From contig MGCU01000027.1 of assembly GCA_001790525.1 (NCBI GenBank), positions 1 through 44,571 on the forward strand: 44,571 nt of DNA, in the 5' to 3' direction. Each line of letters starts with the position of its first letter. The stretch's first letter is position 1. Both the position numbers and the translations under genes were made by a program. Below are positions 1 to 44,571 of the stretch, in pieces. The notes beneath the pieces are model-generated. The model did no database searches and was not told the origin of the DNA. It saw only the letters and a program-made list of their open reading frames with translations. Origin of the DNA: Candidatus Saccharibacteria bacterium RIFCSPHIGHO2_12_FULL_47_16b (GTDB lineage: Bacteria; Patescibacteriota; Saccharimonadia; Saccharimonadales; UBA10212).

Positions 1-1
1 G

Positions 2-253
2 GCTAAGGCTAGAAAACCAAAAGATCCGGAAACTGGTCATGAAGCCGATAAACTCTCTGGTGGCAATACTCGCTTCTTTCGCTACTATACACTAGAGGAA
101 ATTACGGGATATGCGGCTCAATCAGGCTTTAAGGTAGCTCAGGCCGAAATATATAATGAGAAAAATCGTGTTCAGCAGATGATGGATCAATCAAGAATCC
201 GAGACATCAACTGGGTAATTTTCACGGCACATAAGCCACCCCGCACAGAGTAA
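2..253 (+). CDS. C-terminal part of a SAM-dependent methyltransferase-like protein (5' truncated by window edge)
   Basis: Open frame from base 2 to TAA at 251-253: ...GGNTRFFRYYTLEEITGYAAQSGFKVAQAEIYNEKNRVQQ...; the FFRYYTLEEI...GF pattern is typical of class I methyltransferase C-termini. Not in the supplied ORF track because the start is outside the window. Confidence 0.6.
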   Translation, partial: AKARKPKDPETGHEADKLSGGNTRFFRYYTLEEITGYAAQSGFKVAQAEIYNEKNRVQQMMDQSRIRDINWVIFTAHKPPRTE

Positions 254-266
254 CTGCAAGCATAAG

Positions 267-351
267 CCCAGTAGTAGACTTTCGAGTCTATCCCGACTTC
301 GTCGGGATGAGATATTCGCAAAGCGAATAATCTCGAAAGCTCACTACTGGG
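267..351. repeat. Nested palindromic element, copy 1
   Basis: Outer arms cccagtagt (267-275) / actactggg (343-351), next stem ctttcgag/ctcgaaag, enclosing hairpins atcccgac-ttc-gtcgggat and tattcgc-aaa-gcgaata. Confidence 0.85.
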
Positions 352-376
352 TAAGCACCTCTGTTTTCGGATCAAA

Positions 377-940
377 CTAGGCCTTTTTTGGGAGGTATCG
401 TCGGAGGCAGAGTAGGACCATAAGTCCGTCGAAGAAGACAACATAGGCCGGTAGTAAATATCCCGACAATTGTGAACTATCTGCGCTTACCCAGGCTAGA
501 CTGCTAGCCAGCAAAAACCAAAACCAAAAAAAGAAATGCTCATCGTGGGGATCATCAACGACTTTTTTGATTGTTGGAATACCGCCGATGAAGCTGGCAA
601 TAATGCCGATTGTCAGGTTTAGAAACGGTGCATGAGTTACCAGCCAGACAACAAAGCTGCCAACCAACAGAACGGTACTTATTTGTTCCGTCCGGCCAAA
701 TGTCCGCTTGGATTTCCTTAGTGACAAAGAAAGGATTGCCACATTGCCGGCGACAGCCAATGCCGTCATTAACTTAATTCCAATAGCGTTATGCAGAGCA
801 AAGACGCTGAAGGTGTTATTAACAGCAATACCAAACCAGACTACTCGAGTATAAATACTTGGCTGGTATTTATCATGAAAAATTGCATAGGTTGCTGTAG
901 CGTAAGAAAGAATAGTAAATAACCCAATCAACCAAATCAT
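377..940 (-). CDS. Multi-pass membrane protein of unknown function
   Basis: 187 aa ORF with several hydrophobic segments. Confidence 0.7.
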   Translation of the reverse strand: MIWLIGLFTILSYATATYAIFHDKYQPSIYTRVVWFGIAVNNTFSVFALHNAIGIKLMTALAVAGNVAILSLSLRKSKRTFGRTEQISTVLLVGSFVVWLVTHAPFLNLTIGIIASFIGGIPTIKKVVDDPHDEHFFFWFWFLLASSLAWVSADSSQLSGYLLPAYVVFFDGLMVLLCLRRYLPKKA

Positions 941-1018
941 CGCTCAATCATATCAAACCGCTACATAAAATTAGCACTAGCATTTTTTATCAAATTATTC
1001 GGAGTGTAAGCTATCTTT

Positions 1019-1099
1019 ATGCCCAAAATTGAGGTCGCTGGACTTTACAGGTATCCAATTAAGTCCTGCGCTGGCACTATTTTTGTTAAAGTGAGTTAA
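1019..1099 (+). pseudogene. Remnant of a MOSC-domain protein N-terminus
   Basis: ATG...TAA encoding MPKIEVAGLYRYPIKSCAGTIFVKVS*, matching the MOSC N-terminal signature (V..LxxYPIKSCxG) then terminating. Confidence 0.5.
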
Positions 1100-1804
1100 T
1101 TAGGCGGCTACAACCTGTCGAACCGTATCAGGATAACGCGGGTTCAGGCACGATAGAAGATCAGGGTACTGATTATTTATTTTGCCATTTACAGCTATAA
1201 AGCCAGCCACGACAAGCACTCGTGAAGCATTATAAACGGCGTGCGGATCAGCAAAGCGTTCTAAGGCGTCGGGAGTATTGATGTCATCTCGATAACCAAC
1301 CGTGTAAGTGGCCACTGGCTTAAGTCTTTCGTCTGCGATAGGTTGGCCAAGCATACCGATACGAGTTAACCTATGGTCCATTAAACCTAGCAATTCGAGC
1401 TCACCGGCAAAAACTTGAGGTGGGGTATCAAGACCGAAGGATAGAATTGGTAAGTGAACCTCGCGGTCGTAGGGCTTTTTACGAGGCACTATCTTTGCCT
1501 CTTTCGGATACGGTGGGTCAACTATGATGTCGTTAAGGGTGTATCCGCTTTCCTCATTACCAGTCCCGTCACCCGGCTGAAAAGCCACTAATGCTAACTT
1601 TAGATCTTCAATAAGGCGTCCACGGTAGGTTATTGGCGACCAACTAACCGCAGTATAAGGTTTTTTACCATCGGTTGGTTCCATTTGAGTCGCTCTTTGC
1701 GTATTGAAACTAATTTGCTCGCCAGTAAAGTCGAAGTATTCAACCAAGGCCGTACGAATCGGTTGGGCTAAATCACCAATTTCTATATCTAAAGTCTCTG
1801 CCAC
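1100..1804 (-). CDS. Hypothetical protein, 234 aa
   Basis: Long ORF with balanced composition; no family recognised with confidence. Confidence 0.65.
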   Translation of the reverse strand: MAETLDIEIGDLAQPIRTALVEYFDFTGEQISFNTQRATQMEPTDGKKPYTAVSWSPITYRGRLIEDLKLALVAFQPGDGTGNEESGYTLNDIIVDPPYPKEAKIVPRKKPYDREVHLPILSFGLDTPPQVFAGELELLGLMDHRLTRIGMLGQPIADERLKPVATYTVGYRDDINTPDALERFADPHAVYNASRVLVVAGFIAVNGKINNQYPDLLSCLNPRYPDTVRQVVAA

Positions 1805-1847
1805 GGCAAGAATATAACACTTTTCCTCTTGTTTGTCAAAGGCAGTG

Positions 1848-2633
1848 TTACTTTCGTCTTCTCTTAGCCGGTCTTAATGTTTGGCGTGGATATCGACGCC
1901 GAATAGTATCTGGAGCCACGGGCTCGAAGGTAGTAACCCTTATTTCAGGATTACTAAGCCTGTCTATGGTAAGCCCGATAAGCTCCGGGCCCGAAGCTCG
2001 TATCTGATCTAATTTGCCCTCCAGAATGGTAGCTAGAGGTACAATTTTATCTTCACCAAAAGATAGACCAGTTTTTGTGGCGGTTGCTTTCTTATCCCGG
2101 AACTGAAGACGTCGGTGCAAAGCTTTTACAACCTGGCTAGGTTCTAAATACCCGGGAATCCCAAGCTCTGCTTTAGCGGCTAGCCATTCCGGTAATTCGG
2201 GGCCGGAAAAAGCTAACTTCGCTAGATAGTGACAGTGGGACGGATTTTTTACTGTTGATAACGCCTCTTGATATCGTGTACAAAGTTTAGGATTCTGAAA
2301 TAAAACGCCGTCCATCAGCATTTCTATACTTACTTCGGCCCAGGCTTGGGCTTGACGGGGGTGAACAGTCAATTCTGTCATATCGTCCTGAACTTCTTTC
2401 CTAAGGGATATAAAACCGGGTAGGTTGTGAAAAACATCGTCGGTACGTTTATGCATTTTAATGCCTCGAGCAGTAAGACTTCGCCTGCGCCCAAGAGCTC
2501 TGGGTTTAATTCTTGAACCTGACATGTGAATAAAATCTGGCAACATTGCTCCAAGCCAGTACTCAGCCGCTAGTCTAGGGGGTATGCCAGGAAATACTTC
2601 TCTAGCAACGTGTAGGTGGCTCCCATAATTCAT
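1848..2633 (-). CDS. AcpH-like (ACP phosphodiesterase-like / DUF479-like) protein
   Basis: N-terminal MNYGSHLHVAREV...GAMLPDFIH...GIKMHKRTDDVFHNLP resembles MNFLAHLHLA..G..xxDFV...GIxxHRxxD.xTD.xP. Confidence 0.5.
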   Translation of the reverse strand: MNYGSHLHVAREVFPGIPPRLAAEYWLGAMLPDFIHMSGSRIKPRALGRRRSLTARGIKMHKRTDDVFHNLPGFISLRKEVQDDMTELTVHPRQAQAWAEVSIEMLMDGVLFQNPKLCTRYQEALSTVKNPSHCHYLAKLAFSGPELPEWLAAKAELGIPGYLEPSQVVKALHRRLQFRDKKATATKTGLSFGEDKIVPLATILEGKLDQIRASGPELIGLTIDRLSNPEIRVTTFEPVAPDTIRRRYPRQTLRPAKRRRK

Positions 2634-2672
2634 AGACTTTAAATTAAAGCATTTTTAATGTTTTTTTCAAGT

Positions 2673-3719
2673 TCAGGCGGCGTAGAGGAAGAAGCCGACG
2701 GCGATGATGGCATAGGCCGAGAGCAGTTGGGCGCCTTCGAACCAGTTGCTCTCGCCGTCTTGAATGACCGTATTGACAATAAAGACCGAAACGATAATGG
2801 TGGCCAGCTCAAAAGTTGTGAAAATCAGGTCCATGTTTTGACCCAAAAGCAAGCCGGCAAAAACCAGTAGCGGCACCACGAACATGGCAATTTGGGTGGC
2901 CGAGCCGATGGCGATCTGCAGGCTTAAGTCCATCCGGTTCTTAGCCGCCACCACAACGGCCGAGGCATGTTCGGCGGCATTGCCAATAATGGCGATGATG
3001 ACCGCACCAACGAACAGTTCCGTCCAGCCCAAGTTGTGAAGTGCCGGCTCGATTGATTTGACTAAAATTTCGCTCACCCAGCCAACTCCAGCTGTCGAGG
3101 CCAGCAGAATGGCTATGCTTTTGCGCTTACTCCAGCGTGATGCATGGCCAAGCTCCTCGGTGTAAAGGTGTTTATGAGTCCGGAAAATGAAAAACAAAAA
3201 GGCCAAATACATGACGAACATAATTACGGCCACCAGTACGCTTAAATCTTTGCTGTGACTGGCATTTGCACCCGGTGAGGTCAGCAGAAATATCTGTGGG
3301 ATGGTCAGGGCGATTACGCCCAGCAGTAACATAGCGGCGCTAGCTTGAGCAGCAGTTGCATTGAAAATTTGCTTTTTACGGCGCAGGCCGCCGACGAAAA
3401 TCGAAGCCCCTAAAACCAGTAGCAGGTTACCGACAATCGAACCGGTAATCGAGGCTTTGACAAGTTCGATCAGGCCGGCATTGAGTGCTAGTCCGGCGAT
3501 GATAAGTTCGGTGGCATTTCCGAAGGTGGCGTTGAGTAATCCGCCCAGTGCCGGACCGCTACGGCTGGCGATTTCTTCGGTGGCTTCGCCCAGAAATTTG
3601 GCTAGTGGAATAATGGCCAAAGCGGCCAGAAAAAAGACGGTCGTGTCCGACCAACCCAAGTAGCGGGCAAGTATGGCAATGGGGACGATAACTAATCCAC
3701 CGAGAAAAAACCTCTGCAT
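2673..3719 (-). CDS. Calcium/proton (cation) antiporter, CaCA family
   Basis: Two signature repeats: GNATELIIAGLALNAG and GNAAEHASAVVVAAKNRMDLSLQIAIGSATQIAMFV. Confidence 0.93.
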   Translation of the reverse strand: MQRFFLGGLVIVPIAILARYLGWSDTTVFFLAALAIIPLAKFLGEATEEIASRSGPALGGLLNATFGNATELIIAGLALNAGLIELVKASITGSIVGNLLLVLGASIFVGGLRRKKQIFNATAAQASAAMLLLGVIALTIPQIFLLTSPGANASHSKDLSVLVAVIMFVMYLAFLFFIFRTHKHLYTEELGHASRWSKRKSIAILLASTAGVGWVSEILVKSIEPALHNLGWTELFVGAVIIAIIGNAAEHASAVVVAAKNRMDLSLQIAIGSATQIAMFVVPLLVFAGLLLGQNMDLIFTTFELATIIVSVFIVNTVIQDGESNWFEGAQLLSAYAIIAVGFFLYAA

Positions 3720-3730
3720 TGTTATATAGC

Positions 3731-3815
3731 GTAGGGTACGACCCTGTGGAATGCAAAGTATTTTTTATACAAAAATGTAAATTTTTTCCTAACATTCCAC
3801 AGGGTCGTACCCTAC
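3731..3815. repeat. Perfect 23-bp inverted repeat between divergent genes
   Basis: gtagggtacgaccctgtggaatg (3731-3753) and cattccacagggtcgtaccctac (3793-3815), 39-nt AT-rich spacer. Confidence 0.9.
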
Positions 3816-3825
3816 AATAAAGCCT

Positions 3826-4464
3826 ATGAGGCGATGGCGCGATCGGGTTGAGGCAGGGCAGGAGTTGGCCAAAGCATTGGCTGGCTACAAAAATAAGCCG
3901 GTTGTGGTTTATGGCCTACCACGTGGTGGTGTGGTGGTGGCAGCTGAAGTCGCCCGAGCTTTAAACGCGCCGTTGGATTTAATCATTGCCCGCAAAATCG
4001 GCCACACCTTCCATCCGGAATATGCCGTTGGCGCCGTGACCGAAGTTGGCGATCCTGTTCTAAATGAAGCCGAAACCGTTAGCATTGATAAAAAATGGTT
4101 AGAAAATGCCATTAAGCAGGAAAGAGAAGAGGCCAACCGCCGCCGCAAAGCCTATTTACACGGCCAACCACCACGTTCAGCTAAGCATAAAACGGCCATT
4201 TTGGTTGACGATGGTATTGCTACCGGTTTGACTTTTAAGGCGGCGATTGAGGAGTTAAAAGCCAAAAAACCAGCCAAGACAGTGGTGGCGGTGCCGGTGG
4301 CACCCGATGATGCCGCCGCCGAAATTGAGGCCGAAGTTGATGAGTTGGTCTGTTTGCTGCGGGAAAAGTATTACCTCGGCGCGGTTGGCGCCTACTATGA
4401 ATATTTCGAACAAACCGAGGACGATGAAGTAATCGACATTCTAAGCGAGTTCAACGATGGCTAA
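3826..4464 (+). CDS. Phosphoribosyltransferase-domain protein
   Basis: VVYGLPRGGVVVAAEVARALNAPLDLIIARKIG and PRPP loop ILVDDGIATGLTFKAAIE. Confidence 0.9.
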   Translation: MRRWRDRVEAGQELAKALAGYKNKPVVVYGLPRGGVVVAAEVARALNAPLDLIIARKIGHTFHPEYAVGAVTEVGDPVLNEAETVSIDKKWLENAIKQEREEANRRRKAYLHGQPPRSAKHKTAILVDDGIATGLTFKAAIEELKAKKPAKTVVAVPVAPDDAAAEIEAEVDELVCLLREKYYLGAVGAYYEYFEQTEDDEVIDILSEFNDG

Positions 4465-5053
4465 GGCAATTATTTTCGATTGTTTCGGGGTTTTAACCAA
4501 GGATTGGTGGCGCGAATTTTGTGCCACACTGCCCGAAGGACCGGTTTTGGAAAAAGCCAAAGAACTGAACCATCAATATGATGCCGGCCTCATTAGCCTG
4601 CAGGATTTTGTGGCAGCCGTTCATAAAATTACCGGTCGCAAACCCGAGCCAATTGAAGACATCTTTGTTAGCCCCGAGCCTATGAAAAATACCGAGCTGC
4701 TGGAATACATCAAACAATTAAAACCCAAATATAAAATCGGCATCATTAGCAACGTGGGTACCAATTGGATAAGAGATTATTTTTTGACCGAGGAGGAGCA
4801 GGCGCTATTTGACGACATGGTTTTATCATTCGAAGTTGGTACCACTAAGCCCGACCCTCGAATTTATGAGATGGCGGCCGAACGACTCGGTGTTAAGCCC
4901 GAGGAAGTTATTTTCATCGACGACCTCGAGCCGTACTGCGAAGCCGCCCGAGGCGTGGGTATGCAGTCGATTGTTTACCAAGACTTCGTACAGCTAAAAA
5001 CCGCCCTCCAAAAAATCCTAACGGATTTTCAAACTCTAAATTCGAAACCCTAG
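4457..5053 (+). CDS. HAD superfamily hydrolase
   Basis: IIFDCFGVLT motif I, ISNVGTN motif II, K(P)DPRIYE and VIFIDDLEPYCEAA. C-terminal residues run into a heptad repeat. Confidence 0.9.
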   Translation: MAKAIIFDCFGVLTKDWWREFCATLPEGPVLEKAKELNHQYDAGLISLQDFVAAVHKITGRKPEPIEDIFVSPEPMKNTELLEYIKQLKPKYKIGIISNVGTNWIRDYFLTEEEQALFDDMVLSFEVGTTKPDPRIYEMAAERLGVKPEEVIFIDDLEPYCEAARGVGMQSIVYQDFVQLKTALQKILTDFQTLNSKP

Positions 5054-5129
5054 ATCCTAAACATTTTGGAATTTGTAATTTAATACTTCGAATTTGTTTA
5101 GAGTTTAGAAATTAGAGCTTAGAGTTTTA
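5031..5129. repeat. Degenerate heptad inverted repeat
   Basis: Left arm aaactct-aaattcg-aaaccct-agatcct-aaac; right arm gtttag-agtttag-aaattag-agcttag-agtttt. Confidence 0.75.
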
Positions 5130-5366
5130 TCTGCCGGTTCGAATAATTAGTTTGCCTTTAATACCGCAGGCTTTAATAATTTTTTGTTTTTCCAGCTGAA
5201 GCGAGCCAGCCAAGGCGGAGTTTGAAACACTAACCGTTACATCGTTTTTTCTGACAGTGACACTGCATGAGCTTTGGTAACGCCGCTGGATATAATCTTT
5301 AACAGACTGAGATTCCTTGGGCGGGGTGAACTTTTTTCTGGATAAAATTTCCTGCAAACTCTCCAT
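5127..5366 (-). CDS. Small protein, possibly DUF721/DciA-like
   Basis: 79 aa; weak resemblance of VTVSVSNSALAGSLQLEKQKIIKAC to DUF721; SD aaggagg at the correct spacing on the minus strand. Confidence 0.5.
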   Translation of the reverse strand: MESLQEILSRKKFTPPKESQSVKDYIQRRYQSSCSVTVRKNDVTVSVSNSALAGSLQLEKQKIIKACGIKGKLIIRTGR

Positions 5367-5370
5367 CAGA

Positions 5371-5387
5371 CGCCTCCTTCGGAGGCG
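5371..5387 (-). promoter_or_regulatory. Hairpin containing the SD of the 79-aa ORF
   Basis: cgcctcc-ttc-ggaggcg; on the minus strand the SD (aaggagg) overlaps the loop and 3' arm, about 6 nt before the ATG. Confidence 0.65.
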
Positions 5388-5396
5388 CCGTTAACT

Positions 5397-5447
5397 ATTT
5401 TCCATAGTCCATACTCCATACATTTACCATTATCCATTAACCATTCT
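5397..5447. repeat. Degenerate heptad array, one arm
   Basis: tccatac-tccatac-atttacc-attatcc-attaacc-attctaa. Confidence 0.75.
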
Positions 5448-5543
5448 AAAGGGACAACGCTAAACTGATAAGGGTACTGTTAAGCAGTTGGTACAAGAAT
5501 TAAAGTTTTTTCACAATATAACTGGGGTGAGCTGAATAACGCA

Positions 5544-5572
5544 TTGACTTTTTAACACGCTTATGGTAGTGT
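5544..5572 (+). promoter_or_regulatory. Sigma70-type promoter
   Basis: TTGACT (5544-5549) - N17 - TAGTGT (5567-5572), upstream of ORF 5593. Confidence 0.5.
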
Positions 5573-5592
5573 AGGAATATTAATTTGCAAAA

Positions 5593-5928
5593 ATGACCAA
5601 CAGAAATCCATTAAACCCAACACCTGACATACCAGATACGTCTGGTTTGCATCAATTTCAGGATAGGAAAGCAAGTCTTGATAGGCTAGATGATGATGGT
5701 TGGGCAGAAGGTCTAGCTTACATTGCGTTAGGGGGAACTGCTTTAACTCTTCTTGGATGCGCTGCGTGGCAGGGAAAGATATGGGCTGATCGAATTTTTC
5801 CTGATAAACCAAAAGAAAAACCAACACTAATAACACCAAACATATCAAAAAGTGCGGCAGAAATGCCCTCAACAGCAAACTTGAGGAATTTCGCGAGAAT
5901 ACATAGACTTAAATTAAAGCAGAGCTAA
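5593..5928 (+). CDS. Hypothetical protein with one predicted TM segment
   Basis: 111 aa ORF, hydrophobic segment AYIALGGTALTLLGCAAW; promoter directly upstream. Confidence 0.6.
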   Translation: MTNRNPLNPTPDIPDTSGLHQFQDRKASLDRLDDDGWAEGLAYIALGGTALTLLGCAAWQGKIWADRIFPDKPKEKPTLITPNISKSAAEMPSTANLRNFARIHRLKLKQS

Positions 5929-6013
5929 TTTCAGCTCATTAATTTGTTTTACAGAAGGAGATGCCTGAGCTGACCGTTCGACGTGCTCAGGGCGATTCTG
6001 CCATACTATTCTT

Positions 6014-6970
6014 ATGCCAGAGCTACCTGAGGTTGAAACTATTAGAATTGGGTTGGCTAAGCTTTTGCCGGGTCTTGAAATTAAAGATGTTTGGCATGAT
6101 TGGACGAAATCGTTCCCGAATGCTCCAGCTGATGTCAAAAACTTTTTAATAGGCGCAAAAGTCAAAGAAGTTAGGCGGCGAGCCAAAGTTCTAATAATAG
6201 ACTTATCGACCAAATATTCGTTGATTATTCATCTGAAAATGACCGGCCAGCTGGTTTTTGTGAGCAAAAACCAGCAGAAACTAGAAACTAGGAAAAAGAA
6301 ACTAGTAAAAAAAGCTAATTCCCAATTCCTAATTCCTAATTCCTCTGAAGCGGGACGCTTCGGTGGTGGGCATCCAACAGATTCGCTAATTGGCAAATTA
6401 CCAGACAAATCAACGCGCGTAATTTTGACTTTTAAGGACGGCAGGAGATTGTTTTTTAATGATCAGCGTAAATTCGGCTGGATGCGATTGTTACCAACCT
6501 TAGAAATTCCAGAGATTGATTTTATGAAAAAGGTCGGCCCAGAGCCACTGGAAGATGATTTTACACTCAAAGTTTTTGTCGAGAGACTTAAACGTCGCCA
6601 AAATAGTTCAATTAAAGCCGCCCTTTTAGACCAATCAGTCCTAGCTGGCGTTGGCAACATTTATGCCGATGAATCGTTATGGGCAGCCAAAATTCATCCG
6701 ACTATCCCTGTTAAACAAGTTTCGCGATCAAAACTAGCCAACTTATATGAAGCCATTCCAACGATTCTGTGCCTAGCTATTGAAGCCGGCGGCAGTACCG
6801 ATAGAAACTACTTGGACGCCCAAGGTAAAAAGGGAAGTTACTTAAGCCTTGCCAAAGCTTTTCGCAAAGAAGGTGTACCTTGCCCCCGCTGCGGTACAAT
6901 TATTGAGAAGATTCGCGTGGCCGGTCGCGGCACCCACATCTGCCCCAAATGTCAGAAATTGACAAAATAG
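6014..6970 (+). CDS. mutM: Formamidopyrimidine-DNA glycosylase
   Basis: MPELPEVETIRIGL N-terminus, LLDQSVLAGVGNIYADE helix-two-turn-helix, C-terminal zinc finger CPRCGTIIEKIRVAGRGTHICPKCQ. Confidence 0.97.
   Translation: MPELPEVETIRIGLAKLLPGLEIKDVWHDWTKSFPNAPADVKNFLIGAKVKEVRRRAKVLIIDLSTKYSLIIHLKMTGQLVFVSKNQQKLETRKKKLVKKANSQFLIPNSSEAGRFGGGHPTDSLIGKLPDKSTRVILTFKDGRRLFFNDQRKFGWMRLLPTLEIPEIDFMKKVGPEPLEDDFTLKVFVERLKRRQNSSIKAALLDQSVLAGVGNIYADESLWAAKIHPTIPVKQVSRSKLANLYEAIPTILCLAIEAGGSTDRNYLDAQGKKGSYLSLAKAFRKEGVPCPRCGTIIEKIRVAGRGTHICPKCQKLTK
6250..6361. repeat. Composite hairpin-heptad IR-hairpin insertion inside fpg
   Basis: gctggtttttg-tgag-caaaaaccagc (6250-6275); gaaacta-gaaacta-ggaaaaa-gaaacta then aattccc-aattcct-aattcct-aattcct; gaagcg-gga-cgcttc (6347-6361). 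Confidence 0.85.
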
Positions 6971-6987
6971 CAAATTTTTGCTATTAT
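6959..6987 (+). promoter_or_regulatory. Near-consensus sigma70 promoter overlapping the fpg 3' end
   Basis: TTGACA (6959-6964) - N17 - TATTAT (6982-6987), upstream of ORF 7012. Confidence 0.7.
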
Positions 6988-7011
6988 AGCCTCTGTTAAC
7001 TACAAACAAAA

Positions 7012-8001
7012 ATGGTTAGTCCAATTGAGAAATTAACTCTTCAAGAAAATGCATTGGCGGCCGCTATGGTGCATCGCATGGGCGATGCTACCGTACAGTT
7101 TGCAATTAGGAACGGTACAAGATACCACGAAGTCCCGAAAGTCGGCCCGGCGGAACTCAATAAACTTATCCCCGAATATGCACATGATCCAAAAGAGTCT
7201 CTAGCTTGGGCGCGAGAGTCTCTATTTGCGATAAGTCACGATAGCCGGCTTACAAAAGCCGAAAAAGACGAAAGATTGGATAGATATCTCGATGCATATT
7301 TAAGTCTGACTTTAAAACTTGACCACGTCGCTTTTCCGCCGAACAGGGAAGGCGAGATAAACAAAGGAGTACCTGATTACTTACCTGATGGTTTTGTTGA
7401 CATGGGAGGGCAAGCAATGCGCTATGCTCCGCATCGCGATAGAGAGATGATTAAAGTAGACAAAGCTGGCATATTCAAAAAATACAGACCCAGGCTAAAG
7501 AATCTATTCTCACATGATTTTAGTGGGGATTCATCCCACGATAAGAAATCAAAAATGCTAAATTATTTAGCCCAAACAGTAGCATACGATTTACCACACG
7601 TCGGGGACATCGAATTAGGTGGTGACATGGTAAAACTTCACGAACTCCCTGATGGGGTCTGTCGCCATCAAGCCTTAACATTCCAAGTTTTAGCCCAAGC
7701 CATGGGGCTGAAGACCCGATTGCTAAAAGTTAATGTGTCCCAAAATGGAAACAGTTTTGGGCGTCACGCCGCGAATATGGCTAGAATTGACGGCGAGTGG
7801 TATGTCGTAGATGTGAGTATTAGCGATCACGTAGAGAGGGATGGAAAAAAAATCTGGGCACCAGGAGTTTTAAAAGTTGATAGACCACCGAGAAAAGATG
7901 AACCTATTACCTATAAGGGAAAGCAGAATAGCGGGCTCGAAGTTGAATACGAAGCTCATGACAGCATGTTCTGGTTTATAGACAAACCAACTCAAACCTA
8001 G
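7012..8001 (+). CDS. Transglutaminase-like (papain-like fold) domain protein
   Basis: Cys/His/Asp arrangement: LPDGVCRHQALTFQVLAQAMGLKTRLL...GRHAANMARIDGEWYVVDVS. Confidence 0.65.
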   Translation: MVSPIEKLTLQENALAAAMVHRMGDATVQFAIRNGTRYHEVPKVGPAELNKLIPEYAHDPKESLAWARESLFAISHDSRLTKAEKDERLDRYLDAYLSLTLKLDHVAFPPNREGEINKGVPDYLPDGFVDMGGQAMRYAPHRDREMIKVDKAGIFKKYRPRLKNLFSHDFSGDSSHDKKSKMLNYLAQTVAYDLPHVGDIELGGDMVKLHELPDGVCRHQALTFQVLAQAMGLKTRLLKVNVSQNGNSFGRHAANMARIDGEWYVVDVSISDHVERDGKKIWAPGVLKVDRPPRKDEPITYKGKQNSGLEVEYEAHDSMFWFIDKPTQT

Positions 8002-8016
8002 TGATATCATACCTAG

Positions 8017-8931
8017 ATGGTTATCTCGCTCGTCGGAACAAACAGTTTTTCGTTGAAGAAAAGGTTGGATGAGCTCGTTGATAGTTTTGTAAAAAAGCAT
8101 GGTGATTTAGCGTTGGAGCGGTTTGACGGGGAAGAAGACGAGACGCAGGCCATAGCTGACGCCATTTCCAATCTGCCTTTTTTGGCAAAAAGAAAAATGG
8201 TAGTTGTCCGGAATGGTAACATTAACAAAGATTTTGCCGACCGCATTGAACAAATAATTAGCTCAACACCGGAGTGGTGCGGGCTGGTTTTGTATGAACC
8301 GCAAATTGACCGTCGCACAAACTATTTTAAGGTGTTAAAAAGCCAGACTGAATATAAAGAATTTAATGAACTTGATGTACACGGTTTGGCCAAATGGCTG
8401 GTTGAGCAGGCTAAAAAGGACAGCGGCGAGCTGTCGTTTGCCGATGCCAATTATCTAGTCCAGCGGCTCGGCACCAACCAAACTCTGCTTTATAACGAAT
8501 TGCAAAAGCTTTTAACTTACAATCGTAAAATAACACGCCAAACTATAGATGAATTGACTGAAGCCACGCCGCAAAGCCGGATTTTTGAACTGCTCAATGC
8601 TGCATTTAGCGACCAAAAACAAAAGGCCTTGCGGCTTTACGGCGAGCAAAGAGCTCAAAAAGTCGAGCCACAGGAGGTTTTAGCCATGATTGTCTGGCAA
8701 CTGCGTTTAATTGCGCTAGCAAAATACGCTGGCCAAAAAAGTCCAGCCCAAATTTCAAAAGATAGCGGGGCATCTGAATATCCCTTAAAAAGTGCTAAAA
8801 CTTTGGCAGAGCGTGTAACAGAAGAGAAGTTGCAGCAGTTAGTTGATTACATTCTTGAACTGGATTTAAAAGCCAAAACCACCTCGCTTGATCTGGACGA
8901 AGCCCTCAAAACCTACATCGTCACTATTTAG
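8017..8931 (+). CDS. holA: DNA polymerase III delta subunit
   Basis: ~300 aa; LVGTNSFSLKKRLDELV N-terminus, GLVLYEPQIDRRTNYFKVLK, NELQKLLTY, QSRIFELLNAAFSDQKQKALRLY, MIVWQLRLIALAKYA typical of HolA. Confidence 0.85.
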   Translation: MVISLVGTNSFSLKKRLDELVDSFVKKHGDLALERFDGEEDETQAIADAISNLPFLAKRKMVVVRNGNINKDFADRIEQIISSTPEWCGLVLYEPQIDRRTNYFKVLKSQTEYKEFNELDVHGLAKWLVEQAKKDSGELSFADANYLVQRLGTNQTLLYNELQKLLTYNRKITRQTIDELTEATPQSRIFELLNAAFSDQKQKALRLYGEQRAQKVEPQEVLAMIVWQLRLIALAKYAGQKSPAQISKDSGASEYPLKSAKTLAERVTEEKLQQLVDYILELDLKAKTTSLDLDEALKTYIVTI

Positions 8932-8933
8932 TG

Positions 8934-8962
8934 TTGCTTTAACAAAAAAGTTATGATATAAT
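8934..8962 (+). promoter_or_regulatory. Sigma70-type promoter
   Basis: TTGCTT (8934-8939) - N17 - TATAAT (8957-8962), upstream of ORF 9000. Confidence 0.65.
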
Positions 8963-8999
8963 AATATCTAGTTTAGGTATTGATAAAAAAATATACAAG

Positions 9000-9209
9000 A
9001 TGGAAAACCCGACTACGTCCAAACGTACTATCAGAGAGCGCTTCGGTAATTTTATGGAAGCTAATCTCCTAAGCCTCTATGCGTTGGCTGAATTTCTCCA
9101 GGTAAGGAGAGAAAGGGCAAAAATTTTGATGCAAATGCACCCTGGTTTATCAAAAAAACAAGCCAAGAGAATGGCAGTTGAGGATTGGGTGAATAAATTT
9201 TCGCCATAG
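9000..9209 (+). CDS. Small hypothetical protein, 69 aa
   Basis: ORF directly downstream of a good promoter; no SD evident. Confidence 0.55.
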   Translation: MENPTTSKRTIRERFGNFMEANLLSLYALAEFLQVRRERAKILMQMHPGLSKKQAKRMAVEDWVNKFSP

Positions 9210-9229
9210 AAACTACTGTCGTAATAACT

Positions 9230-9601
9230 TTATGTCTTTTTGCTAGAAGTTTTTTCGGCGTTTTTGGCTGTCGGCTTTTTAGCGACCTTTGGTTTAGTTG
9301 AACTTTTGGTTTTTGGCTTTAGGCTTTTGGCTGGTTTTACGCCTTTAGATTTGGCCTGGGAAGCTAGTTTGGATTTGAGGTGTGCGGCCTTATTTTTATG
9401 AATAACATTCTTTTTAGCGGCAATATCAATGGTGCTATAGGCTTGCGATTGAAGCTTGGCAATCTCCGCCGTTTTACCAGCGTCCAGCGTTTTAGTAAAA
9501 GCTTTAATAGCTTCTCGCATTTGCCGTCGAGTTTGGTTATTACGACCGTAGGCCTTAGCGGCCACTTTAACTCGTTTTTTAGCAGATTTAATAATTGGCA
9601 T
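9230..9601 (-). CDS. rpsT: 30S ribosomal protein S20 with extended Lys-rich C-terminus
   Basis: MPIIKSAKKRVKVAAKAYGRNNQTRRQMREAIKAF...AYSTIDIAAKKNVIHKNKAAHLKSKLA. Confidence 0.92.
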   Translation of the reverse strand: MPIIKSAKKRVKVAAKAYGRNNQTRRQMREAIKAFTKTLDAGKTAEIAKLQSQAYSTIDIAAKKNVIHKNKAAHLKSKLASQAKSKGVKPAKSLKPKTKSSTKPKVAKKPTAKNAEKTSSKKT

Positions 9602-9639
9602 AGCAAGCCACTATAACAGATGAACAAACTGATTGTCAA

Positions 9640-9790
9640 AGAGTGGCTAAATTAATCTAATTAACCTAATTTCTAATTGACCTAAATAATGACCAAATAA
9701 CTTAATATCCAAACTTTGGGATTTAGAACTTAGGATTTGTTTAGAATAATTAGTGCAATTAGGAATTAGAAATTTACTGTTGTAAAACAG
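9640..9790. repeat. Degenerate heptad inverted repeat
   Basis: attaacc-taatttc-taattga-cctaaat... then ...agaactt-aggattt-gtttaga...aggaatt-agaaatt. Confidence 0.7.
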
Positions 9791-9865
9791 TTGTGTTTAT
9801 GGTACATTTGAGGCCAGAAGTCACCTCACAAAAACTTCTTAAATAAAAATAAAAATGCAAAGAAC

Positions 9866-9994
9866 GTTTACCGTTCACCGTTCACCGTTCACCATGCGTG
9901 AACCGTTTTCCGTTATCCGTTATCAACAGTTAATGGCTAATGGTAAAAGCGCGGAAAATGGTAAACGGCCAATGGTAAATGGCGCCGGAGGCGC
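9866..9994. repeat. Degenerate heptad inverted repeat ending in an SD-bearing hairpin
   Basis: accgttc-accgttc-accgttc-accatgcg...aatggta-aacggcc-aatggta-aatggcg then gcgcc-gga-ggcgc (9982-9994) with ggagg before ATG 9998. Confidence 0.85.
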
Positions 9995-11410
9995 GTGATG
10001 GAACCGGCAGCGGCGCAGACCCAGGCAGTAGAGCGCATTAATCAAGCGTCTAATATTTTAGTGACGGTTAGTTCTAATCCGTCAGTTGATCAATTGGCGG
10101 CCTGCATTGGCCTGACTTTGCTCTTAAACCGTATGGACAAGCACGCCACGGCGGTTTTTTCCGGCCGGGTGCCATCGACCATCGAATTTTTGCAGCCGGA
10201 GAAAACACTTGAAGCCAACACCGACAGCCTACGCGATTTTATAATTTCGCTCGATAAAAATAAGGCCGACAAACTGCGCTACAAAGTCGAAGACCAGTTC
10301 GTTCGGATTTTTATTACCCCTTATAAAACCAGTTTAAGTGAAAAAGACCTGGTCTTTAGCCAAGGCGATTTTAATGTTGAGGCTGTAATTGCCCTCGGCG
10401 TTCATAATCGCAACGAACTTGATGCCGCCATTACCGCCCACGGCCGGATTTTGCATGATGCCACAGTCATTTCGGTAGTGGCCGGCAAAAGCCAGGCGCC
10501 GGACCTTGGTCAAATTAACTGGATTGATCCGGCGGCTAGCAGTCTATGTGAGATGTTGGTAACCATGGGCGACTCTTTTGGCCAAAACCTGATTGATAAT
10601 CAGATGGCCACGGCTTTCTTGACCGGTATAGTGGCCGAGACTAACCGCTTTAGTAATGATAAAACCACGCCAAAAGCCATGAGCGTCAGTGCTAAATTAA
10701 TGGGCGCCGGTGCCAATCAACAATTGATTATCAGTAAACTGGAACCGCCAGATGAATCAACCGGCAGCCGCCAACCACAACCTAAAAGACCGCCATCGCC
10801 GCCGCCTCAAACTAAGGGTGTCTTGAGCGTTTCGCACCATCCGGAAGTGGCCGACACGTCAGAAGTTGAGGTTAACTCGGGTGAGATTCGGATAGACGAG
10901 CAGGGCAATATTATCGGCAGTTCTGGTCAACCTTCACGACCAACCCCGCAAGCTAGAAAAGCTCTGCCGGACATGCCAACCTTTCAACCAATGGCTAAGC
11001 CAGCCGATGACAGTTCAGGCCCTACCGGGCCACACGATCTGCTTGATCCCACGCAGCATGTGCCGGCGATTAGCCCGCCTTTTACGGCCGACACCCAACC
11101 GGCTTGGACAACTAATCAACAGGCTATGAATGATCCCTTAATCGACGGTCCGAGCGCCGAAGATAAGCTTATTAAAAGAGCCGAAGAGCCGGCGCCAACG
11201 GTTACAGCTCCGCCGCCCGCCGACCAAGCCAGAAAGGCCGTTAATCAGGCGATTGCGGCGGCGCCGTTTGATCCGTCCGGACATCCGCTGGCATCGATGG
11301 GAGCTAAGCCGCTAACTGGTGATTTACACCCTCCGCAACTGCCAAAAATTCCGGGTACTGCACCACCGCCGGTCCCACCACCACTCCTACCAAAAAACAA
11401 TAAACAATAA
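9995..11410 (+). CDS. DHH-family phosphoesterase-like protein with degenerate motifs and a Pro-rich tail
   Basis: Fold-like similarity (ILVTVSSNPSVDQLAACIGLTLLL... / ATAFLTGIVAETNRFSN) but canonical DHH/DHHA motifs not seen; C-terminal low-complexity tail. Confidence 0.6.
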   Translation: MMEPAAAQTQAVERINQASNILVTVSSNPSVDQLAACIGLTLLLNRMDKHATAVFSGRVPSTIEFLQPEKTLEANTDSLRDFIISLDKNKADKLRYKVEDQFVRIFITPYKTSLSEKDLVFSQGDFNVEAVIALGVHNRNELDAAITAHGRILHDATVISVVAGKSQAPDLGQINWIDPAASSLCEMLVTMGDSFGQNLIDNQMATAFLTGIVAETNRFSNDKTTPKAMSVSAKLMGAGANQQLIISKLEPPDESTGSRQPQPKRPPSPPPQTKGVLSVSHHPEVADTSEVEVNSGEIRIDEQGNIIGSSGQPSRPTPQARKALPDMPTFQPMAKPADDSSGPTGPHDLLDPTQHVPAISPPFTADTQPAWTTNQQAMNDPLIDGPSAEDKLIKRAEEPAPTVTAPPPADQARKAVNQAIAAAPFDPSGHPLASMGAKPLTGDLHPPQLPKIPGTAPPPVPPPLLPKNNKQ

Positions 11411-11461
11411 ACAAAAAACATTCCGCAGCGCTTGCTTATTGCTAATTGTTGATTGATTATT
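11394..11461. repeat. Degenerate heptad inverted repeat
   Basis: aacaata-aacaata-aacaaaa-aac ... gcttatt-gctaatt-gttgatt-gattatt. Confidence 0.75.
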
Positions 11462-12202
11462 CTTCACATGGATGGCATATTGCTGATTGATAAACCGAAG
11501 GGTTGGACGTCGCATGATGTTGTCGCAAAAGTCCGTGGACTTTTGCGACAGTCAGTTAGTCATCAGTCTCTAGTCACTAGTGACAAGCGACTAAAGACTC
11601 GCGCACCGAAGGTGCGAGTCGGGCACGCCGGCACGCTTGATCCGGCAGCCACCGGCTTACTAATTCTGGTTATTGGCAGTTATACCAAACGGGCGGCCGA
11701 GTTTTTGAAACTCGATAAAGTTTATGATTGCGAGCTGACTCTCGGCGCAGTCAGCACGACCGGTGACGTTGAAGGCAAAATAACAAAAGTAGGGGATAGG
11801 GGTAAGGGGATAGGGTTTAGAGAACCGACTAGAAAAGAAGTAGATAAAGTCTTGAAATCGTTTGTGGGGGAAATCAGACAGGTGCCACCGGCTTACAGTG
11901 CCATTAAAATTAAGGGTCAAGCAGCCTATAAATTAGCCCGAGCCGGCAGGGAACTAAAAATGGAGCCGCGGGTGGTGACGATTTATAAGATTGAAAATAT
12001 GGATTTTCAATATCCGAAATTGAGCTTTACGACAAAAGTAAGCAGTGGAACATACATCCGCTCACTGGCTTCTGACATCGGCGCCAATCTTGGTACCGGC
12101 GCCTATTTATCTGGTTTAAGACGTACAAAAATCGGAAACTACTCCATTAGAGGATCACAATCATTGACAAGTATAGGAGTAAATGATATAATTCGAATAT
12201 GA
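11453..12202 (+). CDS. truB: tRNA pseudouridine(55) synthase (start probably ATG 11468)
   Basis: MDGILLIDKPKGWTSHDVVAKVRGLL...VGHAGTLDPAATGLLIL...QVPPAYSAIKIKGQAAYKLARAG; insertion between VRGLL and VGHAGTLDP. Confidence 0.96.
   Translation: MIILHMDGILLIDKPKGWTSHDVVAKVRGLLRQSVSHQSLVTSDKRLKTRAPKVRVGHAGTLDPAATGLLILVIGSYTKRAAEFLKLDKVYDCELTLGAVSTTGDVEGKITKVGDRGKGIGFREPTRKEVDKVLKSFVGEIRQVPPAYSAIKIKGQAAYKLARAGRELKMEPRVVTIYKIENMDFQYPKLSFTTKVSSGTYIRSLASDIGANLGTGAYLSGLRRTKIGNYSIRGSQSLTSIGVNDIIRI
11521..11620. repeat. Composite hairpin-heptad IR-hairpin insertion inside truB
   Basis: tgtcgcaaaagtcc-gt-ggacttttgcgaca (11521-11550); agtcagt-tagtcat-cagtctc-tagtcac-tagtgac-aagcgac-taaagac; hairpin cgcacc-gaa-ggtgcg (11602-11616). 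Confidence 0.88.
11789..11822. repeat. Single-arm heptad array inside truB
   Basis: tagggga-taggggt-aagggga-tagggtt-tag, translated as VGDRGKGIGF. Confidence 0.65.
12164..12192 (+). promoter_or_regulatory. Perfect consensus sigma70 promoter inside the truB 3' end
   Basis: TTGACA (12164-12169) - N17 - TATAAT (12187-12192); ATG of the next ORF at 12199. Confidence 0.85.
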
Positions 12203-12414
12203 AGACAAAACCAAAATTCTCTGAACTGCATCCGGATCCTAGCGGTTCAGAGGCAGTACCAGCAGCCAAAGTTCTTCCCGATATAATGTTTATATATGGC
12301 GGCTTAGTTAGGTCGGCAAATAGACATCCTCGTCAAGTTGAACCAACACAACTGCCTGTGGTAACAATCCGGCCCTACATGCCAGAAAAAAGACCGCCAA
12401 CTATCCGCCTGTAA
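12199..12414 (+). CDS. Small hypothetical protein, 71 aa, probably translated from a leaderless mRNA
   Basis: Consensus promoter places the expected TSS at the ATG. Confidence 0.6.
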   Translation: MKTKPKFSELHPDPSGSEAVPAAKVLPDIMFIYGGLVRSANRHPRQVEPTQLPVVTIRPYMPEKRPPTIRL

Positions 12415-12459
12415 GATATTGATAACAGCCCTTAAGTTTGCTAGAATCAAGCCTAACGA

Positions 12460-12726
12460 ATGATAACTAGTGAGAAGAAGGCGGAGATTGCTAAAGATCT
12501 ACGCAAAGGCAAGACTGATACTGGTTCGCCGGCTGTCCAAGTTGGCATTATGACCGAGCGCATCCATGAGCTAACGCAACATCTAAAGACTCATAAGCAC
12601 GATTTTGCGTCGCGGCGGGCGCTGTTGCAGCTAGTTGGCAAGCGCAAAAAACTGTTAAAATACATTTCGAATCAGAGCGAGGAAGCTTATTTGGAACTAA
12701 TTAAAAAACTAGGCATCAGAAGGTAG
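12460..12726 (+). CDS. rpsO: 30S ribosomal protein S15
   Basis: DTGSPAVQVGIMTERIHELTQHLKTHKHDFASRRALLQLVGKRKKLLKYI. Confidence 0.98.
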   Translation: MITSEKKAEIAKDLRKGKTDTGSPAVQVGIMTERIHELTQHLKTHKHDFASRRALLQLVGKRKKLLKYISNQSEEAYLELIKKLGIRR

Positions 12727-12732
12727 AACCTT

Positions 12733-12866
12733 GAAATCCTAAATCCTAAACTCTAAATCCTAAACAAGTTCTAAGCTCGAAATTCGAATAATAACGTTTG
12801 GGATTTGGAAAATTAGAATTTAAAAATTGTTTCGGATTTCGTACTTAGATATTAGAAATTTAATAT
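12733..12866. repeat. Degenerate heptad inverted repeat
   Basis: aaatcct-aaatcct-aaactct-aaatcct-aaac ... gggattt-ggaaaattagaattt...ttagatattagaaattt. Confidence 0.7.
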
Positions 12867-12918
12867 TTGGGTGATAGAGCACAGTCCGCTATAAGCGGGT
12901 TGAACCTTGTCACCCAAA
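12866..12918 (+). promoter_or_regulatory. Stem-loop in the pnp leader
   Basis: tttgggtga (12866-12874) / tcacccaaa (12910-12918) with internal ccgct-ata-agcgg; ends 4 nt before the GTG at 12923. Confidence 0.7.
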
Positions 12919-12922
12919 GAAA

Positions 12923-15100
12923 GTGAATAAGAAATATATGGTACAAACAATAAACCCCTTTGGTAAAAAAATAATTAAAGTGACCGGCGAGCTGGCTGGA
13001 CGCGAACTATCTTTGGAAGTCGGCCGCGTCGGTTTTCGCAGCTCAGCCTCAGTCTTGGCCCGCTACGGCGATACAGTGGTACTGGGCACGGCTATGGTTA
13101 GCAACGCCCGCGTCCAAGGGCTGGATTACTTCCCCTTGAGCATCGATTACGAAGAGAAATTCTACGCCGCGGGAAAAATCAGCGGTAGCCGCTTTATTAA
13201 AAGAGAAGGCCGGCCGTCTGATGAGGCGGTACTAATTAGTCGTTTGATTGACAGACCTATCCGCCCACTGTGGCCCAAAGGTTATCGTAATGAAGTTCAA
13301 GGCGTGGTTTCGGTACTAAGCATGGATCCCAATTTCCGTCCCGACATGGTGGCCATGACCGCCATGAGCGCCGCCCTGATGCTAACCGGCGCACCGTTTG
13401 AAGGACCAGTGGCCGGCTTGCGCATTGGCCTAGTTGACGGTAAGCTAACGGCCTTTGCCAGCCCCGAGCAGCTGGAGGAGGGGCCGTTGGACCTGGTGGT
13501 GGCCGGCACTGTCGAGGGAATAATGATGGTTGAAGCCGGTGCCCGCGAAGTAACCGAGGCCCAAGTGATTGAGGCTTTAGAGTTTGCCCATAAAGCCATC
13601 CAGCCGGCCCTAAAACTGCAACAAGAGCTGGTCGAGAAAGTTGGCATCGCGGCTCAAGAATATGAGCTGCTAAAACCGGATGAAGATATCATCAGCCGGG
13701 TGGAAACTTGGTTGAGCGGCAAGATGGGTGCCAACTTGCGCGCCCCGCATCCGGAGCGCGGTGACATAGTTAGAAAACTGCGCGACCAAATGTTTGAACA
13801 CTTCGAAGCCGAAATCGGCGATGATTTTGCCGGCCAACAAGCCGACTATGACGAGGCCTTTACGATGGCTTTGCACCAAGATTTGCGTGGAGCCATACTT
13901 AATGAAAATATCAGGCCTGATGGTCGTAAACTAACAGACATCCGGCCGTTGTCCAGCGAAGTCGGCTTTTTGCCCCGCGCCCACGGTTCAAGTTTATTCA
14001 CTCGTGGTGTAACTCAAGCCATGAACATCGTCACTTTGGCGCCACTGTCCTATGTTCAAATGGTTGACACTATGGAACGCCAGGGGGAACGGCGCTATTT
14101 GCATCATTACAACGCGCCGGGGTATACGATTGGCGAAGTCCGTCGTTTGGGTAGCCCCGGCCGGCGGGAAATCGGCCATGGTTATTTGGCCGAGCGGGCG
14201 CTCCTGCCAATGTTGCCCGACGAAGCTGATTTTCCCTACACCATCCGATCGGTGACCGAAATTATGAGCCAGAACGGTTCGACCTCGATGGCTGCGACTT
14301 GCGCTAGCACTTTAGCTCTGATGGACGCCGGTGTGCCACTAAAAGCCCCGGTCAGCGGGATTGCCATGGGCCTGGTAACCGATGGTAAAAAGTCGGTTAT
14401 TCTTTCTGATATTGCTGATGCCGAAGATTTTGCCGGCGATATGGACTTTAAGGTTGCTGGCTCGGCCAAAGGCATTACGGCCCTGCAAATGGATATGAAA
14501 GTTCACGGCCTACCGGTTGAGACACTTGGTAAGGCTTTAGAGCAGGGCAAAACTGGCCGAGCCGAAATTCTAGAGCATATGCTGGCAACTTTGCCGGAGG
14601 CTCGCCAAGAAATGAGTAGCTACGCCCCAAGGGTCGAAACTATCATGATCAACCCGGACAAAATTCGTGAGGTGATTGGCAAAGGCGGCGAAACTATCCA
14701 GAAAATTACCGGCGAGACGGGCGCCGATATCGATATTAAAGACGACGGCTTAATCATGATTGCCAGCCCCGACAAAAAGTCGATTGATGCCGCCCGGCAG
14801 TGGATAGAAAGCATTACCGCCGAGCCGGAAGTTGGTAAAATTTACCAAAACGTGCCGGTGGTTAATGTCATGGACTTTGGTGCTTTTGTGCAGATTATGC
14901 CTGGCAAAGACGGCCTGGTGCATGTCTCGGAAATGAGTGAACAGCGAGTCGAAAAGCCCAGCGATGTCGTCAAAGAAGGCGATAAAGTAACAGTTAAGTT
15001 AGTTTCGATTGACGACCGCGGCCGTCTGCAGTTAAGCATGCGAGCAGCGGTCAGGGAGTTAAAAGACAGGGAGACTAAAGGTAAAATCAATGATAAATAG
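12923..15100 (+). CDS. pnp: Polyribonucleotide nucleotidyltransferase
   Basis: Two RNase PH-like domains, KH domain (IREVIGKGGETIQKITGETGADIDI) and S1 domain (GKIYQNVPVVNVMDFGAFVQIMPGKDGLVHVSEM). Confidence 0.98.
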   Translation: MNKKYMVQTINPFGKKIIKVTGELAGRELSLEVGRVGFRSSASVLARYGDTVVLGTAMVSNARVQGLDYFPLSIDYEEKFYAAGKISGSRFIKREGRPSDEAVLISRLIDRPIRPLWPKGYRNEVQGVVSVLSMDPNFRPDMVAMTAMSAALMLTGAPFEGPVAGLRIGLVDGKLTAFASPEQLEEGPLDLVVAGTVEGIMMVEAGAREVTEAQVIEALEFAHKAIQPALKLQQELVEKVGIAAQEYELLKPDEDIISRVETWLSGKMGANLRAPHPERGDIVRKLRDQMFEHFEAEIGDDFAGQQADYDEAFTMALHQDLRGAILNENIRPDGRKLTDIRPLSSEVGFLPRAHGSSLFTRGVTQAMNIVTLAPLSYVQMVDTMERQGERRYLHHYNAPGYTIGEVRRLGSPGRREIGHGYLAERALLPMLPDEADFPYTIRSVTEIMSQNGSTSMAATCASTLALMDAGVPLKAPVSGIAMGLVTDGKKSVILSDIADAEDFAGDMDFKVAGSAKGITALQMDMKVHGLPVETLGKALEQGKTGRAEILEHMLATLPEARQEMSSYAPRVETIMINPDKIREVIGKGGETIQKITGETGADIDIKDDGLIMIASPDKKSIDAARQWIESITAEPEVGKIYQNVPVVNVMDFGAFVQIMPGKDGLVHVSEMSEQRVEKPSDVVKEGDKVTVKLVSIDDRGRLQLSMRAAVRELKDRETKGKINDK

Positions 15101-15101
15101 A

Positions 15102-15198
15102 TCGCTGCGAAGTCCCGCACCAAATCCTGAGCAGAGAAGAGAGGGAATACCTCTATTTCGGAGCGTCAAGATTTTGGTGCGTGGAAAAGCGGCAGCGA
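15102..15198. other. Nested stem-loop intergenic element / candidate structured RNA
   Basis: tcgctgc/gcagcga (15102-15108/15192-15198), cgcaccaaatc/gattttggtgcg (15116-15126/15170-15181), agagg-gaata-cctct. Confidence 0.6.
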
Positions 15199-15219
15199 GA
15201 GAACTAGAAGGAAAAAAAG

Positions 15220-15450
15220 ATGATGATAAGGAGCGGAAAAATGGTTAATCAAGTCGAGCAGAAATTTTTACGTAGCTGGCAGGGTGAAGTAGTTCAACTG
15301 CTAATCTTTGCCATTTTAGCTTACGCGCTTATCTCGCTAGCTCTGGATTCGGCTAGAACAATTGCCTATATAGCCGGTATTGTCTTTTTGGTTTTGGCTA
15401 TCAAAAATTTAATAAGACTTATTAAGAGGTTCGTCCTTGGAAAAAGATAG
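15220..15450 (+). CDS. Small membrane protein, 76 aa
   Basis: Two hydrophobic segments. Confidence 0.6.
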   Translation: MMIRSGKMVNQVEQKFLRSWQGEVVQLLIFAILAYALISLALDSARTIAYIAGIVFLVLAIKNLIRLIKRFVLGKR

Positions 15451-15573
15451 GAAAAATCGTTCACGAGGGACAACCTTGGAAAATGCAAAGAGATTTTTTG
15501 TAAAATCACAAGATTTTTCCAAACATTTCCCAAGGTTGTACCTCGAAAGTTGGCTTTTTCAAAGACGAACCTC
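15426..15573. repeat. Nested palindromic element (ccttgg family), copy 1
   Basis: Outer gaggttcgtccttggaaaaag / ctttttcaaagacgaacctc; inner cgagggacaaccttggaaaatg / catttcccaaggttgtacctcg. Confidence 0.85.
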
Positions 15574-15589
15574 ACAAAGAACCTCAAAA

Positions 15590-16288
15590 ATGGCTAAAGT
15601 TTCTAAAAAAGACTTACTCGAAAAAATAAAGGCCGATATCATCAAAGATAAGGTTTGTCCGGAGTTGGCGACCAGTGCTAAGAAGCTGGTATTTGGCGAT
15701 GGTAGTGCCGATGCCGAAGTTGTTTTTATAGGCGAAGCACCGGGTCAAAAAGAAGATGAGCAAGGTCTGCCGTTTGTCGGCGCCGCCGGCCAATTTCTAA
15801 ATGAACTGCTGGATAGCATCGACTTAAAGCGCGCCGATGTCTATATTACTAATATCGTCAAGTACCGCCCGCCCAATAACCGTGATCCTTATCCCGATGA
15901 AAAGGCTGCCTTCTTACCATATTTACATGCCCAATTGGAGGCGATTAAGCCGAAGTTGATTATTGCGCTCGGCCGCCATAGCCTGGAGGTCTTGGTGCCG
16001 GGATTGAAAATCAGCCAATGCCACGGCCAGCCAAAACGAGTTAGAATTATGAATCAAGAAGTAAGAAGTAAGAGCGGCGAGCAGGACATCACGTCCTTGG
16101 TGATCCTACCACTGTTTCATCCGGCGGCGGCCTTATACAACGGCGGCATGCGCCAGACATTGATTGATGATTTCAAAAAAATCCCGAAGGTTTTGGAAGA
16201 AATTTCCAACCTAGCCCAGCCGCCGGAAATTGCTAAGCCAGCCTGGCGGCCAAATCGTCAACCGGCCGACAACCGGCTGCCGTTATAA
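15590..16288 (+). CDS. Uracil-DNA glycosylase, family 4/5-like (ORF track start 15437 reads through the palindromic element)
   Basis: VFIGEAPGQKEDEQGLPFVGAAGQFLNELL, TNIVKYRPPNNRDP, PLFHPAAALYN. Confidence 0.92.
   Translation: MAKVSKKDLLEKIKADIIKDKVCPELATSAKKLVFGDGSADAEVVFIGEAPGQKEDEQGLPFVGAAGQFLNELLDSIDLKRADVYITNIVKYRPPNNRDPYPDEKAAFLPYLHAQLEAIKPKLIIALGRHSLEVLVPGLKISQCHGQPKRVRIMNQEVRSKSGEQDITSLVILPLFHPAAALYNGGMRQTLIDDFKKIPKVLEEISNLAQPPEIAKPAWRPNRQPADNRLPL
16041..16073. repeat. Single-arm heptad array inside the UDG gene
   Basis: attatga-atcaaga-agtaaga-agtaaga, translated as RIMNQEVRSKS between conserved blocks. Confidence 0.55.
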
Positions 16289-16339
16289 ATAATGAAATTG
16301 AATATAACAATTAATCTTTAAGAGTTAAGAAAGGAAAAT

Positions 16340-18361
16340 ATGGAGCAAAAACCTAAACGTAGCGGTGTTAGTCGCAGCAAAGCTTTACGAGCGCAAAAAC
16401 AAGCGGTGTCTGATGCTAACCGGATTGCCAGTCAGTACCTTGATGCAACCGCTAAAGCACCAGCTGCCAAACCGCGCCGCCCTGAACCGTTTGGTACAGG
16501 GCGCCGGGCCAATCTCATTGATGATAGCCCACGCTTAAAAATTATCGGCCTTGGCGGTATGGACGGCGGCGGTAGCAAAAACATGATTGTGATTGAGTAC
16601 CAAAACGACGCCATTGTACTAGATTGTGGCAATGACTTAGGTGTGGATTTGCCGGGTATTAATTATGGCATTGCCGATACCAGCTATCTGGACCAAATAA
16701 AAAATAAGCTCAAGGGTTTTGTCATAACCCACGGGCATCTTGACCACATTGGCGGCCTGCCGCACGTATTGCCCAAATATAATGTGCCGGTTTATGGCAG
16801 CCGCTTTAGCATTGGCCGAGTCGAAGAAATTTTTGAGAACTTCAATCAGCCGATGCCGGATGGCTTTAAGCTTAAGACCGTGGTCATGAACGAGACTACC
16901 CATGAGCGGCTCAAACTTGGCCAGTTCTTTGTGGAACTAGTGCGAGTCACCCATTCCATTCCGGGCAGTACTGCGATAGTAATTGATACGCCGGTTGGAC
17001 GCATCGTCAATAGCGGCGATTTCCGCTTTGACCCCAATCCACTGGACCACGAAAAAACCGATATGGAGCGATTTAAGCAACTGGCTGACGAAGGAGTTTT
17101 GGTACTAATGAGCGAATCGACCACCACCGAGCGACCGGGCCGTACGCCGAGCGAGTCCACCATCGAACAAAGTTTCATTGATATCATGAATACCGCGCCG
17201 GGCCGGATTTTTGTGGCGATCTTTTCGACCAACACCAACCGGATTCAGATGGTGGTTAATGCAGCAGTTCATCATGGCCGCAAAGTGGCCATGGACGGCC
17301 GTAGCATGATTAGCACTCTGGAAATGGCGGTGCGCAATGGCTTTATGAAAATCCCTAAAGGCACCTTTGTGCCCATCGCGTCAGTTAATAATTTGAAGGA
17401 CGACAAAGTCGTCGTGGTCTGTACCGGCGGTCAAGGCGAGCCTAATTCGGCATTGGTGCGGATGGCCATGGGCGACCACCAGCACGTTCAGCTTAAAGAA
17501 CAGGACACCGTCATTCTGTCGAGCACGGCAATTCCATATACCGGCAACGACAGTATGATCCGGGCCATGGTGGACGACCTTAACCGCAAGGGCGTGCATG
17601 TTTACCGACACGAAACGCACGAGGTCGATAACGCTGGACCGCTACATGTTTCCGGACATGGCAGCCAGGAGGAATACCGCGAGATGGCCGCCATCCTCAA
17701 ACCGAAATTTTTTGTGCCAATTTACGGCGATTATACCGCCAAAAAATACCACATCGATTTAGCGGTGGAAGCCGGCGTGCCACGGGCCAACTCCATTAAT
17801 GCCGACAACGGCGACATCATCAGTTTCACCAAAGATAAGATGGAAGTTGAAGGACAAGTGCCGCACGGTACGATTTTAGTTGACCAAACCGGCGCCATTG
17901 TTAGCACGGTTGTGGTCAAAGACCGCGTCCTATTAGCCGAGGAGGGCATGGTAGCAGTGGTACTAACCATCGATAAAAAGACCGGTTCGCTACTTACCAG
18001 TCCGGACATCATCAGCCGAGGCTTCATTTACATGAAAGAACGGGAAGAATTGATGAACGATTTTCGGGCCGAATTGCGCCGAGCCGTCAGCCAGCGCTAC
18101 AAGCGGGTTGATTTGGACCGTTTTAAGGCCGAACTTAAAGACTACGTGACTCATTTTCTGTACGAACAAACCCAGCGCAGCCCGATTGTCATTCCAGTTG
18201 TTAATGTCATTGGCGGCCGGCCGGAGAAACAGGGAACTCTAACAACTTCCAATGGCGAGCCGATTAAGCAGAAAACACCTGAGGAAATCGCCCTCGAACA
18301 GCAGCGCCGCTTCGCCCAAATGCGCCAACGCTTACTCAACCAAGATGCTCGAGTAGACTAG
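16340..18361 (+). CDS. rnj: Ribonuclease J
   Basis: Metallo-beta-lactamase/beta-CASP: ITHGHLDHIGGLPHVLPKY, STAIPYTGNDSMI, HVSGHGSQEEYREM, FVPIYGDY. Confidence 0.96.
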   Translation: MEQKPKRSGVSRSKALRAQKQAVSDANRIASQYLDATAKAPAAKPRRPEPFGTGRRANLIDDSPRLKIIGLGGMDGGGSKNMIVIEYQNDAIVLDCGNDLGVDLPGINYGIADTSYLDQIKNKLKGFVITHGHLDHIGGLPHVLPKYNVPVYGSRFSIGRVEEIFENFNQPMPDGFKLKTVVMNETTHERLKLGQFFVELVRVTHSIPGSTAIVIDTPVGRIVNSGDFRFDPNPLDHEKTDMERFKQLADEGVLVLMSESTTTERPGRTPSESTIEQSFIDIMNTAPGRIFVAIFSTNTNRIQMVVNAAVHHGRKVAMDGRSMISTLEMAVRNGFMKIPKGTFVPIASVNNLKDDKVVVVCTGGQGEPNSALVRMAMGDHQHVQLKEQDTVILSSTAIPYTGNDSMIRAMVDDLNRKGVHVYRHETHEVDNAGPLHVSGHGSQEEYREMAAILKPKFFVPIYGDYTAKKYHIDLAVEAGVPRANSINADNGDIISFTKDKMEVEGQVPHGTILVDQTGAIVSTVVVKDRVLLAEEGMVAVVLTIDKKTGSLLTSPDIISRGFIYMKEREELMNDFRAELRRAVSQRYKRVDLDRFKAELKDYVTHFLYEQTQRSPIVIPVVNVIGGRPEKQGTLTTSNGEPIKQKTPEEIALEQQRRFAQMRQRLLNQDARVD

Positions 18362-18454
18362 CGCTCGCACCATTCAAAAAAGTGTGCGTTCCGCGCCGGG
18401 TCGTCTGCCGCCCGCAGGTCAGTCGACTCGGGCTGCACCACGCTTGACCCACTT

Positions 18455-18512
18455 TTGTTGAACAGGGCTCGCTTATGAGCTGCATAGGGTTACACCCTAT
18501 GCCTTTCAACAA
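18455..18512. other. Three-way-junction-like intergenic structure
   Basis: ttgttgaa/ttcaacaa enclosing gctc-gcttat-gagc and gcataggg-ttaca-ccctatgc. Confidence 0.6.
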
Positions 18513-18585
18513 CAGTTTCTCAAGGTAGCTCCTTATGTCTGGAAAAAGACAGGACTCGCTTTCAATTGACTAATTTTGCTTGTGC

Positions 18586-18614
18586 TTGCGTAACATAAAT
18601 CCTTAGGATAGAAT
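18586..18614 (+). promoter_or_regulatory. Sigma70-type promoter
   Basis: TTGCGT (18586-18591) - N17 - TAGAAT (18609-18614), upstream of ORF 18630. Confidence 0.55.
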
Positions 18615-18629
18615 TATGCTGGTATATCA

Positions 18630-18953
18630 ATGGAAAAGATTCCAGTCTCACCTCTCACTAAGAGGCAAGAACGGCTTGCACAAAAAATAGCTCGCCACGC
18701 CATATATAGAGCTGATCATGGGTGGACAGGAGAATACAATGTGCCAGCTACAAGACCAGTGCTAACAGCCATAGAGATTCTTATAGACGATTTCCCATGG
18801 AGCCAACACTCAGTTGAAGTGTATGATCGAGCTAGAGAAGTCTTTAGAGCACAAAAACCGCATTTAGACTTAGAAGTTAACTTAGGTAAAAAAGTTCGAA
18901 GACTCGATAAAGTTTTACACTTCTCTGATAAAGTAGAGATAGTAGAAGCATAG
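18630..18953 (+). CDS. Hypothetical protein, 107 aa
   Basis: ORF downstream of a promoter; no SD evident. Confidence 0.6.
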   Translation: MEKIPVSPLTKRQERLAQKIARHAIYRADHGWTGEYNVPATRPVLTAIEILIDDFPWSQHSVEVYDRAREVFRAQKPHLDLEVNLGKKVRRLDKVLHFSDKVEIVEA

Positions 18954-19049
18954 GTATAATCTAAGCTATTGCTGAGCGGCATTAGATAATTTGCCCAAAC
19001 CATAACTAAGTCAGCCTATTGAGGTCTTTTTCCAAAAAATAATTTTGAC

Positions 19050-19078
19050 TTGACGAACAGCTAAGTGGGGAGTATAAA
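19050..19078 (+). promoter_or_regulatory. Near-consensus sigma70 promoter
   Basis: TTGACG (19050-19055) - N17 - TATAAA (19073-19078). Confidence 0.75.
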
Positions 19079-19086
19079 GGATAACC

Positions 19087-19146
19087 ATGAGCTATTTTAA
19101 GCGCACAGAATGTCTTATCATGTTTCCCTTAAGGGGGCTGATTTAG
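19087..19146 (+). CDS. Candidate 19-aa leader peptide MSYFKRTECLIMFPLRGLI
   Basis: ATG preceded by aaagga; TAG lies inside the left arm of a putative antiterminator. Confidence 0.45.
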   Translation: MSYFKRTECLIMFPLRGLI

Positions 19147-19173
19147 CGCGTTGCGAATAAATAGCTAAATGTA

Positions 19174-19196
19174 AGCCCCCGCCTCGGGGGCTTTTT
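19174..19196 (+). terminator. Rho-independent terminator / attenuator
   Basis: agcccccg-cct-cgggggct followed by a T-run; the agccccc arm can alternatively pair with gggggct at 19133-19139. Confidence 0.85.
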
Positions 19197-19229
19197 AAAA
19201 CAAAATCTAAATAAAAAAGAAAGGATAAA

Positions 19230-19607
19230 ATGGCAAATACAGAAACAAATGAACTGTCAACTTCAAACGAGCTAGTGCCTATTGAAGGCCTACCGGAGTC
19301 TTCACTCGAAACAATGCTAGAGGAAGATTGGCTGGAAATTGATGGTGGACCGGTGGATGACCCCGAGAAATATGTTAGCGTCGGTATAGCCGCTGGTGAG
19401 ATGGCGTTGAGAATCATAGCTAAGCCTAAAAAAGAAGGTGATACTCTACGACTATGGCTTCAATTTGCGATCGACCCATCAACAAGGCATGATGCAAAAG
19501 CACACCCATTCGCCTACGCAGATAAAGCCGGAATTAAGGATTTGCGTAACCCGTTTGATATTGAAGAACAGGTATTAGCGCGAGCTGAATTCGATCAAGC
19601 TGCCTAG
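19230..19607 (+). CDS. Hypothetical acidic protein, 125 aa
   Basis: ORF with SD (aagaaagga), downstream of the attenuator. Confidence 0.65.
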   Translation: MANTETNELSTSNELVPIEGLPESSLETMLEEDWLEIDGGPVDDPEKYVSVGIAAGEMALRIIAKPKKEGDTLRLWLQFAIDPSTRHDAKAHPFAYADKAGIKDLRNPFDIEEQVLARAEFDQAA

Positions 19608-19611
19608 ATTG

Positions 19612-19771
19612 ACCCAGCAGTAGACTTTCAAGTCAGCTCGCCTAACCATGGAGCCTAGTTATTCGACGACATGACTATCAAAAGGTTAGGGAATTTACTG
19701 CAATTGAAGTTTCTTGACGAGCCGATCTAGTTTATGTGAAGTCGAATAATCTCGAAGGCTCACTGCTGGGT
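19612..19771. repeat. Nested palindromic element, copy 2 (related to 267-351)
   Basis: acccagcag/ctgctgggt outer arms, inner cctaacc/ggttagg and ttattcgac/gtcgaataa; shares CCCAGYAGTAGACTTTC and GAATAATCTCGAARGCTCACTRCTGGGT with copy 1. Confidence 0.85.
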
Positions 19772-19892
19772 TGACAGCATAATTGAGGTCAGACCTCCCG
19801 CCCCGCGTTTGACAACAGCGGTGTGGAGTGTTATAATTACAACACTTGCCTTGAGCAGGTATTTTGTTACTTCTTAAGCTATACTATTTTCA

Positions 19893-22064
19893 ATGGCCAA
19901 AAAGAGAAAAAATTCAGCAGCCGCCAAGAAAAGGGAGGCTACTAAAAGGAGCGCTGGCTTTTGGCGGGGCGTCGGCGCGGTTCTGCTGATTGTCGGCGGC
20001 TTGGTTATGGCCTTTGGCGCCGTTATTAACGCGCCAATTCCAGAGGGATTATGGAATGGCGCTTGGGGCTGGTTTGGCATAGCCACCGTTTTTGCACCGT
20101 TTGTTCTGGTTTATCTTGGCGCCCTGAAATTTTTAAGCGAAGATCAACAAATACCTCTGCCCAAAATGATTGGTGCGCTTGGCACCATTGTTTTTTTGGC
20201 GGCCTGGTTACACATTGCATTTGAGCACGGCGGCAGCGTTGGCAAATCAGTCGGCGGTGCGTTAATAGGTCCATTCGGTGAGTTTCTTAGCTCGTTGATT
20301 TTCTTCTTACTGGCCTTATTTGCATTATTTTTCACGCTGGCAATTGATCCACGTAGCTTACTCAAACTAAAAGACTTATTTATCCGCGAGAAGCCAGAAG
20401 GCGAAGAAGGCGAGGAAGATTTAGCTGCTCTCAAAGCCAAAATGAGCCCGGACTTTCAATTGCACGAGGGGGTGCCGGTTGAACATCACCGGGCCGGTCA
20501 AGCTCGGGGCGCTAGCCTGCGCAATGTGGCCGAAAGGCTGTCGCCAGCCGAAAATCATGCCGCCCTGACCGCCGCTTCTGATCCAGACTGGCAATTTCCG
20601 TCACTCGACTTACTTAGTGATAAGCAGGATAAGGCTGACGCCGGCGATGTCCAAGGCAACGCCCAAATAATTAAAGAAACTTTTGCTAATTTTAATATTG
20701 ATGTGGGGGTTGAAGGCGCCAATGTTGGTCCGCGGGTAACCCAGTACACGCTCAAGCCGCCAACCGGCGTTAAATTGTCCCGCCTAACTGCTTTAGAAAA
20801 CAACTTAGCCTTGGATTTGGCCGCCCAAAGCATCCGCATGGAAGCGCCGATTCCGGGTAAACGGGCGGTTGGCATAGAAGTGCCAAATGTTAAAGCGGCC
20901 ACGGTTTCGATTCACGGCTTATTATCGGCTGATGAGTGGCGGTCGTTAAAAAGTCCCTTGCCGATGGCCATTGGTAAAAATATCTCCGGCACGCCGATTG
21001 TGGCCGATCTGGATAAACTGCCGCACCTTTTGATTGCCGGCCAGACCGGTTCCGGTAAATCCGTCATGATTAACACCATTTTGACCAGCCTGCTTTATCG
21101 CAATAGCCCATCCGAACTCAAACTCATCCTGGTTGATCCAAAACAGGTCGAAATGAACCTTTATAACAATATTCCACACTTACTAGCACCGGTGATTCAC
21201 GAGCCGGAAAAGTGCATTAGCGCCCTCAAATGGGCAGTGGCCGAGATGGAACGGCGGTTGAGAACGTTTGGTGAAGTTGGTAAACGCAACATCGCTGAAT
21301 ACAACAACCATAAACAGGAAGAAGGGATGCCCTATATCGTTATCGTGATTGATGAGCTGGCCGATTTGATGATGATGGCTGCCCGTGACGTGGAAGCACT
21401 GGTAGTGCGTATTGCCCAAAAGGCCCGGGCGGCTGGTATTCATCTGGTAATAGCCACCCAACGACCAAGTGTGGACGTTATAACCGGCTTAATTAAGGCC
21501 AACGTGCCGGGCCGGATTGCCTTTACGGTGGTTCAGCAAGTCGATTCGCGCACCATCATTGACCAAGCCGGCGCCGAAAAGCTGTTGGGCAGCGGCGATA
21601 TGCTCTTTAGCGTGCCCGAGTTTAACAAGCCAATTCGTGTCCAAGCCGCTTTGATCACCGATGCCGAGACCACCAAAGTATGCAACTTCTTGCGCGACCA
21701 GCGATCACCGACTTACGATGAGGAAGTTGTGTCTCAACCAGTCCAGCTAACCGGCCGAGCCGGCTCAATTTTGAGCATCGAAGGCACGGTTGATGATAGT
21801 GCCTGGCGCGACGCTATAGAAGTCGTTATCACGAATGGTAAGGCTAGCACCAGTTTACTTCAGCGTAAACTTCGAATTGGCTACGGCCGGGCTTCCCGTT
21901 TGATCGACATGATGGAAGAGCAAGGCATTGTCGGCCCAGCCGAAGGCTCGCGACCACGCCACGTTTTAGTTAGCGACATAAACCAGGTTTTTGGCGCTGA
22001 TGAATCTGCTGATGAAACCGAACAGATGTATGACGAAAATTTTCCCGAAGAAGGGAAAAAGTAG
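19893..22064 (+). CDS. ftsK: DNA translocase FtsK/SpoIIIE
   Basis: HLLIAGQTGSGKSVMINTIL Walker A, IVIVIDELADLMM Walker B, ATQRPSVDVITGLIKANVPGRIAF, C-terminal gamma domain. Confidence 0.97.
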   Translation: MAKKRKNSAAAKKREATKRSAGFWRGVGAVLLIVGGLVMAFGAVINAPIPEGLWNGAWGWFGIATVFAPFVLVYLGALKFLSEDQQIPLPKMIGALGTIVFLAAWLHIAFEHGGSVGKSVGGALIGPFGEFLSSLIFFLLALFALFFTLAIDPRSLLKLKDLFIREKPEGEEGEEDLAALKAKMSPDFQLHEGVPVEHHRAGQARGASLRNVAERLSPAENHAALTAASDPDWQFPSLDLLSDKQDKADAGDVQGNAQIIKETFANFNIDVGVEGANVGPRVTQYTLKPPTGVKLSRLTALENNLALDLAAQSIRMEAPIPGKRAVGIEVPNVKAATVSIHGLLSADEWRSLKSPLPMAIGKNISGTPIVADLDKLPHLLIAGQTGSGKSVMINTILTSLLYRNSPSELKLILVDPKQVEMNLYNNIPHLLAPVIHEPEKCISALKWAVAEMERRLRTFGEVGKRNIAEYNNHKQEEGMPYIVIVIDELADLMMMAARDVEALVVRIAQKARAAGIHLVIATQRPSVDVITGLIKANVPGRIAFTVVQQVDSRTIIDQAGAEKLLGSGDMLFSVPEFNKPIRVQAALITDAETTKVCNFLRDQRSPTYDEEVVSQPVQLTGRAGSILSIEGTVDDSAWRDAIEVVITNGKASTSLLQRKLRIGYGRASRLIDMMEEQGIVGPAEGSRPRHVLVSDINQVFGADESADETEQMYDENFPEEGKK

Positions 22065-22067
22065 TAC

Positions 22068-22095
22068 TTTACAGAATCTTTGTTTCATTTATAAT
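22068..22095 (+). promoter_or_regulatory. Sigma70-type promoter
   Basis: TTTACA (22068-22073) - N16 - TATAAT (22090-22095); ATG at 22105. Confidence 0.55.
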
Positions 22096-22104
22096 CAGTT
22101 TTTT

Positions 22105-22341
22105 ATGGCGGGTCTGGAAATTGAAAATGTTGATCTTAGCTTATACAATCGACAGGTCGGCAGGCTGGCCGCAGCCTTGGGACGAACTCTATATCTGCAC
22201 GCCCAAACACCAGAGGAACCTTTGCCCGCAGACGTCTGGGCCACGCTGGATACGTATTTAGTTGTAGAAAAGGGTATTGACCCAGAAGATAGTAAATTAG
22301 CAATGACAGCTCTTGACCGGCTTGTGGCCCATCGGCGGTAA
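22105..22341 (+). CDS. Small hypothetical protein, start revised from ORF track 21991
   Basis: The in-frame ATG at 22105 follows the promoter; the upstream part of the ORF overlaps ftsK. Confidence 0.6.
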   Translation: MAGLEIENVDLSLYNRQVGRLAAALGRTLYLHAQTPEEPLPADVWATLDTYLVVEKGIDPEDSKLAMTALDRLVAHRR

Positions 22342-22449
22342 ACTTGACCTACAAACTTAAAATAGCTACAATTTAGCGACTAATTTAACTTCGGCTCGAG
22401 GCGACTCGTATCGGCACTCGGGCTTTAACCAGAGGAGGAGATTTTATTC

Positions 22450-23007
22450 ATGAATGCACGAGCTGCGCAGACTGGCGCAGTACAAGGCGACGGCGAGGAA
22501 CGCAATGAGGCTGTACAAAATGGTACTGCAAATGAGTACCGCAGTCGGCAACGCAGTAATGTGCCTGTAAGCACTGGCGGAGTCGGCGGCTCTGCCGTCG
22601 AGCAGGCCAGCGCGGTGCGCGGGTCGTTGAATTTATATGAAGTAGCAGTTCTATTTGATCCCGGCTTAGAAATTGATATGGACAAAGCCTCCGGTAAGGT
22701 TGAAAAAATCATTACCGAAGCCGGCGCTAAAATCAGTAAAGCTGATAATTGGGGCAAGCGTAAACTAGCTTACAAAATTAAGAAACACGATTTTGCGGTC
22801 TACGTTTTTTACACGGTTGAGGCGCCGCCGGAGGCTGTTGGTGCAATTGAAAAAACCCTTAACATTACCGACGAGGTAATCAGATTTTTAATTACCAAGC
22901 CGGATCTGAAAGCTAAAGCCAAAGCCGAGGCACTGGCTAAAGAAAAAGCTGCCAAGGCGGCCGAACGGGCCGCAAGTTCAGGTAAAGAAGAAAGCGAAGA
23001 AGAGTAG
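22450..23007 (+). CDS. rpsF: 30S ribosomal protein S6 with an unusual ~60-aa N-terminal extension
   Basis: LNLYEVAVLFDPGLEIDMDKASGKVEKIITEAGAKI...WGKRKLAYKIKKHDFAVYVFYTVEA; strong SD agaggaggag precedes ATG 22450. Confidence 0.92.
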   Translation: MNARAAQTGAVQGDGEERNEAVQNGTANEYRSRQRSNVPVSTGGVGGSAVEQASAVRGSLNLYEVAVLFDPGLEIDMDKASGKVEKIITEAGAKISKADNWGKRKLAYKIKKHDFAVYVFYTVEAPPEAVGAIEKTLNITDEVIRFLITKPDLKAKAKAEALAKEKAAKAAERAASSGKEESEEE

Positions 23008-23046
23008 AATTAATAGTGAGTAGAGAGTAGTGAATAAGGAGTAGAA
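23006..23046. repeat. Single-arm heptad array upstream of ssb
   Basis: agtgagt-agagagt-agtgaat-aaggagt-agaacc. Confidence 0.6.
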
Positions 23047-23048
23047 CC

Positions 23049-23543
23049 ATGGCGAGGAGTTTTAATCAAGTAATTTTAATGGGTAATTTAACGCGTGATC
23101 CAGAGTTGCGCACCACACCAAACGGTCAAAGCGTTTGCAGCTTTAGTCTAGCGCTTAACCGCAGCTACAGAAGTGGCGATGGTGAGTGGAAGGAACAAAC
23201 CGATTTTATCGACATTGTAGCTTGGGGACCACTCGGCGAGCGGGTAGCTCAATATCTAACCAAAGGCCGTGCCGCGCTGGTTAATGGCCGCTTACAGAGC
23301 CGCTCATGGGAACAAGATGGCCAAAAGCGCAGCAAGGTCGAGGTTGTCGCCAACGACGTTACCTTCTTAGGTGGCCCGAGCGGTGCGCCGGCAGCAGCCG
23401 ATGATAAAACTAAAGCAGCACCGGCCGAACCAGCAGCCGCTAAACCTAAAAAGGGCGGCAAGAAAAAAGCTGACGAGGACGAGGAAGTCGTCATCGAGGA
23501 CATCGGCGACGAACCAATTAATTTAGACGATATTCCCTTCTAA
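23049..23543 (+). CDS. ssb: Single-stranded DNA-binding protein
   Basis: FNQVILMGNLTRDPELRTTPNGQSVCSFSLALNRSYR, acidic tail ending DDIPF. Confidence 0.97.
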   Translation: MARSFNQVILMGNLTRDPELRTTPNGQSVCSFSLALNRSYRSGDGEWKEQTDFIDIVAWGPLGERVAQYLTKGRAALVNGRLQSRSWEQDGQKRSKVEVVANDVTFLGGPSGAPAAADDKTKAAPAEPAAAKPKKGGKKKADEDEEVVIEDIGDEPINLDDIPF

Positions 23544-23615
23544 ATAGGGGATAGGGGCTAGGGTATAGGGTACAGAAGATTGACCTAAACCCTCACCCCT
23601 CGACCCTCAACCCTA
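23544..23615. repeat. Degenerate heptad inverted repeat
   Basis: ataggggataggggctagggtatagggt ... acctaaaccctcacccctcgaccctcaaccct. Confidence 0.78.
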
Positions 23616-23640
23616 AGTTCGACTGAAAGGAGAACGATAA

Positions 23641-23844
23641 ATGGCGAAGATTTTCAAATATCGGACAGATGTCGCTTATTTTGACTACAAGGATTTTAAG
23701 ACCTTACAGCGCTACATCAACCAGTACGGTCAGATTGAACCGCGTAAAAAAACCGGTTTAACAGAGAGCAAGCAACGGCAATTAGCCCGAGCCATTAAGC
23801 GAGCTAGACACCTGGCTTTATTGCCATTCGTTTCGAACGGTTAA
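23641..23844 (+). CDS. rpsR: 30S ribosomal protein S18
   Basis: [54 protein letters not shown]. Confidence 0.97.
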
Positions 23845-23957
23845 TAAAGCAATTTTTAATTCACAATTTACAATTCTCAATAAATTATCAATTTACAATT
23901 ATCAATGTAGCTACATGGAAAACGGTAAACGTATGGTAAACGGTAAACAGAAAACGG
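23845..23957. repeat. Degenerate heptad inverted repeat with atgtagctacat core
   Basis: ttcacaa-tttacaa-ttctcaa ... core 23905-23916 ... tggaaaacggtaaacg... Confidence 0.75.
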
Positions 23958-23963
23958 GAATAC

Positions 23964-24524
23964 ATGGCTCTCAACTTTACTGATTTAAAAAAAGGCACAA
24001 TCTTCCAGCTAGATGGTGTGCCCTACAAAGTTTTGGACTACACGCACAAAATGATGGGCCGCGGCAGCGCAACGGTCAGTGTCAAACTGCAAAACTTACT
24101 AGACGGGAAGATTTTGGACAAGACTTTTAAGGGTAGTGAACAGATAGAGCCGGCCGATGTAACCAGCCGCCCAATCCAATATCTCTATCAAGCCAACCGC
24201 CAATTCTACTTTATGGAGCCGGAAAATTATGAGCAGTACGATCTTAGCGGTTTGGACGATCAAGTTAAATTCATCAAAGAGGGCGAGAACCTTACTGGCC
24301 AATTTTTCGGCAGTCGGCTTATCAATATTGAGCTACCTAAAAACGTTTGGTTAAAGGTAACACAGGCCGAAGAAGCGGTGCGCGGCGACACCTCTACCTC
24401 TGTTACTAAAGACGCCGAGACTGAAACGGGCTTAAAAGTCAAAGTGCCGGCGCATGTTAAAACTGGGGATGTAATATCAGTGGATACGGCAAGTGGAAGT
24501 TACAGAGAACGTCAAAAAGGCTGA
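23964..24524 (+). CDS. efp: Elongation factor P
   Basis: DLKKGTIFQLDGVPYKVLDYTHKMMGRGSATVSVKLQNLLDG; PAHVKTGDVISVDTASGSYRER. Confidence 0.97.
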   Translation: MALNFTDLKKGTIFQLDGVPYKVLDYTHKMMGRGSATVSVKLQNLLDGKILDKTFKGSEQIEPADVTSRPIQYLYQANRQFYFMEPENYEQYDLSGLDDQVKFIKEGENLTGQFFGSRLINIELPKNVWLKVTQAEEAVRGDTSTSVTKDAETETGLKVKVPAHVKTGDVISVDTASGSYRERQKG

Positions 24525-24996
24525 TAAATTACGTTACTGGCTGGCTTTAATGCCCGAGGACATGCCAGTTGGCACCGAGTTTCAGCCTGGCCGTCTGCAC
24601 GTAACGATTATCCCGTGGTTTGTCAGTAATCTTAGCGAACCAGGGATGATTAATTCTTTTACTGACAAATTCGCCAAAATCACTAAATTTAATCTAACCA
24701 TCGGTGCCAAAGCTATGTTTGGACCAAAAAAGGACGTCTCGGTTAGCCTAATTAAGCAGAGTCAAGCCTTGTTAACTCTTCATCAGCTATCATTAGACTG
24801 GTTCGAGGAAATTAGCGCCCGTTGGGCAGTCAAAAATGCTCACGCTGGCCCAGATTATCGGCCGCATATCCGCCGCCGGCAGGGTACAAAGATAAAAACC
24901 GGGCAAATTATTGAAATTAATTCCATCAGCTTAATAAAAGCTGCCCGCCACGAAGATGGTAAAAGGGCCGTGGCCGCTAAAATTAATCTAAAATGA
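24493..24996 (+). CDS. 2H phosphoesterase / LigT-like RNA ligase-like protein
   Basis: Two HxT/H-type motifs: GRLHVTIIPWF and YRPHIRRRQG; overlaps the efp 3' end. Confidence 0.65.
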   Translation: MEVTENVKKADKLRYWLALMPEDMPVGTEFQPGRLHVTIIPWFVSNLSEPGMINSFTDKFAKITKFNLTIGAKAMFGPKKDVSVSLIKQSQALLTLHQLSLDWFEEISARWAVKNAHAGPDYRPHIRRRQGTKIKTGQIIEINSISLIKAARHEDGKRAVAAKINLK

Positions 24997-25709
24997 CTAA
25001 ATTTCGCCTAGATAAGGAGCTAGTCAACCGCGGTTTAGTAACTAACCGCTCTCAGGCCGAAAATTATATTAAATTAGGCTATGTTGAGGTGGATGGGAAA
25101 ATAATTAAAAAATCCGGCTATTTTATTCATAATTATCAAAAAATTAAACTAAATAAAAAGCAAAAATACGTTAGCCGTGGCGGCCTAAAATTAGAGGCTG
25201 CAAATAATAAATTTAAGGTCAGTTTTAAAAATAAGCTGGTTATTGATGTAGGCAGTAGTACCGGTGGATTTACAGATTACGCTTTGCAGCATGGCGCCCA
25301 AAAAGTCGTCGCTATAGATGTCGGAACCGACCAAATGCACCCGAAATTACGCCAAACTAGCAAAATTGAGCTGCATGAAAAAACCGATATTCGAAATTTT
25401 AAGCCAAAAAATAAACCAGACCTAATTTTGGTCGACCTATCATTCATTTCACTTAGGCTAGTTTTACCTCATTTACATCAAATTTCCGGTTCAAAAACCA
25501 AACTAATTGTCTTATTCAAACCGCAATTTGAGACTAAAAGAGATCAAATTAACAGAGGTATTGTCAAAAATGACAGAATTCGTCGCCAAATCATCAAACA
25601 ATTTGAAACTTGGATAAAAAAATTGTTCAAAGTCGCCGATAAAATGGATTCTGAAGTGTCAGGAACTCACGGAAATCTGGAACGATTTTACTACTTACAG
25701 AAAATATAG
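24993..25709 (+). CDS. tlyA: TlyA family rRNA 2'-O-methyltransferase (S4 + FtsJ-like)
   Basis: S4 domain RLDKELVNRGLVTNRSQAENYIKLGYVEVDG; KYVSRGGLKLE; VIDVGSSTGGFTDYALQHGA. Confidence 0.95.
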   Translation: MTKFRLDKELVNRGLVTNRSQAENYIKLGYVEVDGKIIKKSGYFIHNYQKIKLNKKQKYVSRGGLKLEAANNKFKVSFKNKLVIDVGSSTGGFTDYALQHGAQKVVAIDVGTDQMHPKLRQTSKIELHEKTDIRNFKPKNKPDLILVDLSFISLRLVLPHLHQISGSKTKLIVLFKPQFETKRDQINRGIVKNDRIRRQIIKQFETWIKKLFKVADKMDSEVSGTHGNLERFYYLQKI

Positions 25710-25896
25710 TGATTTTTGTGTCAATTTAGTAGCTTTTTTCCAATTTTTCTAACATTTTTCTCCTTTTCTCTCCGGAAAATCTCCCGAGTGTCGGATTCAT
25801 TCCGCACCCGGCGAGGATAAGAAACCGACGATGCGACGTGTCTTATAAGGCGTTAGCCGCATTTATTTTTAATATTTTTCTGCTTAAATTAGGAAG

Positions 25897-27096
25897 ATGA
25901 GCAAAAAACGTACTTTACCCCTGTTAACGATATTTTTAGCTGAAGTTTTTCTGTTTATTGCTATTTTTGGCCTGAGCTATAAACTGGCAAAAACCTGGCT
26001 TTTTCCGACGGAAATTAAATCTACACCTGTTGAAAAACAAAAAAATAATACCCCAAATCAAAAACTCAGGGGTAGCTACCTAGTTTCGGGCGATGTTTTC
26101 TGGGGTAGAGCGATTGATTTGTACGCCCAACAAACTTCATTAGGTTATGATTGGCCCTTTTCCAGATTAAGTGACTTTGAGCGCTCAAAATATGATTCTT
26201 GGATTGCCGATTTGGAATGCCCGATAACAGATAAGAAAGTACCATATCAAGTCCAAGTTGATTCTCTAGTTTTCTCATGCTCGCCAGCCTATCTAGATGC
26301 TGCTAAAAAATGGTTTGACGTCTTTACACTGGCCAATAACCACACTGACAACACCGGCGCCGATGGTTTTGCTGATACCAGGAGTAATTTAACGGCCGCC
26401 GGCCGGCAATATTTTGGCCATTATGATATTTCACAAAAGGACGAACTATGCGAAGTTATCAGCTTGAGCGTCAAATTAGATGATCAGGCTAGCAAATTAC
26501 CCATTGCCATGTGCGGCTACCACTGGCTGGCCCGAGTACCGACAGATGAAGAACTGGCCCAAATTAGTAAGTATGCGGCTTATTTTCCGGTCTGGGTGTT
26601 TCCGCACGGCGGTACCGAGTATGCTACTCATTCTAACGTCCAACAACAGACTCTCTACCGGCAAATGATTGATCTTGGTGCTGATGTTATTTTTGCCGAT
26701 CACCCCCATGTGGTGCAGGAAACGGAAAGTTACAAGGGAAGACTGATTGTTTATGACCTTGGTAATCTGATTTTCGACCAGTGGTTTGACGCTGAAGTGA
26801 CTAAATCGCTGATTATCAACATCCGAATATCAACCGAAAATAGCGCTCAACTAAAGCCATATCTAGATTTGGCTAGTTCCTGCTCAACTTTCCAGGACAA
26901 CTGCCTTGAGCAGGCCGAGAAAAAGCAGTTAAAGGCTTATAAGCTGGATTATTCCTATGACATTATCTGTGGTGAGCGCTCGGCCGCCTCTCTCAACGAT
27001 AAACTGACCCACAAGTGCAGCCAGAACAGCAACAATTGGCTGCTAGAGCGAACCAATTGGTCAAACACTACTACCCAGCTCCAACAGGTAGATTAA
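25897..27096 (+). CDS. CapA family (poly-gamma-glutamate synthesis-like) membrane-anchored protein
   Basis: SGDVFWGRAID, ADLECPIT, LANNHTDNTGADGFADT, FPHGGTEYATHSN, GADVIFADHPHVVQ; N-terminal TM. Confidence 0.88.
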   Translation: MSKKRTLPLLTIFLAEVFLFIAIFGLSYKLAKTWLFPTEIKSTPVEKQKNNTPNQKLRGSYLVSGDVFWGRAIDLYAQQTSLGYDWPFSRLSDFERSKYDSWIADLECPITDKKVPYQVQVDSLVFSCSPAYLDAAKKWFDVFTLANNHTDNTGADGFADTRSNLTAAGRQYFGHYDISQKDELCEVISLSVKLDDQASKLPIAMCGYHWLARVPTDEELAQISKYAAYFPVWVFPHGGTEYATHSNVQQQTLYRQMIDLGADVIFADHPHVVQETESYKGRLIVYDLGNLIFDQWFDAEVTKSLIINIRISTENSAQLKPYLDLASSCSTFQDNCLEQAEKKQLKAYKLDYSYDIICGERSAASLNDKLTHKCSQNSNNWLLERTNWSNTTTQLQQVD

Positions 27097-27273
27097 ACTA
27101 CTTAACTCTTTAGAAATTGCATAAATAAATTGTTCAAAATAGTTAAGTTTACTGTCTGAACGCTGCCAAATCAGCCGCTAATCGAGTATTGATCTAGCAG
27201 CCTACAGTACTAATCAAAGAATAGTCGAAATTTACTGTCAAGTTTACAAACGAATTTTCTAATTTTTTAGCAT

Positions 27274-28353
27274 TTATTTTACAGGGTTGAACCGGAATTC
27301 AATTACATCATCTGGCTGCACCACGTAATTTTTGCCCTCTGTCCGGACTTTACCGGCTGCCCGGGCGGTCAACAGGGAGCCTGCTTCAATTAAATCTTGG
27401 TAATTTACTACTTGGGCGTTGATAAATCCGCGCTCAAAGTCGGTATGGATTGCACCAGCCGCTTCAGGAGCAGTTGTACCTCTGTTAATTGTCCAAGCCC
27501 GAACTTCTTTTTCGCCAACCGTTAAAAAGCTGTGCAAGCCTAAAGTTTTATAAGCAGCATGAATTAATTGGATTAAACCGCTTTCTGTTTGACCGTAGCT
27601 TTTTAGGAGTTCCTGACGGTCGGTTTCGTCTAGGCCGCGCAGTTCATCTTCTAGTTTGGCAGAAATAATAATGGCTTCGGACGGCTCAACTATTGCACTT
27701 AAATTTTTATTATTTTCTAGTTTATTTAATTTTTTTTCGTCAACGTTAAAAACATAAATTACCGGCTTGGCCGTAATTAAAAATAAATCATCTAAATAGT
27801 CCAAATTTATTTCGGGGACGGAAATAATTAATTTATTTTCCTCTAATACTTTTTTGGTAAGCAGTAAATTATCATAAATTGGCGTGAGTTTAGGATTGGC
27901 CTTAACTTCTTTTTCTAAAACCGGCAGACGTTTGTTAACAGTGGCCAAATCGGCTAAAACTAGCTCGGTATTAATAATTTCGATATCCTCTTTTGGATCC
28001 GAGGTGCCCTTATTTTGGACATTTTCATCCTCAAAAGCCCGAACTACGTGACAAATAGCATTGCACGCTCGAATGTGGCTTAAAAATTGGTTGCCTAAGC
28101 CTTCGCCTTGGTGCGCGCCGGCCACTAATCCGGCAATATCAACGAATTTCACGGTCGCTGGCACAATTTTGTCGGTTTTGTAAATTTTGGCTAATTTTTC
28201 CAACCGTTCATCCGGCACCGGCACCACTCCGGTATTTGGTTCGATTGTGGCAAACGGGTAGTTGGCAATCAAGGCATTGGCATCTGTTAAGGCGTTAAAA
28301 AGCGTCGATTTGCCAACGTTAGGAAGGCCTACGATTCCTATAGATAAACTCAT
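27274..28353 (-). CDS. ychF: Redox-regulated ATPase / OBG-family GTPase YchF
   Basis: SIGIVGLPNVGKSTLFNALT, PFATIEPNTGVV, VDIAGLVAGAHQGEGLGNQFL, TGS-domain DDVIEFRFNP. Confidence 0.97.
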   Translation of the reverse strand: MSLSIGIVGLPNVGKSTLFNALTDANALIANYPFATIEPNTGVVPVPDERLEKLAKIYKTDKIVPATVKFVDIAGLVAGAHQGEGLGNQFLSHIRACNAICHVVRAFEDENVQNKGTSDPKEDIEIINTELVLADLATVNKRLPVLEKEVKANPKLTPIYDNLLLTKKVLEENKLIISVPEINLDYLDDLFLITAKPVIYVFNVDEKKLNKLENNKNLSAIVEPSEAIIISAKLEDELRGLDETDRQELLKSYGQTESGLIQLIHAAYKTLGLHSFLTVGEKEVRAWTINRGTTAPEAAGAIHTDFERGFINAQVVNYQDLIEAGSLLTARAAGKVRTEGKNYVVQPDDVIEFRFNPVK

Positions 28354-28379
28354 AAGACTAGTGTAACAGAGGAAACACC

Positions 28380-28408
28380 TTGCAAAAACAGATAAAATAT
28401 GCTAGTAT
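28380..28408 (+). promoter_or_regulatory. Sigma70-type promoter
   Basis: TTGCAA (28380-28385) - N17 - TAGTAT (28403-28408), upstream of ORF 28433. Confidence 0.5.
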
Positions 28409-28432
28409 TAACGTGTTAACCCAAAATAAAAA

Positions 28433-29605
28433 ATGAGTGAACAAGAACGACCAAATCACATACCCAGTTATGAAGCTGTTACATCAGCTTATGATGAGAT
28501 TCTAGAATACAACCGAAAGCACACTGGGCTAGGAGTTGGTTTAGCAAACCTCTTTTTAGGACTTATGCCTGTTGGCGAAGAGGAAGATTCAGAAGTTCTA
28601 GAGCAAAATGATGTTTATGAGAGTATGAATCAGCGAGTTGAGAATCGCGTCGTCGAAGGCGACATGCATGGCGAACTACAGACAATAGTACATAGCGATA
28701 CATTTATGAGATTGGGCATAAAAATAGCACCGTTTGGTAGTACCTGGGGTGGAGCTATGGGTGAAAGGATAAGCAGCAGAGGTCTCTTACCAATACTCGA
28801 GAATACCGAATTATACAAAGAATTCTTGTCCACTATAGACCCGAAGCAAGTAGATATTAGTAGAGATAAATTTCTAACGGCAGTTCTTAGCAATTTAGCG
28901 CGAACAATAGAGCTGGCATTTGATCCTGTCGAACGCGAAAGACTGCCAGAGGAGTTTCACGAACTTGCCGAGCAGGGCGGAGAAAACAGCTTGCGCGACT
29001 TTCTTTCGATTGAACCTGAATATAAAAGACTGGGGTTAGACCCTGAAACATTGAGAAAGAAATTCCCGAACCCTGGACCCACAACTCGTACGGAAAAACA
29101 TGGTGATGATTACTATGAGGTGCCAATGGGGAGAAGTGAGAGAAGGCAGGCAGCACTTGAAAGGGCCGAGGAACTCTTTCGGATGGCCGAAGGCGCAGCC
29201 TCCGTCTATGAAAGGTTAAATAACTACGTTAATTACTGGGGACGAGGCCTTCTGCCGGAGTTTATCGTGGCTGATAGGGAACAATATCTGAAAGACCCGA
29301 AGAGGCAAGGTTTCGGTCCGGCGCAATGGCACCATGATGGTGGTCAGCGTCGTTGGCGAGAAGCTGTAGAGTTTGTCGCATCATTAGAACAACAGGATCG
29401 TACCAAAGATTTTGCTGAAGAGCTCAGACGTGGCATGATTCATTCATTAGACGTTGCTCTAAAAGAGATTGCCGATGCACTTGAACCACCGTACTTTGCT
29501 AAATATAGAAATGATCTCGCAAACGTGCGTAATTGTCTAAGTGGTAAACCCTACGATGCTGAAGCACTGATGCGATTTACAGAACCACCTAATTATAATT
29601 TCTGA
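28433..29605 (+). CDS. Hypothetical protein, 390 aa
   Basis: Long ORF; no family recognised. Confidence 0.75.
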   Translation: MSEQERPNHIPSYEAVTSAYDEILEYNRKHTGLGVGLANLFLGLMPVGEEEDSEVLEQNDVYESMNQRVENRVVEGDMHGELQTIVHSDTFMRLGIKIAPFGSTWGGAMGERISSRGLLPILENTELYKEFLSTIDPKQVDISRDKFLTAVLSNLARTIELAFDPVERERLPEEFHELAEQGGENSLRDFLSIEPEYKRLGLDPETLRKKFPNPGPTTRTEKHGDDYYEVPMGRSERRQAALERAEELFRMAEGAASVYERLNNYVNYWGRGLLPEFIVADREQYLKDPKRQGFGPAQWHHDGGQRRWREAVEFVASLEQQDRTKDFAEELRRGMIHSLDVALKEIADALEPPYFAKYRNDLANVRNCLSGKPYDAEALMRFTEPPNYNF

Positions 29606-29609
29606 TTAC

Positions 29610-31241
29610 TTAGTGCATGTAGAAGCCGCGGGCGAGTTCATCGGGTAGGGTATAGAAAATAACGCCGGTTTGTTTTAAGGCCTCGGCAACTTTAGCATCA
29701 TTAACCGAGCCACGGGTGGCCAAGATTGCCTTTACCCCGGCATCGGCCAGCTTAATTGGTCCGTCCGGGAAGGGGAAGAAGCTGTCACTGTAGGCTATGG
29801 CTTCGGCAATATCATGGCCCCCGTCGCGGGCTCGTTTCAAGGCCAGTTGAGCGGCCGAAACTCGGTCTTGCTGGCCAACGCCGTTGCCAATCAACATGCC
29901 ATTTTTGACCAGAACTACGGTGTTGCTATTGCTAGTCGAGCCGACCGCCCACGCTAGGACTAAATCTTTCTCCAATTTTGCAAGGCTCGGCCTTGCAAAG
30001 GGTGGTTGGCTGGTTTTTTGCAGATCACGAGACTTAAGATCCAATATAAATGTGTAATTATCCTGGACTAACGTGCCGCCGCGGACGTAACGGAATCTCT
30101 CCAATGAATCAAGCGATTTTTGATTAAGTTTGGCTAACTGCGGATTGGTAACCACCCGCAGTTTGCCACCTTTGCGCTGTAAAATGTCAAGCGCTTCATC
30201 TGTTACATCAGCCACCGCCACTACATCAAGTAAACGTTTGCCGTCAGGTATGCCGTGTTCCAGTAGTAGGTTGGCTAATTCTTTATCGAGGCCAAAGTTG
30301 AACATAACCGAACCACCAAAAATAGCTCGCCTGTCGCCATCGAGCATTTTTTTGATGGCCTCGACTTTGGAATTTGAAACCGCGCCGCCACAAACATTAC
30401 CGTGTTTGGCACCCAAGGCTACGGCCGGAACTTTGCCAAAATTCTTATCAAAGCCGGCAGCAATGTGAGTGATGCTTTGAAGCAACCGGTCAATATCAGC
30501 GTAGTTGTTATAGCTAAGTTTAGTGCCGCCACGCTGCTCAAACCAATCTAAGCCTAGCCGGTCAAAACCCAGACCTTCACTGTAAAAGCCGGCATCCTTT
30601 TGCCAGGGGTTCTCGCCGTATTTAGTTTGGTTGATTCGCTGGCCAATAAAGCCGGCAAATTCATCACCGCCCCAGTATTTGGCAGAAGCAAAAACGTATT
30701 TAGCGACTTCCAGTTCAGCTACGGCGGCCAGCGCCGTCAGGAAGTTTTTAGCATCCGGCCGCCCGGCTTTGAGCCACTCGATAACGGTTTGTCTTTGTTC
30801 GGGCCGGCACAACACAACCCGCCGGCCTTTGGCAGCGGCTCTAAGCAAAGTCGGGCCGCCAATATCGGTCATTTCGATAACATCGGTCTCGGTCGCGCCT
30901 TTTTTATTTATGACTTCAGCCAAAGGATACATATCAACACAAACTAAGTCGAGGCGGGGAATACCCAGCTTTTTGAGTTCGGCGGCGTGAGCTTTATCCG
31001 CCAAAAGGCCGGCGTGGATTTCGCGCGATAGTGTCACCACGCGATGATCCAAAATAGCATCGCCGCCAACCAATTCAGCAATATCTTTGACCGGCACCTT
31101 AGCCTTGGCGATTTCTTTAGCGGTGCCGCCGGAAGCATAAATAATAAAGCCCATTTTTTTAATCTCGGCCGCAAACTCGGCAATCCCAGTTTTGTCGTAA
31201 ACCGAAATCAAAGCGTTCCGGGGATTTTTCACCTTATCCAT
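29610..31241 (-). CDS. purH: Bifunctional IMP cyclohydrolase / AICAR formyltransferase
   Basis: NALISVYDKTGIAEFAAEIKKMGFIIYASGGTAKEI; DIGGPTLLRAAAKG; AVALGAKHGNVCGGA; DSFFPFPDGPIKLADAGVKAI. Confidence 0.95.
   Translation of the reverse strand: MDKVKNPRNALISVYDKTGIAEFAAEIKKMGFIIYASGGTAKEIAKAKVPVKDIAELVGGDAILDHRVVTLSREIHAGLLADKAHAAELKKLGIPRLDLVCVDMYPLAEVINKKGATETDVIEMTDIGGPTLLRAAAKGRRVVLCRPEQRQTVIEWLKAGRPDAKNFLTALAAVAELEVAKYVFASAKYWGGDEFAGFIGQRINQTKYGENPWQKDAGFYSEGLGFDRLGLDWFEQRGGTKLSYNNYADIDRLLQSITHIAAGFDKNFGKVPAVALGAKHGNVCGGAVSNSKVEAIKKMLDGDRRAIFGGSVMFNFGLDKELANLLLEHGIPDGKRLLDVVAVADVTDEALDILQRKGGKLRVVTNPQLAKLNQKSLDSLERFRYVRGGTLVQDNYTFILDLKSRDLQKTSQPPFARPSLAKLEKDLVLAWAVGSTSNSNTVVLVKNGMLIGNGVGQQDRVSAAQLALKRARDGGHDIAEAIAYSDSFFPFPDGPIKLADAGVKAILATRGSVNDAKVAEALKQTGVIFYTLPDELARGFYMH
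29977..29999. repeat. Perfect 10-bp-arm palindrome inside the purH coding sequence
   Basis: tttgcaaggc-tcg-gccttgcaaa; encodes FARPSLAK on the minus strand. Confidence 0.8.
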
Positions 31242-31287
31242 CTACTTTAATTATTATAGGAGTAAGAGGAGCAATACAAGTCAGATA

Positions 31288-31809
31288 TTAGTCTGAAGTA
31301 ATGAGACCATCTTTGATGCCGAACATATTCCTTGCGTAAGCCCTGTCTTCCTCTGTGGTTTTGGCTATCATCTTTTCGGCGTAGTAACCTAAAACAAAGT
31401 AAGACTTTACTTTTTTTGGATCGATATCTGTACCTTTGGACTGTCTGACATCCGAACTAGACAGGCCATTTGGATTGAAAGGCATCCAAGGATTGGGAAA
31501 ATGTTCCGTATTACGCGTTTTAGTTCGCCATTTTAAGCCCAATTCTTGACCAAATTCTGGTTCTTGAAGAGGCATGCGAGCACCATAAAACCGAACAGGT
31601 TCGAATGCCATCGCTATTCTTTTTTCTGTAGGATTAATTCGACGGCATAGGACTAGATTTACGCCAGCAATCTTAAGTATGCCAATTGGCATTTCCATCA
31701 GGGTCTCAAGACTAACAGCCTGTGTTTGACCATCAGAAAAATCTTCTAAACGAATGACTCTTTGTTGAGCTCCAGGGAATTTTTCTAAGCTTTTGGACTC
31801 ACCCGCCAT
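31288..31809 (-). CDS. Hypothetical protein, 173 aa
   Basis: ORF of good length; no family recognised. Confidence 0.65.
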   Translation of the reverse strand: MAGESKSLEKFPGAQQRVIRLEDFSDGQTQAVSLETLMEMPIGILKIAGVNLVLCRRINPTEKRIAMAFEPVRFYGARMPLQEPEFGQELGLKWRTKTRNTEHFPNPWMPFNPNGLSSSDVRQSKGTDIDPKKVKSYFVLGYYAEKMIAKTTEEDRAYARNMFGIKDGLITSD

Positions 31810-31881
31810 AATATTAGCATTAAATCATAAAATGGCGAAAAGAGCAATACTATTAATCTGTAAATATCAATATTCGTTAGA

Positions 31882-31910
31882 TTGCCCAAGTTGGCGCTCA
31901 AATGTATACT
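31882..31910 (+). promoter_or_regulatory. Sigma70-type promoter
   Basis: TTGCCC (31882-31887) - N17 - TATACT (31905-31910); ATG at 31919. Confidence 0.6.
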
Positions 31911-31918
31911 GCTTATGT

Positions 31919-33019
31919 ATGAGCCGAAGACAAACAAGACTTCTAATACTCAGTGCTGTTTATTTGTTGGTTTTTAGCCTCACCAGCTTGGGAGCTGTTT
32001 ATGCCGATACTCGGCCTTACTTTAAAGCCTACGGCGCCGATACATTCAGTGGCGGCGGTTTCAACTCCGGTCCATCGTCCTGCGATCCGTCGGACAGTAG
32101 CTACCAAGCACCCGATTACACCGGCTCCTCTGGCCCCTCTAATTTATATAAAGGTGGCGTGATGGGTTTTGCCAGATATGATGCCAACAGCCAAAAGGCC
32201 TCGGGCGCGGGCAGTGAATTTGGCGCTCTGGCGCTTGGTATCATTGAAGGCAACAGCGCTGCCAGCGGCGAGCCTTATGGCTTCTCAACTGGCACCACCG
32301 GCTACAACAAAACCAGCTTTGCTAACAAGAGCACGATTACAGCTACAAACTACTGGGGTGGTTTTTTAGAGGGCTCGAAACAAACACACTGCATTCCAGA
32401 TTATTTCGGCACTAAGCAATCTTCGCCTCAAACTATCGCCTCGGCTAACGACGTTGCGGCTCTTAATTCCGGCCAATATTTAATCAATGGCAGTGGCATC
32501 ACCAATGTTGCTGCAGCTTCGCCAATCGCCGCCGGTAAAAAAATTACCTTATTTGTCTCAGGCAATGTTTTTATCTCCAGCAATATTACTTATGGGGTCC
32601 ATAACGTTGATAATGTGCCCAAGTTTACACTGGTCGTAAAAGGCAACATCTACATTGCCAATGACGTTGGCCAGTTGGATGGACTTTACATTGGCCAGCC
32701 GAGCACCGACCCAGCAGCCTCGGGTATCATTTGGACCTGCCACACTAACTCAAATGATCCGCCAACCGATGTTTATGTTAGTGCGGCCTGCCGCAACAAG
32801 TTAACTGTTAACGGCGCCTTCATTGCCAAAAAGGTAAATCTAGTGCGCACCAATGGCGATGTCAATTCGGCGGCCCCAGGCGAAGCCGCCAGCAGCGGTA
32901 ACATTGCCGAAGTCTTTAACTTCACGCCGGAAATGGTCATTGGCGGTGGCTTTTTCAACGATGCCGGCGCCAGCAGCGGCAAAATCCAAAGTTTAATCAG
33001 TCTTCCACCTGTCTTCTAA
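31919..33019 (+). CDS. Secreted/surface protein with signal peptide (start revised from 31793), possibly pilus-associated
   Basis: MSRRQTRLLILSAVYLLVFSLTSLGAVYA signal-like N-terminus; Gly/Ser/Ala-rich secreted body; adjacent to the pil operon. Confidence 0.75.
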   Translation: MSRRQTRLLILSAVYLLVFSLTSLGAVYADTRPYFKAYGADTFSGGGFNSGPSSCDPSDSSYQAPDYTGSSGPSNLYKGGVMGFARYDANSQKASGAGSEFGALALGIIEGNSAASGEPYGFSTGTTGYNKTSFANKSTITATNYWGGFLEGSKQTHCIPDYFGTKQSSPQTIASANDVAALNSGQYLINGSGITNVAAASPIAAGKKITLFVSGNVFISSNITYGVHNVDNVPKFTLVVKGNIYIANDVGQLDGLYIGQPSTDPAASGIIWTCHTNSNDPPTDVYVSAACRNKLTVNGAFIAKKVNLVRTNGDVNSAAPGEAASSGNIAEVFNFTPEMVIGGGFFNDAGASSGKIQSLISLPPVF

Positions 33020-33021
33020 CA

Positions 33022-33145
33022 TCCGTTTACGGTTTACAGTTTACCGTTCACCATGCGTTTACCATGATCTGTTTACATTGAAAACGGAAAACTTAAAGAC
33101 GTATTGAAAACTGAAAATGGAAAATTGTAAATTACTGGTGTTAAT
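33022..33145. repeat. Degenerate heptad array / inverted repeat
   Basis: gtttacg-gtttaca-gtttacc-gttcacc-atgcg ... gaaaacg-gaaaact ... tgaaaac-tgaaaat-ggaaaat-tgtaaat. Confidence 0.72.
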
Positions 33146-33176
33146 CTATAACGCTAATGTATAATCAGAGTTAATT

Positions 33177-34217
33177 ATGGCTTTTTTCAGTGGTGGGCGA
33201 TCCGACTTTTTTGGCCTGGATATTGGCACCTTTGGCCTCCGTGCCGTTCAACTAAAAGGCCCTGGACCGATAAAAACCCTAGATCGCTACGGCGAAATAA
33301 CTTTGGATAGCACTGTTGGCACTGGCTACGACGTGGTTGATAAACAAGGCTTTACTCAAGCCTTGCAAAGACTGGTTAAACAGACGGGGATTACCGCCAA
33401 AAACGTGGCTGTTAACATTCCATCCCAAAGGGTTTTTACGACCATTATTGATCTTCCAAAAATGCTCCCGGCCGAACTTGATAAAACCATCCACTATCAG
33501 GCTGGTTCGTATATTCCGACGCCGCCGGATAAATCTAAAGTTGACTTTGCCGTAATTGGTAATTCACCGCAAGCCGGCAAAGTCGAAGTGCTTATCACCA
33601 GTGCGCCAAATGATTTTATAGAATCCCGCCTGGCGTTAGTTGAGGCCGCCGGCTTAAACGTCATCGCAATGGAGCCGGATAACATGGCCTTAGCCCGGGC
33701 GATTGTGGCGGCCGATGCCACTTTACCGCAGCTGGTTTTAGACGTTGGCAGTGTTAGCGCCGATTTGATTATCAGTTTTGGTGGCACGCCGCATTTAGTG
33801 CGGGCCATCCCTACGGGCATGCAAAACATCGCCCGGGCGGCCAGCCAAAATCTGGGGGTTGATGCCCGGCAAGCCCAGCAGTATGTGCTTAAGTTTGGAC
33901 TGGGCAAAGATAAGCTGGAAGGTCGGGTTTATGCGGCCATCATCGGTGTTATCGATGGCCTAGCCGGCGAAATTGAAAAATCGATTAAATTTTTTGCCGA
34001 ACGTTATGGCAATACCAAACTGGACAGAATTATCGTTACCGGCGGAGCCTCAACTTTGCCGGAGCTACCGCTTTACATTGCCAACAAATTCGGTATTAAT
34101 GTAGAAATTGGTAATGCTTGGCGTAACGTTAACGTGCCGCCGCCGCAGCAAAATCAGACCATGGTGGTTTCCAGCCACTTTGCGGTCGCCGTCGGCTTAG
34201 CCGGAAGGATGGAATAA
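33177..34217 (+). CDS. pilM: Type IV pilus assembly protein PilM
   Basis: FFGLDIGTFGLRAVQLKG, LVLDVGSVSADLIISFGG, IIVTGGASTLPELPLYI. Confidence 0.95.
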   Translation: MAFFSGGRSDFFGLDIGTFGLRAVQLKGPGPIKTLDRYGEITLDSTVGTGYDVVDKQGFTQALQRLVKQTGITAKNVAVNIPSQRVFTTIIDLPKMLPAELDKTIHYQAGSYIPTPPDKSKVDFAVIGNSPQAGKVEVLITSAPNDFIESRLALVEAAGLNVIAMEPDNMALARAIVAADATLPQLVLDVGSVSADLIISFGGTPHLVRAIPTGMQNIARAASQNLGVDARQAQQYVLKFGLGKDKLEGRVYAAIIGVIDGLAGEIEKSIKFFAERYGNTKLDRIIVTGGASTLPELPLYIANKFGINVEIGNAWRNVNVPPPQQNQTMVVSSHFAVAVGLAGRME

Positions 34218-34335
34218 TGACTACGTCATTTCAATTTCTAATTTCTAAACCCGAAATCCTAAACAAATTCCAAGTGCTAAATCATAAATTCCAAACATTA
34301 GAGTTTCGAGTTTCGAGCTTAGAGTTTAAAGTGAC
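34217..34335. repeat. Hairpin plus degenerate heptad inverted repeat
   Basis: atgac-tac-gtcat (34217-34229), then ttctaatttctaaacccgaaatcctaaac ... ttagagtttcgagtttcgagcttagagttt. Confidence 0.75.
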
Positions 34336-34347
34336 TGAAAGGAACGC

Positions 34348-35052
34348 TTGATGGTGCCAAGAGCCCAATTTAACCTACTGCCAGATATCAAGCAGACCGG
34401 CGTCAAGTTGGAAAGAAGCCGTCGGCTGTTGACTAGTGGGGTGTTGCTAGTAAGTCTAATTTCGGCCGCTATTTTTGTCTTGTTGCTGCTAACGGTTTAC
34501 GGCATCCAGAAGAAACAATTATCCGATGCCGATAAATCAATTACTAGTTACAGTCAGCAGCTAGCTAACACCGAAAATCTAGACAGAATTTTGACTGTTC
34601 AAAATCAACTGGCCACGTTATCTGGCTTGCATCAGAACAAACACGCCGTCTCACGCATTTTTGCCTATATGCCGGATATTACGCCCAGCAATGTTTCCTT
34701 AAGCAATTTATCGCTCGATCTAGCGGCCAATACCATCCAAATTGACGGTACAGCCGATTCGCAAAAATCGGTTAATACATTCGTGGATACTTTAAAGTTC
34801 ACCACCTATAGCCTAGGTTCTGATGATGGCGGCCAAAAGGCCTTTCCATCGGTAGTCTTAAGCAGTTTTGGCATCGGCGAGGGTAAAGCCAGCTTTTCGG
34901 TAAATGTAACTTTTAATCCGATCCTATTTAGCAGCAATGCGGTTGATAGTAGCGGCGCCAATGTCACACCCAAGTTAAGCGTCCCTAAACAGACTTCCAA
35001 CCGGTCAGCGCTTGACGATCCATTATTTACCGGACAAGGTGGAGGTCAATGA
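34348..35052 (+). CDS. pilN: PilN-like type IV pilus assembly protein
   Basis: FNLLPDIKQTGVKLERSRR, single TM, position between pilM and pilO. Confidence 0.8.
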   Translation: MMVPRAQFNLLPDIKQTGVKLERSRRLLTSGVLLVSLISAAIFVLLLLTVYGIQKKQLSDADKSITSYSQQLANTENLDRILTVQNQLATLSGLHQNKHAVSRIFAYMPDITPSNVSLSNLSLDLAANTIQIDGTADSQKSVNTFVDTLKFTTYSLGSDDGGQKAFPSVVLSSFGIGEGKASFSVNVTFNPILFSSNAVDSSGANVTPKLSVPKQTSNRSALDDPLFTGQGGGQ

Positions 35053-35729
35053 TGAAAGCTAAATTCGATTTTAAAAAGCTCAATCTGGACCGCGGTCAGA
35101 CCCGCATGCTGGTAACAATAACAGTTGCCGCCGCCGTGACGGTCTTTTGTTTACTATCAGCTAAAGCCCTATGGAGTCAGGCGGCATATCATCGTCAGGT
35201 ACTATCCGCCAAAAGACAAGCCGTTGCTCAACTTAAGGCCAACATTGATACGGTCGAAACCTTAAAAACCCAGTACGATGCATTTAATTCGGCTAACCCT
35301 AATGCTATCGGCGGCAAGAATGTGTCTGATGCTAACGCCACGCCACCGGATGGCACTAATAGTCAGGTGGTGCTTAATGCTTTGCCGAGTAAATACGACT
35401 TTCCGGCTCTAATTTCATCGGTTGCCAAGGTAATGTCGCTTAATCGGATTGGCAATCCGGGGATTGCCGGCTCTGACCAATCGGCCACCATTAACAGCCA
35501 GCCAACCGCCAATCCGCAGCCGGTTGAAATACCATTGAGCCTAAGCGGATTGACAACCTATTCAGGTGCTCAAAATCTGGTGCGTGATTTGGAACGCTCG
35601 ATTCGGCCATTTGATATCACTAAACTGCAGCTGTCCGGTTCCAGCGCCAGCCTGTCGGTTTCGGCTAGTGTGACAACCTACTTCCAGCCGGCTAAAATTT
35701 TAAGTGCCGGCAATAAGGAGATCAAGTAA
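35049..35729 (+). CDS. pilO: PilO-like type IV pilus assembly protein
   Basis: Single TM followed by coiled-coil region; syntenic with pilMN; ATG overlaps pilN. Confidence 0.75.
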   Translation: MMKAKFDFKKLNLDRGQTRMLVTITVAAAVTVFCLLSAKALWSQAAYHRQVLSAKRQAVAQLKANIDTVETLKTQYDAFNSANPNAIGGKNVSDANATPPDGTNSQVVLNALPSKYDFPALISSVAKVMSLNRIGNPGIAGSDQSATINSQPTANPQPVEIPLSLSGLTTYSGAQNLVRDLERSIRPFDITKLQLSGSSASLSVSASVTTYFQPAKILSAGNKEIK

Positions 35730-35966
35730 TGACGAAGTCATTACAATTATCAATTTTCAATTATCCCCACACCAAAAACTTGAAGCTTCGTAATCTGATT
35801 GCAGACTACTCCGCTCAGGTTTTGGTACGGGGCAAGCAATTTTCAATGAATGATCAATTATCAATGATCAATGTAGCTACATTAATAAAAAGTAAATTGC
35901 TAACTGTAAATTTACTGAAAACTGAAAACTGTAAACTGAAAACTGGAGCGACCGAAGGGAGCGACT
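35729..35966. repeat. Hairpin plus degenerate heptad repeat with atgtagctacat core
   Basis: atgac-gaa-gtcat; caattat-caatttt-caattat; core 35871-35882; tgaaaac-tgaaaac-tgtaaac-tgaaaac-tgg; ends in agcgaccgaagggagcgact. Confidence 0.75.
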
Positions 35967-35967
35967 T

Positions 35968-36228
35968 ATGAAGCGACGAGATGTGATTTTGATAAGCTCG
36001 GCTGCTTTAATCGCCGCCACTATTGCCTTGGCGGTTTCTAACCTAGTCTTTAATGCGCCGTCATCGCGCAGCCAAGTGCCGGTGATTGAAAAAATTAATC
36101 CTAACTTCCCGGATGTTAAAAATGATTCCGCCTACAGCAGTTTCCTTAACCGTAATGCCCTTGACCCAACCCAGCCAATTCAAATCGGTAACACCAAAAA
36201 TACTTCACCGTTCAACCCAAGCCAATAG
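35968..36228 (+). CDS. Small membrane-anchored protein in the pil operon (pilP position)
   Basis: N-terminal TM, 86 aa, between pilO and pilB. Confidence 0.65.
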   Translation: MKRRDVILISSAALIAATIALAVSNLVFNAPSSRSQVPVIEKINPNFPDVKNDSAYSSFLNRNALDPTQPIQIGNTKNTSPFNPSQ

Positions 36229-36371
36229 GTGATGAATTTATCATTTACCAATTCACAATTACCAATTAAGTATCATTTGTCATTTACCAGAAGTTTTGAT
36301 GAATGGCTAATGGTAAATAATTTGGCTAATGGAAAATGGAAAATGGTTAATGCGACTCCGAATGGAGGCGC
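36229..36371. repeat. Degenerate heptad inverted repeat ending in an SD-bearing hairpin
   Basis: atttatcatttaccaattcacaattacc... / aatggct-aatggta...tggaaaa-tggaaaa-tggttaa; hairpin gcgactcc-gaat-ggaggcgc (36352-36371) before ATG 36375. Confidence 0.8.
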
Positions 36372-36374
36372 CTG

Positions 36375-38153
36375 ATGTCAATTCTTTCGCCTGAAACACA
36401 AGTTAAGGTCGAAGAAACATTGGTTTCTGATGGCTTGCTGACCCAACCCGAGCTTGAGCAACTCAAAGATAAAGCCGCTCGGGCCAAGCAGCCGATCCTA
36501 GCCTATTTAATCGATTCTGGCCGGATAACTGATGAACAGCTGGCCAAAGCCTTGGCCGAGGTTAATAGCTTGCCTTATGTTAATCTCTCCAGCATCCATG
36601 TTAACGAAAAAACCTTGAGCCTACTGCCTAAAGATATCGGCCAGCAGTACATGGCTGTACCAATTGGCGAAATGCAAAATTATTTAGTCGTGGCCATGTT
36701 GGACGCCGACAATCTTCAGGCCGTAGATTTTTTGTCTTCTAAGATCGGCCGCCCCATCAAAGCCTATGCCGCTAGCGAATCGGGCATTCGACGGGTCTTA
36801 GAACAATACGGCAAACTCGGCTTGCAGCACGGCTTAACCTCGATGCTGGAAATTGAGCCGACCGGTGCTGCCAAGACCGAGAAGCCGACAAGCGCTGATA
36901 AGGTTCAAACTATCGTCCAGGATTCGCCCATCAGCCGGGCGCTCAATGCCATCATGGAATACGCTGTTAACAACAATGCCAGCGATGTCCACGTTGAATC
37001 GCTGGAACACGAGCTAAAAATCCGCTGCCGGGTAGACGGTGTCATGCGCGAAATCATGCGCCTGCCAAAAAACACCGAGGCGCCGCTAGTGTCGCGCATA
37101 AAAATCCTATCCAATTTAAAGATTGATGAGCACCGCATTCCCCAAGACGGCCAATTTACCATCAAAGTAGCCGGTAAAGAAATTGATTTGAGGATCGCCA
37201 TCAGCCCGGTAGTCTGGGGTGAACAGGTGGTGCTGCGCTTACTCGATAAATCCGATACCGCTCTTCAGCTTGATGAAATGGGCTATAACGGCCGGGCGCT
37301 TCGAATGGTTAAAAAAGCTCTGGCTCAACCACACGGCATGATTTTGACCTCCGGGCCGACCGGTTCTGGCAAAACTACCAGCATGTACGCCATGATTCAG
37401 ACCATCAAAAACGACACCATTAACATCGTCACGCTGGAAGACCCGGTCGAATACAAAATCGAAGGTGTTAACCAAATCCAGATAAATCCCGATATCGGCC
37501 TGACTTTTGCATCCGGCCTGCGTTCGGTCCTGCGCCAGGATCCGGATGTGGTGATGGTTGGCGAAATCAGAGACAAGGAAGCGGCCAATTTGGCCGTCCA
37601 GGCGGCCTTAACCGGACACTTAGTCTTTAGCACTTTGCATACCAACTCGGCCGCCGGCATTCTGCCGCGCTTACTCGATATGGCGATTGAGCCGTTCTTA
37701 ATTGCCTCAACCGTCAGAACTGTTATTGGCCAGCGCTTAGTACGTAAGGTAATCCCCGGCGACGCTTATCAGTCAAGTCCGGCCGAGACTTTAGCTATCA
37801 AAAATACCATCGGCACAATTTTGCCCAAATCCCCGGCCGAGGTAGCTAAGATTGGTGCTGATCTTGGCTATCAGAACTTGCCACTGGCAACGCAAAACGC
37901 TTATACTTTGGTTAAGCCCAAGCCAACGCCCGATAGCCCAACCGGCTACAAAGGGCGAATGGGGCTTTATGAGGTTTTTGAGGTAACCGAAGCCATGCAG
38001 GAAGTAATTGTCAAACGTCCGACTACCACTATGATTCATAAAGTTGCCCAATCCCAGGGTATGATTACCATGAAGCAGGACGGCTATCTTAAGGCGCTGG
38101 CCGGGCTAACAACCGTTATGGAAGTAAATCGGGTGGCTAGCGCCGACAGCTAA
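36375..38153 (+). CDS. pilB: Type IV pilus assembly ATPase PilB/GspE
   Basis: MILTSGPTGSGKTTSMYAMI, VTLEDPVEYKIEGVNQIQ, LRQDPDVVMVGEIRDKEAA, HTNSAAGILPRLLDM; N-terminal T2SSE_N. Confidence 0.97.
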   Translation: MSILSPETQVKVEETLVSDGLLTQPELEQLKDKAARAKQPILAYLIDSGRITDEQLAKALAEVNSLPYVNLSSIHVNEKTLSLLPKDIGQQYMAVPIGEMQNYLVVAMLDADNLQAVDFLSSKIGRPIKAYAASESGIRRVLEQYGKLGLQHGLTSMLEIEPTGAAKTEKPTSADKVQTIVQDSPISRALNAIMEYAVNNNASDVHVESLEHELKIRCRVDGVMREIMRLPKNTEAPLVSRIKILSNLKIDEHRIPQDGQFTIKVAGKEIDLRIAISPVVWGEQVVLRLLDKSDTALQLDEMGYNGRALRMVKKALAQPHGMILTSGPTGSGKTTSMYAMIQTIKNDTINIVTLEDPVEYKIEGVNQIQINPDIGLTFASGLRSVLRQDPDVVMVGEIRDKEAANLAVQAALTGHLVFSTLHTNSAAGILPRLLDMAIEPFLIASTVRTVIGQRLVRKVIPGDAYQSSPAETLAIKNTIGTILPKSPAEVAKIGADLGYQNLPLATQNAYTLVKPKPTPDSPTGYKGRMGLYEVFEVTEAMQEVIVKRPTTTMIHKVAQSQGMITMKQDGYLKALAGLTTVMEVNRVASADS

Positions 38154-38155
38154 AA

Positions 38156-38270
38156 ATGATTCATTACATTCATCATCAGGGTCAAGGGTCAAGGGTCGAG
38201 GGGTTAGATTGTAGCGAACTACACCCTACACCCTATCCCCTAAACCCTAAAGCGACCGAAGGGAGCGACT
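38156..38270. repeat. Degenerate heptad inverted repeat
   Basis: gggtcaa-gggtcaa-gggtcga-ggggtta ... tgtagcgaactaca ... accctac-accctat-cccctaa-accctaa, then agcgaccgaagggagcgact. Confidence 0.85.
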
Positions 38271-38275
38271 AGGGG

Positions 38276-39352
38276 GTGGCACAACAATCACAAAATATCA
38301 AAATCGAGCTCTTGCTCGAGGACGTAGTTAAGAAAAAGGCGTCCGATTTACATTTGCAGGTTGGGCTGCCGCCGATTTTGCGCATCGACGGAGTCTTATC
38401 GCCAGTTCCAGGCGCGCCAGTCTTAAACGAACAGCTGGTTGAAACGCTGGTTTTTTCACTTTTAGACGAAGACCAAAAGCAGATCTTGCTGCGTGATAAA
38501 GAATTTGATTTTAGCTTTGCCTTTGGTACTTTGGGCAGGTTTAGGGTCAATGCTTTTCATGAGCGCGGCAATATGGCAGCCGCCATGCGCTTGATTCCAA
38601 ACGAGATAAAGGCCGTCGAACAACTTGGCCTGCCAAAAGTGCTCAATAACTTTACTAACTATCCCCGCGGTCTAGTGCTGATAACCGGCCCAACCGGTTC
38701 TGGCAAATCAACCACTTTAGCGGCCATGATCGAAAAAATTAATAATGAACGAGCCACTCACATTATTACCGTCGAAGACCCGATTGAATACACTCATGAA
38801 TCTAAAAAATCGGTCATTGTCCAGCGCGAAGTTCATTATGACACCTACAGTTTTTCGGCCGCCTTACGCTCCTCACTTCGTCAGGACCCGGATGTGGTGC
38901 TAATTGGCGAGATGCGCGATTTAGAAACCATTGCTGCCGCCATAACCATAGCCGAAACCGGCCATTTGGTCTTTGCCACCCTGCATACCAACTCGGCCGC
39001 CCAAAGCATCGACCGGATGATAGATGTTTTTCCGCCCCATCAACAACCACAAGTTAGAGCCCAGCTTGGTAACATCCTGATGGCGATTTGCTCGCAGCGG
39101 CTGATTCCGGCCGTTGGCGGCGGCCGGGTAGTAGCCACCGAAATTTTAATTGCGACGCCAGCCGTTCGTAACATTATCCGCGAGGGCAAAACCTATCAGC
39201 TGGAAGCCGTTATTCAAACCGGCGCCGAGTACGGCATGCAGAGCATGGACCGGACACTGGTTCATCTGATTCATTCGGGTATTATCAGCTATGACGAAGC
39301 CCGCAACTATGCCGTTGACGTCGAAGAACTCGACCGGCTGATGAGGACCTAA
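38276..39352 (+). CDS. pilT: Twitching motility ATPase PilT
   Basis: ASDLHLQVGLPPILRIDG, LITGPTGSGKSTTLAAMIE, VIVQREVHYDTYSFSAALRSSLRQDPDVVLIGEMRD. GTG start. Confidence 0.97.
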   Translation: MAQQSQNIKIELLLEDVVKKKASDLHLQVGLPPILRIDGVLSPVPGAPVLNEQLVETLVFSLLDEDQKQILLRDKEFDFSFAFGTLGRFRVNAFHERGNMAAAMRLIPNEIKAVEQLGLPKVLNNFTNYPRGLVLITGPTGSGKSTTLAAMIEKINNERATHIITVEDPIEYTHESKKSVIVQREVHYDTYSFSAALRSSLRQDPDVVLIGEMRDLETIAAAITIAETGHLVFATLHTNSAAQSIDRMIDVFPPHQQPQVRAQLGNILMAICSQRLIPAVGGGRVVATEILIATPAVRNIIREGKTYQLEAVIQTGAEYGMQSMDRTLVHLIHSGIISYDEARNYAVDVEELDRLMRT

Positions 39353-39367
39353 AAATGCTAAGCATTT

Positions 39368-39452
39368 TTACGAATTACGAATTACGAATTAAGAATTATG
39401 AGGCTGACATACTTCATACTTCATTATTCATACTTCTGCAACCGGAGGTTGC
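39368..39452. repeat. Degenerate heptad inverted repeat ending in an SD-bearing hairpin
   Basis: aattacg-aattacg-aattaag-aattatg ... tacttca-tacttca-ttattca-tacttct then gcaacc-gga-ggttgc (39438-39452), ATG 39456. Confidence 0.82.
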
Positions 39453-39455
39453 TTG

Positions 39456-40670
39456 ATGCAGAGCTTTACCTACACCGCCCGCAATCTAAGAACAGGCGAA
39501 AAAATAACTGCCGCTGTCGAGGCCGAAGACGAGGCCGCTGCCGCCCGCCTGCTAACCGAGCGTGGTCTGGCCCCTCTAGAAATTACCCCCAAAAAAGAAG
39601 AGGGTTTGCGGTCATTTTTCAATCGGATTCCAGCCAAACACATGGTGGTCTTTTCCCGCCAGCTATCGACTTTAGTTAATGCCGGTTTGCCGCTGGTGCA
39701 AAGCCTGGAGGCGGTTCGTAAACAAACCGCCAATAAACAGCTCAAACCAACTATTGCCAAAATTATTAATGATGTGGAGGCCGGTTCCAACTTGGCCGAG
39801 GCCATGGCCGCTCATCCCCGCGTTTTTAACGACGTTTATACCAGTTTGATTGCCGCCGGCGAGGCCTCTGGAACGTTAGACGTTTCCTTGGAACGACTGG
39901 CCAACCAGCAGGAAAAAGATTCAGAAATAGTTTCGCGCCTGCGCGGCGCCATGCTTTATCCAATGCTGGTCATTATTGTCTTAGTCGGCGTGGTGGTCTT
40001 TTTGATGACTTCTGTTTTACCACAAGTTGAAAGTCTATATGCCGGCTTGCCAAACGTTCAACTGCCAGTTGTGACTAAGTTTCTGCTGGCTATCACTCAT
40101 TTTCTGTTAAATTTCTGGTGGTTGATAATTTTGGTTTTTGGTGGCGGTATTTTCCTACTTGTACGTTGGGTCCGCACCCGTCCGGGACGGCTGGTGTACG
40201 ACCGGTTTAAAATGCGGGCGCCGGCCATCGGGCCGCTGTTTATGAAGCTTTACATGGCTCGGTTTTCGCGCGTGTCAGCTACCCTAGTAGCTAGCGGCGT
40301 GCCGCTTATTCAAGTCTTAAACACCTCTGCCAAATCAATTGGTAATCTTCACGTTGAGGCCGCCATTTTGCGCGCCGCCGAAGCCGTCAAAGGCGGCAAA
40401 ACCCTTAGCGAAAGCTTAACCGATGAGCGCTATTTTTTGGAACTGGTGCCCAACATGGTCCGCACCGGCGAACAATCCGGCTCACTCGATACAATGCTGG
40501 CTAAACTAGCCGACTATTATGAGAAAGAAGTTGATAATCAGATTAAAACCATTGCTACGGTAATTGAACCAGTGCTGATGATTACGGTCGGTATCATTGC
40601 TCTGATAATCGTGGCCGCCGTGCTGCTGCCAATTTATTCACTGGCCGGCAAGAACTTCATCAAACTATAA
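39456..40670 (+). CDS. pilC: Type IV pilus inner-membrane platform protein PilC/GspF (ORF track start 39453 is a TTG codon directly before this ATG)
   Basis: MQSFTYTARNLRTGEKITAAVEAEDEAAAARLLTERGLAPLEI; LSTLVNAGLPLVQSLEAV; two T2SSF repeats. Confidence 0.96.
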   Translation: MQSFTYTARNLRTGEKITAAVEAEDEAAAARLLTERGLAPLEITPKKEEGLRSFFNRIPAKHMVVFSRQLSTLVNAGLPLVQSLEAVRKQTANKQLKPTIAKIINDVEAGSNLAEAMAAHPRVFNDVYTSLIAAGEASGTLDVSLERLANQQEKDSEIVSRLRGAMLYPMLVIIVLVGVVVFLMTSVLPQVESLYAGLPNVQLPVVTKFLLAITHFLLNFWWLIILVFGGGIFLLVRWVRTRPGRLVYDRFKMRAPAIGPLFMKLYMARFSRVSATLVASGVPLIQVLNTSAKSIGNLHVEAAILRAAEAVKGGKTLSESLTDERYFLELVPNMVRTGEQSGSLDTMLAKLADYYEKEVDNQIKTIATVIEPVLMITVGIIALIIVAAVLLPIYSLAGKNFIKL

Positions 40671-40748
40671 TGATTGCAAGTTCAGAAAGATGTAATATCA
40701 TATAACCATAAGCATTCAGCAAATTTTTACGAGGGGGGCATACAAAAA

Positions 40749-41282
40749 GTGAAAAAACTACTTCCAAAAAAACTTCGCGGCTTTACCATTATCGAAATTT
40801 TGATTGTGCTGGCGATTGCCGGTTTGATCCTATCAATTGTTTTCATTGCCGTACCGCAACTGCAGCGTAACGCCCGTGATTCCAAACGCCAAAGTATTGC
40901 CAACCGTTTAAGTTCCGAACTCGGTCAATTCTCGGCCAACAACCAGGGCACTTACCCGTGGGTAGGTGTTACCGGCACTTTCACTAACTGCGCCACCGGC
41001 AACAATAACAATCAAAGCTGCTATGACTGGTTCAACCGCTATATTAACGGCAAGGTTAACATTCAAGACCCGACTTCTGGTAGCGACACTACTATCCTCT
41101 ACGCCAATACCGGCACTTTGCCGGCTTGGTCGCTCGGCAATGTCTGGATAACTGTCGGCGCGGTTTGCAACGGCGACCGGCCGCCACAAGGCGGCACCGG
41201 CGCTTCGGCCACTTCCAAACAGTACGCTTTGACGATTGCGCTGGAACGCTCTAACACCTACTACTGCGTCGACAACGGCTAA
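40749..41282 (+). CDS. Type IV pilin (prepilin), start revised from 40674
   Basis: GTG after gaggggggc SD; VKKLLPKKLRG|FTIIEILIVLAIAGLILSIVF cleavage motif. Confidence 0.88.
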   Translation: MKKLLPKKLRGFTIIEILIVLAIAGLILSIVFIAVPQLQRNARDSKRQSIANRLSSELGQFSANNQGTYPWVGVTGTFTNCATGNNNNQSCYDWFNRYINGKVNIQDPTSGSDTTILYANTGTLPAWSLGNVWITVGAVCNGDRPPQGGTGASATSKQYALTIALERSNTYYCVDNG

Positions 41283-41398
41283 ATATAGCAATTAGAAAAT
41301 AGCAAGTAGCAATTAGTAACTGGAAAATAGGAAAAAGACCCTAGGACTATAGGTCGCTAGTTCCTATTTCCTAATTACTAGTTACTGGCAGGCGTGCT
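41283..41398. repeat. Degenerate heptad inverted repeat
   Basis: atagcaattagaaaatagcaagtagcaattagtaactggaaaatagg ... ttcctat-ttcctaa-ttactag-ttactgg. Confidence 0.78.
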
Positions 41399-41404
41399 AG
41401 CATA

Positions 41405-42301
41405 ATGATAATGATTTTAACTCTTGTAGTTCTAGCCTGCCTGGGGCTTTGTTTGGGCAGTTTTGTCAATGCAGTTGTCTGGAGAACCAGACAGCAGTCA
41501 CTAGTCACTAGTCGCCAGTCATCAGTTAAAAAAACAAATTCGAGAAGACTAAGCACTGAAGACTCAAGACTAGCAACTAAAAATAACCAGCTATCCATTT
41601 TGAAGGGCAGAAGTGTATGCCCAAATTGCTTGCATGAGCTTGCGCCAAGAGACCTTATACCAGTTTTTAGCTGGTTATTTTTGCGGGGGCGCTGCCGCTA
41701 CTGCCATAAACCGATTTCCAAGCAATATCCAATCGTCGAACTAACGATGGCAGCCGTTTTTGTATCATCGTATATTTTATGGCCGCAAGATTTTAGCGGG
41801 GCCGGGCAGTGGCTTTTGTTTAGCACTTGGCTGGCTACCAGCGTTGGCTTGCTGGCACTGGCGGTCTACGACTGGCGCTGGCTGCTACTGCCAAACAAAG
41901 TGGTCTACCCAACTTTCCTCGTTGCGGCTGCCGGCCGGGCAATTTATATTGTTGGTTATGCGCCGGATAAACTGTCGGCTTTGCTTAATTGGGCTGGCGC
42001 CATCGCCGTAACCAGCGGTCTTTTTTACTTAATTTACAATCTGTCCGACAAATACATTGGCGGCGGCGATATTACGCTCGGTCTGGTCACCGGTACGATA
42101 TTAGCCACGCCGTTTAAAGCTGTTTTGATGATATTTTTTGCATCAATTCTGGGAACTTTATTTGCCTTGCCGGGTTTAATTAGTAAGAGCAGGGGATTTC
42201 AAAGCAAAATTCCTTACGGACCGTTTTTAATAGCCGCAACTTTTATCGTGCTCCTTTTTGGGCCGGCCATCACCGACTGGTACGAACAACTACTCACGTA
42301 G
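41405..42301 (+). CDS. pilD: Prepilin peptidase
   Basis: CLGSFVNAVVWR, CPNCLHELAPRDLIPVFSWLFLRGRCRYCHKPISKQYPIVEL, VYDWRWLLLPN, YIGGGDITLGL. Confidence 0.95.
   Translation: MIMILTLVVLACLGLCLGSFVNAVVWRTRQQSLVTSRQSSVKKTNSRRLSTEDSRLATKNNQLSILKGRSVCPNCLHELAPRDLIPVFSWLFLRGRCRYCHKPISKQYPIVELTMAAVFVSSYILWPQDFSGAGQWLLFSTWLATSVGLLALAVYDWRWLLLPNKVVYPTFLVAAAGRAIYIVGYAPDKLSALLNWAGAIAVTSGLFYLIYNLSDKYIGGGDITLGLVTGTILATPFKAVLMIFFASILGTLFALPGLISKSRGFQSKIPYGPFLIAATFIVLLFGPAITDWYEQLLT
41470..41593. repeat. Composite hairpin-heptad IR insertion inside pilD
   Basis: gttgtctgg-agaa-ccagacagc; agcagtc-actagtc-actagtc-gccagtc-atcagtt; gaagact-aagcact-gaagact-caagact-agcaact; aaaaataaccagcta (41579-41593) inverted at 41668-41682. 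Confidence 0.88.
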
Positions 42302-42394
42302 TTGTAGTCTCTAGTAACTAGTTGCTAGTATATCCTTAACTAGTGACTAACGACTAGTGACTAGGGGTACAACTCCGGTCGGAGTTGTACCCCT
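42301..42394. repeat. Heptad inverted repeat followed by a perfect 14-bp-arm hairpin
   Basis: agtctct-agtaact-agttgct-agta ... taactagtgactaacgactagtgacta; aggggtacaactcc-ggtc-ggagttgtacccct (42363-42394). Confidence 0.85.
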
Positions 42395-42411
42395 TATGCT
42401 ATACTTTAGCC

Positions 42412-43224
42412 ATGATTTCCAGGTGGGGCGGTTACACCGTGATAGAAGTGCTAATCGTACTGGCCATTTCAGGCGTCATTTTTGTCAGCGGGGTGGTGAT
42501 GTTTAGCGGTCAAAGCAACTCCACTGCCTTTGAGCAAAGTATGCAGGACGCTAACTCCGAGATAACCACTCGGTTGCGCGGGGTTGGCTCCAGCCAGTTC
42601 TTTAATAGCGAAGGATACATATGTGTGGTTAGCGGCAATCCAGCCAGAGCCATTCTTTCGCCAGGCACTGGTAGCAGTACCGGCAACCAAGATTGTCTGG
42701 TGGTTGGCACGGCTGTCGAAGCGCCGACGAGTGACAGCCGCCTGTATTTTTTTCAGGTTCTTGGTAACCGCCAGGTTTATAGCGCTGGCAACAATCCGGT
42801 CGGGCTAGCAACTAACTTAACCGAATCCAACCCGACGATTGCTTTTTCGGACGATGCCGATCTAACCTTTTCTTACAAATTAGCCAGTGACGTCAAAATA
42901 ATTTCTTCTAATGTCGAGGCCATTGATGGCTCGAGCTTAGCCAGCAGCCTGGTTGGTTTCTACATCGATTTCAATGGCGAAGCGCCAGTTGGCCAAAATG
43001 GGTCGCAGACCGCGCAGGCCAAAGCCTACAATTATCAAACGGCCGGCCATGACGCTAGCGCCGCTAACAGTTGCATTGAGGGAACTACTTGCCAACCACC
43101 GGCTGATGCCAAAGTTTGGAAAATCTGTTTTGAGAGCCCCTCCGGCAATCGCCGAGCCGAAATTGACATCGCCAACCAACCGGCCGGTGTCACCACTGAA
43201 CTTAAATTCATAAATTGCACATGA
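42412..43224 (+). CDS. Pilin-like protein (start revised from 42385)
   Basis: MISRWGG|YTVIEVLIVLAISGVIFVSGVVMFSG; TATACT -10 at 42400-42405. Confidence 0.82.
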   Translation: MISRWGGYTVIEVLIVLAISGVIFVSGVVMFSGQSNSTAFEQSMQDANSEITTRLRGVGSSQFFNSEGYICVVSGNPARAILSPGTGSSTGNQDCLVVGTAVEAPTSDSRLYFFQVLGNRQVYSAGNNPVGLATNLTESNPTIAFSDDADLTFSYKLASDVKIISSNVEAIDGSSLASSLVGFYIDFNGEAPVGQNGSQTAQAKAYNYQTAGHDASAANSCIEGTTCQPPADAKVWKICFESPSGNRRAEIDIANQPAGVTTELKFINCT

Positions 43225-43236
43225 GTAGTTTTATGG

Positions 43237-43377
43237 GAGATCCGACCTTGGAAAAAGCAACTCACATTACAAGGACCGTCCTTGTAAAAAGTCATGTAAA
43301 ACTTAGTAGTTTTTATAAAAAAACACCTTGCTTTTTACAAGGACGGTCCTTGATGGGTGGGTCCAAGGTCGGATCTC
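43237..43377. repeat. Nested palindromic element (ccttgg family), copy 2
   Basis: Outer gagatccgaccttgg/ccaaggtcggatctc (perfect 15 bp); inner caaggaccgtccttgtaaaaag/ctttttacaaggacggtccttg (perfect 22 bp). Confidence 0.92.
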
Positions 43378-43805
43378 ATCGGGGGAGTCGCGGCGATACC
43401 ATTATTGAAGTAATGCTTAGTATCGTTTTGATCGGCTCGGCGGTAGCTTTAGCCGTATCGATGTCTAACCATAACCTCAATATCGGCATTGGCACGACCC
43501 AGCGCAGCCAGGCCCTATCCATTACTCAAGGCCAAATCGAACGCATCCGCAATGCCTATATCAATAATGACCCGGTGCTTAATAGCTATAAATCCAACCA
43601 GCCTTATTGCATATTGGGCGATGGCAGTACGGCCGAGGTCGACGCCCAAGATTCAAAATGCGCCGGCCTAAATGGCAGTCAGTACACGGTGTCTGTGGTC
43701 TATAGTGACGCCACCAAAATATTCACTGCCACAACTACTTGGATCTCCAATGCCAGCGGCAGCGGTCAGGACGAACTAAAACTATCTTATAAACTACCGG
43801 GCTAA
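43353..43805 (+). CDS. Pilin-like protein (start revised from 43215; exact start uncertain)
   Basis: MGGSKVGSHRGSRGDTIIEVMLSIVLIGSAVALAVSMSN prepilin-like N-terminus. Confidence 0.75.
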   Translation: MGGSKVGSHRGSRGDTIIEVMLSIVLIGSAVALAVSMSNHNLNIGIGTTQRSQALSITQGQIERIRNAYINNDPVLNSYKSNQPYCILGDGSTAEVDAQDSKCAGLNGSQYTVSVVYSDATKIFTATTTWISNASGSGQDELKLSYKLPG

Positions 43806-43850
43806 GGGAAGAAGCATGAATTATGAAGTATGAATTAAGAAGCAAGAAGC
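43806..43850. repeat. Single-arm heptad array overlapping a pilin start
   Basis: gaattat-gaagtat-gaattaa-gaagcaa-gaagcaa-gcc. Confidence 0.7.
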
Positions 43851-44482
43851 AAGCCACGGCCGGATTCACAGTTGTCGAACTCACGATAGCTACAGCGGTC
43901 TTCGCTACCGTCCTGCTGGTTGGCCTGGCCAGCTTTTTGGGGGTTGGCAAAGTTTATTACAAAGGCGTTACCTTAACCCAAACTCAAGCAGTCGCCCAGC
44001 AGATTTTGACTCAAGTTACCAGCGATATCCAGTTTGCGCCGACTATTGTGACAGCTAAAGCTACCGGCGATGGCGCAAGCTACTTTCTTTGCCTCGGCAA
44101 CATTCGTTATACATTTAACCTCTATCAAAAGGTCGATTTAGCCGATCACGATAATCAGACTAAATTTGGATTGTTGCGCGACAGTCTCCCGGGCAGCACC
44201 GGCTGTAATAGTCCTTTTGGCGACGGCGCGGTGGCGCTCAATAATCCAACCGAAATACTCGGCAACAAGATACGGCTGGCTAACTTAAGTTTAAGCCCGG
44301 CCAAAAATACCGCCGGTGGCGATGTGACCGATCTTTGGGATTTGACAGTCAAAGTGGCTTATGGCGATGACGATGTTTTGACTAATCCCGGCGCCGAGAA
44401 CGTAACCTGCGATGCCAACCTAAACTCCACCCAGTTCTGTTCAGTCAGTTCACAAACTACTACCGTTAGTCGAGGTCTATAG
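43823..44482 (+). CDS. Pilin-like protein
   Basis: KKQATAG|FTVVELTIATAVFATVLLVGLASF prepilin motif. Confidence 0.82.
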   Translation: MKYELRSKKQATAGFTVVELTIATAVFATVLLVGLASFLGVGKVYYKGVTLTQTQAVAQQILTQVTSDIQFAPTIVTAKATGDGASYFLCLGNIRYTFNLYQKVDLADHDNQTKFGLLRDSLPGSTGCNSPFGDGAVALNNPTEILGNKIRLANLSLSPAKNTAGGDVTDLWDLTVKVAYGDDDVLTNPGAENVTCDANLNSTQFCSVSSQTTTVSRGL

Positions 44483-44512
44483 GTATAATTATGCTTATGC
44501 TGTTGAGGTCTG

Positions 44513-44571
44513 TCCTTGGGAAAATCCAAAAATTGATTAGGAAAAATTACAAAATTTTACCTTTCTTTTCC
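44513..44571. repeat. Probable left half of a third ccttgg-family element, truncated by the window edge
   Basis: gaggtctgtccttgggaaaatcc resembles gaggttcgtccttggaaaaag at 15426. Confidence 0.45.

Follow-up and report, generated by a model that had tools for sequence, protein, structure and literature searches.

In the genome to which the window belongs, well over a hundred hairpins composed of 7-letter words are dispersed; they are probably non-autonomous palindromic elements which, in tight operons, are retained as translational-coupling linkers. The window is the whole stretch of 44,571 nucleotides that was analysed, part of the 794 kb genome (G0, or G000) of an ultrasmall bacterium of the Saccharimonadales. 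The observation made in an earlier sequence-only reading of the window, a dispersed class of inverted repeats with a 7-nt period, is confirmed, while its interpretation is partly supported.

Heptad arrays and inverted arms

In 125 kb of intergenic DNA scanned genome-wide in G0 (threshold for a lag-7 array, segment score of at least 12), 135 arrays were found against about 1.0 in dinucleotide shuffles, which confirms the 7-nt period. The other lags tested in the same DNA gave 1-10 segments each, multiples of 7 aside (lag 14, 72; lag 21, 8); a run of N probably explains the single segment that recurs at every lag. Coding DNA has 26 lag-7 arrays. The inverted layout was also borne out: array pairs no more than 120 bp apart have a mean reverse-complement word similarity of 0.612 as against 0.461 in random pairs, and this exceeds direct similarity in 44 of 53 neighbouring pairs. 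With both arms apparently made of 7-nt units, one strand can fold as a long hairpin, its short helices broken at about heptad intervals. Reading frame was rejected as the cause of the period, because lag-7 identity is alike in open (0.492) and non-open gaps (0.482).

As proposed, the class is defined by a common rule (7-nt period plus inverted arms) and not by one sequence, there being 95 consensus words across 216 arrays. However, the words are not specific to single loci, as had been thought, but to families: they recur across loci as elements of roughly 100-240 bp, and the 51 open elements form seven peptide families and 11 singletons. The elements are palindromic overall, with exact end motifs (e.g., TGACTGCGTCA, GCGACTGAAAGGAGCG) present in 2-6 copies, too few to define termini. 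The tandem 7-nt units, variable copy number and many words would suit local slippage products (STRR-like) with a separate origin at each place and no mobility. This is extremely unlikely, as homologous copies occur at unlinked loci and can be aligned over the whole element, including common non-heptad breaks and ends, while simple slippage is not expected to give inverted arms and filled and empty junctions alternate along syntenic gaps.

Arrays were claimed for most operonic gaps, which is true of the type IV pilus block at 33-44 kb of the window but not genome-wide, where they occupy 99 of 477 codirectional gaps (21%), 19 of 93 divergent and 6 of 89 convergent ones. In the window, 26 arrays at about 22 loci were counted (about 23 loci had been given). 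They lie at 5.1-16.1 kb, 23.0-24.0 kb and 33.0-43.9 kb, with none at 16.1-23.0 kb or 24.0-33.0 kb, matching the clusters and array-free stretches first described. Some loci are within genes (mutM, truB, pilD) and not in gaps, and the locus at 5031, taken to be a gap element, is partly coding. A Rfam search of the window gave nothing above gathering score, just two weak sub-threshold matches. The elements are as follows, G1 (or G001) being the sole congener compared, with a median protein identity to G0 of 81%.

5031-5127, no strand assigned: AATCCTA-class (family 1 type) heptad inverted repeat, from which gene 4457-5053 takes its stop codon (TRF and lag-7 array at 5096-5127, sequence read)
5368-5445, minus: TCCATAC/CATTAAC arm and SD hairpin (GGCGCCTCCGAAGGAGGCG) adjoining a minus-strand ATG; second arm not clear (array, sequence read)
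6263-6345, plus: inverted heptad pair AGAAACT/AATTCCT within gene 6014-6970 (mutM-like by reading); G1 match begins only at residue 143
9640-9775, no strand assigned: degenerate family-1 type element, rpsT-DHH divergent gap; absent from G1
9855-9998, plus: GTTCACC-class element, 47-aa ORF with TGATG end on DHH gene start; absent from G1
11388-11452, plus: CAATAAA/TTATTG array between DHH gene and truB (lag-7 array)
11545-11625, plus: AGTCACT-class insertion of about 15 aa in truB compared with G1, in frame
11786-11825, plus: TAGGGGA-class insertion of 7 aa in truB compared with G1, in frame
12734-12876, plus: family-1 type inverted element in the long rpsO-pnp gap, without spanning ORF
16044-16075, plus: GAAGTAA array within gene 15437-16288 (lag-7 array)
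23544-23640, plus: TAGGGGA/CCTCAAC inverted element; junction tight in G1, yet element not open (one of two exceptions)
23850-23963, plus: AATTCAC/AAACGGT element, absent from G1 (11-bp gap); without spanning ORF by eye
33020-33140, plus: GTTTACC/TGAAAAT element with orthologous copy in G1; without spanning ORF
34217-34351, plus: family-1 mini-cistron MTTSFQFLISK...; 130-bp gap, 0 in G1; TGATG end
35729-35971, plus: 80-aa mini-cistron, nested palindrome at 35765-35833; 238-bp gap, 0 in G1; ATGA end
36229-36375, plus: ATTTACC/AATGGAA mini-cistron; 146-bp gap, 13 in G1; TGATG end; homologue at G1 pilT-pilC
38156-38272, plus: AGGGTCA/CTAAACC mini-cistron, pilB-like/pilT gap; end 3 nt before GTG start
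39355-39456, plus: GAATTAC/CATACTT mini-cistron, pilT-pilC gap; TGATG end; SD in hairpin GCAACCGGAGGTTGC
41283-41404, plus: TAGCAAT/CTAGTTA inverted element, without spanning ORF; G1 gap also long
41488-41600, plus: AGTCACT-class insertion of about 31 aa in the prepilin peptidase gene pilD compared with G1, in frame
42302-42363, plus: ACTAGTG-class array, then hairpin ACAACTCCGGTCGGAGTTGT (lag-7 array)
43806-43853, plus: GAAGTAT/AAGAAGC array at 5' end of gene 43823-44482; different heptad element here in G1

Mini-cistrons at tight junctions

In tight operons the elements have a common layout, with an ATG or GTG at the upstream stop, an open frame throughout, an SD motif at the 3' end and, in most cases, a stop overlapping the start of the following gene (ATGA, TGATG). 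Among the 51 open elements, 46 start at -4 or within -1 to +5 nt of the upstream stop; 35 have a 1- or 4-nt overlap at their end, the other 16 ending otherwise. SD-like motifs stand before 36 of the 51 left starts and before 41 of the 51 right starts, as against 36% of called starts. Stops by frame over their 6,996 nt number 0/207/231, frame 0 being stop-free by construction. The sequence-only reading had missed both that copies in operons are ORFs with start/stop overlaps and that word degeneracy partly follows the reading frame.

Openness of the frame varies with the gap. At G1 gaps of 20 bp or less, 27 of 29 insertions are spanned by an ORF compared with 19% in shuffles, two copies not being open by the test used; this falls to 13 of 37 where the G1 gap exceeds 60 bp, with 4 of 4 at 21-60 bp, these gap classes having been chosen after examples had been viewed. 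Elements in long gaps need not be open. Across the order, 13 of 14 relatives with an insert of at least 75 bp at the pilT-pilC junction have it spanned by an ORF, the words differing. Heptamer degeneracy also partly tracks stop avoidance, in that stop-avoiding word variants occupy the phase that would otherwise hold a stop (ATTGT in 16 of 21 cases, TTCGA in 9 of 12).

Dispersal, junction layout, open frames, SD motifs and context dependence are read from the sequence, and from these we infer that the elements may actually be translated, may actually couple genes and may have been moved by some enzyme. Copies of these elements, roughly 100-240 bp with two heptad arms, would spread to new genomic places, and insertion at a tight stop/start junction would deprive the downstream gene of the ribosomes coming from the upstream gene; an insertion would be kept if it serves as a linker cistron. 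Its left start codon would lie at the old junction, often behind the native SD motif, with the element open end to end, while the right end would bring a new SD motif, often in a small hairpin, and a stop that usually shares 1 or 4 nt with the downstream start. Ribosomes might then gain access to the following gene through termination-reinitiation, or because translation opens the hairpin, and copies in long, probably untranslated gaps would escape the open-frame constraint. Such a linker apparently lets ribosomes pass from gene to gene. Rho polarity was rejected as the reason for the open frames, as the Rho RNA-binding domain (PF07497) was not detected in four of these genomes, which makes ribosome coupling the likelier constraint.

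Functional small peptides, selected as such and encoded by a mobile gene family, would account for the seven alignable families and their pooled dN/dS of 0.57-0.92 (lowest in families 1 and 2), and values below 1 leave room for some peptide constraint. Nevertheless, dN/dS is near neutral in several families, unrelated words or inserts occupy the same pilT-pilC junction in different lineages and openness depends on the gap, so this explanation is quite improbable. It is also very unlikely that the hairpins are mainly RNA structures for processing, stability or attenuation between cistrons, with incidental open frames: the mean folding z-score of the 51 elements is -1.9 (below -2 in 47%) and small 3' hairpins contain the SD motif, but structure does not need an open frame, openness differs between tight and long gaps, and the word variants follow the reading frame.

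As coupling linkers, the elements would provide a natural experiment on why genes in prokaryotic operons stay in contact, where DNA forced between coupled genes survives as a translatable bridge, and the filled and empty pairs would be a ready set for testing coupling. They would also represent a route by which mobile DNA in a streamlined lineage gives each genome tens of additional small ORFs, with the warning that hypothetical proteins of this kind may serve as linkers and not as functional peptides.

Filled and empty junctions and candidate mobilisers

The comparison of orthologous gaps suggested with the first observation did reveal presence and absence. Among 386 syntenic G0/G1 gaps, as defined by crude gene calling, elements are present in 77 in G0 only, in 10 in G1 only, in 20 in both and in 279 in neither. 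Many clean filled/empty junctions were seen, suggesting dispersed mobile hairpins, although the junctions are blurred by the median protein identity of only 81%. A single family can occupy different junctions in the congeners, as with the window element at 36229 and its homologue at the G1 pilT-pilC junction. As for target-site duplication, by eye the start codon alone was consistently present on both sides of insertions; a possible 9-nt repeat (GTGAGATCC/ATGCGTTCG) accompanies the G1-only element opposite G0 C24:3870, others being without such a repeat.

Resident REP-associated Y1 transposases (RAYT) might move the elements, making them REPIN relatives. Three Y1_Tnp genes are present in G0 and one in G1, and among 30 relatives arrays lie near pilT in 8 of 11 Y1 carriers versus 4 of 19 others (Fisher p = 0.009, ignoring kinship and with loci of unequal length). 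However, the Y1 genes are flanked by other palindromes (e.g., CAAGGACCGTCCTTG), just one weak array (AAAAACC) lies near 20 Y1 loci, and arrays also occur where no Y1 match was obtained, in G015, G046 and G031. As mobiliser RAYT is thus correlated across relatives but physically unlinked, and we regard it as rather unlikely. Heptamer synthesis by a reverse transcriptase or telomerase-like enzyme was also rejected, no RVT_1 being found in G000 or G001 (both incomplete drafts), and family 1 had no match in plasmids and annotated phages as a source.

Comparison with known systems

No described family that fits was found in the open-access literature, in agreement with the first reading. Its precedent, the cyanobacterial STRR, serves for the 7-nt tandem period (135 intergenic arrays at lag 7 here) and for nothing beyond it. 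The TAACTGA repeats of Beggiatoaceae are 7-nt intergenic units, often just upstream of start codons, essentially with a single unvarying word repeated directly (169 direct sets and one indirect; PMC4679880), whereas the elements here have many words and inverted partner arms.

It is possible, though doubtful, that heptad-armed palindromes are one broad mobile class in several bacterial lineages and phages, recruited in bulk by hosts as operon linkers; as 7 is prime to 3, a word passes through all three frames and few substitutions would open a frame anywhere. Like MITEs, the elements have dispersed homologous copies with filled and empty sites. The enterobacterial RU-1, RU-2 and RU-3 are MITE-like repeats of 103-168 bp, mostly intergenic and some with ORFs maintained in genes (PMC2759123), but these and other bacterial MITEs lack a 7-nt period and their ORFs form fusions, not linker cistrons. 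Like REP/REPIN with RAYT, the elements are dispersed palindromic repeats in a genome with Y1 transposases; however, the REPs flanking Y1 genes here are separate palindromes and the heptad elements do not flank them.

Rickettsia palindromic elements (RPE) are palindromic repeats of about 150 bp kept in frame within genes (PMC10969869), as are the copies in PilD and TruB relative to G1. Unlike RPE, described as lying within ORFs, most studied copies here are separate mini-cistrons between genes, with heptad arms, SD motif and overlapping stops in addition, the comparison being by description of RPE. Overlaps of 1 and 4 nt with the SD motif inside the upstream ORF are a known layout of coupled gene pairs (ATGA/TGATG, termination-reinitiation; PMC6728339), and that overlap is shared by 35 of the 51 elements; in such pairs the upstream partner is a host gene, whereas here it would be a repeat-derived linker.

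Heptad period, inverted arms and dispersal

The draft genome carrying the window (G0, 793,886 bp) was read whole, together with 740,612 bp of RIFCSPHIGHO2_12_FULL_47_17 (G1), its sole congener in the set, and genes in both were predicted with a simple ORF/hexamer caller. The window is contig 27 of G0, and the relatives of its PilT assign the genome to Candidatus Saccharibacteria, order Saccharimonadales. The 7-nt period proposed in the sequence-only reading was borne out, as 135 intergenic lag-7 segments (arrays) of score at least 12 were present in G0 (other lags 1-10, multiples of 7 excepted), against about 1 in dinucleotide-shuffled controls; coding DNA of G0 held 26. Genome-wide, 216 arrays were found in G0 at a score of at least 11. 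The proposed inverted arms also held, with reverse-complementary matches in 44 of 53 neighbouring array pairs in G0 and a mean similarity of 0.612 for adjacent arrays vs 0.461 for random pairs. Arrays were present in 21% of the gaps between codirectional genes in G0, in 20% where the flanking genes diverge and in 7% where they converge. Folding predicted long hairpins for many elements, with helices interrupted at roughly heptad spacing (mean z-score -1.9; below -2 in 47%), and a small hairpin at the 3' end often contained a Shine-Dalgarno (SD) motif.

The heptad elements are dispersed elements. Across 386 syntenic G0/G1 gaps, arrays lay in G0 alone in 77, in G1 alone in 10, in both in 20 and in neither in 279, and many filled junctions stood opposite near-empty ones, examples being pilM-pilN (130 bp in G0 vs 0 in G1) and pilB-pilT (122 bp vs 13). 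Copy number is strongly unequal even inside one genus, since 177 arrays of score at least 12 were counted in G0 vs 51 in G1. The element at 33025 is present in both genomes and is thus older. The words, formerly taken as locus-specific, are better described as families with turnover: pilT-pilC carries a GAATTAC element in G0 and an ATTTACC element in G1, the latter homologous to the G0 element at 36229.

Open frames in operonic copies

Operonic copies have a start codon at the upstream stop, from which the frame remains open through the whole element, closing at the downstream start; in many, a native SD motif precedes the left start codon. Such mini-cistrons in the window are:

9855-9998, mini-cistron MQRTFTV...
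34217-34351, mini-cistron MTTSFQF...
35729-35971, mini-cistron, 80-aa frame
36232-36375, mini-cistron MNLSFTN...
38156-38272, mini-cistron MIHYIHH...
39355-39456, mini-cistron MLSIFTN...

Among 51 such ORF elements in G0, the start codon is at -4 or between -1 and +5 nt relative to the upstream stop in 46, and at the other end 35 overlap the following start by 1 or 4 nt. An SD-like motif precedes the left start in 36/51 and the right start in 41/51, compared with 36% of all called starts.

Openness of the frame depends on gap context, in classes set post hoc. When codirectional gaps were binned by G1 gap length, with bins chosen after examples had been seen, ORFs spanned 27 of 29 heptad insertions at gaps of up to 20 bp (shuffled 19%), 4/4 at 21-60 bp and 13/37 above 60 bp (shuffled 8%); long gaps without arrays were spanned in 10/67. 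The elements are not open by default, because over 6,996 nt the two other frames hold 207 and 231 stops (the ORF frame has 0 by construction). In the would-be-stop phase, ATTGA (0/40) and TTAGA (0/37) are missing, while ATTGT (16/21), TTCGA (9/12) and CGAA (20/37) occur; the 8 cases of CTAA in this phase, from a count that took in terminal stops, are most likely those stops. These departures from the usual word, at places where it would give a stop codon, explain part of the heptamer degeneracy. The reading frame was ruled out as the cause of the period itself, since lag-7 identity is similar in open (0.492) and non-open (0.482) gaps.

The encoded peptide seems secondary; pooled dN/dS across the seven peptide families was 0.57-0.92. 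Several members bear a second palindromic element nested in frame (35765-35833 in the window; C5:17599 and C23:48897, as G0 contig:position), the window copy lying by reading in the opposite orientation to the others. This family, CCGCACCAAAACCTGAGCGGAG...CTTCAAGTTTTTGGTGTGGGG, nested in frame in heptad elements in either orientation, also occurs at about 15113-15185 and at C9:3654-4022.

Arrays inside called genes of G0 number 26. Compared with G1, PilD has about 31 extra residues and TruB about 15 plus 7, as in-frame insertions. The check for empty homologues covered part of these arrays. Some of them, for example the one in the rpsT tail at 9303, may represent low-complexity coding DNA of the ordinary kind.

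Spread across the order and beyond

The pilT-pilC gap in 79 relatives is usually 0-16 bp. It reaches at least 75 bp in 14, and in 13 of these an ORF runs from the pilT stop to the pilC start, the lone exception (L100) having an early break. By hand reading, G006 also has such an element there, open. Insert words are unlike between lineages, and inserts at L104, L153, L143 and L107 are ORF-spanned without a clear 7-nt period; the rule is thus one of insertion into a coupled junction generally.

With a family-1 query (E<=1e-8, 380 genomes), 13 distant Patescibacteria genomes matched, but none of the further genomes sampled within the order did. Matches examined share the inverted layout and a common CTAAACAAATTC-like break; in most of them no ORF obviously spans the element. 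The element at 36229, used as a query, matched in its own genome only. Similar inverted heptads lie between genes on IMG/VR contigs: L268 has two, whose adjoining ORFs resemble virion genes by reading only, and on L291 a short frame apparently begins 2 nt past one stop and ends over the next start (hand reading). On the IMG/VR contigs L275 and L277, one and the same heptad element recurs 3 or 4 times within a single viral contig, in gaps adjoining start codons and with an additional ACGAGCG-type heptad arm.

Candidate mobilisers and comparison with known systems

No reverse-transcriptase (RVT_1) domain was found in G0 or G1; two relatives have matches (G046 C3:90777-91199; G010 C41:8006-8703 and C23:3424-4142, in pieces). 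RAYTs are present, but with palindromes of their own. The three Y1 (RAYT-like) transposase genes of G0 (C26:1504-1743, C2:6805-7026, C25:24830-25060) are each bordered by a short palindrome (GCAAGGCCGAGCCTTGC, CAAGGACCGTCCTTG, CCAAGGAGCCTCCTTGG), and AAGGACCGTCCTT has 11 copies in G0 and 0 in G1. Long hairpins at 43237-43377 and 15466-15543, with CAAGGACCGTCCTTG- or CCAAGGTTGT-type ends and lying within genes or near a 5' end, are apparently REPIN-like and gave the only Rfam hits, both sub-threshold. The Rho RNA-binding domain (PF07497) had no match in G0, G1, G012 or G046, and matched in 9/14 control genomes. No description of such elements was found in the one open-access library searched, and one may exist elsewhere.

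The best reading is of non-autonomous palindromes, putatively transposed, that are kept in tight operons as translatable linkers; their translation would preserve coupling between the flanking genes, for which termination-reinitiation at ATGA/TGATG pairs (PMC6728339) offers the comparison.
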